In this document: positions 1 through 54,572 of the stretch, piece by piece
Layout: each line of letters opens with the position of its first letter
Position numbering within the stretch: position 1 is the stretch's first letter
Assembly (NCBI GenBank): GCA_017379075.1
Contig: JAFNXL010000037.1
Location: forward strand, 1-54,572
Length of the DNA: 54,572 nucleotides
Direction of reading: 5' to 3'
Source: Bacteroidaceae bacterium
GTDB lineage: Bacteria > Bacteroidota > Bacteroidia > Bacteroidales > Bacteroidaceae
Notes under the pieces: model-generated
What the model was told of the DNA's origin: nothing
The model's database searches: none
The model's input: only the letters and a program-made list of their open reading frames with translations
Made by a program: the position numbers and the translations under genes

Positions 1-191
1 CCATGATATATACGACCAATTGGATAGAGCGGTTGAATAGGGATTTCAGGCGTGTTACGCGTATGAGGACAGCTATGCCCAACGAGGAGTCTGTACTGAC
101 TTTGATGGGAAGCGTTGCTATGGAGCATAAGGCTTATGACAGGATATTACCGAACATCACATCCGACATACAACTATTCCCCGATAAATGA
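1..191 (+). CDS. IS256-family (mutator-type) transposase, C-terminal fragment
   Basis: Only the last 62 or so residues lie in the window; the reading frame is open at base 1, so the real start is upstream. The segment YTTNWIERLNRDFRRVTRMR followed by AMPNEES resembles the conserved C-terminal block of IS256/MuDR transposases (typically TTNxIExLNRxxRxxTxxR, then a P-N/D-E stretch). The enzyme would catalyse cut- or copy-type transposition with a DDE active site that lies outside the window. The stop is at 189-191, followed by about 140 bp of non-coding DNA that probably holds the right inverted repeat. Whether the element is complete cannot be seen. Confidence 0.8.
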   Translation, partial: MIYTTNWIERLNRDFRRVTRMRTAMPNEESVLTLMGSVAMEHKAYDRILPNITSDIQLFPDK

Positions 192-329
192 CAAAAACAA
201 AATAGAAGAAGAAAACAATAAAATTTATGAGGATTATTAAATTTATTAACTAACTTTGCAAAGACATCCAAAGTTTACAGGCTTGGAACTTATAGCTACA
301 GACACACAAAACAGAACACTACCCTGTTG
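1..329 (+). mobile_element. Right end of an IS256-type insertion sequence (boundary approximate)
   Basis: The transposase stop at 191 is followed by A-rich DNA and then a segment that the neighbouring hydrolase frame reads as an abnormal C-terminus. On the minus strand the hydrolase reads normally to about base 330 (LPDKPDQQ), after which the residues look foreign. The bases GGGTAGTGTTCTGTTTTG (minus strand, about 331 downward) are therefore the likely element terminus, giving a gap of about 140 bp between the transposase stop and the tip. The left end is outside the window, so inverted repeats and target duplication cannot be compared. Confidence 0.5.
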
Positions 330-2015
330 GTCGGGCTTGTCGGGAAGTGTCAGCGATCCATTCTCGTCAGAGCAAATCTTCACCGCTTTTTGTGCCTTGT
401 GGGTACGTGGATTGTACCACACAAGGTTGTAGCGTCGGTTTGGCTCAAGCGAGTTTATTGTGCCACTCTTCGTATCGCGTGCAAAGAAGTAGAGTAACTC
501 CACACCATCCCCCTTCGCATAGGCGTATGCCGCCGACTTTGCGCTGAAGTTAGGATCACCAGGCAAAACAGGGACAAGTTTCCACCAGTCGAGTTGCTCA
601 AGGAAGCTGCGCATATATGTCATCTGGTGTGCGCTCGGATACTCAATCGCCTCCGACCAATGCTTCATTTTATCCTCGCAGGTAATCTCCTCTATGCCGT
701 CGTGCGATGGCACATCAATGTTGTAGGTGCTCTTGTAGAGCCACATATCAATTGCGCCGTATCCGTAGCCCATAAAGCCCGATAGGAACGATACCCAGCC
801 CTGCACACGTGCACCAAAATCCATAGTCCACAAACCACAATATCTGCCCTCGAAGTTGATTGCGGGGCGGTCATCCTCCCAATAATCACGCACCAAATCG
901 GCATTTACGGGCGCATCAAGTGGTGTGCTCCACTGGGACGCCCACCAGTTGTGACCAGTTCTCTCTGCCACCTCTGCAGCAGCAAAGGCAGATGCTCCGC
1001 CACCATCGGAGTTTGTTGCGCCAAAATCCACTCCGCGCCCCGTCACAGTGGTGAAATATGCGCTCTCCTGATGTGCCGATAGGGGGTGCGAGTAGGCGTC
1101 ATATTTATGCAGATACTCCGCCACCTTCACCCAAGGATTTGAGTTGAAGTCGTAAAACTTCTGGTCGCCTCGCTCGCGGTAGAAATCGTTGTCGCACTCC
1201 TGCGCCAGCGTCCACATCACAGGATATGCGCCATAGCGAGCCACCCAATATCTGGAGAGCCACTCTAATTTTTCATCATCTGCCGCCAACTTTGGACTCA
1301 TCGACGCCACAAAGAAGAATTGTGCGTTAACGTGCGTAAGGCCCGCCTTGGCGATATAGTCGAAATACCGGTCGGTTAACCGAAATCCAGGAATATCCGA
1401 AGCGTTTACCTCACCATCCTCCACATTGAAGGCCGAGTTGATAGGCTCGCTCTGATAGACCGTGAAACCTTGCTCCACACGGCGGTCAACGATATATTTG
1501 AAGTGCGAGTCTGTCTTGATGTCGCCCGCGTGCTCGCCCGCCTCGTCAATCTCCTCGGTAAGCATTCCCCAGTGGGTGTCACCCAAGTAGAAAAATGGCG
1601 TGCCATCGGCATAGGTCATATATTTCTTGCCCTTTTCACATTGCACAAATCCGCGTTTGTAAATCTCCAAATCGCCTCGGTAGGCGGCGCACTTGAACGA
1701 CCCAGCGATGTTGTCGAGTGACGCATCCTGCTTGCATCGGGTCATATAGCTCCACTTGCCCTTCTGCGTTGGGGCAAAACGGACAATGAACGACCTTTCG
1801 CCATCCCAAAATGCTGGGCGCACAATGCTCTGACGAGTCCGCTCGTGGATAAACTCTACATCCATCCAAATCCCGTCAGCACCCGCCTCGGTGTAGTCAG
1901 TGCCGGAAGAAAATTTCAATTCCATAATTCGCCAGGTCTCGATTTTCTCATTTTCCGAGGCGTATGCTGTAAAGAGAAATAGTGCGCTAAAAACAAGTGC
2001 GAAAAGTCGTTTCAT
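246..2015 (-). CDS. Secreted DUF5060/DUF4038 glycoside hydrolase (GH140-like), 3' end replaced by IS DNA
   Basis: 589-residue exported enzyme. Residues 1-19 form a signal peptide (MKRLFALVFSALFLFTAYA). An N-terminal DUF5060 beta-sandwich spans about 22-110 and a DUF4038 TIM barrel about 130-480, with YLGDTHWGM, MWTLAQECDND and INFEGRYCGLW. The Glu residues in AQECD and NFEGR are at the positions expected for acid/base and nucleophile. A C-terminal sandwich (putative collagen-binding type) follows. Related proteins include apiosidases that cut side chains of rhamnogalacturonan II; the exact substrate cannot be read. The last 20 or so residues (SVLFCVSVAISS onward) look unlike the family and probably come from the abutting IS256 end, which would have removed only a few native residues. 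A box reading TAATTTTG on the minus strand (2042-2049) is a candidate promoter -7 element. Confidence 0.75.
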   Translation of the reverse strand: MKRLFALVFSALFLFTAYASENEKIETWRIMELKFSSGTDYTEAGADGIWMDVEFIHERTRQSIVRPAFWDGERSFIVRFAPTQKGKWSYMTRCKQDASLDNIAGSFKCAAYRGDLEIYKRGFVQCEKGKKYMTYADGTPFFYLGDTHWGMLTEEIDEAGEHAGDIKTDSHFKYIVDRRVEQGFTVYQSEPINSAFNVEDGEVNASDIPGFRLTDRYFDYIAKAGLTHVNAQFFFVASMSPKLAADDEKLEWLSRYWVARYGAYPVMWTLAQECDNDFYRERGDQKFYDFNSNPWVKVAEYLHKYDAYSHPLSAHQESAYFTTVTGRGVDFGATNSDGGGASAFAAAEVAERTGHNWWASQWSTPLDAPVNADLVRDYWEDDRPAINFEGRYCGLWTMDFGARVQGWVSFLSGFMGYGYGAIDMWLYKSTYNIDVPSHDGIEEITCEDKMKHWSEAIEYPSAHQMTYMRSFLEQLDWWKLVPVLPGDPNFSAKSAAYAYAKGDGVELLYFFARDTKSGTINSLEPNRRYNLVWYNPRTHKAQKAVKICSDENGSLTLPDKPDQQGSVLFCVSVAISSKPVNFGCLCKVS

Positions 2016-2100
2016 ATCAAAAAAGTCATTAGGTTTCTACACAAAATTAATGAAAATTTTTATTCCGTTTAACTTTTCGCGCGAGATTTATCGGCCTATT

Positions 2101-2265
2101 GGTCAAAATAGTATACACAATAAAGCCCTTCGCAATCTTGTTTCTTTAGTATATGCCCTCGGTCATGACTCCGAAAAGACTACACTTATATACCTTTCTA
2201 CGCTTGATACTTCAGCTGTGGATAATGCCAATAGTGAGATTTTGGCTGCATTGGAAGAATGGTAA
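2101..2265 (+). pseudogene. Tyrosine recombinase/integrase, C-terminal remnant
   Basis: The frame reads NKALRNLVSLVYALGHDSEK and then TTLIYLSTLD with a tail DTSAVDNANSEIL. This matches the end of phage-type integrases, where a GH(x)xxxTTxxY block carries the catalytic Tyr. Here Y fits in TTLIYLS. The upstream arginine and box I parts are missing: the in-frame sequence before 2100 is antisense to the hydrolase gene and unrelated. It is therefore a 3' fragment left by a lost mobile element. No complete integrase gene is nearby. Confidence 0.55.
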
Positions 2266-2530
2266 ATCAAAGGTGCTACAGACAAAAAGTGTGTAAATAC
2301 ACATAAAATGTCTCAAGCCACGTACTATTTTCACAATTATTCCACATTTTATATATATTGCCCCAATTATGGTATTGAACAAACATAACAATACTGCTTT
2401 ATGACAATACAGCCTATTATATATTATTTAAGGAAATAAAATGAACTCAAATTATGCCGATAGTCTCAGATTCATCTTAATTTTAGTGGTATTTCAACAA
2501 AATTGTAAACTTTACATTAGACACCCCTGA

Positions 2531-2630
2531 TTTTTACATCACGATGTAAATGGATTTACCCTTCGATGTAAACACATTTACCTTTCTATGTAAACGGATT
2601 TACGCTTAAGGGTAAATCTGTTTACAATTC
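2531..2630 (+). repeat. 22-bp-period palindromic array, family A (TTTAC/GTAAA), left copy
   Basis: TTTAC starts at 2533, 2555, 2577, 2599 and 2621; GTAAA starts at 2546, 2568, 2590 and 2612. Both words recur at exactly 22 bp, giving alternating inverted pairs that could form a row of short stem-loops or a helically phased protein-binding array. A nearly identical copy lies inverted at 40981-41085; I see about two substitutions across 95 aligned bases. The 725-bp gene-free stretch 2266-2990 also holds a shared 28-bp block and a family B array, and otherwise nothing recognisable. Confidence 0.9.
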
Positions 2631-2690
2631 TATATAATGACTTTGTAAATACAAAACGTTGTGTTTTTGCACTTTATGTGTATTGTATTT

Positions 2691-2719
2691 TAGCGAACAA
2701 CTGATGTTTTTTGGCGAAT
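2691..2719 (+). repeat. Short conserved block between arrays A and B, left copy
   Basis: The bases AGCGAACAACTGATG and then TTTTGGCGAAT recur in inverted orientation at 40816-40845, in both places just beside a family A array. The block is not part of the 22-bp array. It shows that the duplicated unit is longer than the array itself. Function unknown. Confidence 0.75.
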
Positions 2720-2830
2720 TGTATGTGATTGGGTGGAGGGACAAGAAAAGAACACACATTCGTACATCATCAGCGATTGGCCTGTTTTTCTATGCTACAA
2801 AAAGTTTGCGTACCAGTTTACTTACACTAC

Positions 2831-2906
2831 AGTACCATACGGCTGATACTCCAGTACCAAGCGACTGGTACTGCAGTACCAGTTGTTATACACCAAAGTT
2901 GGTACT
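2831..2906 (+). repeat. 22-bp-period palindromic array, family B (AGTACC/GGTACT), left copy
   Basis: AGTACC starts at 2831, 2853 and 2875 (spacing 22). Its complement GGTACT starts at 2867 and 2901, with a degenerate GATACT at 2845, which is 22 bp before 2867. The layout is the same as family A with another word. A second copy is inverted at 39640-39714. It lies downstream of the sensor kinase gene (minus strand), so a role in transcription termination is possible but unproven. Confidence 0.85.
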
Positions 2907-2990
2907 GTAATTTAACGATTTTAGTTGACTTCCATTTGCCTTATTTGCGATACCGGTTGATACGATTTGTTAATTCTCATTGACCCGACT

Positions 2991-4277
2991 TTACTTCCTC
3001 AAAATAAAGTCAAACCGCAAACCGCCATTTGGACGGTTGCTGGCGGTTATTGTGCCACCATGAAACTGGACTGCGTGTTTGACTATGGCAAGACCGAGAC
3101 CCGTACCACCTTTTTGTCTTGAACGTCCTTTGTCTACCCGATAGAATCGCTCAAACAGACGTGTCAGTTGTTTCTCTTCCACCCCAACACCATCATCCTC
3201 AAAGCGGATATGACACTCTTTGGCATCATTGGCCATGAGCGAGATATAGATGTTTTTTCCCTCGGAATAGGCTATTGCATTCTCGATAAGATTGCGGAAA
3301 ATTGAACCTATGAGCGAAAGATTGCCTAGGATTACCACACGTTCGTTAAAGTCTGTATGCAGCGTCATACGCTCCTCGTCCGGCATTATCTCCAACTCAT
3401 CGGCAATCTCACACAAGATATCATTGAGCACAACCTTCTCTTTACCAATATGCGCGCTTCCGTCTTCCATTCTTGTAATTAGCGACACATCGGCCAATAA
3501 CCGCCTGAGCCGCTCGTTATTTGTATAGCACCTTTCTATGAGTTCCTGACGTTTCTCTTCGCTTAGGCTGATGCCCGAAAGCAACGTTTCAAGACACACC
3601 TGGATGGAGGCTACGGGTGTCTTCAATTCGTGATTGATATTGTTTGTAAGGTGGCGTTTGAGACGATTTTTCTCTTGTTCTGCCTCGTAACGATTAACCC
3701 GCTCTATGTCCTTGCCCAACTTGCGAGTGGTGAAATAGGCTATCACACTCATTGAAAGTGTGATGGAAATCATCACTATGAGGAAAGACCAATCGGCTTC
3801 GAGCAAGTCTTGCAATGTGCTCGAATATGGCATAGCGGTGCGGACAATGACCCTTTCACCCCGTGTTGCCGAGTAGAAATATTCGCGTCCGTCACTCTCT
3901 GACTGACGCCCGATGTGATAACCCGAACCGTCTTTAAAGGCATCCACAATCTCGGGACGATTGCTGTGATTTCCAAGCGAATCGGCTGGTATTGTATTAT
4001 CATACACAACTGCGCCCGACAACGTGATGAGCGTTATTCTGAGGTCGTCAAACGGTTTTTCATGCGATGCAATGTATTCTTCATACGATTCTCCGTCTTC
4101 GATGGCTACGAGGAGATGCCGGTTGTATTGTTGCAACTGGGCACTCAGAAACCCAGACTTATACTCTTTTTCCCGCAGGTATTGAAAGCCGATAAAGCAG
4201 ACGACTATCGTCCAGGAGAACGCGATGAGTTGCAGGAATAGCCTTTTGTGGAAAGATAATTTAGTCGCGGAAGCCAT
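2991..4277 (-). CDS. Sensor histidine kinase (PhoR-like)
   Basis: 428-residue inner-membrane kinase. Membrane segments at about 13-33 and 163-184 flank a periplasmic sensor region of about 130 residues. The H-box INHELKTPVAS places the phosphorylated His at 216. Next come the N-box NLIENAIAYS and the ATP-binding boxes DDGVGV and GGTGLGLAIVKHAVQF, so all HATPase parts are intact. No clear HAMP domain was recognised. The gene overlaps the response regulator by 17 bp, so the two are cotranscribed and translated together. Because the pair is divergent from a Na+/phosphate symporter, I infer a phosphate-limitation sensor of PhoR type. Family membership is firm; the signal is inference. Confidence 0.85.
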   Translation of the reverse strand: MASATKLSFHKRLFLQLIAFSWTIVVCFIGFQYLREKEYKSGFLSAQLQQYNRHLLVAIEDGESYEEYIASHEKPFDDLRITLITLSGAVVYDNTIPADSLGNHSNRPEIVDAFKDGSGYHIGRQSESDGREYFYSATRGERVIVRTAMPYSSTLQDLLEADWSFLIVMISITLSMSVIAYFTTRKLGKDIERVNRYEAEQEKNRLKRHLTNNINHELKTPVASIQVCLETLLSGISLSEEKRQELIERCYTNNERLRRLLADVSLITRMEDGSAHIGKEKVVLNDILCEIADELEIMPDEERMTLHTDFNERVVILGNLSLIGSIFRNLIENAIAYSEGKNIYISLMANDAKECHIRFEDDGVGVEEKQLTRLFERFYRVDKGRSRQKGGTGLGLAIVKHAVQFHGGTITASNRPNGGLRFDFILRK

Positions 4278-4956
4278 AACCGAAACCTGAACGGGTTACT
4301 ATATATGAACCGTAAACGCCAATCTTTGAGCGCAAACGGGTTATGTTCACATCAATTGTGCGGTCAAGCACCACCACTTCGTTGCTCCACACACGGCTTA
4401 GAATCTGCTCGCGGGAACATATCTTTCCCCGATGTGAGATGAGGTAGGCCAACAGCTCAAATTCCTTGCGGGCCAGTTTAACCTCTTCGCCATCAACAAG
4501 ACAACGCTTGAACTCCAAATCCAGTTGTAATCCATCGACCTTCAAGACATTCGGCTTTTCCTCCTTGGCATTGGATTTATGACCCGATGTCCGTCTCAGC
4601 ACACTCTTTACACGGGCTATCACATTACGAATGGTATAGGGCTTCATTATGTAATCGTCCGCACCAAGATTCAACCCCATAACCATATCATCCTCTGTAT
4701 CACGAGCCGTACAAAAGATGATTGGAATATCGGCTGTCGTTACATCGGCTTTCAGCATCTTGGCCATTTTTATTCCGCTGATTTCTCCCATCATTATGTC
4801 AAGGAGAATGAGCGAATATCGTGTCAGGTCGTAGGCCAGAGCCTGTTCGGCACTGAAAGCAATGTCCACGTCGTAGCCCTCATTCTCAAGATTGATTTTC
4901 AACACCTCACACAGCGTCTCTTCGTCATCCACTATCAAAATTCGCTCTGCTGCCAT
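4261..4956 (-). CDS. OmpR/PhoB-family response regulator
   Basis: 231-residue cytoplasmic regulator starting MAAERILIVDDEE; this ATG is chosen over the in-frame one at 5073 because the receiver domain begins right after it. The receiver has the acidic pair DD at 10-11, the phosphorylated Asp53 in LILLDIMMG, and Lys in DDYIMKPY. The C-terminal winged helix contains LARKEFELLAYLISHRGKIC and the recognition region VVLDRTIDVNITRLRSKIG. Its partner kinase overlaps its 3' end. A TAATTTTG box on the minus strand (4984-4991) is a candidate -7 element. The position opposite the phosphate symporter makes that gene the likely target. Confidence 0.87.
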   Translation of the reverse strand: MAAERILIVDDEETLCEVLKINLENEGYDVDIAFSAEQALAYDLTRYSLILLDIMMGEISGIKMAKMLKADVTTADIPIIFCTARDTEDDMVMGLNLGADDYIMKPYTIRNVIARVKSVLRRTSGHKSNAKEEKPNVLKVDGLQLDLEFKRCLVDGEEVKLARKEFELLAYLISHRGKICSREQILSRVWSNEVVVLDRTIDVNITRLRSKIGVYGSYIVTRSGFGYGFRD

Positions 4957-5083
4957 ATACTTATTATATATATTACTATGCTGCAAAATTATAGAGAAAA
5001 ACTGAATTGCGTTACCGGCAAAAAGAGATTTAATGAAAATGTAATATTTTTCATCAAGTCTGTATTTAACCAAAGCCTAATTA

Positions 5084-5121
5084 TTTTGAAACATTTTTGA
5101 AACATATTTACAGTTACTTTG
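5084..5121 (+). promoter_or_regulatory. Candidate Pho box (two 11-bp direct repeats) with promoter
   Basis: TTTTGAAACAT occurs twice without a gap (5084-5094 and 5095-5105). The 11-bp period equals the spacing of PhoB direct repeats in proteobacterial Pho boxes. It is followed by TTACTTTGC (5114-5122), close to the Bacteroidetes -7 consensus, about 30 bp before the symporter ATG. The repeats would thus sit in the -33 region, as expected for a PhoB-type activator. The sequence is seen directly; the regulator link is inference. Confidence 0.55.
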
Positions 5122-5147
5122 CACTTGAAAATTTATAATAAATAATT

Positions 5148-6884
5148 ATGGGTATATTACAAATTTTTACGCTGTTGGGAGCATTGGGTATGTTCCTTTA
5201 CGGAATGAACTTAATGAGTTCTGGTCTGCAAAAGGCTGCAGGAGAGAGATTAAGAGGATTTTTGTCGGCCATGACATCAAATCCGTTCAAGGGAGTTATG
5301 ACCGGATTGGGTATAACATCTATTATCCAATCTTCATCAGCTACAACTGTCATGGTAGTCAGCTTTGTCAACGCCGGTCTTCTGACGCTTGCACAAGCAA
5401 TCGGTGTCATCATGGGCGCCAACATCGGTACCACTGTAACAGCTTGGATGGTATCGTGGTTGGGTTTCAAAGCAGACATCTCTGTACTTGCCGTTCCGTT
5501 GATGCTGTTGGGCTTTCTGTTCTCAAACTCAAAGATTGACAAGCGAAAGAATATAGGTGAGTTAATCGTGGGATTCTCACTTCTCTTCTTGGGGCTCTCA
5601 TTTATGAAAGACTCTGTACCAGACCTTCGCGAGACACCTCAGGTTTTGGAGTTTGTAAGTTCCTGGTCGGCTCACGGATTTGGTTCTGTGCTTTTGTTCC
5701 TGGCCTTTGGTACCATTTTAACCTTGGTCTTGCAGTCGTCTTCTGCCACTATGGCCATTACGCTTATTATGCTGAGCATGGGATGGATTCCTTTTGAAAT
5801 GGCATGTGCGATGGTGCTTGGTGAGAATATCGGCACAACAATTACAGCAAATATCGCGGCCTCTGTAGGAAATACAGAAGCCAAGCGTGCGGCAATGTCG
5901 CACACTATTTTCAACGTATTCGGTGTGGTGTGGGCTTTGATTCTTTACAAGCCATTCTTGCGTCTGGTGGGAACTATTACAGAAAACTTGTTTGGATTGC
6001 CCAATCCTGCAGCAGAGGGTTTTGTGGTAACAGATTCTATTTCAGCAGAAGGCACGGCCGCTTTGTATGGCCTGTCAATGCTGCATACGCTGTTTAATTT
6101 GACCAACACCCTTCTATTGGTCTGGTTTACAAAGTGGATTGCACAAGCTGTAAGTTGGATTGTCCCGACACCCAAAAACCAAGCAAAAGAAGTTTTCCGA
6201 CTCAAGTATATTTCAGCCGGACCTTTGGCCACTCCAGAACTGTCTGTTGGGCTAGCTTTTGAAGAGATTATTAGTTTCGCCAAAATTTCAAAGAACGGAG
6301 CCAATTATGCACAAAATGCAATCAATGAAGCCGATACGGATAAATTTGAAGAACTACGGAGCAAACTCGTTAAATATGAAGAAATTTCGGACCGCATAGA
6401 ATATGAGATTGCCACATTTCTTAACGGGATTTCCGCAGAAGAAATTAGCGAAAGCACATCGCTCAAGATCAAGTCCATGTATAAAATTATCGGTGAGTTG
6501 GAATCATTGGGAGACTCTGGAGAAACAATCAGCCGTATATTGTCAAGAAAGAACATACACAACAAGAAGTTCGATGCAGATATTATCAAGAACCTTAATG
6601 CAATGGCTGATGCTGTGAATGCGGCATACGATGTAATGATTGAAAACTTGACAGCGGCTCACAAGGGCGAACTGACCAATATCTCAAACGCATACAATGC
6701 CGAAGACCGCATCAACACACTCCGCAATAATCTACGCGATGCAGTTATTGAGAATATAGAAAACGATGGTAAGAACTATCAAACAAACGTTTATTACATG
6801 GATGTCATCAATGCTTATGAGAGCATGGGAGATTTTATGATAAACGTCTCACAAGACCTTGAGAAGGGATTTATTCACAAATAG
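5148..6884 (+). CDS. Na+/phosphate cotransporter with C-terminal PhoU-like domain
   Basis: 578-residue inner-membrane protein. The duplicated signature QSSSATT is present twice (IIQSSSATTVMVV and LVLQSSSATMAIT), marking the two inverted Na_Pi_cotrans halves; about nine hydrophobic segments lie in residues 1-330. The soluble C-terminal part (about 350-578) is helical and PhoU-like. The family imports inorganic phosphate with sodium. The ATG at 5148 starts right at the hydrophobic MGILQIFTLLGALGMFLYGM. It is divergent from the two-component genes and preceded by tandem 11-bp repeats, which suggests induction under phosphate starvation. No frameshift or missing motif was seen. Confidence 0.88.
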   Translation: MGILQIFTLLGALGMFLYGMNLMSSGLQKAAGERLRGFLSAMTSNPFKGVMTGLGITSIIQSSSATTVMVVSFVNAGLLTLAQAIGVIMGANIGTTVTAWMVSWLGFKADISVLAVPLMLLGFLFSNSKIDKRKNIGELIVGFSLLFLGLSFMKDSVPDLRETPQVLEFVSSWSAHGFGSVLLFLAFGTILTLVLQSSSATMAITLIMLSMGWIPFEMACAMVLGENIGTTITANIAASVGNTEAKRAAMSHTIFNVFGVVWALILYKPFLRLVGTITENLFGLPNPAAEGFVVTDSISAEGTAALYGLSMLHTLFNLTNTLLLVWFTKWIAQAVSWIVPTPKNQAKEVFRLKYISAGPLATPELSVGLAFEEIISFAKISKNGANYAQNAINEADTDKFEELRSKLVKYEEISDRIEYEIATFLNGISAEEISESTSLKIKSMYKIIGELESLGDSGETISRILSRKNIHNKKFDADIIKNLNAMADAVNAAYDVMIENLTAAHKGELTNISNAYNAEDRINTLRNNLRDAVIENIENDGKNYQTNVYYMDVINAYESMGDFMINVSQDLEKGFIHK

Positions 6885-6977
6885 TCTGTTATCTGTGTAT
6901 AAAATCTTGGGCTAAGAAACCCTGTTTAAACCGGTACACCTTTAAAGAGTTTGAGCAACATTATTACATCCGAAATA

Positions 6978-7221
6978 TTGTCAAATCTTTTTACTTTTGT
7001 TTTTGCTGTGTTTCGGAGGTTTTGAACGGGGAAAATGGCAGAAAATGCTATAAAAAGTCAACAACCCCCAAAAACAAGGTTTCCAGTTGGGAAAAAATAA
7101 TTCTCCAACTGGAAACATATTTTTTTCCAACTGGGCGCTTTTTTCCGCCCAACTGGCATTTTTCTCTTTGCTGTATTCTTGTTGGTATGTGAACGAGTAA
7201 CTATTTTGTAAAGAATATTTA
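6978..7221 (+). repeat. 22-bp-period palindromic array, family C (CCAACTGG), left copy with flanks
   Basis: CCAGTTGG at 7083 and CCAACTGG at 7105, 7127 and 7149 are spaced exactly 22 bp. The spacers are A/T-rich. The repeat unit extends beyond the array: TTGTCAAATCTTTTTACTTT (6978-6997) and a block TTTTGTAAAGA near 7205 also recur, inverted, around the second copy at 39343-39587. It fills most of the 402-bp gap between the symporter gene and GH28, which are convergent here. Confidence 0.88.
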
Positions 7222-7286
7222 CTTGATGTTTGAGTTGCCCCAATCGGGAGAAAAGAAGTTTTTGTCTCCACAATTCCGACAAACGG

Positions 7287-8615
7287 TCAATTCACCTTTT
7301 GGCCGTTTACCTTTACATTTTTCAATTTGAAGTTTTCCACATAATCCACACGGATCTCGGGGCTGTCCGATGCCGTCACCTCAATGTCTTTGAAGGTAAA
7401 GTCCTTGAGACTGTATTGGTCAAGTGCCTTCTGCACATCAAATAATACTTTGCAGTTGAGGTTGATGTTGCTCAGAACCACGTTGGATGAGCGCGAGTAG
7501 GGCATATCCTTGCGTCCTTTCAGGTCGAAGAACTGCGTCCAAGGCTTCACATAGAGCATGCTGTGCACATTGCCCCGTATGCCCTCCACGGTGATGTACT
7601 CGTAATTCTGCTCGGTATCCGGACGCATCTTGAGCCACAACATTCGGGCTGCATTCTTTACCTCACAATTGCGCAACACGATGTTATAGTTATGCAGTGA
7701 CTCGCTGCCACAAGTGAGCATGCTATGACAAAATCCATAAGTACAGTCCTCGATGATGATGTTGCGGTTCTCGCCATTATTCACGGTGTCTTTGTGTGCC
7801 CAGGGACCTTTTCCGCCTTTCAACGCTATGGCATCGTCATTGACAGAAAAGTAGCAACCGTTAATATGCACATCAGTACACACATCAATATCAATAGCAT
7901 CGCTGCTGGGTGCCGGTACCGGTGCAGAAGGAGCAAATATGTAGAGTTCCGATATCTTCACTCGTTTGCACTGATAAAGATGCGTGGTCCAGAAGGGCGA
8001 GTTCATAAGGCGCACGCCCTGGAGCCGCACATCGTCGCAGCCCTGAACAAACACCAGTCGCGGACGCATCTCATCAAGATTGGTACATTGGCTGTTGTAC
8101 TTGCGGCGAATCCAGAACTGTTTCCAATAGCGCAAGCCGTTTCCGTTGATGGAGCCTTCGCCAGAGAGCGTGAAGCCATCGCAACCGATGGCATTCACCA
8201 AGGCTGCAAAATACTTGAGGTTCTGCCCCTCCATTCTTGTATCGATGAGTTTGAAGTCGCCTATAAAATCGCTGCCTTTAAGCACTGCACCTTTTTGTAA
8301 ATGCAAATGTGTACCAGGTTTGAAGAAAAGCGAACCGCTGAGGAAAGTTCCCTTGGGAATCACCACCACACCACCGCCATTTTCCGCCGCCTTGTCAATC
8401 ACTGCCTGTATCTGCACCGTCTGCAGCAGAGTGCTGTCCTGTTTCACACCATGGTCTGTGATTACGTATTGCTTGCCCAGCGAATTCACATCCACGCAAC
8501 TGGTCTTGGCAAACCATTCGGACACAGCCGTACCATCGGGCCACTTGTCCTTTGCGTTGACATTTATGCTGCATAAAAGCAGAATAAGAACCGGTATTAT
8601 GTACTTTCTCATCAT
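7287..8615 (-). CDS. Secreted glycoside hydrolase family 28 (polygalacturonase-like)
   Basis: 442-residue exported right-handed beta-helix enzyme; signal peptide about 1-21 (ending VNA). Motifs of GH28 in order: PVPAPSSDAIDID, NDDAIALKGG, CTYGFCHSMLTCGSES (the place of the usual GHG loop), and a late ARMLWLKMR. The Asp residues in DAIDID and NDDA are the expected catalytic acids. The family cleaves alpha-1,4-galacturonosyl or related pectin bonds by inversion; whether this one is endo or exo cannot be told. The start is either of two adjacent ATGs. It lies 16 bp downstream of cysK on the same strand, itself 28 bp after the HAD gene, so the three may share a transcript. Confidence 0.85.
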   Translation of the reverse strand: MMRKYIIPVLILLLCSINVNAKDKWPDGTAVSEWFAKTSCVDVNSLGKQYVITDHGVKQDSTLLQTVQIQAVIDKAAENGGGVVVIPKGTFLSGSLFFKPGTHLHLQKGAVLKGSDFIGDFKLIDTRMEGQNLKYFAALVNAIGCDGFTLSGEGSINGNGLRYWKQFWIRRKYNSQCTNLDEMRPRLVFVQGCDDVRLQGVRLMNSPFWTTHLYQCKRVKISELYIFAPSAPVPAPSSDAIDIDVCTDVHINGCYFSVNDDAIALKGGKGPWAHKDTVNNGENRNIIIEDCTYGFCHSMLTCGSESLHNYNIVLRNCEVKNAARMLWLKMRPDTEQNYEYITVEGIRGNVHSMLYVKPWTQFFDLKGRKDMPYSRSSNVVLSNINLNCKVLFDVQKALDQYSLKDFTFKDIEVTASDSPEIRVDYVENFKLKNVKVNGQKVN

Positions 8616-8631
8616 CTTTCACACTTATCCT

Positions 8632-9558
8632 CTACGGCATGAAAAGCTTTGTGCTGAGATAGCGTTCACCTGTGTCGGGCAGGAGCACAACGATACGCTT
8701 GCCTTTGTTTTCGGGCCGCAGAGCCAACTGTATGGCGGCATGGACGGCAGCTCCACTGCTGATGCCCGTCAGCAAGCCTTCAGTTGCGGAAAGCTGACGG
8801 CCAGCCAAATACGCCTCCTCGTCCGTTACGCGGATTACTTCGTCTATCAGTTTTGTATCAAGTATCTCGGGAATGAATCCGGCACCGATGCCCTGCAAAC
8901 CATGCGCACCAGCCTTTCCGCCACTAAGAACTGCGCTGTCGGCCGGCTCCACCGCCACAATCCTTATCTGCGGGTTGTGTTTCTTGAGTGTGCGCGCTGT
9001 ACCGGTGAGCGTACCACCCGTACCAACGCCAGCCACAAAGATATCCACCTGTCCGTCGGTGTCTTCCCAGATTTCCTCTCCGGTGGTCAGTTCGTGCGCT
9101 TCAGCATTGGCCGGATTGGTGAACTGACCCAGAATAACCGCCCTAGGCGTTTCACTGTACAGGCGTTCTGCCTCGCTGATTGCCCCCTTCATGCCCTGTG
9201 CACCAGGTGTGAGGACTAGCCGTGCACCTGACGCACGCAAAAGGCTTTGCCGTTCCACACTCATGGAATCGGGCATCACAATGATGGCTTCGTAGCCTTT
9301 CACGCGACTTATCCATGCCAGTCCCACACCAGTGTTTCCGCTGGTAGGTTCTATAATCACACTGCCAGGACGGAGCAGTCCACGCGCTTCGGCATCCTCA
9401 ATCATGTGCAATGCCACACGATCCTTTACGCTTCCGCCGGGATTGAAAGCCTCCACCTTTGCCACCACTTGCGCCAATGCTCCATGGAGCGAAGCCATGC
9501 GCTGCAAGTTGAGCAAGGGGGTACGTCCTACAAGCTCTGTCAGATTCTGATATATCAT
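8632..9558 (-). CDS. cysK: Cysteine synthase A (O-acetylserine sulfhydrylase)
   Basis: 308-residue cytoplasmic PLP enzyme making L-cysteine from O-acetylserine and sulfide. The PLP lysine is K45 in NPGGSVKDR; the substrate loop TSGNTGVG, the phosphate-binding GTGGTLTG and the late GISSGAA loop are all present. Length matches CysK (about 310). Gene order HAD-cysK-GH28 on the minus strand with gaps of 28 and 16 bp suggests an operon, although the functions do not connect. No serine acetyltransferase gene is in the window. Confidence 0.93.
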   Translation of the reverse strand: MIYQNLTELVGRTPLLNLQRMASLHGALAQVVAKVEAFNPGGSVKDRVALHMIEDAEARGLLRPGSVIIEPTSGNTGVGLAWISRVKGYEAIIVMPDSMSVERQSLLRASGARLVLTPGAQGMKGAISEAERLYSETPRAVILGQFTNPANAEAHELTTGEEIWEDTDGQVDIFVAGVGTGGTLTGTARTLKKHNPQIRIVAVEPADSAVLSGGKAGAHGLQGIGAGFIPEILDTKLIDEVIRVTDEEAYLAGRQLSATEGLLTGISSGAAVHAAIQLALRPENKGKRIVVLLPDTGERYLSTKLFMP

Positions 9559-9586
9559 ATTATATAATGTATTACGAATTAAGAAA

Positions 9587-10822
9587 TCAACCGCGCTTCT
9601 TCAGCACGCTGTTGAGTACTCTTACGCTGCTGACCAGCTTTCCCGTACTGGTAAAGATGTCCACATTCCAGGCATGGCTGCTACGGCCGATGTGGACCGG
9701 AGTGGCCACACCACGAACCGTATCTCCGTCCATGGCAGAAGAGACGTGATTGCCGCTAACCTGCATACCCACCACATATTCATCGGGCTGACAGGCAATC
9801 AGCGAACCCAGTCCGGCCAATGTTTCCGCAAGCGCCAGACTGGCTCCACCGGCCAGAATGCCGAAAGGCTGGCGTGTGCGATGGTCCACGGGCATGGTGG
9901 CCTCTACGCGTTCCGCACTGGCAAAAGTGTATTGGATACCCAGCGTTCCCATCATCGTTCCTGCCGACTGGGCATTAAGTACATCCAATGGGATTTCGGT
10001 CTTCTTCACCTCCTCCATGATGGCCTTCTCTATGGCAATGGCAGCACCGTCCTGGTCATTGGTCAGGGTGATGTAGTCGGCACAATGCTTTACGCCTTCC
10101 ATGGCATTGCCCATTGCGATGCCCGTTCCGGCCTGTTGCAGCATGGCCACATCGGCAGTGCCGTCACCAATAGCCAGCACATCCTCCATGCCAATGCCCA
10201 ACTTCTGCACCAAAGCGCTCATGGCGTAAGACTTGCCCACCTGATAGCCCACTATTTCCAGATAGTAGGGATTGCTGTGGATGGTGTCCATGGTACCGCT
10301 CATGTGCTTCTGCAGATACTCCTCCATTCCGGCAAGGTGCTCCTCGTTGTCGCTCACCAGAATCAGCTCGCTCGGACGAGTGGAAAGCGAATCGGCTATG
10401 CTTTCTACCTGACGCAGCCTCATGCCGTTCATGTGCGCCTCGTCCACAACATGAGCGTCCGTTATATCGGTACTTATCACCTCGTCCCCCTCATAGCAGG
10501 CCAAGGTCATCTGCGCACGTTTGGCCAGACGTTCCATGAAGGGAATCATCTGCGGATCTATGCTGCGTTCAAAAATCACCTCACCGGAAGCCGCATCCGT
10601 CACCACCGCTCCGTTGTGGGCAATGATGAATCCTCCATGCCGGTCCATGCCCAAAGCCTTGGCAAAGGGCAATATTCCGTGAGTGGGGCGGCCCGACGCC
10701 AATGCTATGCGTATTCCCAACTGCTGCACCTTGATGAGCGTGGATATGGTGCGTTTGGTAAGTTCTCTCTTGCTGTTAAGTAAAGTGCCGTCCACATCGA
10801 GCACCAAAAGTTTGAACTTCAT
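9587..10822 (-). CDS. Cof-type HAD phosphatase fused to a C-terminal hotdog thioesterase
   Basis: 411 residues from the ATG at 10822 (the in-frame codon at 10828 is TTG and is not needed). Residues 1-270 are a HAD-IIB sugar-phosphatase-like domain: VLDVDGTLL (nucleophile Asp9, Asp11), LASGRP, IIAHNGAV, and the metal loop IGDGTADVAML. Residues about 275-411 are a PaaI/MenI-type hotdog domain with QPFGILAGGASLALAETLAG and VVGMQVSGNH, as in acyl-CoA or DHNA-CoA thioesterases. One uninterrupted frame joins both. Phosphatase plus thioesterase activity in a single chain is unusual; a link to menaquinone synthesis would be inference only. A TAACTTTG box on the minus strand at 10931-10938 is a candidate promoter. 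Confidence 0.82.
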   Translation of the reverse strand: MKFKLLVLDVDGTLLNSKRELTKRTISTLIKVQQLGIRIALASGRPTHGILPFAKALGMDRHGGFIIAHNGAVVTDAASGEVIFERSIDPQMIPFMERLAKRAQMTLACYEGDEVISTDITDAHVVDEAHMNGMRLRQVESIADSLSTRPSELILVSDNEEHLAGMEEYLQKHMSGTMDTIHSNPYYLEIVGYQVGKSYAMSALVQKLGIGMEDVLAIGDGTADVAMLQQAGTGIAMGNAMEGVKHCADYITLTNDQDGAAIAIEKAIMEEVKKTEIPLDVLNAQSAGTMMGTLGIQYTFASAERVEATMPVDHRTRQPFGILAGGASLALAETLAGLGSLIACQPDEYVVGMQVSGNHVSSAMDGDTVRGVATPVHIGRSSHAWNVDIFTSTGKLVSSVRVLNSVLKKRG

Positions 10823-10930
10823 AAGCAATGTTTTTTACGGTTATACTTCCTGTATCAAAAAACTCTTACCGACCGCCTGCTGCACGTTCCACATCCGATT
10901 GCGGGAACGGAACAACAGCGTCTACAAGGA

Positions 10931-10938
10931 CAAAGTTA
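10931..10938 (-). promoter_or_regulatory. Candidate -7 box for the HAD-cysK-GH28 run
   Basis: The minus strand reads TAACTTTG, a full match to the Bacteroidetes -7 consensus TAnnTTTG, about 108 bp before the ATG at 10822. No convincing TTTG -33 element at the right distance was found. Confidence 0.4.
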
Positions 10939-11060
10939 GCGAAAATATTCTTTCGGAAAAGGGGTTTAACAAGTTTTATGATACGATTTAAGTTTTATTT
11001 AACATTGGAAGGATGTTCTAATTTAAGTTTTCATCCATCCCTGGAGGCATCCGGTCAATG

Positions 11061-12413
11061 CTACTTTCCGCCCCGACACATGATTTCACATATCTTGTCC
11101 TGGAATTTTCTGCCGTGCGAGGTGCGCACAACACCCTGGTTTATGATGCTGAATGCCAACAGATGACCGTTGGCTGCCTGGGCATAACCGCTCAGACTGG
11201 ACACCCCGCTTACCGAACCTGTCTTGGCCCACACTCGGCGGTGCGCCGGACCCTCCGTCATGCGCTTCTCCAGCGTGCCATCCACACCGGCAATGGGCAG
11301 CGAGGGGAGCAAGGCCTGATATACCTCGGGACGCGAATGCGCCATTTGCAGCATACTGGCCAGGATATAAGGCGTGGTGTAATTATAGAGTGACAGTCCG
11401 CTTCCGTCCGCCACACACGAGGCATCCGTCTTTATCCCAGCCTGTTCCATCAGTTCGCCAATCAGCAGTGCAGCTTGCTTGCGTCCCGCCTTGGGTTTTC
11501 CGCTGTGGGCGGCCAACTGATAGAAAAGAGACTCGGCATAGATGTTGTCGCTCTCCTTCATCATGGTCTGCAGAAGAGGCTCCAGCCCATGGTCTATGGC
11601 AGCCAGTTGTTTTGCCTCGGCCGGACAAGCGGCAGCCACCAGCGTGTCCGGTCCGCTCACCGCAATGCCGTGTTTGGCCATGCTTCTCATCCAAACGGCC
11701 GAGAAACGGTCCTTGCCCTCCACCAACAAAGGAGAGAGAGGGCCATAGTCATCGTCCCAACACCAACCCCATCCGTAAGGCTCGCCATCGGTCATGCCCA
11801 GGTCCTTGCACACCTTGCCCTGGATGCGTCTGACACCAGCCAGGGCTACCGCACGAACCAGCGCGTCCACCTCGGCCGCCGTAACCGTGGGATCCATTCC
11901 GCCCACCACATAGAGGTTACCCTTCAGCACGGTGCCGCTGATCTGGCCCGTCATGTGCAGGGTGGTGCGCAAACGGTGCTGCGCCCCCAGATAGTGCAGT
12001 GCAGCCACGGCGGTTATCACCTTCTGGCACGAGGCCGGACGCATGCGATGGTGGGCATTGCGGGCATAGAGAGGTGTGTTCTGCGTGAGGTCATGGATGT
12101 AGATGCCCATCTGCGAAGTCTGGGCCAGGCTATCGTTGTTGCAGAGCGAGTCCAGTGCAGCCCTGAGTTCCGCCTCCCAACCCTCTGCCACGGGCAGTTG
12201 GGGCTGTGCGTTCTGCTGGGGTGTTTTTTCACTCCCTCCCGAGGGAATTTGTTTTTCCTCGGGAGGGAGTTGGATTTGGGTGAGGGAATTTACCAGTTCC
12301 GAAGCCGCTGGCTGAAGCGCCTGGGTCTGTGCGGCCTTTCGGGTTCCGCACGCACAAAAAAGAATTGCCGCCAGCCACAAACCGGCATAATATTGTAATT
12401 TCATCGCTTTCAT
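11061..12413 (-). CDS. dacB: D-alanyl-D-alanine carboxypeptidase/endopeptidase, S13 (PBP4-type) lipoprotein
   Basis: 450-residue envelope enzyme that trims or cleaves peptidoglycan peptides. The N-terminus MKAMKLQYYAGLWLAAILFC followed by ACG gives a possible lipobox with Cys22 (non-canonical -3 position). A low-complexity linker runs to about residue 75. Penicillin-binding motifs are complete: SCQK at 128-131 (SxxK), ESDNIYAE (SxN) and AKTGSV (KTG). A perfect 14-bp inverted repeat lies inside the linker-coding part (12231-12270), so the linker probably gained a palindromic element. A minus-strand TAACTTTG box (12440-12447) is a candidate promoter. Transcription is divergent from nadB. Confidence 0.88.
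   Translation of the reverse strand: MKAMKLQYYAGLWLAAILFCACGTRKAAQTQALQPAASELVNSLTQIQLPPEEKQIPSGGSEKTPQQNAQPQLPVAEGWEAELRAALDSLCNNDSLAQTSQMGIYIHDLTQNTPLYARNAHHRMRPASCQKVITAVAALHYLGAQHRLRTTLHMTGQISGTVLKGNLYVVGGMDPTVTAAEVDALVRAVALAGVRRIQGKVCKDLGMTDGEPYGWGWCWDDDYGPLSPLLVEGKDRFSAVWMRSMAKHGIAVSGPDTLVAAACPAEAKQLAAIDHGLEPLLQTMMKESDNIYAESLFYQLAAHSGKPKAGRKQAALLIGELMEQAGIKTDASCVADGSGLSLYNYTTPYILASMLQMAHSRPEVYQALLPSLPIAGVDGTLEKRMTEGPAHRRVWAKTGSVSGVSSLSGYAQAANGHLLAFSIINQGVVRTSHGRKFQDKICEIMCRGGK
12231..12270. repeat. Perfect palindromic element inside the dacB coding region
   Basis: Arms ACTCCCTCCCGAGG (12231-12244) and CCTCGGGAGGGAGT (12257-12270) are exact complements around a 12-base loop. In dacB they encode residues about 48-61 (LPPEEKQIPSGGSE), in the flexible linker between the lipid anchor and the catalytic domain. 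The length keeps the frame. Neighbouring sequence has no such G+C-rich structure, which fits insertion of a small repeat. Confidence 0.8.
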
Positions 12414-12439
12414 AAACTATTTTCTAAGTACATATACCG

Positions 12440-12509
12440 CAAAGTTAGCCAAAAAAACAATATAATGAAGGTTTATTGATACAACGAATTGACTTTTTCC
12501 GTACATTTG
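12440..12509. promoter_or_regulatory. Divergent promoter region dacB/nadB
   Basis: On the minus strand TAACTTTG (12440-12447) faces dacB; on the plus strand TACATTTG (12502-12509) faces nadB, 41 bp before its ATG. Both fit the -7 consensus TAnnTTTG. The -33 elements are weak. Confidence 0.45.
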
Positions 12510-12549
12510 TGGAAGAAATACAAAAATAAAGTAAGGAGAAGACACACTT

Positions 12550-14148
12550 ATGGTACGCAAATTTGACTTCCTTATCATCGGCAGCGGCGTAGCGGGCATG
12601 AGTTACGCCCTGAAAGTGGCCAATGCCGGAAAGGGGCGGGTGGCCCTGGTATGCAAGACTTCGCTCGAAGAGGCCAACACCACCAAGGCCCAGGGCGGCA
12701 TTGCCTCCGTTACCGACCTCAGCGTGGACAACTTTGAAAAGCACATCCAGGACACCATGATTGCCGGAGACTTCATCAGCAACCCCGATGCCGTGGAACA
12801 GGTTGTGAAGAACGGACCGCAAGGCATAAGGGACCTCATCAAATGGGGCGTGAACTTCGACAAGAAGGAGAACGGCGAGTTCGACCTGCACCGCGAAGGC
12901 GGACACTCCGAATTCCGCATCCTCCACCATGCCGACGACACCGGAGCCGAAATTCAGCGCGGGCTGATGGAAGCCGTGCGCAACAATCCGAATATCGAAG
13001 TGCTGGAACACCACTTTGCCGTGGAAATCATCACACAGCACCACTTGGGCATCCGCGTCACTCGCCGCACCCCCGACATAGAATGCTACGGCGCCTACAT
13101 TCTGAACCCCGATACAGGAAAGATTGATACCTATCTGAGCCGTCTCACCCTGATGGCCACGGGCGGAACCGGAGCCGTATACGCCACCACATCAAACCCC
13201 GACATTGCCACCGGTGACGGCATAGCCATGGTCTACCGTGCAAAGGGCAAGGTGAAGGACATGGAGTTCGTACAGTTCCATCCCACCGTGCTCTACAATC
13301 CGCAAGAGGCGCATCCCGCCTATCTCATCACAGAGGCCATGCGCGGCTACGGCGGCATTCTGCGCCTGCCCAACGGCGAAGAGTTCATGCAGAAATATGA
13401 CGAACGCCTCTCCCTGGCTCCCCGCGATATTGTGGCGCGTGCCATAGACCACGAAATGAAGATTCACGGCTTGGACCACGTCTGCCTGGACGTCACCCAC
13501 AAAGACCCCGAGACCACTAAGCGCCACTTCCCCAACATCTACGCCAAGTGCTTGAGCCTGGGCATTGACATCACACGCCAGTACATCCCCGTTGCCCCCA
13601 GCGCCCACTATATGTGCGGCGGCATCCTTGTAGACCTTGATGCCTGTAGCAGCATACGCCGTCTCTATGCCGTGGGCGAATGCGCCTGCACCGGACTGCA
13701 CGGCGGCAACCGCCTTGCCAGCAATTCGCTCATCGAGGCCGTTGTCTATGCCGACAAGGCCGCACAGCACAGTCTGGAGAACATAGACCAATATACCTTC
13801 AACGAGAACATTCCCGAATGGAACGACGAGGGCACACTCACCAACGAGGAGAAGGTGCTCATTGCACAGGACCTGAAGGAAGTAAACCAGATTATGTCCA
13901 CCTATGTGGGAATCGTCCGCAGCGACCTGCGCCTTCACCGCGCCTGGGAACGTCTGGACCTGCTCTATGAAGAGACGGAACACTTGTTCAAACGTGTAAA
14001 GCCCACACGCGACATCTGCGAACTGCGCAACATGATCAACGTGGGTTACCTCATTACCCGCCATGCCATTGAGCGCAAGGAAAGCCGCGGCCTGCACTAT
14101 ACCGTGGACTATCCCTGGCACGCCTTGGAAGAAAACGGAAAAGCGTGA
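12550..14148 (+). CDS. nadB: L-aspartate oxidase
   Basis: 532-residue FAD enzyme oxidising L-aspartate to iminoaspartate, the first step of de novo NAD synthesis. The N-terminal dinucleotide-binding motif is LIIGSGVAGMSYALK, followed by TTKAQGGIA and the fumarate-reductase-like HREGGHSEFRI; later come TGGTGAVYATTSN, EFVQFHPT, APRDIVARAID, HYMCGGI and GLHGGNRLASNSL. The helical C-terminal domain is complete. Length matches NadB. Its partner nadA is at 29387 in this window but not adjacent; nadC was not seen. Its last bases overlap the GTG start of trkH by 4 bp. Confidence 0.94.
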   Translation: MVRKFDFLIIGSGVAGMSYALKVANAGKGRVALVCKTSLEEANTTKAQGGIASVTDLSVDNFEKHIQDTMIAGDFISNPDAVEQVVKNGPQGIRDLIKWGVNFDKKENGEFDLHREGGHSEFRILHHADDTGAEIQRGLMEAVRNNPNIEVLEHHFAVEIITQHHLGIRVTRRTPDIECYGAYILNPDTGKIDTYLSRLTLMATGGTGAVYATTSNPDIATGDGIAMVYRAKGKVKDMEFVQFHPTVLYNPQEAHPAYLITEAMRGYGGILRLPNGEEFMQKYDERLSLAPRDIVARAIDHEMKIHGLDHVCLDVTHKDPETTKRHFPNIYAKCLSLGIDITRQYIPVAPSAHYMCGGILVDLDACSSIRRLYAVGECACTGLHGGNRLASNSLIEAVVYADKAAQHSLENIDQYTFNENIPEWNDEGTLTNEEKVLIAQDLKEVNQIMSTYVGIVRSDLRLHRAWERLDLLYEETEHLFKRVKPTRDICELRNMINVGYLITRHAIERKESRGLHYTVDYPWHALEENGKA

Positions 14149-15617
14149 AAAGAAGTATCTTTGGAATGCTGCTCATGATGGAGGGGCTTATGCTCACCAT
14201 CACCTTCCTCGTCTCGCTCCTCTATGCCGAAGACGACGGACTGGCGTTTCTCACCAGCGCTCTGATGGCCTTTGCCGTGGGCAGCACGCTGAAGTCAATA
14301 GGGAAGAAGAGCACGGAAAAGCACCTTACCCGGGCAGACAGCTTTCTGGTGGTAACGCTCTCTTGGGTGCTTTTCTCCATCATTGGCATGATGCCCTTCA
14401 TCCTGCATCTGCGCATGCCTCTGGCCGACGCCTTCTTTGAGGCCATGAGCGGATTCACCACCACCGGCGCCACCATCTTCGCCGACATTGACGGACTCTC
14501 GCACGGACTGCGCTTCTGGCGCAGCATGATGCACTGGATTGGCGGTTTGGGAATCATTGTGTTCTCCGTGGCCCTGATTCCCGTCTACGAAATGAAGAAC
14601 AGCAATGTCTATTCCGCGGAAGTGACCGGGCTGGAACTGGACAAACTGAAACCCAAGATCGGGGCCACCGCACGCCGCACCCTTTCCATCTACTTCCTCT
14701 TCACCACCATCTGCGCCCTGCTGCTTTGGGCCGGCCCCATGGACTTGTACGATGCCATATGCCACGCCATGTCCACCGTGGCCACCGGAGGTTTCAGCAC
14801 CCACACAGAGAGCATCGGCTTCTTCCATTCGGCCTATGTGGAATATGTCTGCGTGGCCTTCATGCTGCTCTCCAGCCTCAACTACTCCCTCTTCTACTAT
14901 CTGAGCATACGCCGCCCGCAAGTATTCCTGCGCAATGAGGAGATGCACGCATTCTTCTATACCGTGGGCGGAATCGCGCTGATTTTCTTCCTGATGTTCT
15001 TCAAGTGGCCACACACAGAAATCCAGGCAGACAGCCTCCTGCACACCATCAGCCTGAACTTCCGCACAGCCCTTTTCCACGTATCCAGCATCATCTCCAG
15101 CACAGGATTCGCCGGCGAGAGCTTCGATTACGTCAAATGGGGCGTACCCTTCTGGATGCCCACCCTTGTACTCATGGCCGTTGGAGCCTGTACGGGCAGC
15201 ACCGGCGGCGGAATCAAGATGGTCCGCCTGCTCATCTGTGCCAAGGGCGCCTTCAACGAGTTTACAAAAATGCTCCATCCACGCGCCGTCTTGGGCATCC
15301 GCATCTCCGGCCAGGTCATCTCCAACGACAATGTCCGCCGCGCCCTCGCCTTCATCTTTATCTATCTGATACTGGTGGTCATCGGTACCTTTGTCCTCAC
15401 TCTTCTGGGCAACGACACCGAAACCAGCCTTGGAAGCAGCATCTCCATGCTCAGCAACATCGGACCCGCCATGGGCACCACCGGTCCCGCATCCAACTTC
15501 GCCCACATCCACGACATCGGAAAGTGGCTCATGAGCTCTTACATGCTGGTGGGACGTCTGGAAATCTTCACCGTACTGCTCCTCTTCATGCCCCGTTTCT
15601 GGAAGGAATACAAGTGA
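14145..15617 (+). CDS. trkH: TrkH-family potassium uptake channel subunit
   Basis: 490-residue inner-membrane protein with about 10-12 membrane segments arranged as four pore-loop repeats; selectivity-filter-like segments are FTTTGATI, STVATGGFSTHTE, SSTGFAGESF and IGPAMGTTGPASN. It imports K+ together with a cytoplasmic TrkA regulator, which is not encoded next to it here. The start is GTG at 14145, overlapping the nadB stop (GTGA), so translation is coupled to nadB. The ATG at 14166 is a possible alternative start. Confidence 0.9.
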   Translation: MKRSIFGMLLMMEGLMLTITFLVSLLYAEDDGLAFLTSALMAFAVGSTLKSIGKKSTEKHLTRADSFLVVTLSWVLFSIIGMMPFILHLRMPLADAFFEAMSGFTTTGATIFADIDGLSHGLRFWRSMMHWIGGLGIIVFSVALIPVYEMKNSNVYSAEVTGLELDKLKPKIGATARRTLSIYFLFTTICALLLWAGPMDLYDAICHAMSTVATGGFSTHTESIGFFHSAYVEYVCVAFMLLSSLNYSLFYYLSIRRPQVFLRNEEMHAFFYTVGGIALIFFLMFFKWPHTEIQADSLLHTISLNFRTALFHVSSIISSTGFAGESFDYVKWGVPFWMPTLVLMAVGACTGSTGGGIKMVRLLICAKGAFNEFTKMLHPRAVLGIRISGQVISNDNVRRALAFIFIYLILVVIGTFVLTLLGNDTETSLGSSISMLSNIGPAMGTTGPASNFAHIHDIGKWLMSSYMLVGRLEIFTVLLLFMPRFWKEYK

Positions 15618-15749
15618 TATTCGGGAAGCAAAAGCGTATAATGGCCACATTATATTATTTTTATTAGAAAACCGAAGGGGAATACAACTATTTTATATAT
15701 CTTTGACGCAGATTAAATGTAAATTGAAGGTATAAAACAGTTATAAGGT

Positions 15750-17051
15750 ATGAAGAAAAGGATACTCTCTTTATTGATTCTACTGTCGGCGGCAACCGCC
15801 ACAATGGCCTACAACTCCATTCTGGCCAAACTGGTAAAGACAGACTACGAAGGCAAGGCAGACAGCCTTACAAAAGTCTTCATCAAGGAGTTTATGAACA
15901 CCTCCAAGGGTACTTTCTGGGTAACGCCAAAGGGAGTGAACAGCAGCAACACCTATATCTACTGGCAGCAGGCACACGCCATAGACGTGGTTATCTATGC
16001 CTACCAGAGAAACCTTGCCGCTGGTAACAAGACACAGGCCAACCTGTACAAAAACTATGTCTCAAAATGGTTCCAGAACAAGGGCAACAACTATTCGGGC
16101 GGAAGTACCGGCTTTGAGAATCCCTACACCGACGACATGTGCTGGATTGCACTCACCCTCCAGCGCATGGGCGAAGTGTTCAACAACAACACCTATTTCA
16201 GCACGGCCAAGAAGTTGTTTGACAACGGCATCATGTCCCGCGCCAAGGAAGATGAAAAGGGACTTTGGCTGCCTTGGAACACCGACAAAGGATCGGGTCC
16301 CAACGCCTGCACCCTTAGCCCCGCCTGTCTGATGGCGGCCAAGCTGTACATGAAATACGGCACTGAAAAATACCTCGACTATGCCAAGAAATTCTATGAC
16401 TACATGACCAACCACATAGCCAAAAGCGACGGCCGGGTGGAAGAACCCCCTCTGACCTATACACAGGGAACCTTTGGCGAGGCCTGCCGCCTGCTCTATC
16501 ACATCACGGGCGAAAGCAAATACAAAATGAAGGCAGGAGTTTACATCAACTACGCCTTCACCAACGGACGCTGCACCCACAACGGACTGTTGCGCCACGA
16601 AGGAACCAGCATGGACCAAAGCCTCTTCAAAGCTGTGCTCATCCCCTATGCCGTCAATTTCTGCCTGGACGAGGAGATGCAGATAACCTACCGCCGCACT
16701 TTGGTAACCGCCCTGCAGAAGAATGCGGACGCGCTATGGAAGAACCTCGACAAGCAGGCATATCCCAAAATGTACTGCCCCTACTATTGGGGCGAAGCCT
16801 ACGACAGTTCGGAAGCAGCCTCCATGGGCGCCATGGCAAGCGGAGCCTCGCTACTGGAGAACGTGTCACGCATGTGCAAGGACCTCACCACCCAGGAAAC
16901 CGGTATAAAAGTACCCTTCATGGCACCCAACACACAGAGCGGAAACGTCTACTCACTGGACGGCATCCTTCTGCGCCAAGGCACAACAGACCTGCAGGGC
17001 CTCCCCACCGGCATCTATGTGGTGAACGGAAAGAAAGTGGCGAAGAAATAA
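15750..17051 (+). CDS. Secreted glycoside hydrolase family 76 (alpha-1,6-mannanase-like)
   Basis: 433-residue exported (alpha/alpha)6 enzyme. Signal peptide about 1-20 (TMA end). The catalytic double Asp of GH76 is visible at 128-129 in YTDDMCWIAL. Other conserved segments are YWQQAHAIDVVIYAY, WLPWNTDKGSGPNACTLSPA, TYTQGTFGEACRLLYH and GLLRHEGTSMDQS. The last 35 residues (VYSLDGILL, then GLPTGIYVVNGKKVAKK) resemble the C-terminal sorting or anchoring tails common in Bacteroidales, possibly for type IX secretion. The family hydrolyses yeast-type mannan backbones. The gene stands alone; no Sus transporter is adjacent. Confidence 0.85.
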   Translation: MKKRILSLLILLSAATATMAYNSILAKLVKTDYEGKADSLTKVFIKEFMNTSKGTFWVTPKGVNSSNTYIYWQQAHAIDVVIYAYQRNLAAGNKTQANLYKNYVSKWFQNKGNNYSGGSTGFENPYTDDMCWIALTLQRMGEVFNNNTYFSTAKKLFDNGIMSRAKEDEKGLWLPWNTDKGSGPNACTLSPACLMAAKLYMKYGTEKYLDYAKKFYDYMTNHIAKSDGRVEEPPLTYTQGTFGEACRLLYHITGESKYKMKAGVYINYAFTNGRCTHNGLLRHEGTSMDQSLFKAVLIPYAVNFCLDEEMQITYRRTLVTALQKNADALWKNLDKQAYPKMYCPYYWGEAYDSSEAASMGAMASGASLLENVSRMCKDLTTQETGIKVPFMAPNTQSGNVYSLDGILLRQGTTDLQGLPTGIYVVNGKKVAKK

Positions 17052-17054
17052 GGT

Positions 17055-17690
17055 TTACAACTGCCCGGTTTCCACCTGGCGCACAACACGTTCTATGAGG
17101 CGGTCATCGCCCTCGGGGTCGTACTCCTTTTTCAAGCTGGCACGGAACGTCCAGGCAAAGAGCTGATAGAAAGCGGCTTTAGCAGGACCGAAGAAAGCCT
17201 GCACAATCTCGTATGAAGACTGGTTGCACTCGCGGTCAACCAGCTTGATGAGCAATTTGCCCTGGGAATAGGTAAGTTTCTTCATCCTGGGCGTATAGGT
17301 CTCCTTTATGTCCTTTTCCACCGCTCGGATGTGAGCCTCCTTCGACTGCTTGTCGGGAAGCTGTTCCAGCACCTGGTACGTTTCGGCAATCAGCGCGTTG
17401 GCCTCCTGGGCAATGGGCAGCACCTTCTTCACGTTGTACACCAAACGGTTGAAGGCGCGGCGCTCGCGCTCGTTCCTGAACTTGAGCGGGGCATACACGG
17501 GCACCTCGGGAAGCAAATAGCACCAAACCGTATCATTGCCCTCAATGACGGGATTCTTGTAGCGGTACCACTGCGTCTTCAGCTTGTATGTCGTAGGCAA
17601 GTCATCCCACAAAGAATCCACCTCTTCCTGCCCAAGAACAGGAAGCAGCCATGCCGAAAGGGCAACGAGGAAAAGGTACATTCGCTTCAT
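17055..17690 (-). CDS. DUF4294 family exported protein
   Basis: 211 residues from the ATG at 17690; the upstream in-frame extension is rejected because MKRMYLFLVALSAWLLPVLG is a good signal peptide at this start. The body matches the Bacteroidetes DUF4294 family: a WCYLLPEVPVYAPLKFRNER strand region, then long helices rich in charged residues (KKVLPIAQEANALIAETYQV). Function is unknown in the family. It is convergent with GH76 (3-bp gap) and divergent from the radical SAM gene. A TATTTTTG box on the minus strand at 17699-17706 lies almost at the start codon, so the mature transcript would be nearly leaderless, or the true promoter is elsewhere. Confidence 0.75.
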   Translation of the reverse strand: MKRMYLFLVALSAWLLPVLGQEEVDSLWDDLPTTYKLKTQWYRYKNPVIEGNDTVWCYLLPEVPVYAPLKFRNERERRAFNRLVYNVKKVLPIAQEANALIAETYQVLEQLPDKQSKEAHIRAVEKDIKETYTPRMKKLTYSQGKLLIKLVDRECNQSSYEIVQAFFGPAKAAFYQLFAWTFRASLKKEYDPEGDDRLIERVVRQVETGQL

Positions 17691-17751
17691 ACTGACTGCA
17701 AAAATACGAATAAAATCCTTATGTCTGACGCATATTTTAGTTAAAATAACG

Positions 17752-17759
17752 TAACTTTG
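17752..17759 (+). promoter_or_regulatory. Candidate -7 box for the radical SAM gene
   Basis: TAACTTTG matches TAnnTTTG and is followed by a 66-bp leader to the ATG at 17826. It implies that the in-frame codons before 17826 are untranslated leader. Confidence 0.45.
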
Positions 17760-17825
17760 CATTCTATTAGCCCTTCCGACAAGAAGAGGATACATTTTTT
17801 ACCACAAAAAAACGTAACAAGACAC

Positions 17826-18602
17826 ATGAGCACCGTCATCTACCCTTCGCCCGTATTCGGTCCTGTCCAGAGCAGGCGGCTCGGCGTTTCCCTTGGCATC
17901 AACCTGCTTCCAGCAGACGGAAAAGTCTGCAGTTTCGACTGCATCTACTGCGAATGCGGCCTCAATGCGGAACGCCGTCCCAAGCGCCCCCTCCCCACCA
18001 TTGAAGAGCTGGAAACGGCGCTGGAGGAAACGCTGGAAAAGATGAAGGCAGAAGGCAGGATGCCCGATGTGCTCACCTTTGCCGGAAATGGCGAACCCAC
18101 CATGCACCCGCGCTTCCCCGAAGCTGTGGACTGCGCAATCCGTCTCAGAGACCGTTTCTGTCCCAAGGCCAAAATCAGCGTGTTGAGCAATTCCACACGC
18201 ATCCACAAGCCAGAGGTCAGAGAGGCGCTGATGAGGGTGGACAACAACATTCTGAAGCTCGACACCGTGAACCCGGAATACATCCTCCGCACAGACCGTC
18301 CGCAGGGAAACTATGATGTGGAAAAGGTCATTGAGGACATGTGCCTGTTCCGCGGACACATTATCGTGCAGACCCTCTTCATGCAGGGAGAGAGTGGGGG
18401 AGAGAACTATGACAACACCTCGGCCCAGTATGTAGAACCCTGGCTGCGGGCATTGCAGCGCATACAGCCCCGCCAAGTGATGATTTACACCATAGACCGC
18501 GAAACACCGGTGCAGGGTCTTCAGAAAGCCACCCACGAACAGCTGGACGGCATCGCCGCCCAAGTCCGCGCCCTAGGCTTTGATGTTAGTGTGAGTTACT
18601 GA
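17826..18602 (+). CDS. Radical SAM protein
   Basis: 258 residues from the ATG at 17826 (MSTVIYPSPVFGPVQSRRLG). The [4Fe-4S] motif CxxxCxxC is C35, C39, C42 in VCSFDCIYC. FAGNGEPTMHP is the GGE-like SAM-contacting motif, and LDTVNPEY and IVQTLFMQG follow in the barrel. The family (COG0731-like) includes enzymes related to wybutosine synthesis, but bacterial members are mostly uncharacterised; the reaction cannot be assigned. It is convergent with the phosphoesterase gene, 34 bp away. Confidence 0.85.
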   Translation: MSTVIYPSPVFGPVQSRRLGVSLGINLLPADGKVCSFDCIYCECGLNAERRPKRPLPTIEELETALEETLEKMKAEGRMPDVLTFAGNGEPTMHPRFPEAVDCAIRLRDRFCPKAKISVLSNSTRIHKPEVREALMRVDNNILKLDTVNPEYILRTDRPQGNYDVEKVIEDMCLFRGHIIVQTLFMQGESGGENYDNTSAQYVEPWLRALQRIQPRQVMIYTIDRETPVQGLQKATHEQLDGIAAQVRALGFDVSVSY

Positions 18603-18636
18603 TAAGGGCGGTTCTGTTTCATTTTAGATTCACCCC

Positions 18637-19626
18637 TTAGCAGAACTGCACCACTTGCGCCTGTCCAGTGTATCCCGCCGCCACAGTGTATTGGACACAG
18701 GTGGGGGAGAACTGTTCCTGGAAATAGTAATGGCAATGACCGGCCAGAATGCCTTTGAGCAGAGGCTGCTCCTTGAGCCATGCCACAAAATCGAGAGTAG
18801 CCTTGGTGGCGCGTTGCTGTACGCCTCGGTTGCGCCATTGTTCCGTTCCCTTGAAATTGGGGTCGTACTTGCTGGTTATCTCCAACGGCACGCCGGCCAG
18901 ATAGGCACACAGGCCTTTGGTCTGCTTCAACCCCAACTCGCATTGCTGGGGAGCGTAGAACGGCACATGAACCATCAATACGATGGGCAGTCCTTTCTTG
19001 ACCTGTTCCATGACAAACTGGTGCTGCAGCTCCGTTACCTGATAGTAGCCGTTATCCAGGGATACGAGGTTGAGTCCGTTTATCACACGAGAGGCGCAGT
19101 TGAGGTCGTTGGGGTAGGCGGCCTGCACTTTGTCAAAAGATGCGGCGCGATAGGCGGTGTCTTCAAGCGCCTCGCCCACATATTGGGAATATTCGTGGTT
19201 TCCGGCTGCCACAAACCAATCTGCCTGTTGGAAATGAGCTGCCACCATGTCCAGGTTGGCTTCTGAGACGAAATCTATGAGGTCGCCAGTGTGTAGGATG
19301 GGCATTTCGTGGCGGTTGGCAAAGGTTATAGCTTCGTTGAGATAGTGTTCGGCGCGAAGGAAGATGCGCTGTCTTCCGGCCGCCAGTTTCCATTTGCGCT
19401 CATCATCGCGCGTATCGGCAAAGGTGAGGTGGGAGTCGGATAAGTGCAACGCCGAGAAGGGTTTTTCTATGCCTGTGGCTATTCGGACGCTGCGCAGGCT
19501 GAGTTTTTTCATTTCGCTCACCTTGCGCGCAATCTGGGGTTTCTGTGTCTGGGCAACGCTTCCCAACGGCATCTGGGCGGCAACGGCGGCTCCGATGGAT
19601 GCCTTGATGAAATTCCTTCTGTCCAT
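18637..19626 (-). CDS. Exported calcineurin-like metallophosphoesterase
   Basis: 329 residues with an N-terminus MDRRNFIKASIGAAVAAQM that looks like a Tat-type signal (RRNFIK). Metallophosphoesterase blocks appear in order: LHLSDSHLTF (D-x-H), HTGDLIDFV (GDxxD), VAAGNHEYS (GNHE), MVHVPFY and ILAGHCHYYF (GHxH). Two metal ions are expected. It is likely periplasmic. The substrate is not evident. It follows GH127 by 28 bp on the same strand, suggesting one operon. Confidence 0.85.
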   Translation of the reverse strand: MDRRNFIKASIGAAVAAQMPLGSVAQTQKPQIARKVSEMKKLSLRSVRIATGIEKPFSALHLSDSHLTFADTRDDERKWKLAAGRQRIFLRAEHYLNEAITFANRHEMPILHTGDLIDFVSEANLDMVAAHFQQADWFVAAGNHEYSQYVGEALEDTAYRAASFDKVQAAYPNDLNCASRVINGLNLVSLDNGYYQVTELQHQFVMEQVKKGLPIVLMVHVPFYAPQQCELGLKQTKGLCAYLAGVPLEITSKYDPNFKGTEQWRNRGVQQRATKATLDFVAWLKEQPLLKGILAGHCHYYFQEQFSPTCVQYTVAAGYTGQAQVVQFC

Positions 19627-19654
19627 ATCTATATATCGAATTTTACTCTGGTTA

Positions 19655-21550
19655 TTATTCCTTGTAATCCAACCACACTTTCATCTTTCCGGCCTCTCTG
19701 TTGTCCCATGCATAATAGGGGATGAGCTGCAACGAGCCGTGTTGTCCCTTGGCCGTAACGGACATTACTCCGCCCAGCAGTTCCTTGTTGAACTTTACAG
19801 TATACTTTGTGTCCTTGCAGAGCAGAGCGGAATCATAGGTCTGTTTATTATCTGTTTCTTCCATACAATAAACCAAGGGGCCGCGCTGAACGGCACGCTT
19901 GCCTACATTCTGTTTCACACGCGAATCGGCTGCCACCTGCTCCACTGGCATTTCCATTTCCAAAACCACTGTGGTCTGTCTCTTTCCGTTTGGTTCCACC
20001 ACTGCGTACCCCTTGTCCAGAATGGGTTGTACCTTTTTTCCGTCTACCTTTAGAGTATACTGCCTGCACCAGCCCGGAATGCGCATCTTGAGCTTTTGGC
20101 TTATGGGCTGCCCGGCTTCCACAAGAATCTGTACCTTTCCCTTCCAGGGGTATTCTGTAGTTTGGCTCACCTTGATGCCGTTGCCATTGAGGCTTATGTC
20201 TGCCTCGTTGCCAAGATAAAGGTTTATGTAGAGGGCATCGGGTGAGGTGCCGTAAATATAATTTCCTATTGAGGGCAGGAAGCGCGAAATCTGACTGGGG
20301 CAACAGGCGCATCCGTACCATTCCTGGCGATGGTGTTTGCCGTCAGACTCCAATGGATTGACATAGAAAAACTTGTCGCCCTGCAGAGAGATTCCCGCCA
20401 AAGCCCCGTTATAGAGCGAGCGTTCCATTACATCGGCATACTTGGCATCGCCCGTGAGCTGGTTCATGCGCTGGTTCCAAAACACCATGCCCACCGATGC
20501 ACACGTTTCACAATACGCCTCTTTGTTGGGCAAGTCGAAGTCGGCTGTAAAGCCCTCGTTCTGTCTGGAAGAACCTATTCCGCCCGTTACATACATCTTG
20601 GCTCCCACCACATTGTCCCACAAGCGGTGCAAGGCGCTCACATAGGCGGTATCATGCTTGAGGGCAGCCACATCGGCCATACCTGTAAACAAATACATGG
20701 CACGCACGGCATGTCCGTTGATGACGGAAAGGTTGCGCACCGGCATCTCATCCTGGTAATAGGAGGGGTTCCACTGTCCGTGCACATAGGCTCCGCCAGC
20801 AGGTCTGCCCATCAGCGGTTTGCCGGTGGAACCATATCCGTGTCCGCGCTGTTCCAGAAGATGGTGGGCAAAGTTGAGAAAACGCTTCTCTCCGGTGGCA
20901 AGGGAAAGTTTCACCAGAGCCAGTTCTATTTCCTCGTGTCCGGGAACCCAATGTCCCTTGCCCACATCAAATAGCGACATGCAATGTTCGGCCATCCTTA
21001 TGCCCACATCCATAAGCTTGCGTTTGCCAGTGGCCTGGTAATAGGCCACACCCGCCTCTATCATGTGTCCGGCACAGTACATCTCGTGCTTGTCCATGTC
21101 GGTCCAGCGGTTCTGCAACCCGGTAAGGGTATAAAAGGTATTGATATATCCGTCGGGCTGCTGGCAGGCTGCTATCTTGTCAATCCACTCGTCCAATTTG
21201 GCTTCCAACTTGGCATCGCGTGCATTGGCCAGCGCATAGGCCATGCCTTCCATTGCCTTGTAGACATCAGAATCGTCAAAGAAAATGCCGCTGTGCTCGC
21301 CTCTTCCCTTGGCGGCCCGCTCAAAGTTCTGTATGCGGCCCGTCTTGTTTTCTATCTGGTCTATGCACACCGGCAACGTTGCCGAAAGATGTTTCTCCAG
21401 CCGAGGAGACCAAAAATTGTCCTTTATGGAAATATGCGAGAAATCCACCTGATTGACTTTCTTCAGGGTAAGTGATTCATTTTGGGAAAACAAAGGCACA
21501 CTTGCGAAAGAGAAAGCAATGCCAACCCAAACAACCCATTTGTTTTTCAT
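19655..21550 (-). CDS. Secreted GH127 beta-L-arabinofuranosidase-like enzyme
   Basis: 631 residues, signal peptide about 1-22. DUF1680/GH127 features: HSGIFFDDSDVYKAMEGM, GYINTFYTL, EAYCETCASVGMVFWNQRM and EWYGCACCPSQISRFLPS. The Glu and Cys residues in those last two segments correspond to the Zn2+-cysteine site, with the Cys nucleophile typical for the family. C-terminal beta domains follow from about 450. Family members remove beta-L-arabinofuranose from plant glycoproteins or pectin. A TATCTTTG box on the minus strand (21597-21604) is a candidate -7 element; the intergenic region is shared with divergent pflB. Confidence 0.87.
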   Translation of the reverse strand: MKNKWVVWVGIAFSFASVPLFSQNESLTLKKVNQVDFSHISIKDNFWSPRLEKHLSATLPVCIDQIENKTGRIQNFERAAKGRGEHSGIFFDDSDVYKAMEGMAYALANARDAKLEAKLDEWIDKIAACQQPDGYINTFYTLTGLQNRWTDMDKHEMYCAGHMIEAGVAYYQATGKRKLMDVGIRMAEHCMSLFDVGKGHWVPGHEEIELALVKLSLATGEKRFLNFAHHLLEQRGHGYGSTGKPLMGRPAGGAYVHGQWNPSYYQDEMPVRNLSVINGHAVRAMYLFTGMADVAALKHDTAYVSALHRLWDNVVGAKMYVTGGIGSSRQNEGFTADFDLPNKEAYCETCASVGMVFWNQRMNQLTGDAKYADVMERSLYNGALAGISLQGDKFFYVNPLESDGKHHRQEWYGCACCPSQISRFLPSIGNYIYGTSPDALYINLYLGNEADISLNGNGIKVSQTTEYPWKGKVQILVEAGQPISQKLKMRIPGWCRQYTLKVDGKKVQPILDKGYAVVEPNGKRQTTVVLEMEMPVEQVAADSRVKQNVGKRAVQRGPLVYCMEETDNKQTYDSALLCKDTKYTVKFNKELLGGVMSVTAKGQHGSLQLIPYYAWDNREAGKMKVWLDYKE

Positions 21551-21718
21551 GAACGTAAAATTTTATAATTGTTCTAATTTTTACTGATTTTCGCCACAAA
21601 GATAAGCTTTTTTTGAATCCGTTTTCACAACAAATTCCCATTTTTATGGCTTTTCTTACAATGCTTTATTAAAAAAATTAGTTTCATAAGTTAAAATTGT
21701 ATTAATTACAAATTAATA

Positions 21719-21750
21719 TTTGGCTATTCGGAAAAAAAACCGTAAATTTG
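21719..21750 (+). promoter_or_regulatory. pflB promoter (Bacteroidetes -33/-7)
   Basis: TTTG at 21719-21722 and TAAATTTG at 21743-21750, separated by 20 bp, fit the Bacteroides consensus (TTTG, 19-21 bp, TAnnTTTG) closely. The start codon is 51 bp further on. This is the best-matching promoter in the window and fits high expression of pflB. Confidence 0.7.
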
Positions 21751-21801
21751 CATCGGAATTCAGAAACAAAAGTTATTATACAATTTTAAATATTACCCAC
21801 T

Positions 21802-24042
21802 ATGGTTTTACAGAATTTGCAAAACGATTTCAAGGGTTCCAATTGGAAACACGAAATCGATGTACGTGACTTTATTCAGGCCAACTATGAGCCTTATGAC
21901 GGAGACGAAAGCTTCCTGACTGCTCCCTCGGCCCGTACCACCATGCTTTGGGACAAGCTCTCTGAGATGTTCAAGGTTGAGCGCGAAAAGGGAGTTTACG
22001 ACGCAGAAACCAAGCTGCCCCAGACTTTGGACACCTATGGTGCCGGATATATTGACAAGGACAACGAGGTTATTGTAGGTTTGCAGACCGACGCGCCCCT
22101 GAAGCGCGGTATCTTCCCCCGTGGCGGTATCCGCATGGTGGAGAGCGCCCTGAAGGCTTACGGTTACGAACTGGACCCCGCTACAAAGGATATTTACACC
22201 AAGTATTGCAAGACCCACAACGAAGGTGTGTTCAGCGCATACAACGATGACATCAAGGCTGCCCGCCACGCACACATCATCACCGGTCTGCCCGACGCTT
22301 ATGGCCGTGGCCGTATCATCGGCGACTATCGTCGTGTTGCCCTCTACGGAACCGCCAACCTGATTGAGGAGAAGAAGCGCTTCCACAAGCGTATTGACAT
22401 CCAGGAATTCACCGAGGAGATTGTTCGCTGCCGCGAGGAAATCACCGACCAGATCAAGGCGCTGAAGCAGTTTGAGCGTATGTGCGCTTCTTACGGCTTT
22501 GACGTGAGCAAGCCCGCCACCAACGCCCGCGAGGCAGTTCAGTGGACCTACTTCGGCTATCTGGGTGCTGTGAAGGACCAGGACGGTGCCGCCATGTCTC
22601 TGGGCCGTGTTTGTGCCTTCCTTGACATCTATATCCAGCGTGACCTTAAGCGCGGTATCCTCACCGAGGAAGAGGCTCAGGAACTGATTGACCAGATGAT
22701 CATGAAGCTGCGTATCGTTCGCTTCCTGCGTACTCCCGAATACAACGACCTCTTCAGCGGTGACCCCATTTGGGCAACAACCGTTGTAGGCGGTATGGGT
22801 GTGGACGGACGTTCAATGGTTACCAAGACCGCTTTCCGTATCCTGCACACCCTGTACAACATGGGTCCCTCTCCCGAACCCAACATCACCATCCTCTGGA
22901 GCCCCCGTCTGCCCCAGAACTGGAAGAACTACTGTGCCAAGGTAAGTATCGACACCAGCGCCCTGCAGTATGAGAACGATGACCTGATGCGTGCAGAATT
23001 GGGCGACGACTACGGAATCGCTTGCTGCGTAAGCCCCATGAAGATTGGTAAGCAGATGCAGTTCTTCGGTGCCCGCGCCAACCTGGCCAAGTGTATGCTG
23101 TATGCCATCAATGGCGGTCGCGACGAAATGACCGGCGAGCAGGTGGCTCCCATGTACTCTCCCATCGAGGGCGACTATCTCACCTACGAAGAGTTCATGC
23201 CCCGCTTTGAGCAGATGATGCGCTGGTTGGCCAAGACCTATGTGAACGCGCTGAAGATCATCCACTACATGCACGACAAGTATGACTACGAAGCATTTGA
23301 AATGGCTCTGCACGACGGCGACGTACAGCGCACCCGCGCAACCGGTATTGCCGGTCTGTCTATCGTAACAGACTCTATCGCAGCCATGAAGAACTGCAAG
23401 ATCCGTATCATTCGCGACGAAACCGGTCTGGCCGTAGACTACAAGATTGAAGAAGGCGAATACATCCCCTTCGGAAACGACTGCGACGAAACCGATGCAA
23501 TTGCAGTGGAACTGACCGAGAAGTTCATGGAATACCTGCGTCAGCACCGTACTTACCGCGACGCCATCCCCACCCAGAGCTTGCTCACCATCACCTCTAA
23601 CGTGGTTTACGGACGTGCCACCGGTGCTACTCCCGACGGACGTGCCAAGGGTGTTCCCTTCGCTCCCGGTGCCAACCCCATGAACGCCCGCGACATCAAG
23701 GGTGCGGTTGCAGCCTTGGCTTCTGTGGCCAAGCTTCCCTTCCAGCACTCTCGCGACGGTATCTCTTACACCTTCGCCGTTACTCCCGCTGCGTTGGGTA
23801 AGGACAAGGATGCTCAGAAGGTTAACCTGACCAACCTGATGGACGGTTACTTCACTCCCAACGGTGGACAGCACCTCAACGTGAACGTCTTCGACCGCCA
23901 GTTGCTGCTCGACGCCATGGAACATCCCGAGAAGTATCCCCAGCTCACCATCCGTGTCAGCGGTTACGCTGTAAACTTCGTGAAACTGACCCGCGAACAG
24001 CAGCTCGACGTACTCTCTCGTACCATTAACAACTGCATGTAA
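21802..24042 (+). CDS. pflB: Formate C-acetyltransferase (pyruvate formate-lyase)
   Basis: 746-residue glycyl-radical enzyme converting pyruvate and CoA to acetyl-CoA and formate in anaerobic energy metabolism. The adjacent catalytic cysteines are C408-C409 in GIACCVSPM. The radical glycine is G721 in RVSGYAVNF. Length is close to the usual 740-760. Codon use is strongly biased (many GGT, CGT, AAC, AAG), typical of a highly expressed gene. Its activase pflA follows 84 bp later, with a hairpin between. The ATG at 21802 follows a -33/-7 promoter by 51 bp. Confidence 0.96.
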
Positions 24043-24069
24043 TCTGCATTTTGCAGAAGAGATAAACCG

Positions 24070-24110
24070 TTCCCCTGCCGTTCCTACCTGGACAGGCAGG
24101 GGAATATTTT
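24070..24110 (+). terminator. Hairpin terminator/attenuator between pflB and pflA
   Basis: Arms TTCCCCTGCC (24070-24079) and GGCAGGGGAA (24095-24104) are perfect complements with a 15-base loop, followed by TATTTTTT. It resembles a rho-independent terminator 27 bp after pflB. It probably lowers pflA expression relative to pflB while still allowing read-through. Confidence 0.75.
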
Positions 24111-24126
24111 TTCCACAGACAAGACA

Positions 24127-24852
24127 ATGACAAAAGGTAGAATACACTCCATAGAATCATTCGGCACGGTGGACGGCCCCGGCATCCGCTTCGTGGCCTT
24201 CATGCAGGGATGTCCTCTGCGCTGCCAATACTGCCACAACCCCGACACTTGGGATCCCAACGGCAATTGCCAGTATGAACTCACTCCAGAAGAACTGGTA
24301 CAGCAGGCTCTTCGCTACAGCAGCTATATTGCCAGCGGAGGCGTCACCCTTTCTGGAGGTGAGCCACTCATGCAGGCCCAGTTTGTGAAGGAATACTTCC
24401 AACTTTGCCAGCAGGAAGGGCTGCACACCGCACTGGATACCAGCGGTGCCTATTGCAGCGGACGCGCCCTGGAAGCACTGGATTACACCAATCTGGTACT
24501 GCTGGACATCAAGACACTGAACCCCCAGCTCTATCCCACACTCACCGCCGGCAAACTGGAAAACAACCTTCGCATGCTCGATGTCCTTCAGGAACGCGGC
24601 ATTGACACTTGGCTGCGACACGTTGTGGTGCCCGGACTGACAGATGACGACGAATGGCTGAACAAAGTGGGAGAACTTGCCGCTCGCTTCAGTGTGGTCA
24701 AGAAGATTGAAATCCTTCCCTATCATACCCTGGGCAAGTTCAAGTACGAAAAGATGAACCTTGTCTATCCGTTGGAAGGCGTTGAACCTCTTTCACGCGA
24801 GAGGGCACAGGAAATACGCGAACGACTATCGGCTTACAAACCTTGCAGCTGA
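24127..24852 (+). CDS. pflA: Pyruvate formate-lyase activating enzyme
   Basis: 241-residue radical SAM activase that puts the glycyl radical on PflB. The cluster motif is C29, C33, C36 in GCPLRCQYCHNPDTW. SGGVTLSGGEPLMQ and LDTSGAYC are the following SAM- and cluster-binding segments, and LRHVVVPGLTDD is typical of PflA. Length matches the family (about 245). It lies behind pflB with an attenuator-like hairpin between. Its stop overlaps the ATG of tag (TGATG). Confidence 0.95.
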   Translation: MTKGRIHSIESFGTVDGPGIRFVAFMQGCPLRCQYCHNPDTWDPNGNCQYELTPEELVQQALRYSSYIASGGVTLSGGEPLMQAQFVKEYFQLCQQEGLHTALDTSGAYCSGRALEALDYTNLVLLDIKTLNPQLYPTLTAGKLENNLRMLDVLQERGIDTWLRHVVVPGLTDDDEWLNKVGELAARFSVVKKIEILPYHTLGKFKYEKMNLVYPLEGVEPLSRERAQEIRERLSAYKPCS

Positions 24853-25433
24853 TGCCGATGGAAAAGTGTGAATGGTGCCATGACGGCGGACTTTTGGAAA
24901 AGTATCACGACACAGAGTGGGGCATTCCCTGCCACAACGACAGGATGCTCTTTGAATATCTGATGCTCGAAGCCATGTCCGCCGGACTCAGTTGGATGCT
25001 GATGCTGCGCAAGCGCGAGATTTTCCGTGCCTGCTTTGCTGGTTTCGACTACGAAAAGGTTGCCCTCTTCACCGCAGAGGACGTGGACAAGGCAATGGCA
25101 TATCCCGGTATGATAAAATCGCGAAGAAAGATAGAAGCCATCATTGGCAATGCTCGTTGCTTCATCCAGATAAGACAGGAATTCGGCAGTTTCGACGCCT
25201 ACCTGTGGCAATACACCGACGGCCATACCCTCATCTATCAACAACATCTCAACGGCGAATGGATTACCAGGAACCAACTCTCCGACGCCATTGCCGCCGA
25301 CCTTAAGAAACGCGGATTCAAGTTTCTTGGCTCCACACTGCTCTATTCCTATCTGCAAGCCGTAGGTCTGATAAACGACCACGCCACCACTTGTCCCATG
25401 TTTAAGAAAATAGGCGGAAAAATTTTTACATAA
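24852..25433 (+). CDS. tag: DNA-3-methyladenine glycosylase I
   Basis: 193 residues from the ATG at 24852, which overlaps the pflA stop by one base; the in-frame codon at 24843 is TTG, and a second ATG is at 24858. It removes 3-methyladenine from alkylated DNA. Tag features: KCEWCHDGGLLEKYHDTEWG at the start, SAGLSWMLMLRKRE, and a C-terminal HATTCPMF. The N-terminal Cys/His and the C-terminal His/Cys correspond to the family's Zn site. Coupled translation with pflA is odd functionally and may be chance. Confidence 0.92.
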   Translation: MPMEKCEWCHDGGLLEKYHDTEWGIPCHNDRMLFEYLMLEAMSAGLSWMLMLRKREIFRACFAGFDYEKVALFTAEDVDKAMAYPGMIKSRRKIEAIIGNARCFIQIRQEFGSFDAYLWQYTDGHTLIYQQHLNGEWITRNQLSDAIAADLKKRGFKFLGSTLLYSYLQAVGLINDHATTCPMFKKIGGKIFT

Positions 25434-25450
25434 AAATCGGGTAAAAATAA

Positions 25451-25526
25451 CACTTAAGTGTTTCTTCAGTAACAGTTAAGTGTTTTTCAAAAAAGACTTA
25501 AGTGTTTCCGGAGTTTCACTTAAGTC
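25451..25526 (+). repeat. 22-bp-period palindromic array, family D (ACTTAAGT)
   Basis: ACTTAAGT starts at 25452, 25496 and 25518 and a variant AGTTAAGT at 25474: exactly 22 bp apart. The word is a perfect palindrome, in several copies extended to CACTTAAGTG. The spacers are T-rich with runs of T or A. It begins 17 bp after the tag stop and ends in TTTTTTT. No second copy is in the window. The rest of the 322-bp gap 25434-25755 shows only short direct repeats (gagttatgagctgcgagtag type). Confidence 0.88.
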
Positions 25527-25755
25527 TTTTTTTCGTGTGTTTTCAGGAGTTATTTCATTTGTTTATATCCACCTGATTATAAGAATGTTGAAATTTTTCA
25601 TATATTCCTTCCTCACCCCAAAATCCCCTTTTCTTGTTTTTTGACAAATATGGGGAATGGGACGCGGAAGAAACAAATGCGACAAATTTTTGAGTAGTGA
25701 GTTATGAGCTGCGAGTAGTGAGTTTTTGGGGATGCGAGTTGTTGGTTCGCGTCTT

Positions 25756-27045
25756 TTACTTCATATTTCCATAGGCTCTGATGCCATAAACGGTGATGAT
25801 GAGAAAACAGATAAACGGTAGCACAAAGGAGACGTTTACGGCAGGGTGAGCCGCAACGGTACCCTGGTCTATGATGAGTCCCTGCAAGGGAGGCATTACG
25901 GCTCCGCCCACAATGGCCATTACAAGGAAGGCGGCACCGAGAGATGTGTCACGGCTTTCCACATTTTCCAAGGCTATACCGTAGATGGTGGGGAACATGA
26001 GCGACATGAAAGCAGAGATGCCGACCAGACAATACAATCCCGCTTGGCCCACAATACATATTGTACCCAACGTGCAAACCATGGCTCCCATTCCGAAGAT
26101 TGTGAGCAGGAGACGGGAATTGACATACTTCATCAGGAAGGTGCTGATGAAACGGCTGCAAAGGAACATGGACATGGCCACAATGTTGTAGTTCTGTGCC
26201 GTGGCCTTGTCAATGCCAAGGTTGTCGGCATAATGGATGATAAAAGTCCAAACCATAATCTGTGCCGCCACATAGAACATTTGTGCCACCACTCCCTCAC
26301 GATAGACCACATTCTTGCTCAGACGCTGTAGCGTGTTCTTGGCAGAATCCTGTCGCTCATCGTTGGTGGAAACTAAGGGCATCTTCTTCAGCGCTATGAC
26401 AATGAAAATCAGCAACACCACAATGCCCAACATCACATAGGGATCGCGTATGACGGCAAGGTCGTGAAGTCGGATTTCCGCCTTCTCAGCCTCGCTTAGC
26501 GTGTGAAAAATGATTTCACCGGCTTCGTTTCTCTTGTCCGACCATAGCTGGGGCAGCATGATAAGTGAGGCCACCGCCATGCCAGAGAGAGAACCCATTG
26601 GATTGAAGGACTGAGCCAGATTGAGCCTTCGTGTGGAAGTTTCCTTTGAACCCAGCGAAAGAATGAAGGGATTTGCCGTGGTTTCAAGAAAAGCCAGTCC
26701 GAAGGTGAGTATGTACAACGACAGGCAGAAGAAAATGAAATTCTGATACGAGGCCGCCGGAATGAAAAGGAATGCGCCAAGGGCATACAACCCAAGCCCA
26801 AGCAAGATGGCACTCTTGTAATTGAAACGCCTGATGAACAGGGCGGCTGGAATTGCCATAGTGGCATATCCGCCATAGAAGGCAAACTGGATCCACGATG
26901 CCTTGAAGGCCGAAAGTTCCATCACCGTTTGAAATGCCGCCACCATGGGATTGGTGATGTCATTGGCAAAACCCCACAGCGCGAACAGCAGGGTGATGAG
27001 CATGAACGTAACGAGATACTTTTTCTCTATAAGTTTGTTTTGCAT
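25756..27045 (-). CDS. fucP: MFS sugar:H+ symporter, FucP family
   Basis: 429-residue inner-membrane permease with 12 predicted membrane helices. N-terminal WGFANDITNPMVAAF is the FucP signature (the acidic/Asn pair in helix 1). FLETTANPFILSLGSKE and LNLAQSFNPMGSLSG are also typical of fucose/glucose/galactose permeases of this family. It would import L-fucose or a related sugar. It is the last gene of a minus-strand set GH16-mutarotase-permease. The symbol is by family; the substrate is not proven. Confidence 0.8.
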   Translation of the reverse strand: MQNKLIEKKYLVTFMLITLLFALWGFANDITNPMVAAFQTVMELSAFKASWIQFAFYGGYATMAIPAALFIRRFNYKSAILLGLGLYALGAFLFIPAASYQNFIFFCLSLYILTFGLAFLETTANPFILSLGSKETSTRRLNLAQSFNPMGSLSGMAVASLIMLPQLWSDKRNEAGEIIFHTLSEAEKAEIRLHDLAVIRDPYVMLGIVVLLIFIVIALKKMPLVSTNDERQDSAKNTLQRLSKNVVYREGVVAQMFYVAAQIMVWTFIIHYADNLGIDKATAQNYNIVAMSMFLCSRFISTFLMKYVNSRLLLTIFGMGAMVCTLGTICIVGQAGLYCLVGISAFMSLMFPTIYGIALENVESRDTSLGAAFLVMAIVGGAVMPPLQGLIIDQGTVAAHPAVNVSFVLPFICFLIITVYGIRAYGNMK

Positions 27046-27073
27046 AATATAATTTATCTTTTTAGAACATCCC

Positions 27074-27460
27074 TTAATACAAATGGAACATGCGTTCCAT
27101 CAGTTGCCATTTCTCTGCCGAAGACATTCCGGCTTTTACCAGTTGGAATTCGGCCATATAATCTTCCCACTCCGCCTGCATGGGCAGGGTAGAAAGACGC
27201 GCCATTGCTGTGTTCCAATCAAAATCCAGTGGTGTCTCCACAATCATGAAAAGACGGGTACCCAAAATGTAAATTTCCATTTCCAATATACCCACTTCCC
27301 TGATGCCTTCCAACACCTTTGGCCAGGCATGTTCCTTGCTGTGCCGGCGACGGTATTCGGCAATCAGTTCAGGATTGTCTCTCAAGTCCAGCGTCTGGCA
27401 ATAGCGCTTCACCGGACCATTATATTGCTGTACGGGATAACCGTTCTGTGGATTTTCCAT
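27074..27460 (-). CDS. L-rhamnose mutarotase family protein (DUF718)
   Basis: 128 residues, cytoplasmic. RYCQTLDLRDNPELIAEYRR followed by HSKEHAWPKVLEGIREVGI is the RhaM family core, with the catalytic-type His in KEHAWP; MEIYILGTRLFMIVET is the second beta segment. The family interconverts alpha and beta anomers of 6-deoxy sugars. Members sit next to FucP-type permeases in Bacteroidales, as here (28 bp upstream of fucP). Rhamnose versus fucose cannot be decided. It follows GH16 by 29 bp. Confidence 0.82.
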   Translation of the reverse strand: MENPQNGYPVQQYNGPVKRYCQTLDLRDNPELIAEYRRRHSKEHAWPKVLEGIREVGILEMEIYILGTRLFMIVETPLDFDWNTAMARLSTLPMQAEWEDYMAEFQLVKAGMSSAEKWQLMERMFHLY

Positions 27461-27489
27461 TTATATATATATTATAATGTATAGAGTAA

Positions 27490-28422
27490 TTATTTATTGT
27501 ATTCTTTAAAAGGCGTATATGACATCCAGTCTATTTCCACCTCATAGGGGTATTTTGGTTTTTCAACCGATTTGGGATTCGTATGCACGGGCCAGTTGTG
27601 CGTATGCCAGAAATTTAGCAGATAACGGGTTTTGTTGTCGGGAATGCCGGAAAACAGCGGAGTGGAACCCTTATAGTCCCACAATACTATCTTCTCTTCC
27701 GTTTCCGGATGCAGAATCCACCACACCAGCCGGTCGGGATACCAGTCGAATCCATAGGTATAGAACCTGCTTGCGGCATTGAAGTCCTTTATGGCGGAGA
27801 CGGTTTCGGGCTGGTTCTGCAAGCCAGTAAGCTTGTGGTTTTTGTTGCCATCGGCTTCCGAGCGGTAGATACATTCGTACACAATTCCCTTGGCAAGATT
27901 GATGGTTCTGCCAATGCGCTGAAGGGCGTTCTGCTTTCCTGTCCAGGTACCAATGTACACAATCTCAGGGTCTGCTATGAGCCATTCCCAGTCAATCTCG
28001 CTCAGCCCCTTTTCCCTTTCCATATTATAGGTGAAATAACCCACCACCGCACCTACGTTGGGTTGCACCTCCCTTACGTCCGGAATACGAATTCGCGCAG
28101 AATAAGAGCCATAATAGGTATAGTCCTTTGAACATATTTCCGGTCCCCTTCCCGGCCCAAAAGGATCTTTGGGGTCAATTCTGAACAACATGATGTCCGT
28201 TCCCTTTTCACAGAGCGATTGCGTTCCGGGAACATATCTCATCTGCTTGCTTTCCCTTTTTCTGCCCCCGTTCAAGTTGAAGAATTTTGAAGAATCCTTG
28301 TTGAAATGTTCTGTAAATGCCTTGTGAAATTTGGGTTTCACGGGCTTCTTCTCTTGTGCCTCGGCAGAGACGGAGAAAAGCAAGAGGAAAACATTTAAAA
28401 GGAAAAATACAATACGTTTCAT
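27490..28422 (-). CDS. Secreted glycoside hydrolase family 16-like enzyme
   Basis: 310 residues, signal peptide about 1-22. The GH16 catalytic signature ExDxE is visible in GLSEIDWEWL (E, D and E in order). Other beta-sandwich segments are YGSYSARIRIPD and FYTYGFDWYPDRLVWWI, both typical. GH16 enzymes cut beta-1,3/1,4-glucans or galactans with retention. The combination with a deoxy-sugar mutarotase and permease suggests a small module that frees and imports a sugar, but the polymer is unknown. It starts 15 bp after trmH on the same strand. Confidence 0.8.
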   Translation of the reverse strand: MKRIVFFLLNVFLLLFSVSAEAQEKKPVKPKFHKAFTEHFNKDSSKFFNLNGGRKRESKQMRYVPGTQSLCEKGTDIMLFRIDPKDPFGPGRGPEICSKDYTYYGSYSARIRIPDVREVQPNVGAVVGYFTYNMEREKGLSEIDWEWLIADPEIVYIGTWTGKQNALQRIGRTINLAKGIVYECIYRSEADGNKNHKLTGLQNQPETVSAIKDFNAASRFYTYGFDWYPDRLVWWILHPETEEKIVLWDYKGSTPLFSGIPDNKTRYLLNFWHTHNWPVHTNPKSVEKPKYPYEVEIDWMSYTPFKEYNK

Positions 28423-28437
28423 TTTCTTTCTTAATTT

Positions 28438-28968
28438 TTATAGAAGAACCGACTGGGCGAAATGCCACATCACAATGCCCGCCGTAACGGACACATTCAT
28501 GCTGTGCTTGGTTCCAAACTGTGGAATCTCCAGACAACCGTCGCAGCTGTCCACAACCTGCTGCTGCACGCCCTTCACTTCGTTGCCCAGCACAACGGCA
28601 TACTTCTTGTCCCTTTCCGGTTCAAAATGCTGTATCATGGTGCTGCCCTCACATTGCTCCACAGCCAAAAGCGTGTAACCCTCTTGGCGGAGCGCTTCCA
28701 GTGCGTCCTCGGTGCGTTCAAAGTGCTTCCACATTACGCTGTCCTCGGCACCCAATGCCGTCTTGTGAATCTCGGGATGGGGCGGACAAGCCGTTATGCC
28801 ACAAAGATAGACACCCGAAAGACGGAAAGCGTCTGCTGTGCGGAACACCGAACCCACGTTGTACAGACTGCGAACATGGTCCAACACCACCACCAAGGGA
28901 AGTTTGCTCGACGACTGGAATTCCTCCACACTGATGCGCTGCATCTCCGTAACTTTGAGTTTTCTCAT
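28438..28968 (-). CDS. TrmH/SpoU-family RNA 2'-O-methyltransferase
   Basis: 176 residues from the ATG at 28968 (MRKLKVTEMQRIS); the longer in-frame version would run into the DnaA-box region. Knotted SPOUT motifs: LDHVRSLYNVGSVFRTADAF (motif 1), VVLGNEVKGV (motif 2) and GTKHSMNVSVTAGIVMWHF (motif 3). The enzyme would methylate a ribose in tRNA or rRNA with SAM; the target is unknown. The short length, without an N-terminal substrate domain, is like TrmL-type enzymes. A minus-strand TACCTTTG box (29023-29030) is a candidate promoter, lying inside the DnaA-box cluster. Confidence 0.85.
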   Translation of the reverse strand: MRKLKVTEMQRISVEEFQSSSKLPLVVVLDHVRSLYNVGSVFRTADAFRLSGVYLCGITACPPHPEIHKTALGAEDSVMWKHFERTEDALEALRQEGYTLLAVEQCEGSTMIQHFEPERDKKYAVVLGNEVKGVQQQVVDSCDGCLEIPQFGTKHSMNVSVTAGIVMWHFAQSVLL

Positions 28969-29386
28969 TATATATTTTCTTACGATGAAAAACAGTTGAT
29001 AACTATGTTGAAAAGTTGTATACAAAGGTAATCAATAATGTTGATAACTTTTACATCAAACGAAAACAAAATAATTATCAACCACAAGAAAACACCTGAT
29101 TATTGCAATTTTCGGCACTTATTTACACGGTATGTGAGCGAAAGTTATTAAATTTGCACTTATAAACAGATGTGGATAAGTGGCAACATACACCCCACCG
29201 AACAACTCTGTTTCAGCCGTTAAGGCGCAAAGGATAAGTGATGATAAAACAGATGATAACCGGTGCATAAAAAAAGGGCTGTTGACAAGCCCAGGTTATA
29301 CACATTATCAACCTGCCATATACATCATCATTAATTTCTATAAAAAAAAATAAGAATAAATAATAATGTAATAAAACAATAAAGAC
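28969..29386. other. Candidate chromosomal replication origin (DnaA-box cluster)
   Basis: The 418-bp gene-free A+T-rich region holds six 9-mers of DnaA-box type: TTATCAACT (minus, 28994-29002), TTATCAACA (minus, 29039-29047), TTATCAACC (plus, 29075-29083), TTATCCACA (minus, 29171-29179, exact consensus), TTATACACA (plus, 29296-29304) and TTATCAACC (plus, 29305-29313). A long A/T run follows at 29330-29385, as a possible unwinding region. Hand counts of sampled lines show C above G on the + strand to the left and G above C to the right, regardless of gene direction; nadA is balanced (102 G, 98 C in 360 bp). dnaA is not adjacent. Confidence 0.6.
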
Positions 29387-30379
29387 ATGGTGGACAACAA
29401 GTGGAAAGAAAAAGGCTATGTGGACGAGCCTCTGCCCCAGAATGTGGATTTGAAGAGTGAAATACGCCAGATGTGCCACGAGAAGAATGCCGTCATCATG
29501 GCACACTATTACACCGAAGGTGTGGTGCAGGATGTGGCCGACTTTGTGGGAGACAGCCTGGCGCTGGCACAAAAGGCTGCACAGACCGATGCCGACATCA
29601 TTGTGATGTGTGGCGTTCACTTTATGGGCGAGACGGCCAAGATCCTCTGCCCCAGCAAGAAGGTGATTGTGCCCGACCTCAATGCCACTTGCTCTTTGGC
29701 GGAAAGTTGTCCTGCCGAAGATTTCGCACGCTTTGTGGCAGACCATCCCGGCCACACCGTCATCAGCTATGTGAACACCACCGCAGCCACAAAGGCTGTG
29801 ACAGACGTGGTGGTAACCAGCAGCAACGCCCGTCAGATTGTGGAAAGCTTCCCCAAGGACACACCCATGATCTTCGGCCCAGACCGCAACCTGGGCAATT
29901 ACATCAACAGCATTACAGGCCGCAGCATGGTGCTTTGGGACGGTTGCTGTCATGTACATGAGAAATTCTCCCTGGAGAAGATTCTGGAACTTAAAAAGCA
30001 GCATCCCGATGCCAAGGTGCTTGTACACCCCGAATGCAAGGGAGCCGTGGTAAAATTGGCCGACAAGGTGGGTTCCACCGCCGCCCTGCTCAAGTACAGC
30101 ATCGAGGACAGCGCCCAGACCTTCATTGTGGCCACCGAGAGCGGCATTCTGCACGAGATGAAGAAAGCCTGCCCCCAGAAAACCTTCATCCCCGCACCTC
30201 CCGAAGACGGATCATGCGCCTGCAACGAATGCAACTACATGAAGCTCGTAACCCTTCAGAAGATATACAACTCCCTCAAGCACGAATGGCCCTCCATCGA
30301 GGTGGATGCCGAAGTGGCAAAGAAAGCCGTCGTATCCATTGAACGGATGCTGGAGATAAGCGAGAAGCTGGGAATCTGA
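29387..30379 (+). CDS. nadA: Quinolinate synthase
   Basis: 330-residue [4Fe-4S] enzyme condensing iminoaspartate (from NadB) with dihydroxyacetone phosphate to quinolinate. Conserved segments: AVIMAHYYTEGVVQDVADFV, GDSLALAQ, MCGVHFMGETAKIL (cluster Cys), PDLNATCSLAESC, VNTTAATKA, LVHPECKG (second cluster Cys) and GSCACNECNYMKL (third). It starts just after the putative origin. A hairpin terminator follows at 30409-30456. Regulation was not recognised. Confidence 0.94.
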   Translation: MVDNKWKEKGYVDEPLPQNVDLKSEIRQMCHEKNAVIMAHYYTEGVVQDVADFVGDSLALAQKAAQTDADIIVMCGVHFMGETAKILCPSKKVIVPDLNATCSLAESCPAEDFARFVADHPGHTVISYVNTTAATKAVTDVVVTSSNARQIVESFPKDTPMIFGPDRNLGNYINSITGRSMVLWDGCCHVHEKFSLEKILELKKQHPDAKVLVHPECKGAVVKLADKVGSTAALLKYSIEDSAQTFIVATESGILHEMKKACPQKTFIPAPPEDGSCACNECNYMKLVTLQKIYNSLKHEWPSIEVDAEVAKKAVVSIERMLEISEKLGI

Positions 30380-30408
30380 TTTCCCCCGCACAATATGAAA
30401 TAAAAAGA

Positions 30409-30456
30409 TGGCACAACGAATGAAACCTAAAAGTTCCCGTTCTTGTGCCATTTTTG
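30409..30456 (+). terminator. Rho-independent-like terminator after nadA
   Basis: Arms TGGCACAA (30409-30416) and TTGTGCCA (30443-30450), followed by TTTTTGTTT. The 26-base loop has a further weak pairing CGAA/TTCT at its base. It would end nadA transcription 30 bp after the stop and separate it from the LUD gene. Confidence 0.65.
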
Positions 30457-30480
30457 TTTAAAAATAAAAAAGCATAGAAA

Positions 30481-31116
30481 ATGACACCACAGGAACAAAG
30501 AAACGAACTTCTGGCAAAGACCATTATAAAGAATTTGCAACGCCGTCACATAGAAGGATTCTATTGCCCCTCGGGCGAAGAAGCGGTAAAGAAGGTTTCC
30601 GAACTTATAGCAGACGGAAGTTCGGTAACGTGGGGAGGAACAATGACCGTCAGAGACCTGGGAATCCCCGAACACCTGAAAAGTCGTGGCACGTTGGAAG
30701 TTATAGACCGCGACTTGGCAGAGACACTGGAGGAAAGACAGGCCATGTATCTCAGAGCATTCTCAGCCGATGTATACCTGAGCAGTGCCAATGCAATCTC
30801 AGAAGATGGTGTTATTGTGAACATTGACGGAGCCGGAAACCGAGTGGCCGCCATCACTTGGGGACCGAAAAAGGTAATCTTTGTGATAGGTCTGAACAAG
30901 GTAACCCAGACAGTTGAGGCAGCGCTTTCAAGAGCAAGAGGAACGGCATCGCCCATCAATTCAGCCCGCTTCGACATAAAAACTCCTTGTAAGGCCGACG
31001 GAGTGTGCCACAACTGTAACTCGCCAGAATGTATCTGCAACTACGTCCACTTTCTCAGAAATTCACCAAAAGGCAGACACACCGTCATTCTTGTTGGGGA
31101 GAACCTCGGATATTAG
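30481..31116 (+). CDS. LUD-domain protein (LutC/YkgG family)
   Basis: 211 residues. The DUF162/LUD core is seen in VTWGGTMTVRDLGIPEHL, ADVYLSSANAISEDG and NIDGAGNRVAAITWGPKKVI. The C-terminal tail has a cysteine cluster (TPCKADGVC, HNCNSPECIC), as in stand-alone LUD proteins of anaerobes, which might bind a metal or an Fe-S cluster. LutC acts with LutA and LutB in lactate oxidation, but neither neighbour is present, so a lactate role is unsupported. It lies between terminators and has its own unit. Confidence 0.8.
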   Translation: MTPQEQRNELLAKTIIKNLQRRHIEGFYCPSGEEAVKKVSELIADGSSVTWGGTMTVRDLGIPEHLKSRGTLEVIDRDLAETLEERQAMYLRAFSADVYLSSANAISEDGVIVNIDGAGNRVAAITWGPKKVIFVIGLNKVTQTVEAALSRARGTASPINSARFDIKTPCKADGVCHNCNSPECICNYVHFLRNSPKGRHTVILVGENLGY

Positions 31117-31247
31117 AAATTTATAAAAAATATTTACATTGAGATAGGGCGAATTCTTAAAGCTCAGATAGAAGATCATCCAAATATAATCATTTTGCAA
31201 AAATGCAAAAATGCAATGTGTAGATATAGTTGCAGTTAGCTGTTAGT

Positions 31248-31334
31248 CGTCTGGAAGACGGGAAGTTAAATAGCCGCGGGTTCAAGAACTCGCGGATTCA
31301 AATAGCTCTCCATAAAACCGTCTGTAAAGACGGG
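31248..31334 (+). repeat. Family F hairpin element, left copy
   Basis: Three hairpins in a row: CGTCTGGAAGACG (31248-31260), CCGCGGGTTC/GAACTCGCGG (31274-31295) and CCGTCTGTAAAGACGG (31318-31333). The same hairpins in the same order, on the opposite strand, form the second copy at 32058-32149. The shared text includes GTCTGGAAGACGGGAA and TTAAATAGCCGCGGGTT. Confidence 0.8.
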
Positions 31335-32057
31335 AACCGGCAACGGTCTTTAACGTTGAACGAACATTCCTTATGTCTAATCTCTCAAGTTGTCCGTAAC
31401 AACGCATCAAAGATGTAGTTTTATTTTGTAATATTTTTTTTAATACATATCCTTTTGTGCAGTATGGGGTTTTTTAACGGCATCCCGAGGAAAAAATAAT
31501 TACCACGCCATGCCGTAAATTTTTCCGTGCCATGCGTCTGGAAGGGTGTAAAAGAAATTTACTCTTGGCAATAAGTGGCTCAATGGCACGCTGATTACGT
31601 TAATACGACAGATCATCGCAGATTTTTATTTCACTCATTGCCCATTACTCAAATTTTGCTTTTTTGTATTTTTGCATTTTTGCACGCAAAAAATATATGG
31701 GTGTGTCCCTATATAATATATATTAAGTTATTAAATGTATTTAATAATTAAATAAGGTATACCCCTCCACTCTCTTATTTTTGCATTTGCAAATTTGCAA
31801 AAAATTTTTGGTTATAGAAGATAATAATTATTATTTATTGTATTTTATCGATTATAAATGATAAAACTACTATATTTACAGGTTTTATCGATTACGAACG
31901 ATAGTAAAATCTTAGTTAGACTGCATTGTTCTTTCAACTGGAGGAAAGAAATGGCAGGTTCATTTTGAAGGCAATGTGGTTCCTGATGAATAATGATAAG
32001 GCAAAGATGCGGAACGGCAATTAATCCAAGGACTTGAAAGCACCTCGGTATTGAAAT

Positions 32058-32149
32058 CCCCGTCTTTCAGACGCGTTAATTGAAAGGGCTTTTTGTTTTC
32101 CACGGGTTTGAAAACCCGCGGCTATTTAAAGTTCCCGTCTTCCAGACGG
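32058..32149 (-). repeat. Family F hairpin element, right copy (inverted)
   Basis: Read on the minus strand from 32149: CCGTCTGGAAGACGGGAA, then TTTAAATAGCCGCGGGTTTT and its hairpin partner AAACCCGTGG, then CGCGTCTGAAAGACGGGG. This repeats the left element's three hairpins. The two copies bound about 720 bp of A+T-rich DNA, so they could be the ends of a non-autonomous element or two separate insertions. Confidence 0.8.
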
Positions 32150-32349
32150 TTAATAGCCAAAAACTCATAAATATGTTCTTTTGTTCTTATGTCGAAACTC
32201 CAAAACTCTAAACTCTAAACTAAAAAAGCCAACGGCCAACAGCCCAAAAAAACCTTTTTGCAAAGAAAATGCAAAGGTTTTGCAAAGGATGCAAAGTGTA
32301 TTTTATATTTTATCAATAACTTACGATATGTTTTGCGTTTTTGCAAAAT

Positions 32350-32390
32350 AGTATTATAAAATAGAGGCACCAATTTGCGGGTGCCTCTAT
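32350..32390 (-). terminator. Terminator of gdhA
   Basis: On the minus strand ATAGAGGCACC (32390-32380) pairs perfectly with GGTGCCTCTAT (32371-32361) across an 8-base loop, followed by TTTTATAATAC. It lies 20 bp beyond the gdhA stop. Confidence 0.75.
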
Positions 32391-32410
32391 ACATGTATTT
32401 GTAAATGCCT

Positions 32411-33748
32411 TTAGATTATTCCTTGTGACATCATGGCGCGGGCCACTTTCATGAATCCGGCTATGTTGGCTCCCTTCATGTAGTTGATGTAGCCACCGGG
32501 TTCGGTGCCGTATTTTACGCATTGGGCATGGATGTCCTGCATGATGCGGTGGAGGTTCTTGTCCACTTCTTCCTCGCTCCAGGAGAGGTGGATGGCGTTC
32601 TGTGTCATTTCAAGTCCTGAAGTGGCCACTCCGCCGGCATTGACGGCCTTGCCGGGTCCGTAAGGAATATGTGCCTGCAGGAAGATGTCAATGGCTTCGG
32701 GTCGGCAGCCCATATTGGAGACTTCGCCCACGCAGAGCACGCCATTGTCCACAAGCTGTTGGGCATCCTGGGCATTCAGTTCGTTCTGGGTGGCGCAGGG
32801 CATGGCTATGTCTGCCTTCTGTTCCCAGGGTTTCTTTCCGGGATGGAAGATGGCGCCGGGGAATTCTTCGGCATAGGGGGCCACAATGTCATTGCCGGAG
32901 GCTCTGAGTTCCAGCATATAGTCTATCTTCTCTCCGCTGATGCCTTCGGGGTCATAGATGTATCCGTCCGGACCGGAGATGGTGATTACCTTTGCGCCCA
33001 GTTCTGTGGCTTTCTTGGCTGCTCCCCATGCCACGTTTCCGAATCCGGAGATGGCTACGGTCTTGTCCTTGAAGCTGGTGCCCATGTCCTTGAGCATGGA
33101 CTGTACAAAGTAGCAGGCGCCAAAGCCGGTGGCTTCGGGGCGTATGAGGGAACCGCCAAAGTCGACGCCCTTTCCGGTGAAGGTTCCTGTGTGTTCGTGG
33201 GTGAGCTTCTTGTACATTCCGTACATATATCCCACCTCTCTTGCGCCCACTCCGATGTCGCCTGCGGGTACGTCGGTATCGGGGCCTATATAGCGCCAAA
33301 GTTCCATCATATAGGCTTGGCAGAAGCGCATGATTTCTCCGTCGCTCTTGCCTCGGGGAGAGAAGTCGGATCCGCCCTTTCCTCCGCCCATTGGCAGGGT
33401 TGTGAGGGCGTTCTTGAAGGTCTGTTCAAAGCCCAGGAACTTGAGGATGGAGAGGGTTACGGAGGCGTGGAAGCGTATGCCGCCCTTGTAGGGGCCAATG
33501 GCGTTGTTGAACTGTACGCGATAGCCCAGATTGGTCTGCACCTCGCCCTTGTCGTCCACCCAAGTGACGCGGAAGGTGAAGATGCGGTCTGGTTCCACCA
33601 GTCGCTCTATGATTTTTGCCTTTTCAAATTCGGGGTGCTTGTTGTAGATTTCCTCTATGGAAACCAACACTTCCTTTACGGCTTGCAGATATTCCATTTC
33701 GCCGGGGTGCTTTGCCTCGAGCGATGCCATAATCTTATCAATTTTCAT
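32411..33748 (-). CDS. gdhA: NADP-specific glutamate dehydrogenase
   Basis: 445-residue cytoplasmic enzyme for ammonium assimilation (2-oxoglutarate + NH4+ + NADPH to glutamate). Motifs: YKGGIRFHASVTLSILKFLG, LPMGGGKGGSDF (catalytic Lys region), CQAYMMELWRYIG, VPAGDIGVGAREVGYM and the nucleotide-binding VAISGFGNVAWGAA. Length matches the hexameric 440-450 residue class. It is a single transcription unit, with promoter elements at 33798-33831 and a terminator behind it. Confidence 0.95.
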   Translation of the reverse strand: MKIDKIMASLEAKHPGEMEYLQAVKEVLVSIEEIYNKHPEFEKAKIIERLVEPDRIFTFRVTWVDDKGEVQTNLGYRVQFNNAIGPYKGGIRFHASVTLSILKFLGFEQTFKNALTTLPMGGGKGGSDFSPRGKSDGEIMRFCQAYMMELWRYIGPDTDVPAGDIGVGAREVGYMYGMYKKLTHEHTGTFTGKGVDFGGSLIRPEATGFGACYFVQSMLKDMGTSFKDKTVAISGFGNVAWGAAKKATELGAKVITISGPDGYIYDPEGISGEKIDYMLELRASGNDIVAPYAEEFPGAIFHPGKKPWEQKADIAMPCATQNELNAQDAQQLVDNGVLCVGEVSNMGCRPEAIDIFLQAHIPYGPGKAVNAGGVATSGLEMTQNAIHLSWSEEEVDKNLHRIMQDIHAQCVKYGTEPGGYINYMKGANIAGFMKVARAMMSQGII

Positions 33749-33797
33749 AATACTTCAGTTTTAAAGGTTATTTACATTTTGATAGTGTTTCCTGCTA

Positions 33798-33831
33798 CAA
33801 ATATAGTTGTTTTATGACAATTTTGGGCAAA
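33798..33831 (-). promoter_or_regulatory. gdhA promoter (-7 and -33 boxes)
   Basis: On the minus strand TTTG (33831-33828) and TATATTTG (33805-33798) are separated by 22 bp, close to the Bacteroides spacing; the leader to the ATG is about 45 bp. Confidence 0.55.
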
Positions 33832-33890
33832 AAAGGCATAAAACGTGTGTTTATATTGATAAAATGTCAAGTTGTGGTTGCAAACAAAGG

Positions 33891-34325
33891 TTATAAAATA
33901 GCTTTTTTTTGCTTACACTTGGGACAGATGCCTTTTATGATGAAGTTGGCGGAATTGACCACAAAATCTTCGGGCAGTTCCACCCGGGGGATGTTGATGT
34001 GGTGGAGACAGTAGGTCTGTCCGCAGGCCTCGCAATAGAAGTGTACGTGCTGGTCGTCGTAGGAATCGTGGCTATGGCTGTTGCACAGTTCGTATTTGAG
34101 CGAGCCGCTTCCGTCCTCTATGGTATGCACCAGATTGTTCTTGAGCAAGAGGTTGAGCGTGCGGAATATGGTGCTGCGGTCTGCTGTGACCATGCGGTCC
34201 TCCATCTGTTTCAGGCTGATGGGGTGTTTGCATTGTTCCAGCACACGATATACCAGAATGCGCATGGCTGTGGGCTTTACGCCACATTCCAGCAGGTATT
34301 TTCCTATTTCTTCATTACGGTCCAT
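33891..34325 (-). CDS. Fur-family transcriptional regulator
   Basis: 144 residues from the ATG at 34325 (MDRNEEIGKYLLECGVKPTA); upstream in-frame codons belong to the intergenic region. The winged-helix DNA-binding part (about 15-85) has the recognition helix DRSTIFRTLNLLLKNNLV. The C-terminal dimer domain has HVHFYCEACGQTYC and ICPKCKQK, giving the structural Zn Cys pairs. Metal specificity (iron, zinc or peroxide) is not clear. It is 22 bp after the nucleoside kinase gene and probably the last gene of the sir2-kinase-fur operon. Confidence 0.87.
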   Translation of the reverse strand: MDRNEEIGKYLLECGVKPTAMRILVYRVLEQCKHPISLKQMEDRMVTADRSTIFRTLNLLLKNNLVHTIEDGSGSLKYELCNSHSHDSYDDQHVHFYCEACGQTYCLHHINIPRVELPEDFVVNSANFIIKGICPKCKQKKAIL

Positions 34326-34347
34326 TGTGCAAGTGGGGGAGGGTGAA

Positions 34348-36006
34348 TCAGTATTTGAATGAACTGCCGCCGGCAAACTCGCGCAAGAGGGATGTGGGGG
34401 GCACCTGGTCTACGGGAATGCTGCGGAAATAGTGGAGGAATCTCTTAAGTCGTTTTGCCTCAGCATATTCCACTTCGCGCTCGCTCACACCTTCCAGGAT
34501 GGACAGCACCTTCTCCTTGATGACGGATATTTCGTACAGAAGGGCGCTGTTGAACGTTACGTCGGCATAGATTTGGAAGGGGATGATCCACTTTTCCTCG
34601 CCTGCGGTTACACTGGGACAGCGGCGAATGGTCTGCAGGGCGGAATAGCCACGGTACTGGTAGTCGCGGACAATGCGGCGCATGAGTCTGATGTCCTGTG
34701 TGGGGATGCAGTTGTGGTCGTCAAGCTGGATGGTGGTGAGTGCGGAAACGTAGATGCGGAACTTCTTTTCGTCCGGAATCTGCTGTGTGAGGATGGGGTT
34801 CAGCGCATGGTTTCCTTCAAGAATGAGGATGTCGTCTGGCCCAATCTTGAGTTTCTTGCCTTCGAAGACACGCTGTCCGCTCTGGAAGTCATAGCGCGGG
34901 AGTTCCACTTCCTTTCCTTCGAGCAGCTCGTTCATCTGCTGGTTGAAGAACTTGGTGTCCACGGCCTGGATGCACTCGAAGTCATACTCGCCCTTCTCGT
35001 CGAGCGGAGTGTCCACTCGGTTCACAAAGTAGTCGTCCGTGCTGAGGGTATAGGGTTTCAGTCCGCAGGCCATCAGCAAGATGGCAAGGCGCTTGCTGGT
35101 TGTGGTCTTTCCGCTGCTGCTGGGACCGGCAATGAGTACCAGGCGCGAATGGCGTTCGGCAATCTCGTCCACAATGTGGTTAAGTTTCTTGTCCTGAAGC
35201 GCTTCGCTTACGTTTATCAGTTCTGTGGCGTGTCCGTTCATTACGGCCATGTTGAAATCGCCCACGTTTCGGATACCCAGAATGTCTTGCCAGCGGTGGT
35301 GTTCGCGGATGACATCCACCATTTGAGACTGTTCGGTGGTGTTTTCCAGCTTTGAGGGGTTTTTCAGCGAGGGCACGCGAAGCAGCATGCCGTCCATGTA
35401 ATATACAAGGTCGAAGAGGTGGAGCTGGCCAGTGTGGGTGAGCAGGCAGGAATAGAAATTGCCCACGGTATCGCCCAGCTTGTTATAGTCTGTGTACAGT
35501 TTGTCAATGCTCTCCAGCAGCTTAACCTTGCTTTTCATATTCTTTTCGGAGAACAGTTCAATGGCTTCTTCCACAGGACATTGTGTGTCGCTTATGGGCA
35601 GGTCCTCGGCAATGATTTCCTGCATGCGAAGACGCAGGCTGCTGATGTCTTCTTCGCTGATTTCCCGGCCCAGGCACAACTCGCAATAGAAACCGCCGTT
35701 TACGGGGGCGCTGATGAGCAGTTTTTTGTCGGGATAGAGGTCTTCGGCAGCCTTGACCAGCACAAGGAAGAGTGTGCGGACGTAGGTGCGCATTCCGGTC
35801 ATGCTGTAAAGACTGAGGAACTCCACGTCCTTATTGTTATAGAAGCGGAAGTTCATGCCCTGAACCTTGTTGTTTACCAGTGCGGCCATAGGACCGTATT
35901 CCATGTCCAGCCCAGAGGCGGCATAGACCTCGGAAAGCGTGCTTCCCAAGGGTGCGGTTATGACCTTATTATTGTTCTTGCATCTTATTTTCAGAGAGTT
36001 GTCCAT
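34348..36006 (-). CDS. Nucleoside kinase with N-terminal TGS/ThrRS-like domains
   Basis: 552 residues. An N-terminal TGS-like segment (KVITAPLGSTLSEVYAASGL) is followed by a ThrRS-editing-like region, then a uridine-kinase domain from about 275: Walker A GPSSSGKTTTSKRLAILL, substrate region STDDYFVNRVDTPLDEKGEY, and ILILEGNHALNP. This domain order and length are usual for the uncharacterised 'nucleoside kinase' of Bacteroidales and Clostridia. It would phosphorylate a nucleoside with ATP; the substrate is not known. Operon: 4 bp after sir2, 22 bp before fur. Confidence 0.85.
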   Translation of the reverse strand: MDNSLKIRCKNNNKVITAPLGSTLSEVYAASGLDMEYGPMAALVNNKVQGMNFRFYNNKDVEFLSLYSMTGMRTYVRTLFLVLVKAAEDLYPDKKLLISAPVNGGFYCELCLGREISEEDISSLRLRMQEIIAEDLPISDTQCPVEEAIELFSEKNMKSKVKLLESIDKLYTDYNKLGDTVGNFYSCLLTHTGQLHLFDLVYYMDGMLLRVPSLKNPSKLENTTEQSQMVDVIREHHRWQDILGIRNVGDFNMAVMNGHATELINVSEALQDKKLNHIVDEIAERHSRLVLIAGPSSSGKTTTSKRLAILLMACGLKPYTLSTDDYFVNRVDTPLDEKGEYDFECIQAVDTKFFNQQMNELLEGKEVELPRYDFQSGQRVFEGKKLKIGPDDILILEGNHALNPILTQQIPDEKKFRIYVSALTTIQLDDHNCIPTQDIRLMRRIVRDYQYRGYSALQTIRRCPSVTAGEEKWIIPFQIYADVTFNSALLYEISVIKEKVLSILEGVSEREVEYAEAKRLKRFLHYFRSIPVDQVPPTSLLREFAGGSSFKY

Positions 36007-36010
36007 TGTG

Positions 36011-36718
36011 CTAAAGGTTATTCGATTTTAAAAGTTGTATCAGTTCTTCCATACCCTCGGAAGCCCCCTTCATGATGTGGGTGAAGCGGTGGTTGCTGTT
36101 CCATTTTACGGGTTTGGGGTCAATGAGGTAGATGGGACATTCGTCTGGTACGAATTGGGTGAGTCCGGCGGCAGGATAGACGTTCAGGCTGGTGCCGATG
36201 ATGATGTAGATGTCTGCCAAAGCACTCATTTCCGCGGCCATCTCAATTTGTGGCACGGGTTCGCCAAACCAGACGATGAAGGGGCGCAGCTGGCTTCCGT
36301 CTGCTGAAAGGTCGTCTATTTTCACTTCAAGGTGGTCCGTATCAAGTGTGCGGATGTACTTGGGGTTGTTGGGCTGCAGGCTGCTGGTCACCTTCATCAG
36401 CTCGCCGTGCAGATGGATAACGTTGGTGCTGCCTGCCTGTTCGTGCAGATTGTCCACGTTCTGTGTGATGACGGCCACCTCATAGTCTTTTTCCAACTGG
36501 GCCACAAGCTGATGCGCCTTGCAGGGCTTTACCTGAAGCAATTGTTTGCGGCGCAGATTGTAGAATTCGGTAACCAGAGCGGGGTCTTTCTGCCAACCTT
36601 CGGGGGTGCATACCTGTTCCACATCATACTGTTCCCACAGACCGCCGTTGTCGCGGAATGTGCTGATGCCACTTTCGGCACTTATGCCGGCACCGGTCAA
36701 AACAATTACTTTCTTCAT
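36011..36718 (-). CDS. Sir2-type NAD-dependent deacylase lacking the zinc cysteines
   Basis: 235 residues. NAD-binding and catalytic motifs are complete: VLTGAGISAESGISTFR, TQNVDNLHEQAG and the catalytic His104 in HLHGEL; IGTSLNVYPAAGL follows. The four-Cys zinc ribbon usual after the HG motif is absent: only Cys36 and Cys66 occur, plus one late Cys, with no CxxC. The stretch KVTSSLQPNNPKYIRTLDTD replaces it. Such zinc-less sirtuins occur in this phylum. First gene of the operon; a minus-strand TATTTTTG box (36740-36747) is a good -7 candidate. Confidence 0.85.
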   Translation of the reverse strand: MKKVIVLTGAGISAESGISTFRDNGGLWEQYDVEQVCTPEGWQKDPALVTEFYNLRRKQLLQVKPCKAHQLVAQLEKDYEVAVITQNVDNLHEQAGSTNVIHLHGELMKVTSSLQPNNPKYIRTLDTDHLEVKIDDLSADGSQLRPFIVWFGEPVPQIEMAAEMSALADIYIIIGTSLNVYPAAGLTQFVPDECPIYLIDPKPVKWNSNHRFTHIMKGASEGMEELIQLLKSNNL

Positions 36719-36829
36719 GTAAAACCATGTTAATTAACGCAAAAATACGAAAAAAAAACATAAGGATAGGCATTAGATGAATAAAAAGTAGTAATTTTGC
36801 GCCGCATTAGAGACATTATATATAAAAAG

Positions 36830-37414
36830 ATGGATAAAATAAGTTATGCTTTGGGTCTTGGAATAGGCCACCAGCTCAAGAACATGGGCATTGAGAATTT
36901 TAGTGTTGAAGACTTTGCGCAGAGCATCAAGGACGTGATGGAAGACAAGGCTACCGCCATGACTTCACAGGAAGCACAGGCCCTGCTGAACACTTATTTT
37001 CAGGAAAAGCAAAAGGCAGAATCACAGAAGGCCATCAGCGAAGGAAAGGCCTTCCTGGAGGAGAATGCCAAGAAGGAGGGTGTGGTTACGACAAAGAGCG
37101 GACTGCAATACGAAATCCTGACCGAGGGAACCGGCAAGCAGCCCAAGGCCACCGACACCGTGCGTTGCCACTATGAAGGAAGCCTTATCAACGGTTCTGT
37201 ATTTGACAGCAGCTACAACCGCGGCGAACCCGCCGAGTTCGGACTGAGCCAGGTGATTCCCGGATGGACCGAAGGCGTTCAGCTGATGAAGGAAGGCGCA
37301 AAGTACCGCTTCTACATTCCCTATCTGTTGGGTTATGGCGAAAACGGTGCCGGAAGCAGCATTCCTCCCTACAGCACCCTGATCTTCGATGTAGAATTAA
37401 TAAAAGTATTATAA
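36830..37414 (+). CDS. FKBP-type peptidyl-prolyl isomerase (cytoplasmic-type)
   Basis: 194 residues from the ATG at 36830; the upstream in-frame TTG lies in the promoter. An N-terminal helical dimerisation domain (about 1-85, MDKISYALGLGIGHQLKN) precedes the FKBP domain: VRCHYEGSLINGSVFDSSYN, QVIPGWTEGVQLMKEGAKYRF and GSSIPPYSTLIFDVELI. There is no signal peptide, unlike the next two paralogues. It catalyses cis-trans isomerisation of prolyl bonds. A TAATTTTG box at 36792-36799 is the likely -7 element for all three tandem genes. Confidence 0.88.
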   Translation: MDKISYALGLGIGHQLKNMGIENFSVEDFAQSIKDVMEDKATAMTSQEAQALLNTYFQEKQKAESQKAISEGKAFLEENAKKEGVVTTKSGLQYEILTEGTGKQPKATDTVRCHYEGSLINGSVFDSSYNRGEPAEFGLSQVIPGWTEGVQLMKEGAKYRFYIPYLLGYGENGAGSSIPPYSTLIFDVELIKVL

Positions 37415-37437
37415 AATAATTATCAGTTAAAATTAAA

Positions 37438-38307
37438 ATGAAAAAGTTTGGTTTTATTTGTGCTGCCGTTCTCGCAGCATTGATGTCTTCTTGTGGAAAC
37501 GGAACTCCCACAGCAGACATGAAGAGTGATTTGGATTCTTTGAGCTATGCAGTAGGTATGGCACAGACTCAGGGTCTGAAGGAATATCTGGTACAGCGCA
37601 TGGGCGTGGATACCGTTTACATCAACGAGTTTATCAAGGGTCTGAACGAAGGTGCAAACGCTGGTGACGACAAGAAGAACACCGCTTACTATGCAGGTAT
37701 CCAGATTGGTCAGCAGATCAGCCAGCAGATGGTAACTGGTCTGAACAACGAACTGTTCGGCGAGGACAGCACCAAGACCATCAGCCTGAAGAACTTCATG
37801 GCAGGTTTCGTTGCCGGAACCACTGGTAAGGGCGGTCTCATGAGCGTAGAGGATGCCGGTAAGATGGCTCAGGCCAAGATGCAGGTTATCAAGGCTCAGC
37901 ACATGGAAGAGGTTTACGGACCCAACAAGAAGGCTTGTGAAGAGTTCATGGCTAAGATTGCCAAGAAGGAAGGCATCAAGAAGCTGGAGAACGGTGTGTT
38001 CTACGAAGTGTTGGTTGAAGGCAAGGGTGAGATTCCCGCTGACACCAGCCGTGTAAAGGTTAACTACGAGGGTAAGCTCATCAACGATTCAATCTTCGAC
38101 AGCTCTTATGAGCGCAACGAGCCCACCACCTTCCGTTGCAATCAGGTAATCCCCGGATGGACAAACGCTCTGACCCACATGCCCGTTGGTTCTACCTGGA
38201 TGGTTTACATTCCCCAGGATCAGGCTTATGCTGACCGCAAGGCTGGTATGATCGATCCCTTCTCTTGTCTGATTTTCAAGATTGAACTCCTCGGCATCGA
38301 GAAGTAA
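37438..38307 (+). CDS. FKBP-type peptidyl-prolyl isomerase, lipoprotein
   Basis: 289 residues. The signal MKKFGFICAAVLAALMSSCG ends in a lipobox with Cys19, so it is an envelope lipoprotein. An FkpA-like N-terminal domain (YAVGMAQTQGLKEYLVQRMG onward) and an FKBP domain from about 200 follow: VKVNYEGKLINDSIFDSSYE, QVIPGWTNALTHMPVGSTWM. The aromatic pocket looks complete. The C-terminal loop ADRKAGMIDPFSCLIF differs from the usual G-x-IPP form. It is 23 bp after the first paralogue and 5 bp before the third. Confidence 0.88.
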   Translation: MKKFGFICAAVLAALMSSCGNGTPTADMKSDLDSLSYAVGMAQTQGLKEYLVQRMGVDTVYINEFIKGLNEGANAGDDKKNTAYYAGIQIGQQISQQMVTGLNNELFGEDSTKTISLKNFMAGFVAGTTGKGGLMSVEDAGKMAQAKMQVIKAQHMEEVYGPNKKACEEFMAKIAKKEGIKKLENGVFYEVLVEGKGEIPADTSRVKVNYEGKLINDSIFDSSYERNEPTTFRCNQVIPGWTNALTHMPVGSTWMVYIPQDQAYADRKAGMIDPFSCLIFKIELLGIEK

Positions 38308-38312
38308 TCGTC

Positions 38313-39212
38313 ATGAAGCACATAAGAATATTTTGTTTCTCTTTACTGGCGCTGTGTTGCATCGGCACCATGGCTGCCGGTAAAAAGAAAACCAAGAAGG
38401 ATAAGAAAGCGCCCGTGGAAGTGGTGGATACCGTAAGCGTGGATACGTTCAGCTATGCTTGCGGAAAGGCCAACACCCAGGGTCTGAAGAACTATTTGGT
38501 GCAGCGTCTGGGCATGGATACCACCTACATGGATGATTTCATGAAAGGTTTTGACCAGATTCTTCTCACCGAAGCCGACAAGAAGGCCAAGGCCCGACTG
38601 GCTGGAATAGAAATCCGCACACAGTTGGAAACCCAGATTCTTCCCAACGTGAACAAGCAGATCAGCGACTCTGCCGACATCGTAGTAAAGGAAATGTTCA
38701 TCCAGGGTTTCAAGGACGGTCTCATGGGAGCCAACATGCACATCAGCATGGACAGCACCCAGAAGATTGTGTCCAAGCAGGCAGCTTATTATCAGAAGGT
38801 AAAGACAGAGAAATTGTATGGCGCCAACCGTGCGGCCGGAGAAGAATTCCTCAAGTTGAACGCCAAGAAGGACAGCGTAAAGACCACTCCTTCTGGCCTC
38901 CAGTACAAGGAAATCAAGACCGGAACCGGAGAAAAGCCCCAGCCCACGCACAAGGTAACGGTTCACTACGAAGGCCGACTCATTGACGGAACCGTATTTG
39001 ACAGCAGTTACCAGCGCAACAAGCCCGCCACCTTTGCCTGTGGCCAGGTGATAAAGGGATGGACCGAAGCCCTCACCATGATGCCTGTAGGCAGCAAGTG
39101 GGAACTGTACATTCCCCAGGAACTGGGTTACGGAGCACGCGAACAGGCCAAGATTCCTCCCTTCTCTACCCTCATTTTCACAGTGGAATTACTTGGAATA
39201 GAGAAACAATAA
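38313..39212 (+). CDS. FKBP-type peptidyl-prolyl isomerase, exported
   Basis: 299 residues. Signal MKHIRIFCFSLLALCCIGTM probably cleaved after MAA. A Lys-rich stretch (GKKKTKKDKKA) follows, then an FkpA-like helical domain with QGLKNYLVQRLGMDTTYMDD, closely parallel to the second paralogue (QGLKEYLVQRMGVDTVYINE). The FKBP domain has VTVHYEGRLIDGTVFDSSYQ, QVIKGWTEALTMMPVGSKWE and IPPFSTLIFTVELL. It probably acts as a periplasmic folding catalyst. A terminator follows at 39231. Confidence 0.88.
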   Translation: MKHIRIFCFSLLALCCIGTMAAGKKKTKKDKKAPVEVVDTVSVDTFSYACGKANTQGLKNYLVQRLGMDTTYMDDFMKGFDQILLTEADKKAKARLAGIEIRTQLETQILPNVNKQISDSADIVVKEMFIQGFKDGLMGANMHISMDSTQKIVSKQAAYYQKVKTEKLYGANRAAGEEFLKLNAKKDSVKTTPSGLQYKEIKTGTGEKPQPTHKVTVHYEGRLIDGTVFDSSYQRNKPATFACGQVIKGWTEALTMMPVGSKWELYIPQELGYGAREQAKIPPFSTLIFTVELLGIEKQ

Positions 39213-39230
39213 ATTTGCATACAACACAAG

Positions 39231-39277
39231 AACACCCCTTAAAGGCCCCAAAACAGGCTTTTAAGGGGTGTTTTGTT
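39231..39277 (+). terminator. Terminator of the FKBP operon
   Basis: AACACCCCTTAAA (39231-39243) pairs with TTTAAGGGGTGTT (39260-39272), followed by TTGTTTTT. It lies 19 bp after the last FKBP stop; the stem is 13 bp without mismatch. Confidence 0.85.
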
Positions 39278-39342
39278 TTTCTATTAATTTATACCATTAG
39301 CTTTTGGCCATTGGCGAAGTTGTAAAACACCCAACAGAAAAA

Positions 39343-39587
39343 GTAAATAATCTTTACAAAACATAAAATCGTAAAGACACAGATTTTAACGCGGTAAAGA
39401 AAAAAACTCCAGTTGGGCGGAAAAAGGCGCCCAACTGGAAAAAAATATGTTTCCAGTTAGACAAATTTTTTTTCCCAACTGGAAACCCTGTATTAGGGGG
39501 TTATTCGTTTTTTAATGATCAATCTTCCATTTTCCCCTTTCAAGGCATCCGAAAAACGGTAAAAGATAAAGTAAAAAGATTTGACAA
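39343..39587 (-). repeat. 22-bp-period palindromic array, family C, right copy (inverted)
   Basis: CCAGTTGG/CCAACTGG-type words start at 39409, 39431, 39453 (variant CCAGTTAG) and 39475, exactly 22 bp apart. Flanks match the left copy in inverted orientation: AAAGTAAAAAGATTTGACAA at 39568-39587 is the exact complement of 6978-6997, and TCTTTACAAAA near 39351 matches the other end. The 809-bp gap 39213-40021 holds, in order, the FKBP terminator, this repeat, family B, and the Abi leader. Confidence 0.88.
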
Positions 39588-39639
39588 AAGACGGCCTTCC
39601 CTATGACAATGTATTGTCAAGAGAAAGACAAAGCATTTC

Positions 39640-39714
39640 AGTACCAACTTTGGTACATAATAAATGGTACTGCAGTACCAGCCAATTGGTACTGGAGTAT
39701 CAGCTAATTGGTAC
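39640..39714 (-). repeat. 22-bp-period palindromic array, family B, right copy (inverted)
   Basis: GGTACT/GGTAC starts at 39666, 39688 and 39710; AGTACC starts at 39674 and, as AGTATC, at 39696: period 22. On the minus strand it reads GCTGATACTCCAGTACCA as in the left copy. It is separated from the family C copy by about 50 bp, whereas the left copies are 4 kb apart. Confidence 0.85.
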
Positions 39715-39846
39715 GTTGTAATTATTAATTGTCTTTGTGATATACGAAATGCTAGTTTTAGGCAACCATTGGGTTTAAAATTCATACAATTAACGGTTCA
39801 AGGGTTGATTTGACAGAATGGTTTCTCTTTTTGACGATTTTTTTCG

Positions 39847-39854
39847 TACCTTTG
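39847..39854 (+). promoter_or_regulatory. Candidate -7 box for the Abi leader RNA
   Basis: TACCTTTG matches TAnnTTTG and places a start of transcription near 39861, about 160 bp before the Abi ATG, leaving room for a structured leader. No clear -33 element was found. Confidence 0.5.
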
Positions 39855-39860
39855 CACTTG

Positions 39861-39990
39861 GTTTTGCAATGATGCATGCAATACATCAAGAATCATAAAC
39901 CCTATATAAAACTAGACCCCGTAACTTGACTGAGGTCAGAGGTTACGGGGAATCAACAATGCAAATGTAGCGCTTTTATTGCAAAGCACC
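39861..39990 (+). ncRNA. Structured leader RNA upstream of the Abi gene (abiF-motif candidate)
   Basis: A G+C-rich hairpin, CCCCGTAAC (39917-39925) with GTTACGGGG (39942-39950), encloses TTGACTGAGGTCAGAG, which has an inner TGAC/GTCA pairing. TTTGCAAT (39863-39870) is complementary to ATTGCAAA (39978-39985) and could close the whole molecule as an outer stem. A GATG/CATC pair (39871/39884) gives another arm. Published work describes an abiF RNA motif directly upstream of Abi_2-domain genes in Bacteroidetes and other phyla; position and size here fit. Identity is inferred from context and not from a covariance search. Confidence 0.6.
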
Positions 39991-40021
39991 AAACATTTTA
40001 CAAAGTAAGTGGGTAAAATAT

Positions 40022-40723
40022 ATGAATTTTAAGGATTTTGAACAAGCTTTGTCATCTGAAAGGCTCAATAGATACATGGAAGCGTGCAATTACGACTCCC
40101 GAAAGGCGATGACCCTTTATCGTTACAACCTTCGACTTTCTCAGGAGATGTTTACCATATTGAGTTGCTTTGAAGTTACTTTGCGTAACGCTATTGATCA
40201 ACGTCTGCGCTTGTCGCTTGGCAATGATTGGCTGCTTGACTCCTTCCAGACAGGAGGTATATTTGATACTCCAAGGCTTGCTCGAACATCCAATATTGTT
40301 CGTGGTGGTTACAGACGTTTACAAGAAGTGGGTAAACCCTACTCTCATGTTGGACTTCTTTCCGAAATGGAGTTTGGTGTATGGAAGCATATGTTCTCTC
40401 GTGAACAGTTTGCTGCGACTGGTCGGTGTCTTCTTACCGTCTTTCCCCACAAACCTACATCTACACCAACGATGCAATATAATCACACCTACATGTTCAA
40501 CGAACTTGATAAGGTCAACACCCTTCGTAATCGTATAGCTCATCACGAACCTATTTGCTTTGCTTTAGGGGCTTCGCAAATAGATACAACATATATCATT
40601 AGCCAATATGAGCGTGTACACCGTCTCTTTGCTTGGATGGGATATGATAGCGAATCGATGCTATACGGCTTGGATCATGTAAGAAGGGTCTGTGCCGAGA
40701 TTGACAATCTTGTTAGAATGTGA
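40022..40723 (+). CDS. Abi-family abortive infection protein with HEPN RNase motif
   Basis: 233 residues, all helical in appearance, no signal. The N-terminal block LYRYNLRLSQEMFTILSCFE then VTLRNAIDQRL is typical of Abi_2/AbiD/AbiF proteins. The HEPN ribonuclease motif R-x4-H is seen as R169-N-R-I-A-H174 in NTLRNRIAHHEP. Such proteins are phage-exclusion toxins that cleave RNA when unleashed. The structured leader 30-160 bp upstream suggests an RNA antitoxin partner, as proposed for AbiF systems related to Cas13 ancestry. The gene sits between repeats of families A and B, an insertion relative to the left-hand set of repeats. Codon use is A+T-richer than core genes. Confidence 0.78.
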   Translation: MNFKDFEQALSSERLNRYMEACNYDSRKAMTLYRYNLRLSQEMFTILSCFEVTLRNAIDQRLRLSLGNDWLLDSFQTGGIFDTPRLARTSNIVRGGYRRLQEVGKPYSHVGLLSEMEFGVWKHMFSREQFAATGRCLLTVFPHKPTSTPTMQYNHTYMFNELDKVNTLRNRIAHHEPICFALGASQIDTTYIISQYERVHRLFAWMGYDSESMLYGLDHVRRVCAEIDNLVRM

Positions 40724-40815
40724 ATTAAACATTAACGGAACTAAATAATGCTTAACCTTTGGGATTTTTTGTTGTTGCTATGCCACGATAAAAATCGATG
40801 CAAAGTATAAACTAT

Positions 40816-40845
40816 ATTCGCCAAAACTCATCAGTTGTTCGCTAT
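40816..40845 (-). repeat. Short conserved block between arrays, right copy (inverted)
   Basis: ATTCGCCAAAAC then CATCAGTTGTTCGCTAT is the complement of the block at 2691-2719, with two extra bases. It is part of the duplicated unit that carries array A. Confidence 0.75.
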
Positions 40846-40980
40846 AGCAAAATCGGGTTCCATTGTAACCGAGAAGCGATGAAGTATATGACAAAAAGAT
40901 GGCTTCATTAGCGCATAACAGTCTATTGGCTGATTTGTGTTAAACCCAGATTCACAACAAAATACATTTACATCACCCTT

Positions 40981-41085
40981 ACATGGAATTGTAAATAGAT
41001 TTACCCTTAAGCGTAAATCCGTTTACATAGAAAGGTAAATGTGTTTACATCGAAGGGTAAATCCACTTACATCGTGATGTAAAAA
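40981..41085 (-). repeat. 22-bp-period palindromic array, family A, right copy (inverted)
   Basis: GTAAA starts at 40991, 41013, 41035, 41057 and 41079; TTTAC at 41000, 41022 and 41044, with the fourth (41066) altered to CTTAC. The complement is nearly the same base for base as 2531-2630, including spacer bases, so the copies spread recently or are under selection. The remainder of the gene-free 40724-41383 interval shows nothing I can name. Confidence 0.9.
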
Positions 41086-41383
41086 TTGGGGGTATTCAGA
41101 CCACATAAAAAAGCACTGAAATAGCCGAACAAAAGTACTACTTATATGCAATTTGAGGTACTGGTAGCGATGGCTCAATGTCTGATATGCCATGGGACGC
41201 GAAGAAGAATGATAACAATACGGCTTCATCTAAATGGAAATGCTAACAATTGGTCGCAAACGAACAAGAAAACATACTTTTATAAATGAGGATAGCAGTT
41301 TTTCGGAGTTTTCTTCGTAAGTCTGCAAATTCTTTTCTAAATTTGTGTTCAGAATTTGACAATTCTATCAAGGGAAGTCGATA

Positions 41384-42412
41384 ATGACAAGGGTGATTTC
41401 TGACTATGGCAGTGGGAAAAAAGAATTGAAATCTACCAAGACTGACGTTTCATTGTATAATGGGGTACCTTCTTACACGTGTTCAATGTGTCATAGTGGT
41501 GGATTTACGTTCAACGCGTCCTCAATCCCCAAAGCCAAGAATGGGGCGTCAGTAGAGAATGTCCATAAAACAAGCAATGCCAGTAACACAAAGTATTCAA
41601 ATATGAGAAAAGATTTCAAGAGCATAAACAAATTGTATCATTTCACTAAGTTTGATACTGCAATAAAAATATTGGGATCCCACAACCTGAGATTTGGAAG
41701 GTTGCATGACATGAATGACATTCATGAAAATGACAAACTATCCTATGTCAATTTACAAGGGAATACTATTCAATCATTTCAATCTGAAATATTGGAAGTA
41801 ATAGATGTTGAGATGGCAAAGTTTCGCCAAATTAGTCTTACCATTGATGATGAGGAACCAAAGAAATTTGGATTTGACCTCCATCAGATGTGGGGACTCT
41901 ATGCAGATAAAGGTCAAGGTGTTTGCCTCGTATTTGATAAGGATATCTTATGCAGTAAATTAGATGGCATTGTTCGGCATGGCACAGTATCATACGATAA
42001 AATTGTTGAGTCGTTTTATATTGCAAATCACAATGACTGTCAAATTATCCAGCATGACATGCAGAATCAAGTCGAAAAATTATTCTTTCACAAGCGAAAA
42101 GAATGGGAACACGAACAAGAGTATAGACTTATTAAATACTGTCCAAATCTAAAAAAAGAGGAATATTTGGATTATGGGGATGCCTTAAAATTTATCATAT
42201 TGAATTCTGTAATTGAGAGTGTTGATGGTATTAAATTCAAAGAGATGGTAGGAAAATTAAGTGAGTATGCCCCACAAGTGCCAATACTAGTATATGGAAA
42301 TGGATTGTTTGATTATTCTCTGATTGATATAAATCACACAGAAACGATCTGGACTTCTTCCAATGGATATGATATTCTCATTCCTGGAGAGAATTGCGAG
42401 ATAGATGTTTGA
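41384..42412 (+). CDS. DUF2971 family protein
   Basis: 342 residues. The DUF2971 core begins at about residue 80: INKLYHFTKFDTAIKIL, LRFGRLHDMNDIHEND, MWGLYADKGQGVCLVFDKD, and HKRKEWEHEQEYRLIKY. The first 73 residues (with CSMC) are atypical for the family; an internal ATG at 41603 (MRKDFKSINK) gives a normal-length protein, so the extension may be an addition or not translated. DUF2971 proteins are common in defence and mobile islands; the activity is unproven. The YHFT and late E-EYRL segments recall ADP-ribosyltransferase-like folds, which is speculative. A+T-rich codon use marks it as accessory. Confidence 0.72.
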   Translation: MTRVISDYGSGKKELKSTKTDVSLYNGVPSYTCSMCHSGGFTFNASSIPKAKNGASVENVHKTSNASNTKYSNMRKDFKSINKLYHFTKFDTAIKILGSHNLRFGRLHDMNDIHENDKLSYVNLQGNTIQSFQSEILEVIDVEMAKFRQISLTIDDEEPKKFGFDLHQMWGLYADKGQGVCLVFDKDILCSKLDGIVRHGTVSYDKIVESFYIANHNDCQIIQHDMQNQVEKLFFHKRKEWEHEQEYRLIKYCPNLKKEEYLDYGDALKFIILNSVIESVDGIKFKEMVGKLSEYAPQVPILVYGNGLFDYSLIDINHTETIWTSSNGYDILIPGENCEIDV

Positions 42413-42433
42413 TATTTCATAAAAAGAAATAAT

Positions 42434-42574
42434 ATGAGTTCAATATTAAAAATATTAGTAGACATTCAATGCATTGTCTATTGTGATTTTGTAGAAATAG
42501 GTGAAGCCAATCCTTATTCCTTATTTAGATTGCATATATTGTGTAATAATAATGAAGATAACTCACTTTTATGA
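42434..42574 (+). CDS. 46-residue ORF coupled to the LRR gene (PEGA-like fragment)
   Basis: ATG at 42434, stop TGA at 42572-42574, overlapping the LRR start codon as ATGA. The peptide MSSILKILVDIQCIVYCDFV, then EIGEANPYSLFRLHI, resembles the first strands of PEGA-type domains (a short 'V-x-D-C-x-V-Y-x-D' strand, then G and a polar turn), which in Bacteroidales often precede LRR_5 domains. It may be a separate small protein, or the N-terminal piece of a once fused PEGA-LRR protein split by a frameshift. Confidence 0.5.
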   Translation: MSSILKILVDIQCIVYCDFVEIGEANPYSLFRLHILCNNNEDNSLL

Positions 42575-44097
42575 AAACGATTCTTACTACAATTCTGAAT
42601 ACCGGAAACTATAAATACTGCTACGAAAATGGTAAGTTTACATTCTATGACAATAGAATTGGTGATATTACAAAAGGAAATTACAATTCTAGTCTGTTTT
42701 CTGCTATTAGGCAGGAGCATATCGTCATATTAGATTTATCAATGTGTCCTAATGTACCAGATGTAATTAGCGGTTTCCCATATGTTACAGAGATTATAAT
42801 GCCAACATTAACAGACAATATACCATCCATTGCCAACTGCCCTAAATTGGAAAAGGTAACATTTGATCCTTCTACCATAATAATATTAAAAGAGAAATCA
42901 TTTGATGGGTGGCCACCTATCAAACAGATTTCCTTTGGAGAAGATTTTGAATATATGTCGTCCTTTTGTATAAGCCCAAATGCACAAATAGACAGTTTGG
43001 ACTTTTCATTATGCAAACATATGCATTTAACAGCCAATGCTTTTCTACGAAGCAAGATTAAAAGTATAAGCTTACCTGATCATATAACAAATCTGCCCGA
43101 GTATGTTTTTTGCGATTGTCCTAATCTTACTTCCATATTAGCAATTGGTGTCATCAAAATAGGCTTCTGTGCATTAAGCAGTTGCAACTCTTTAGAGCAT
43201 TTAAAGTTTGCAGAAGAATTCAATGCAGATAATATTGACAGGTATTTTTACGAAAATGATTATGAAACTTCACGATGTGGAATCGAAATAGGCAAAGATG
43301 ATATATATTCGTACATATGGTGCCTAACTAACTTTAGGTTTTATTATACAGAGCGTTTAAGTGATGAATGGTCAAATAGAATCTTCAGTTTTAATCACAT
43401 GAACCGACGCTCTTTTGTCATGTTTTTCGGTGATATTGATATTTATAGCAATTATAAAGACCATTATGCTTCGAATATATCTGAGGGTTTTCTTAAAACC
43501 TCAAGCCGTTACACAAAAATAACCCACAATGGAATATATGTTGGATCTGAAGATTTGCAAAAGAATGCAATTAAATACTATTATGAAGTCGACAAAAGGT
43601 TAAAGACAGACATCAGAGATGTAATAAAACAAATTGAAGAAGAAGTTGATAAGTTAGACATTAACAGTATTATTGACTCATACGAAACGACTATATCGGA
43701 ATGGACAAAAACAAAAATTGGAGATGATGACACATTCTATTCTGAAACACACAGATGTTCATATTATTCTGATGCATATTTAGAAACCATATTACCTAGT
43801 TACCACAGCGAATACAAAGATTCCGGATATACCACAAACTGGCCTCGGACATCAAAGAAGGAAATAGACGAAATGCACTTGGAAGACAGTAGAATCAGAG
43901 AAATGGCCAGAAAGTCATATTCAAAAGAAGCTCATATAACCTATCTTATAAAAGAATATATTCAGTATATAGCTAATAAATCTGCGGAAGTAGAACATTA
44001 TTTACACATTGGACGAGCAAAAGAAGTCTTTGAACAATATGCTTATCTTCATGGTAAAGAGCGTGTGTCAGAGTTGAACAGAGTCATTATTATATAA
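42571..44097 (+). CDS. BspA-like leucine-rich repeat protein, cytoplasmic
   Basis: 508 residues without a signal peptide. Residues about 50-220 contain degenerate LRR_5/BspA repeats: IVILDLSMCPNVPDVISGFP, LTDNIPSIANCPKLEKVTF, IKSISLPDHITNLPEYVFCD and CPNLTSILAIGVIKIGFCAL. The second half (about 230-508) is polar, helical and Tyr/Asp-rich, and I do not recognise it. The start overlaps the 46-residue ORF upstream, so it is translationally coupled. The lack of export signal separates it from surface BspA proteins. Role unknown; the A+T-rich coding and location suggest an accessory gene. Confidence 0.65.
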   Translation: MKTILTTILNTGNYKYCYENGKFTFYDNRIGDITKGNYNSSLFSAIRQEHIVILDLSMCPNVPDVISGFPYVTEIIMPTLTDNIPSIANCPKLEKVTFDPSTIIILKEKSFDGWPPIKQISFGEDFEYMSSFCISPNAQIDSLDFSLCKHMHLTANAFLRSKIKSISLPDHITNLPEYVFCDCPNLTSILAIGVIKIGFCALSSCNSLEHLKFAEEFNADNIDRYFYENDYETSRCGIEIGKDDIYSYIWCLTNFRFYYTERLSDEWSNRIFSFNHMNRRSFVMFFGDIDIYSNYKDHYASNISEGFLKTSSRYTKITHNGIYVGSEDLQKNAIKYYYEVDKRLKTDIRDVIKQIEEEVDKLDINSIIDSYETTISEWTKTKIGDDDTFYSETHRCSYYSDAYLETILPSYHSEYKDSGYTTNWPRTSKKEIDEMHLEDSRIREMARKSYSKEAHITYLIKEYIQYIANKSAEVEHYLHIGRAKEVFEQYAYLHGKERVSELNRVIII

Positions 44098-44129
44098 AAA
44101 CAGAATTATGAAGTGTGATTGTTAGTATA

Positions 44130-44354
44130 ATGAGATATCGACAACATAGGGAGTTCAATAAATACGAAAACGGCATTTCTGAATTAGTGCGGTTTTTAAC
44201 AGAACATTGCGAATATGAATGGTATGTCTAGAAGCTGTGCATCTTTATAAGATACATACAAAGTCTGATTAGAAAAGGATTGGTAGCATACGATGACTGT
44301 TCAATTGCAATGTTTTATAAAAATAAGAAAAATGAAACTGACAAGAAATTATGA
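44130..44354 (+). pseudogene. Small unknown ORF interrupted by an in-frame TAG
   Basis: An open frame of 75 codons from ATG 44130 to TGA 44352-44354 is broken only by TAG at 44229-44231 (after EHCEYEWYV). The frame continues as KLCIFIRYIQSLIRKGLVAY and DDCSIAMFYKNKKNE. I recognise no family. Its 3' end overlaps the next ORF's start. It looks like a recently inactivated gene. Confidence 0.4.
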
Positions 44355-44595
44355 CACAAATGAAGATATTTTGGTAGTATGGAAATCTGGCTATCAGAAT
44401 GACAATATCGGTGATGAGTATTTCATTGTACCCAAAGAAGAGTGGTATTGTGAAGATAATGGGCTAAAAAGTTTTCATCTATTCCTCACCAAGGTTGATG
44501 GAAACAGAATATCCTTGTTCTTGACAAGTGAAGGGAATCCTGTTATTTTTAGAGAACTACCCTTATCACAACGAAGTGATTATATTGAAATCTAA
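44332..44595 (+). CDS. Hypothetical protein
   Basis: 87 residues from the ATG at 44332 (MKLTRNYDTNEDILVVWKSG); the in-frame ATG at 44293 would add 13 residues that lie within the preceding broken frame. Acidic N-terminal half, then beta-like segments EYFIVPKEEWYCED and GNRISLFLTSEGNPVIFREL. No family recognised. No ribosome-binding site stands out. A short orphan in a degraded region. Confidence 0.4.
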   Translation: MKLTRNYDTNEDILVVWKSGYQNDNIGDEYFIVPKEEWYCEDNGLKSFHLFLTKVDGNRISLFLTSEGNPVIFRELPLSQRSDYIEI

Positions 44596-44625
44596 ACACT
44601 TTGAAATTGGAAGAAAGATTAAGTT

Positions 44626-44913
44626 ATGACCCAACTCGAACTACAACAATACCTACTCCGCAAGTACCCACAAGAAGATACCCGCTGCGAATGGAAAGAA
44701 TTTTAGAATCTGAAGAGCTCGTACTGTGGGGACGAGAAGGATGATGTAATCTCCAACGTGTCGGCTATCGCCAACATGGAGGGAGAACATCTTGTGATAG
44801 GTGTGCATGATAACACTTGTCGTCATTTCTGCGTATATTGTTATGCCAATATGAGCAAGGAACTAGTTCTAAAAAACAAAGAGAAACATAAATCACTCAT
44901 TCCGAAAGTATAA
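44626..44913 (+). pseudogene. AlbA_2/Schlafen-like N-terminus joined to a DUF1848 fragment
   Basis: In one frame: MTQLELQQYLLRKYP...CEWKEF, TAG at 44704-44706, then NLKSSYCGDEKDDVISNVSA and IANMEGEHLVIGVHDNT, the conserved start of Bacteroidales AlbA_2-domain ATP-binding regulators. At about 44815 it changes abruptly to CRHFCVYCYANMSKELVLKN, the C-terminal Fe-S-type motif (CxxxCxxC) of DUF1848 proteins, and stops at 44911-44913. Two unrelated gene remnants are therefore fused, apparently by a deletion. Confidence 0.6.
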
Positions 44914-44947
44914 TTGAATAAAATTATGGCACTCGCATTTAACATAA

Positions 44948-45073
44948 CTGGCCAAACAAATAGGTTATTCAAGAAGTTGGGTTGCAGAAACTATGAAGCG
45001 ACTTCAAGAACAAGGAGTCATTAAGCGTATCGGTTCTGACAGATCCGGTTATTGGGAAATTATAGGTAAATAG
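44948..45073 (+). pseudogene. C-terminal winged-helix remnant of the AlbA_2-type regulator
   Basis: The frame reads LAKQIGYSRSWVAETMKRLQ, EQGVIKRIGSDRSGYWEIIG and then stops at TAG 45071. This is the usual last winged-helix segment of AlbA_2/HATPase_c_4 transcriptional regulators whose start is at 44626. The middle of that gene (normally about 1 kb) is missing and the DUF1848 fragment lies in its place. Confidence 0.55.
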
Positions 45074-45163
45074 AAAAAAAGAGATAAAGATGCTGTTAGG
45101 GCCAGATAAAAGGGTGTATATCAATTTATTTGCTTGATAAATTAGACTAAAACAGTTTGTGAA

Positions 45164-46096
45164 ATGTTGGATATGATAATTGACAAAATACGGGGCACCC
45201 TGTTCGGGCAGGCTATTGGTGATGCTTTAGGACTTGGCACGGAGTTTATGACAAAAGACGAAGTCCATAGGAACTATCCGTATGGTCTGACTGACTATGA
45301 CCAGATTGTAAATGACCATCACCGTAAAAGGTGGAGAAAAGGAGATTGGACCGATGATACTGATATGATGTTATGTATTGCCAAGGCTATGATAGATGAT
45401 AAAAGTATCAAGCTATCAACAATTGCGCAAAATTTTAAGGATTGGTTTAATGCGAAGCCTCTTGGTATAGGCTATAATACATATAAAGTGCTTTCTTTTA
45501 GAGATTATACAGATGATCCACAAAAAGCAGCAGAAATGATTTGGAAACTGTCTGGCAAAAAAAGTGCGGCAAATGGTGCGGTAATGAGGACATCTGTCAT
45601 TGGGTTGTGGAAAGATGATACTGAAAGATATGCAACGGAAATCTGCAAGTTGACGCATTATGATCCGCGGTGTACAGGTTCCTGTGCTATAGTCGCATTG
45701 CTCATTAGGAATCTCGTATATAAGAATAAGATGCTCCCTTTGAAAGAACTCATTGAAATTGGTGAGAGGTATGATGAAAGAATCCGGGAATATTTGCTTA
45801 AGGCATCACAATACGAGGACATTAATGATTTGAGATTAGATGATGCGGATATGGGATATACTTTGAAGACTTTGTCTGCTGCAATATGGTGCTTGTTCCA
45901 CTGCAAAAGTTTTGAAGAAGGATTATTGTCTGTTGTAAATGCTGGAGGTGATGCTGACACGAATGCTGCGGTTGCCTGTAGTCTGTTAGGTGCGAAATTT
46001 GGGTATTCAGCCATCCCTTCCAAATACATAGAGAATTTGGCAGAAGGAGTTTATTTTCAGACAATAACAAATAACCTTATCAACTTTTATAATTAG
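45164..46096 (+). CDS. ADP-ribosylglycohydrolase (ARH/DraG family)
   Basis: 310 residues, all-alpha, cytoplasmic. The start motif IRGTLFGQAIGDALGLGTEF, the Mg-binding GDWTDDTDMMLC, NGAVMRTSVIGL and the second metal motif NAGGDADTNAA are all present, so it should be active. The family removes ADP-ribose from proteins, nucleic acids or small molecules. Near a DUF2971 protein and an Abi toxin it could act in counter-regulation of ADP-ribosylation, but no ADP-ribosyltransferase is proven nearby. Start at 45164 or ATG 45173. Confidence 0.85.
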   Translation: MLDMIIDKIRGTLFGQAIGDALGLGTEFMTKDEVHRNYPYGLTDYDQIVNDHHRKRWRKGDWTDDTDMMLCIAKAMIDDKSIKLSTIAQNFKDWFNAKPLGIGYNTYKVLSFRDYTDDPQKAAEMIWKLSGKKSAANGAVMRTSVIGLWKDDTERYATEICKLTHYDPRCTGSCAIVALLIRNLVYKNKMLPLKELIEIGERYDERIREYLLKASQYEDINDLRLDDADMGYTLKTLSAAIWCLFHCKSFEEGLLSVVNAGGDADTNAAVACSLLGAKFGYSAIPSKYIENLAEGVYFQTITNNLINFYN

Positions 46097-46146
46097 GGTG
46101 GTAAAAATAATGTTTCATTAAAGGCTTCTAAACGAGGTTCACCAAA

Positions 46147-46242
46147 AACTGCACTGCAAACTGCACCAGAAAGTGCACTGCAAACTGCACTCGAAAGTGG
46201 ACTGAAAAGTGGACTGAAAAGTGCACCAAAAAGTTGGACTGT
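46147..46242 (-). repeat. 12-bp tandem array, family E (TGCAC/GTGCA words)
   Basis: Eight units of 12 bp; word starts at 46149, 46161, 46173, 46185, 46196, 46208, 46220 and 46232. The consensus is near AgTGcACTgcAA with variation between TGCAC, GTGCAC and GTGGAC. The half-palindromic word differs from the 22-bp families and so does the period. An apparent minus-strand ORF here (repeating four residues per unit) is a by-product. The remainder of the gap 46097-46534 holds only the Lrp promoter. Confidence 0.8.
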
Positions 46243-46492
46243 AAAAAACTCTGATTCTTTATCGGTAACTGTTTTTTTCCTCACTTACCGACGAAGAATC
46301 GGATGATTGTTTGTGAGGAAACATAAAATATTATTAATGTAAGTTCGACGAATTCAAAACAATGTGAGCTGTGTATCCAATGTTCTTTGTTGGACTCTGT
46401 TTTCCTCCTGCTCAATTATACAAATAGACACAAAAAAAGTGTTAAAATGTCATTTTTCTTATCAAAATGATTGATATATCGATATTTTTATC

Positions 46493-46500
46493 TATTTTTG
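46493..46500 (+). promoter_or_regulatory. Candidate -7 box of the Lrp-peptidase operon
   Basis: TATTTTTG fits TAnnTTTG and lies 34 bp before the Lrp ATG. It is the only promoter-like box I find in front of the eight-gene run. Confidence 0.5.
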
Positions 46501-46534
46501 CTTACAGTTTAATACAAAAATACACTTTTAAGAA

Positions 46535-47032
46535 ATGGAAAAGATAGATAACCTTGATAAGAAAATCTTGGAAATCATTTCTTGCAATGCACGCATTCCG
46601 TTCAAGGACGTTGCCACGGAGTGTGGCGTGAGCCGTGCTGCCATTCATCAGCGTGTGCAGCGATTGATTGACATGGGAGTGATTGTCGGTTCTGGCTATC
46701 ATGTGAATCCTGTAAGCCTGGGTTACAATACCTGTACTTATATTGGTATTACACTGGAAAGAGGTTCCATGTACAAGGATGTGGTGAAGGAATTTCAGAA
46801 AATACCGGAGATTGTGGAGTGCCATTTTACCACTGGCCCCTATACCATGCTGGTGAAACTGTATGCCAAGGACAATGCCCATCTGATGGAACTCTTGAAC
46901 AACCGCTTGCAGGAGATACCGGGAGTGACAACTACAGAAACGCTTATCTCTCTGAAACAGAGTATAAAGAAGGAAGTACCCATAGGCGTGCAGCGTAAGG
47001 AAAGCAAACCGATTGCACTGGAGGAATCATGA
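46535..47032 (+). CDS. Lrp/AsnC-family transcriptional regulator
   Basis: 165 residues. Helix-turn-helix near the start: LDKKILEIISCNARIPFKDV then ATECGVSRAAIHQRVQRLID. The RAM/AsnC effector domain follows with GYNTCTYIGITLERGS, VECHFTTGPYTMLVKLYAKD and PGVTTTETLISLKQSIKK. Such regulators bind amino acids and form octamers. It is first in a run of amino-acid and peptide genes and overlaps the next gene by 4 bp (ATGA), so it likely regulates this operon and itself. Confidence 0.9.
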   Translation: MEKIDNLDKKILEIISCNARIPFKDVATECGVSRAAIHQRVQRLIDMGVIVGSGYHVNPVSLGYNTCTYIGITLERGSMYKDVVKEFQKIPEIVECHFTTGPYTMLVKLYAKDNAHLMELLNNRLQEIPGVTTTETLISLKQSIKKEVPIGVQRKESKPIALEES

Positions 47033-48813
47033 GCAAAGGCTATGATTGGTTTGGGCAGTTGGGGGAATTCCATGGCAAGTTCACCGTGGGAGAAAAGAAG
47101 CCGGTAATCGGTATTACGGGTAATTTTGGCGAAAAAGGTTGTGAACTGGCGCAGGGGTATTATCAGTCTGTGCTGAAGGCCGGCGGTACCCCGCTGGTCA
47201 TTCCTGCCTATGAGGACATGGACACCCTTTCGGCCACCTTGGACAGGATTGACGCTTTGTTGCTTTCCGGAGGTGGTGACATGAATCCTTTGTTCATGGG
47301 TGATGAACCGCTTCCCGGACTTGGTGGAATATGTCCCCAGCGTGACAAGGCTGAATTGTGGTTGGTGCGCATGGCCTATAACCGTCAGTTGCCCATTTTG
47401 GGCATTTGCAGGGGTATACAGATGATGACTTGCGCATTGGGCGGAAAAGTCTTTCAGGATCTTCCCTCGCAGTATCATGACCAACCCCTGATAAAGCATA
47501 GTCAGAATCTGGCCAGAGAATATGCCTCGCACATGGTTCTGATTGAGGAAGATTCGTTGTTGCACAGGATAATGAAGGAAACCCGAATTGCCGTCAATTC
47601 TTTCCATCATCAGGCTGTATGCGAGACGGGTAGTTTGCTTAAGGTATGTGCCCGTTCGGCCGACGGTGTGATTGAAGCGGTGGAAAGCACTGAGCACAAG
47701 AGTCTTTTGGGCGTGCAATGGCATCCCGAATGTTTTGTCTTGGGCGGAGACGACAGTATGATGCCTCTTTTTGAGTGGTTGGTGAAGGAAGCCCGTTCCT
47801 TTTTGCAGGCACGCGGCATTCATCAACGTATCCTCACCCTGGACAGTCATTGCGATACGCCAATGTGTTTCCCGAAAGCTGCGGAAAGAGGAATTTCACC
47901 CTCACGCTTGATAAGTTCCCGTTCTGACCTGGCTTTGGTGGATCTGCACAAGATGCATGAAGGAAGGCTCGATGCCAGCATTATGGTGGCTTATCTGCCG
48001 CAAGGTGGAAGAGACGAGGCTTCCCTGGAACTGGCAAACCGAACCGCACACCACATATTGGACCAGATTGAGGAAATGGTGGCGGACAATGCGGATGCGA
48101 TTGGAATTGCCCGCACACCCAAGGAACTCTATGACCTGAAAGGGCAAGGGAAAAAGGCTCTTATGATGGGGGTTGAAAACGGTTATGCCATAGGAAAGGA
48201 TATAAATAATGTGGAGGCATTCCGAAAAAGAGGTGTGGTATATATGACGCTTTGCCACAATGGAGACAATGATATCTGCGATTCTGCCCGTGGAAATTCC
48301 GAGCATCAGGGCGTGAGCGATTTCGGTGCCCGGGTCATCAAGGAGATGAACAGGGTGGGCATGATGGTGGATTTGAGCCATGCTTCTGAAAAGAGTTTTT
48401 ACGACGCGCTGGAAATCAGTGACGTGCCCATTGTGTGCAGCCACAGCAGCAGCCGTGCATTGTGTGACCATCCGCGCAATCTGACCGATGAGCAGATGCG
48501 GGCATTGGCCCGAAAGGGCGGTGTGGCACAGGTAACCTTTTACGAAGGGTTTCTGCGCAAGGACGGCAAGGCGGACATTCTGGATGCCATAACTCATCTG
48601 AAGCACATGGCAAAGGTTATGGGTGTTGAACACATAGGAATAGGTACCGACTTTGACGGTGACGGCGGTGTGCCCGGAATTGCTTCGGCATCGGAAGTGA
48701 TAAACCTTACCCGAATGTTGCTGAAGAATGGTTTCTCGGAGGCGGATCTTCAGCTGATTTGGGGAGGAAACTTTTTGCGCGTGATGAATGAAATACAGAA
48801 TTTTAAATCTTGA
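47029..48813 (+). CDS. Fused class-I glutamine amidotransferase-like (C26) and membrane dipeptidase (M19)
   Basis: 594 residues, no signal peptide. Residues about 20-260 are a peptidase C26 (gamma-glutamyl hydrolase) domain: nucleophile Cys in ILGICRGIQMM, and the His-Glu pair in GVQWHPE. Residues about 270-594 are an M19 dipeptidase: Zn ligands in LDSHCDTP (H, D), GVENGYAIG (E), LTLCHNGDND and VDLSHASEKSFYD (H), and a late GIGTDFDGDGG. Together they could remove gamma-glutamyl groups and split dipeptides, for example in glutathione or gamma-glutamyl peptide breakdown. One unbroken frame; linkage of these families is seen in this phylum. Confidence 0.87.
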   Translation: MSKGYDWFGQLGEFHGKFTVGEKKPVIGITGNFGEKGCELAQGYYQSVLKAGGTPLVIPAYEDMDTLSATLDRIDALLLSGGGDMNPLFMGDEPLPGLGGICPQRDKAELWLVRMAYNRQLPILGICRGIQMMTCALGGKVFQDLPSQYHDQPLIKHSQNLAREYASHMVLIEEDSLLHRIMKETRIAVNSFHHQAVCETGSLLKVCARSADGVIEAVESTEHKSLLGVQWHPECFVLGGDDSMMPLFEWLVKEARSFLQARGIHQRILTLDSHCDTPMCFPKAAERGISPSRLISSRSDLALVDLHKMHEGRLDASIMVAYLPQGGRDEASLELANRTAHHILDQIEEMVADNADAIGIARTPKELYDLKGQGKKALMMGVENGYAIGKDINNVEAFRKRGVVYMTLCHNGDNDICDSARGNSEHQGVSDFGARVIKEMNRVGMMVDLSHASEKSFYDALEISDVPIVCSHSSSRALCDHPRNLTDEQMRALARKGGVAQVTFYEGFLRKDGKADILDAITHLKHMAKVMGVEHIGIGTDFDGDGGVPGIASASEVINLTRMLLKNGFSEADLQLIWGGNFLRVMNEIQNFKS

Positions 48814-48819
48814 AAATAA

Positions 48820-49830
48820 ATGAACGCAAGGAAAATCTTGATAGCAAACATCTTTCTCTGTATAGTAGGAATAATGTCCTGTACAGGGCAAAAGCAGTCT
48901 AACACAAAGAAGGCCGATACCATAGCGTTGGCTCCCTGCCCTGTTTTTGTTTCAGACAGCGCGATGCAGTATGTGAAGGACCAGTGCAGTTTCGGTCCCC
49001 GCTTGCCGGAGAGCGAAGCCTCTGCCCAGTGTGGAGACTATATCGTGGACAAGTTTGAGCAGTTCGGCACTCAGGTTTCTGAACAGTTTGCAGAAGTAAC
49101 CGTATACGACGGTTCAAAGGTTTCTGCCCGCAATATAATTGCCAGCATCAATCCAGAAAACCCAGACCGCATACTTTTCTGCGCACATTGGGACAGTCGT
49201 CCTTGGGCCGACAACGATCCCAATCCGGACAATCACATGAAGCCCGTAATGGGAGCGAATGATGGTGCCAGCGGTGTGGCTGTGATGTTGGAAATGGCCC
49301 GTGTCCTTCAGCAAAGTCCGGTCAAGTTGGGCATTGACTTTGTTTGTTTCGATGTAGAAGACATGGGCACTCCGGAATGGGCGGAAAACGAGTTTGACAG
49401 CGGTAGGGAAACCTGGTGTCTTGGCTCGAAGGCCTGGGCCGAAGCCGCCCGTAACAACCAGTATTCTGCCCGCTATGGCATACTTATGGATATGGTGGGC
49501 GGCCGTGGATGTACCTTCTCCAAGGAGTTGATTTCTCAGGAATATGCCGGCCCCATTGTGGAAATGGTCTGGAAACTGGCCGGCCAGATGGGATATCGCC
49601 ACTATTTCCCCTTGAAGGACGGAGGCTATCTTATGGACGACCATGTGAATGTGAACCTTATTGCCGGCATTCCTTGTCTGGACATCGTTCCCCATTTTAC
49701 GGAAGGCCCTAGCAACTTTGGACCCACTTGGCATACGGTGGAGGATACGCCCGAGAACATTGACCCCAATGTGCTCAATGCTGTGGGACAGACTTTGGTA
49801 CAACTTATTTATAACGAAGACGCACAATGA
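48820..49830 (+). CDS. Glutaminyl-peptide cyclotransferase, type II (M28-like) lipoprotein
   Basis: 336 residues. Signal MNARKILIANIFLCIVGIMS with a lipobox Cys21. The M28-type fold has FCAHWDSRPWADNDPNPDN, the Zn-Asp in MGANDGASGVAVMLE, the Glu in CFDVEDMGTPEW, and the Zn-His in TWHTVEDTPENI. This pattern matches the type II glutaminyl cyclases known from oral Bacteroidetes, which turn N-terminal Gln of exported proteins into pyroglutamate. An aminopeptidase is the main alternative. Next gene overlaps by 4 bp (ATGA). Confidence 0.8.
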   Translation: MNARKILIANIFLCIVGIMSCTGQKQSNTKKADTIALAPCPVFVSDSAMQYVKDQCSFGPRLPESEASAQCGDYIVDKFEQFGTQVSEQFAEVTVYDGSKVSARNIIASINPENPDRILFCAHWDSRPWADNDPNPDNHMKPVMGANDGASGVAVMLEMARVLQQSPVKLGIDFVCFDVEDMGTPEWAENEFDSGRETWCLGSKAWAEAARNNQYSARYGILMDMVGGRGCTFSKELISQEYAGPIVEMVWKLAGQMGYRHYFPLKDGGYLMDDHVNVNLIAGIPCLDIVPHFTEGPSNFGPTWHTVEDTPENIDPNVLNAVGQTLVQLIYNEDAQ

Positions 49831-50252
49831 TGACGATAAACGAGATACAAGACGAGATTATAGAGGAATTCTCTGATTTTGAAGACTGGATGGACAAATA
49901 TCAGCTGCTCATTGACCTGGGCAGCGACCAGCCGCCTTTGGAGGAAAAGTACAAGAACGAGCAGAACCTGATTGACGGTTGCCAAAGCAGAGTGTGGCTT
50001 CAGGCCGATATGATTGACGGCAAGCTTCACTTCCAGGCAGAAAGCGATGCACTGATTGTAAAAGGAATAGTGGCGTTGCTCATTCGTGTGCTTGGTGACC
50101 ACACACCACAGGAAATACTGGATACAGATTTGTATTTTATAGAAAGAATAGGACTCAGCGAACATCTTTCGCCCACTCGTAGCAACGGTTTGCTGGCCAT
50201 GATAAAACAGATGAAGATGTATGCCCTGGCATTCAAGGCCAAAGGGTTTTAA
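49827..50252 (+). CDS. sufE: SufE-family sulfur acceptor protein
   Basis: 141 residues. The SufE core EFSDFEDWMDKYQLLIDLG leads to the sulfur-accepting Cys52 in NLIDGCQSRVWL, and ends with SPTRSNGLLAMIKQMK. It takes persulfide sulfur from a SufS-type desulfurase for Fe-S assembly. No suf genes are adjacent. The start is ATG 49827 overlapping the cyclase stop, or the next codon ATG 49830. Confidence 0.9.
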   Translation: MMTINEIQDEIIEEFSDFEDWMDKYQLLIDLGSDQPPLEEKYKNEQNLIDGCQSRVWLQADMIDGKLHFQAESDALIVKGIVALLIRVLGDHTPQEILDTDLYFIERIGLSEHLSPTRSNGLLAMIKQMKMYALAFKAKGF

Positions 50253-50260
50253 AACATGTT

Positions 50261-51277
50261 TTGCCTGTGAGGATAGGAAACATTGATTTAGGAGATAAGC
50301 CTGTGCTGCTTGCCCCGATGGAGGACGTAACTGACATCGGTTTCCGCCTGTTATGCAGACAGATGGGAGCGGCTATGGTGTATTCCGAGTTCGTGTCAAG
50401 CGATGCCCTGATACGGATGGTGAACAAAAGTCTGGAAAAGCTGAAGGTCTGTGCCGATGAACGGCCTGTTGCCATTCAAATTTACGGTCGTGACGTGGAT
50501 GCCATGCGCGAGGCTGCCCGCATTGTGGTTGAACAGGCACATCCCGATGTGCTTGACTTGAACTTTGGTTGCCCGGTGAAGAAAGTGGCGGGAAAAGGTG
50601 CCGGTGCCGGAATGTTGCAGAATGTTCCACAGATGTTGGCCATAACCCGTGCAGTGGTGGATGCGGTGCCGGATACGCCGGTAACGGTAAAGACACGTCT
50701 GGGATGGGATCATGACCACCGTATAATCGTAGAGTTGGCCGAACAGTTGCAGGACTGTGGCATCAAGGCACTCACCATTCATGGCCGAACCCGTGCCCAG
50801 ATGTATACCGGCGAAGCCGATTGGTCGCTGATTGCCGAGGTAAAGGAGAATCCCAGAATGCATATTCCCATCATAGGCAATGGAGACATCACCACTCCCG
50901 AGCGTGCCGTCGAATGCTTTGAACGTTATGGTGTGGATGCCATAATGGTGGGTCGTGCCACCTTTGGACAACCATGGATTTTCTATGAAATCAACCAGGC
51001 GTTGGGGCACACCGCTCCAAGTGCGGGCATGCTGCCTTCAAAGCATCCCCTGCTCAGTACGGGCTGGAAAATGGATATCTTAAGGGAGCAGGTACTTACC
51101 AGCGTGAACCGCATAGACGAGTATCGCGGCATATTGCATGTACGCCGCCACTTGGCAGCCAGTCCAATATTCAAGGGTATTCCCAATTTCCGCGAGACAC
51201 GCATCCGCATGCTCCGTGCCGAGACGGTAAGCGAACTCTTTGGCATTCTGGACGAGATAGAGACCAAGTATCTCTGA
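50261..51277 (+). CDS. dus: tRNA-dihydrouridine synthase
   Basis: 338 residues. FMN enzyme reducing uridine in tRNA D-loops. PVLLAPMEDVTDIGFRLLCR and YSEFVSSDALIRM start the barrel; the catalytic Cys is in LNFGCPVKKVAGKGAGAGML; KTRLGWDHD and LTIHGRTRAQMYTGEADW are typical; VGRATFGQPWIF is the FMN-phosphate loop. Subfamily (DusB-like) is uncertain. The start is a non-ATG codon, TTG 50261 or GTG 50267; the GTG gives MRIGNIDL, closer to relatives. Confidence 0.9.
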   Translation: MPVRIGNIDLGDKPVLLAPMEDVTDIGFRLLCRQMGAAMVYSEFVSSDALIRMVNKSLEKLKVCADERPVAIQIYGRDVDAMREAARIVVEQAHPDVLDLNFGCPVKKVAGKGAGAGMLQNVPQMLAITRAVVDAVPDTPVTVKTRLGWDHDHRIIVELAEQLQDCGIKALTIHGRTRAQMYTGEADWSLIAEVKENPRMHIPIIGNGDITTPERAVECFERYGVDAIMVGRATFGQPWIFYEINQALGHTAPSAGMLPSKHPLLSTGWKMDILREQVLTSVNRIDEYRGILHVRRHLAASPIFKGIPNFRETRIRMLRAETVSELFGILDEIETKYL

Positions 51278-51309
51278 TTGTGTATATATAATAAGGTAAT
51301 ATTTCGACG

Positions 51310-52551
51310 ATGAACAGAAAAGATTTTGAAATAATGGCTCCGGTAGGCTCGCGGGAAGCGTTGTCTGCAGCCTTGCGTGCCGGTACGGACAGCATATATT
51401 TTGGTATTGAGCATCTGAATATGCGTGCCCATTCCGCCCGCACTTTCACCATAGATGACCTCAAGGACATTGCCAGCGAATGCCGTCATTGTGGTGTCAA
51501 GAGTTATCTTACCGTTAATACGATTATCTATGGTGAGGACTTGGCCATGATGCGCCAGATTCTGGATGCGGCACTGGAAGCCCGTATATCTGCCGTAATT
51601 GCCAGTGATGTGGCTGTGATGCAGTACTGCCGTCAGATTGGCCTTGAAGTGCATTTGAGTACACAGCTCAATATCAGTAATATAGAAGCGTTGAGGTTCT
51701 ATGCGCAGTTTGCCGATGTGGTGGTTCTTGCCCGTGAGCTGAATATGGATCAGGTGGCAGAAATCTATCGGCAGATTGTGGAGCAGAACATCTGTGGCCC
51801 CAGTGGAGAACTCATCCGCATTGAGATGTTCTGTCATGGAGCCTTGTGTATGGCCATCAGCGGAAAGTGTTACCTGAGTCTTCAGAATATGGGCCGTAGC
51901 GCCAATCGTGGCGAATGTATGCAACTTTGCAGAAGAGGTTATACTGTCCGTGACCGCGAGACGGGTACCGAACTGGACATTGACAACAAGTATATCATGT
52001 CGCCCCGCGACCTTAAGACCATCCGTTTCATCGACCGGATGATGCAGTCGGGCGTCCGGGTTTTCAAGATTGAAGGCCGTGCCCGAGGTGCGGAATATGT
52101 TTCAACGGTGGTGCGTTGTTACAGCGAGGCCATCCAGGCTGTGCTTGACAATGACTTCACCCCCGAACGCATGGACGATTGGGATGAACGCCTTTCCCGC
52201 GTTTTCAACCGCGGATTCTGGGATGGATATTACCAGGGACAGATGTTAGGGGAGTGGAACGACCAGCCCGGTTCCCTGGCCACGGAGAAGAAAGTGTATG
52301 TGGGCAAGGGAATGAAGTATTTTAACCGTCTGAAGGTTGCCGAGTTCAAGATTGAGGCCGCTCCGTTAAGTGTGGGGGACAAGATTCTGATTACCGGTCC
52401 CACCACGGGCGCATTGGAAACCGTTGTAAAGGAAATCCGTTTCGACTTGAATCCCGTTGAAACTGCGTTGCAGGGCCAGCGCATCAGCATTCCGCTGGAA
52501 AGCAAGATTCGTAGTAGCGACAAGCTCTATAAACTGATACCAAATCCTTGA
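51310..52551 (+). CDS. U32-family peptidase-like protein (RNA hydroxylation type)
   Basis: 413 residues. The N-terminal half is MAPVGSREALSAALRAGTDS then IYFGIEHLNMRAHSARTF; the U32 signature has conserved cysteines in EMFCHGALCMAISGKCYLSL and ANRGECMQLCRRGY. IEGRARGAEYVSTVVRCYSE follows. The C-terminal beta domain is typical. U32 proteins include RlhA and TrhP, which need Fe-S clusters and hydroxylate rRNA or tRNA; true peptidase activity is doubtful. Being next to the tRNA modification gene dus and a sulfur carrier fits an RNA-modifying role, by inference. Confidence 0.86.
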   Translation: MNRKDFEIMAPVGSREALSAALRAGTDSIYFGIEHLNMRAHSARTFTIDDLKDIASECRHCGVKSYLTVNTIIYGEDLAMMRQILDAALEARISAVIASDVAVMQYCRQIGLEVHLSTQLNISNIEALRFYAQFADVVVLARELNMDQVAEIYRQIVEQNICGPSGELIRIEMFCHGALCMAISGKCYLSLQNMGRSANRGECMQLCRRGYTVRDRETGTELDIDNKYIMSPRDLKTIRFIDRMMQSGVRVFKIEGRARGAEYVSTVVRCYSEAIQAVLDNDFTPERMDDWDERLSRVFNRGFWDGYYQGQMLGEWNDQPGSLATEKKVYVGKGMKYFNRLKVAEFKIEAAPLSVGDKILITGPTTGALETVVKEIRFDLNPVETALQGQRISIPLESKIRSSDKLYKLIPNP

Positions 52552-52576
52552 TTGTCACATTTTTAAAATAAAAATT

Positions 52577-53674
52577 ATGAAGAATACCGCATTATTTATA
52601 TTGTTGTTGCTTCTGAGTCCGATGGTTCTTGTTGCCCAATCGGCTAAAGATGTGAAGTTTGCATGGACCGATGCCACAGACCTTACAATGCTGGGCCAGT
52701 TCTTTCCCGAAAATCCCAACCCCTTCCATCGTGTGGATACTACGCGTTTCAAGGGCTTTACGGCAGGCGAGAACAGGCAGGTCCGTTGCGGAGTGGGAAT
52801 GATTTGTGCCTTTCGCACCAACTCCACCATCATTTCCGTGGACCCGCAATATGGCGATGTGGGTTTCCCCACCAATACAATGGGGATTTCAGCCCGCGGT
52901 TTCGACCTTTACATCCGTAAGGACGGCCAGTGGATCAATGCTGCCAGTACTGTTTCTGGCGACAAGAGTTTGAACAATCCGGTTACGCTGATAAACAATA
53001 TGGATGGAGAGGAGAAGGAATGCCTGATTTATCTGCCCATCCAGAGCGAGTTGCTTGAACTGAAGATTGGCGTCCAGGCTGGAAAAACACTTCTGCCCCT
53101 TGAAAATCCTTTCCGCCATCGCATCGCTTTCTTCGGCAGCAGTTTCACGCACGGCAGCAGCACCTCCCGACCTGCAATGAACTATCCTTCGCAGTTGAGC
53201 CGTGCCACAGGACTGCACGTCCTTAACCTGGGTTGTGCCGGTAACTGCAAGCTTCAGCCCTATTTCTGCGATGTGCTTTGCGCAACGGATGCGGATGCCT
53301 TTGTTTTTGATGCCTTTTCCAACCCCTCTGTTGAACAGATAGAAGAAAGGCTTTTCCCTTTCATCGAGAAGCTTCAGAAGGCTCATCCCGGAAAACCTTT
53401 GATATTCCAGCGTACCATCTATCGTGAGAGCCGTAATTTCAATACTGGTTCTGAACGTGCGGAAAAGAAACGTCAGGACTGTGCGGAAAAGCTTATGCGC
53501 GAGGCCATTAAGAAATATGCCGATGTATATTACATAGAGGTAACCAATGCCACTTCGCCCACGCACGAGACCAGCGTGGACGGCACGCATCCTGGCGATT
53601 ATGGCTATACGCTTTGGGCCGAGTCGCTGCGCAAGCCATTGTTGAAGATTCTCAAGAAATATGGCATCAAGTAG
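52577..53674 (+). CDS. Secreted SGNH/GDSL hydrolase with N-terminal jelly-roll domain
   Basis: 365 residues; signal peptide about 1-20 (VLVAQ). An N-terminal SGNH_N-type domain (about 25-180, with the GxDLY-like ARGFDLYI) precedes the esterase: block I FFGSSFTHGSS with nucleophile Ser, the Gly in NLGCAGNCK, FDAFSNPS in place of the Asn block, and the Asp-His pair in SVDGTHPGDYGY. It probably deacylates sugars or peptidoglycan outside the cytoplasm. It is 25 bp after the U32 gene and 3 bp before the next. Confidence 0.84.
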   Translation: MKNTALFILLLLLSPMVLVAQSAKDVKFAWTDATDLTMLGQFFPENPNPFHRVDTTRFKGFTAGENRQVRCGVGMICAFRTNSTIISVDPQYGDVGFPTNTMGISARGFDLYIRKDGQWINAASTVSGDKSLNNPVTLINNMDGEEKECLIYLPIQSELLELKIGVQAGKTLLPLENPFRHRIAFFGSSFTHGSSTSRPAMNYPSQLSRATGLHVLNLGCAGNCKLQPYFCDVLCATDADAFVFDAFSNPSVEQIEERLFPFIEKLQKAHPGKPLIFQRTIYRESRNFNTGSERAEKKRQDCAEKLMREAIKKYADVYYIEVTNATSPTHETSVDGTHPGDYGYTLWAESLRKPLLKILKKYGIK

Positions 53675-53677
53675 TTG

Positions 53678-54572
53678 GATGACAAGGAAGAGTGTGTCAG
53701 CGGGCAGACTGCCATCTTGCAGCTTGCCACTTCTGTTCATGCTCTTCATGCTCCAACCGGTTGTGGCAAAACGCTACCGTCTTTCGCGGTGGGACATTCC
53801 CAAAGCCAACTATAGCGGAATCGCTCCTTTGGGCGGACAAAAATATGCCGTGGTTTCGGACGAACAATCAGAAGCGGGGTTCTTTGTCTGGACGCTCAGA
53901 ATGGATACCGTAACGGGAAAAATTATTGATGTAAGCAACGACGGTTTTTACGGCCTCGCGTGGCCGTTTGACCGCGATGCCGAGGGAATTGCTTTTTGCC
54001 CTCAGCGGAACACTTTGTTCGTAAGCGGCGAGGAAGACCAGCGCATTCTGGAACACCGCCTTGACGGCACGCTCACCGGTGAAGAAATTCGGGTGCCCCA
54101 ATATGTCGGAAAAGAATTCATACAGTACAACAGAGGCTTCGAGGCGCTGGGTTATGACCCTCGGGAACATCTTTTCTGGACGGTAACGGAAAGTCCGCTC
54201 AAGGAGGATGAGGCTTTGCATTTGCGCATGATGAGCTTTGGCCTTGATTTGAAACTTGCATCCGAATATTCCTACTGCTTGGACTTGCCACAAGCCCGCA
54301 ATCATGGGCGCGACCATTACCACGGAGTTGTGGCTGTAACTCCTTTTCCAGGAGGCGGTCTGCTGGTACTGGAACGCGAGGCCCGCATTGCCCGCGCCTA
54401 TAACGGAAGCCGTTGCTGGTGCAAACTCTTTCTGTACAATCCCCTCAGTGGCCAAAAGAAACTGCTGGAGCGGTGGAGCACCCGCTTCCATCTGTTCAAT
54501 ACCCGATTTTCCAATTACGAAGGAATGTGTCTGGGCCCCGTGCTTGCCGATGGCACACAAACCCTTCTGCTC
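53678..54572 (+). CDS. Esterase-like-activity-of-phytase domain protein, exported (partial)
   Basis: ATG at 53678, four bases after the SGNH stop, open to the window end (298 codons visible). The signal region MTRKSVSAGRLPSCSLPLLF plus MLFMLQPVVA is followed by a beta-propeller-like domain: NYSGIAPLGGQKYAVVSDEQ, RDAEGIAFCPQRNTLFVSGE, GFEALGYDPREHLFWTVTES and FSNYEGMCLGPV. These repeats of 'S/F-E-G/A-h-x' are typical of the PF13449 family. Its activity is poorly defined. The 3' end lies outside. Confidence 0.7.

What the first reader, a model, noticed from the sequence alone, without database searches (positions are those of the whole stretch)
2531..41085. Seven intergenic arrays of short inverted words at an exact 22-bp period, in four word families
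Seen directly: TTTAC at 2533, 2555, 2577, 2599, 2621 with GTAAA at 2546, 2568, 2590, 2612; AGTACC at 2831, 2853, 2875; CCAGTTGG/CCAACTGG at 7083, 7105, 7127, 7149; ACTTAAGT-type at 25452, 25474, 25496, 25518; and inverted copies at 39409-39482, 39640-39714 and 40991-41083, each also at 22 bp. The words differ completely but the period is always 22 and the number of units 3-5. A 22-bp step is about two helical turns, so each word would face the same side of the DNA. I infer a class of elements shaped by one machinery (a dimeric DNA-binding protein, a repeat-making polymerase or transposase, or RNA hairpin arrays) and know of no description of it.
Basis: partly seen in the sequence, partly recalled or inferred. 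Interest (0 to 1): 0.9.

Follow-up and report, generated by a model that had tools for sequence, protein, structure and literature searches.

The report
Intergenic 22-bp phased palindrome arrays
Between the genes of this gut bacterium and many of its relatives lie short runs of palindromes repeated exactly every 22 base pairs, apparently conserved though the spelled word changes from family to family, and they may be docking sites for an expanded group of DNA-packaging-like proteins.

Summary
Confirmed. All seven arrays are at the stated coordinates with an exact 22-bp step. The pattern is far wider than this window: in 25 same-genus genomes, 47 of 299 intergenic gaps hold a 7-mer repeated at exactly 22 bp (median per lag 6); E. 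coli plus Clostridia give 3 of 126. Words differ between families and genomes, but the unit is usually a two-fold palindrome centred between base pairs (26 of 43 arrays; 4 odd-centred). At orthologous sites in a sister genome the arrays diverge 2.1%, their flanks 6.9%, so they are probably constrained. Here they ride on small dispersed elements: D (about 230 bp, mostly behind a co-oriented ORF), C (about 245 bp) and an A-B-C composite.

Best reading: docking arrays, one protein dimer per 22 bp. Candidate binder: the HU-HIG branch of HU/IHF proteins. Outside the genus, arrays occur in 5 of 8 genomes with strong HU-HIG matches and 0 of 26 without, and they are enriched upstream of HU-HIG genes. 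Phylogeny and intergenic length partly confound this. No A-D array was tied to a particular protein.

The parts
2531..2640 (+). array A, 5 units of 22 bp, word TTTAC N8 GTAAA N4
   Evidence: 11 distinct places in own genome (my count)
2523..2911 (+). A-B part of the composite element (C part absent here)
   Evidence: alignment with copies in L110, L111 and 39341-41093
2826..2911 (+). array B, word GTACC / GGTAC
6978..7222 (+). C element with conserved ends TGTcAAAtcTTTTTACt ... TTTGTAAAgaTtcTTTAC
7083..7156 (+). array C, 4 units, word CCAACTGG / CCAGTTGG
25418..25649 (+). D element, ends AAAAATCTTTACA ... CTTGTTTTTTGACAAAT; overlaps the stop codon of the glycosylase ORF 24843-25433
25449..25531 (+). 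array D, 4 units, word AACACTTAAGTGTT; units 3-4 form a hairpin followed by a T tract
39341..39587 (-). second C element
39409..39482 (-). array C, second copy
39635..39714 (-). array B, second copy
40953..41093 (-). A part, second copy (array 40991-41083)
39341..41093 (-). A-B-C composite, interrupted between A and B by DNA that carries the ORF 40022-40723

Best explanation
The seven arrays belong to a Bacteroidales class of intergenic arrays whose 22-bp unit is usually a two-fold palindrome made of two inverted 11-bp half-sites. The word changes between families and species while the geometry is kept. In this genome they are carried by small dispersed elements (D; C; an A-B-C composite). Shown: presence, geometry, spread in the sampled stretches, low divergence at orthologous sites. 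Inferred: each 22-bp unit docks one homodimer of a DNA-binding protein, successive dimers lie on the same face of the helix two turns apart, and binding is cooperative. Leading candidate, inferred from association only: HU-HIG proteins, an HU/IHF-superfamily branch (own genome: 10 matches to the profile, plain HU included), each paralogue with its own word and sometimes its own array upstream of its gene. Likely effect: local folding or silencing of intergenic and foreign DNA, and self-regulation. In family D the same palindromes probably also act as a terminator behind genes.
For: Period: (intergenic period-22 arrays: 5 in 374 kb own; 17 in 383 kb and 10 in 378 kb of same-genus genomes; 5 in 700 kb outside the genus; 0 in 200 kb E. 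coli; 0 in 80 kb Clostridia). Two-fold symmetry: 26 of 43 arrays even-centred at p<0.05 against 4 odd-centred, even better than odd in 35 of 43, p 4e-5; folding beats column-permuted arrays in 29 of 52 arrays of period 21-23. Constraint: 26 of 1250 array sites differ from a sister genome against 253 of 3684 within 150 bp, p 5e-12, and against 172 of 4162 farther intergenic sites, p 4e-4. D's word is array-only: AACACTTAAGTGTT occurs at 24 sites in 3.0 Mb, all 24 inside D hits. HU-HIG, genomes outside the genus: period-22 arrays in 5 of 8 with strong matches, 0 of 26 weak (p 2e-4). HU-HIG, upstream regions: 7 of 20 against 29 of 467 gene starts in the genus, 3 of 16 against 5 of 179 elsewhere. 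In the 300-bp window named in the written prediction, both sets together: 7-mer lag 22 in 13 of 36 against 40 of 646, p 5e-7; arrays 6 of 36 against 23 of 646, p 0.003. In 3 of 12 genomes examined the array upstream of a HU-HIG gene resembles an array elsewhere in that genome (own C11 and L135, 21-bp array, E 9e-18; G029, E 7e-5; G016, weak, E 0.001).
Against: No family A-D array was found upstream of the 7 own HU-HIG genes examined, of 10 matches. HU-HIG copy number does not track array density within the genus (25 genomes, one with 3 kb left out; rho -0.17, p 0.42). In the genus alone the predicted 300-bp window gives arrays in 3 of 20 against 19 of 467, p 0.055. When only the background is limited to upstream gaps of at least 250 bp, the enrichment falls to p 0.15 (arrays) or 0.015 (7-mer lag); with one gap rule on both sets the 7-mer lag stays enriched in every stratum, the arrays at p 0.002, 0.08 and 0.02. 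The genome-level association is not corrected for phylogeny. Of 3 strong-HU-HIG genomes sampled afterwards, 2 showed no array in 20 kb, and both arrays of the third lie next to a HU-HIG gene on a contig I had picked from the HU-HIG table. 13 of 43 arrays show no significant dyad. Solo sites, usual for a regulator, were not seen for D's word. No binding has been measured.
Confidence: 0.42

Rival explanations
1. RNA-level elements: the arrays are transcribed and their hairpins end or stabilise transcripts; 22 is arm plus loop. For family D this is probably true in any case.
For: D lies downstream of a co-oriented ORF in 17 of 21 copies, in 10 of them less than 55 bp behind its end; units 3-4 pair as AAAAGACTTAAGT..ACTTAAGTCTTTT before a T tract; fold z -6.9 (D), -6.4 (A), -4.6 (B), -4.6 (C); the sister genome has, by eye, an ordinary hairpin terminator behind the same glycosylase gene. 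The terminator scan flags both C copies, one of two A arrays and one of two B arrays in the window.
Against: Over the genus, own genome included, arrays of period 21-23 show no clear preference for gene ends: tandem 12, convergent 10, divergent 9 of 31, expected shares .58/.21/.21. Hairpins give no reason for an exact 22-bp period across unrelated words or for even centres. The terminator scan finds nothing at D, whose 12-nt loop exceeds what it allows.
Confidence: 0.27
2. Selfish MITE-like elements: the arrays are subterminal binding sites of a transposase, one word per transposase.
For: C and D are discrete elements with conserved ends and a degenerate interior; by eye A, C and D ends share TTTACA-like motifs; about 10 (B) to at least 28 (C) distinct places per family (my count).
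Against: The arrays diverge less than the DNA around them at orthologous fixed sites. The C end motifs, scanned at a cut-off that keeps three quarters of known ends, occur only with C arrays in 730 kb of own sequence. In several other genomes array-to-array similarity stops at the array. Target-site duplications were not evident by eye.
Confidence: 0.18
3. Neutral minisatellites made by replication slippage or hairpin extension.
For: Tandem repeats arise this way; 7-bp and 41/42-bp tandem runs also occur here.
Against: Slippage gives no preferred 22-bp period with different words; in 18 arrays of 15 orthologous pairs no base is inserted and 2 are missing in the sister genome, and substitutions are rare.
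Confidence: 0.08

Closest known systems
BrickBuilt MITE of Porphyromonas gingivalis (PMC4596501; abstract, section 5 and part 1 of section 7 read)
   Same: Bacteroidales, intergenic, tandem 23-nt units between non-repeated flanks, 19 copies in strain ATCC 33277; the paper also mentions 22- and 41-nt repeats in strain W83.
   Different: 23-nt unit, a single word, 1 to 22.8 units, IS5-like ends GAGACC; no phased palindrome geometry or protein link described in what I read.
REP / BIME sequences and RAYT transposases (PMC3733652; passages read)
   Same: Intergenic palindromes in many copies, some clustered; roles in termination and DNA supercoiling hypothesised.
   Different: Tagged 20-40 bp palindromes; no fixed 22-bp step in what I read; no RAYT (PF01797) match in four of the five genomes outside the genus that have period-22 arrays.
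TAACTGA direct repeats (PMC4679880; abstract and passages read)
   Same: Intergenic short-word repeats, some in Bacteroidetes, function unknown.
   Different: 7-bp direct repeats; no inverted words and no 22-bp step in what I read.
Prokaryotic satellites (PMC6749651; abstract and passages read)
   Same: Survey of tandem repeats in bacteria.
   Different: Needs at least 4 repeats; the main text does not hold '22 bp', 'Bacteroidetes' or 'Porphyromonas', though its family table lists a Flavobacterium family of 69 bp.

Membership tests
BrickBuilt-type MITE | tandem unit of 23 nt | tested here: not met
   22 bp in all seven arrays
BrickBuilt-type MITE | IS5-like terminal repeats GAGACCTTTGCA | tested here: not met
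   conserved ends of C and D read otherwise
BrickBuilt-type MITE | intergenic, dispersed, tandem core with flanks | tested here: met
REP/BIME with RAYT | presence tracks RAYT (PF01797) | tested here: not met
   G142, G080, G134, G135 have arrays but no PF01797 match; G086 has 7, own genome 2
MITE | conserved ends and many copies | tested here: met
   C and D
MITE | target-site duplication and an autonomous partner with the same ends | tested here: inconclusive
   no duplication evident by eye; C end motifs only with C arrays in 730 kb; no clean empty site obtained; no search for transposase genes other than RAYT
intrinsic terminator (family D) | hairpin followed by T tract behind a co-oriented gene | tested here: met
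   the consensus scan does not flag it; function itself not measured
CRISPR | repeats separated by unique spacers | tested here: not met
   units are contiguous and the spacers resemble each other between copies
HU-HIG binding sites | arrays occur with HU-HIG genes and upstream of them | tested here: inconclusive
   positive; weakened and in the 300-bp genus test
HU-HIG binding sites | physical binding | not testable with these tools
   no binding assay here

The most novel reading that the evidence does not exclude
A lineage-wide protein-DNA code: paralogous HU-HIG proteins, expanded in Bacteroidales, each recognise their own 22-bp palindrome, spread it as phased arrays through intergenic and mobile DNA, regulate themselves through an array upstream of their gene, and together build species-specific nucleoid or silencing marks whose words diversify while the two-turn geometry stays fixed.
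Probability: 0.28. Interest if true: 0.93.

Novelty: new variant of a known kind. Interest (0 to 1): 0.74.

Why it matters
About one intergenic gap in six in the sampled stretches of this genus holds a 7-mer repeated at 22 bp, and the arrays tested diverge about three times less than the DNA within 150 bp of them, yet I found no description of the class in the library searched. If the HU-HIG link holds, it gives a function and a binding code to a large, poorly understood family of DNA-binding proteins in common gut bacteria, and makes lineage-specific nucleoid organisation directly testable. If only the weaker reading holds, it still points to a kind of constrained noncoding DNA not described in what I searched, with family D as a probable dispersed terminator.

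Tried and rejected
Chance: rejected. RAYT as maker: rejected. General terminator function: not supported outside D. Solo regulator sites: none for D's word. Common function of neighbouring genes: none among 10 neighbours, which gave HAD hydrolase, ribosomal protein S8, DsbD, an FAD-binding flavoprotein, BatD, RecR, two DUF families, no family once, and HU-HIG once. Spread on mobile DNA: no match for the A-B stretch in plasmids, for D in phages, or for a D-word pattern in viral contigs; other combinations were not tried. G-U asymmetry in D stems to tell RNA from DNA: no clear asymmetry. HU-HIG copy number against array density within the genus: no correlation. A dyad test on consensus units was weak (9 of 44 intergenic arrays at p<0.05); the profile test replaced it. 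A clean empty site: not obtained; the sister locus lacks D, but its other flank differs.

Limits: genes are ORFs only. In one search three duplicate pairs were dropped, and the sister loci had been fetched by similarity to C or D, which favours conserved arrays; the A and B arrays in those pairs were not chosen that way. In one search, 4 of 38 genomes outside the genus were left out because their stretch read N. The 20 HU-HIG upstream regions are the first-listed match of each genome down to G021, except G028, skipped because its match holds a stop codon; the 16 outside the genus were picked by hand from the top of the list, avoiding contig ends. The prediction named 300 bp, the first tests used about 540 bp; one search gives both. 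Expansion of HU-HIG in Bacteroidetes (Burroughs et al. 2017) is recalled; a search found no paper on it in the library. Nothing-in-print rests, open-access papers only.
Full report
WHAT IS THERE. The window (contig C45 of a 3.0-Mb, 106-contig genome; nearest named relative found a water-buffalo caecum Bacteroidaceae MAG) carries the seven arrays exactly as described. One search finds 5 period-22 runs where shuffles give 0.2 hits per window over periods 10-79. The reverse-strand arrays are diverged copies of the forward ones, part of the flanks included. A further 12/24-bp array lies at 46140-46246.

ELEMENTS. Matches in the own genome, opposite-strand hits included: A 18, B 12, C 40 with 40 of 53 candidates scored, D 47, E 2. 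By my count of the listings these are 11, 10, at least 28, 23 and 2 distinct places. D aligns over about 230 bp in 20 copies: conserved ends, a conserved array and a degenerate rest (mean information 1.69 bits in the array against 1.19 to its left and 0.90 to its right). C aligns in 36 copies from two genomes; its ends, about 200-230 bp apart, occur only with C arrays in 730 kb. A, B and C also form one composite of about 650-700 bp in that order, complete in L110 and L111; in L113 the order of A and C differs. The right-hand window copy is split by DNA with the ORF 40022-40723. D has a co-oriented ORF upstream in 17 of 21 copies, in 10 of them ending less than 55 bp before it (17 of 21 against one half, p 0.007). 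In the sister genome the same glycosylase gene is followed, by eye, by an ordinary hairpin terminator instead.

A WIDER CLASS. Stretches chosen without regard to arrays show that this is not a peculiarity of one genome. Intergenic period-22 arrays at score 16 or more number 5 in 374 kb of the own genome, 17 in 383 kb of five same-genus genomes, 10 in 378 kb of twenty more, 5 in 700 kb of 38 genomes outside the genus (one of the same family), 0 in 200 kb of E. coli and 0 in 80 kb of two Clostridia. By lag spectrum, 47 of 299 same-genus gaps hold a 7-mer at lag 22, with 33 at 44, 31 at 21, 28 at 14 (7-bp runs) and 22 at 66, against a median of 6. The own genome gives 19 of 162, genomes outside the genus 16 of 278, and the controls 3 of 126 (same genus against control p 2e-5). 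Words differ: the D query matches 1 of 60 other same-genus genomes at E 1e-6, while the sister genome G158 has 40 matches, opposite-strand hits included; 11 of its 16 distinct D loci fetched pair by flank with own copies (my count).

GEOMETRY. Of 43 intergenic period-22 arrays (5 from the window, 1 from Hallella), 26 have an even-centred dyad at p<0.05 against column permutation and 4 an odd-centred one; even beats odd in 35 of 43. 13 arrays have none. In a tandem array a dyad repeats every half period, so such a unit is two inverted 11-bp half-sites. Folding energy beats column-permuted arrays at p<0.05 in 29 of 52 arrays of period 21-23. Even centres suit a protein dimer on duplex DNA; hairpins alone would not demand them. 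That last step is inference.

CONSTRAINT. In 15 orthologous locus pairs with the sister genome (three duplicates dropped), arrays differ at 26 of 1250 sites, their surroundings within 150 bp at 253 of 3684, farther intergenic DNA at 172 of 4162, ORFs at 1054 of 20648; in the 18 arrays no base is inserted and 2 are missing. Words and spacers are alike in this (6 of 384, 10 of 504). Homogenisation between copies could also lower divergence, and the choice of loci favours conserved C and D arrays.

MECHANISM. D's units 3 and 4 are an inter-unit hairpin before a T tract, so D is probably a terminator, although the simple terminator scan does not flag it. For the class as a whole gene ends are not clearly preferred (12 tandem, 10 convergent, 9 divergent). 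D's 14-bp palindrome is found at 24 sites in the genome, all inside D hits. I therefore favour docking arrays. Searching for a binder, I noted HU-HIG as a candidate after one such gene turned up 62 bp from an array. Test 1, genomes: among sampled genomes outside the genus, 5 of 8 with strong HU-HIG matches (best E below 1e-15; the list has a gap between 3e-18 and 2e-12 in the genomes sampled) have period-22 arrays and 0 of 26 others do, p 2e-4; adding three genomes sampled afterwards gives 6 of 11 against 0 of 26, but both arrays of the added genome G087 lie beside a HU-HIG gene on a contig I took from the HU-HIG table. Test 2, loci, prediction noted for 300 bp upstream: with about 540 bp, 7 of 20 HU-HIG regions in the genus have an array against 29 of 467 gene starts (p 2.6e-4; 7-mer lag 22 in 10 of 20 against 44 of 467); outside the genus 3 of 16 against 5 of 179 (p 0.02) and 8 of 16 against 16 of 179 (p 1e-4). 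With 300 bp: genus, arrays 3 of 20 against 19 of 467 (p 0.055), lag 5 of 20 against 31 of 467 (p 0.011); outside, 3 of 16 against 4 of 179 (p 0.013), lag 8 of 16 against 9 of 179 (p 5e-6). Lags other than 22 and 44 reach at most 6 of 36 between 10 and 50 bp. Against: restricting only the background to upstream gaps of at least 250 bp weakens the 540-bp result to p 0.15 and 0.015, though one gap rule applied to both sets keeps the lag enriched in each stratum (6 of 10 against 27 of 334, 5 of 14 against 18 of 151, 7 of 12 against 15 of 161); copy number does not follow density within the genus; and none of the 7 own HU-HIG upstream regions examined shows a family A-D array, though one (C11) has a 21-bp array whose relative lies in L135. 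All 61 genomes of the genus search, the own one included, match the HU-HIG profile, but that profile also catches plain HU proteins.

VERDICT. A real, widespread and probably functional class of intergenic DNA, a new variant of known intergenic repeats; its nearest described relative found is BrickBuilt of P. gingivalis (PMC4596501). The binder hypothesis is the most interesting open point and is directly testable.

Noticed in passing
40022-40723 (+): ORF of the Abi_2 / PD-T4-5-like kind placed between the A and B parts of the composite element; next to it 41384-42412 is DUF2971 with a PDC-S31 candidate-defence match.
   Followed up: partly
46140-46246: Period 12/24 array with GTGCA / TGCAC words, one more copy in contig C1 and a similar 12-bp run in another same-genus genome (L240).
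   Followed up: partly
25489-25531: In the window copy of D the stretch between words 3 and 4 reads, but for one base, as the reverse complement of that in related copies such as L074 and L075 (by eye), as if the loop had been inverted.
   Followed up: no
L105-L109, L116, L118 between D and C: Filler made of other dispersed repeats, for instance CACAGATNACACAGAT-like runs, GGACGCTGCACGCAGACGTCC and 7-bp runs such as CTCATCA.
   Followed up: no
L134:18332-18658, L135:17134-17317, L136:10895-10983, L148:11383-11699: Intergenic arrays of period 41 or 42 in the same genome, some with dyads by eye.
   Followed up: no
L303:353-442 and L135:6654-6715: A 21-bp array upstream of an own HU-HIG gene and a relative of it elsewhere in the genome.
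   Followed up: partly
36797-39212: Three consecutive ORFs sharing diverged repeats, the last an FKBP-type isomerase.
   Followed up: no
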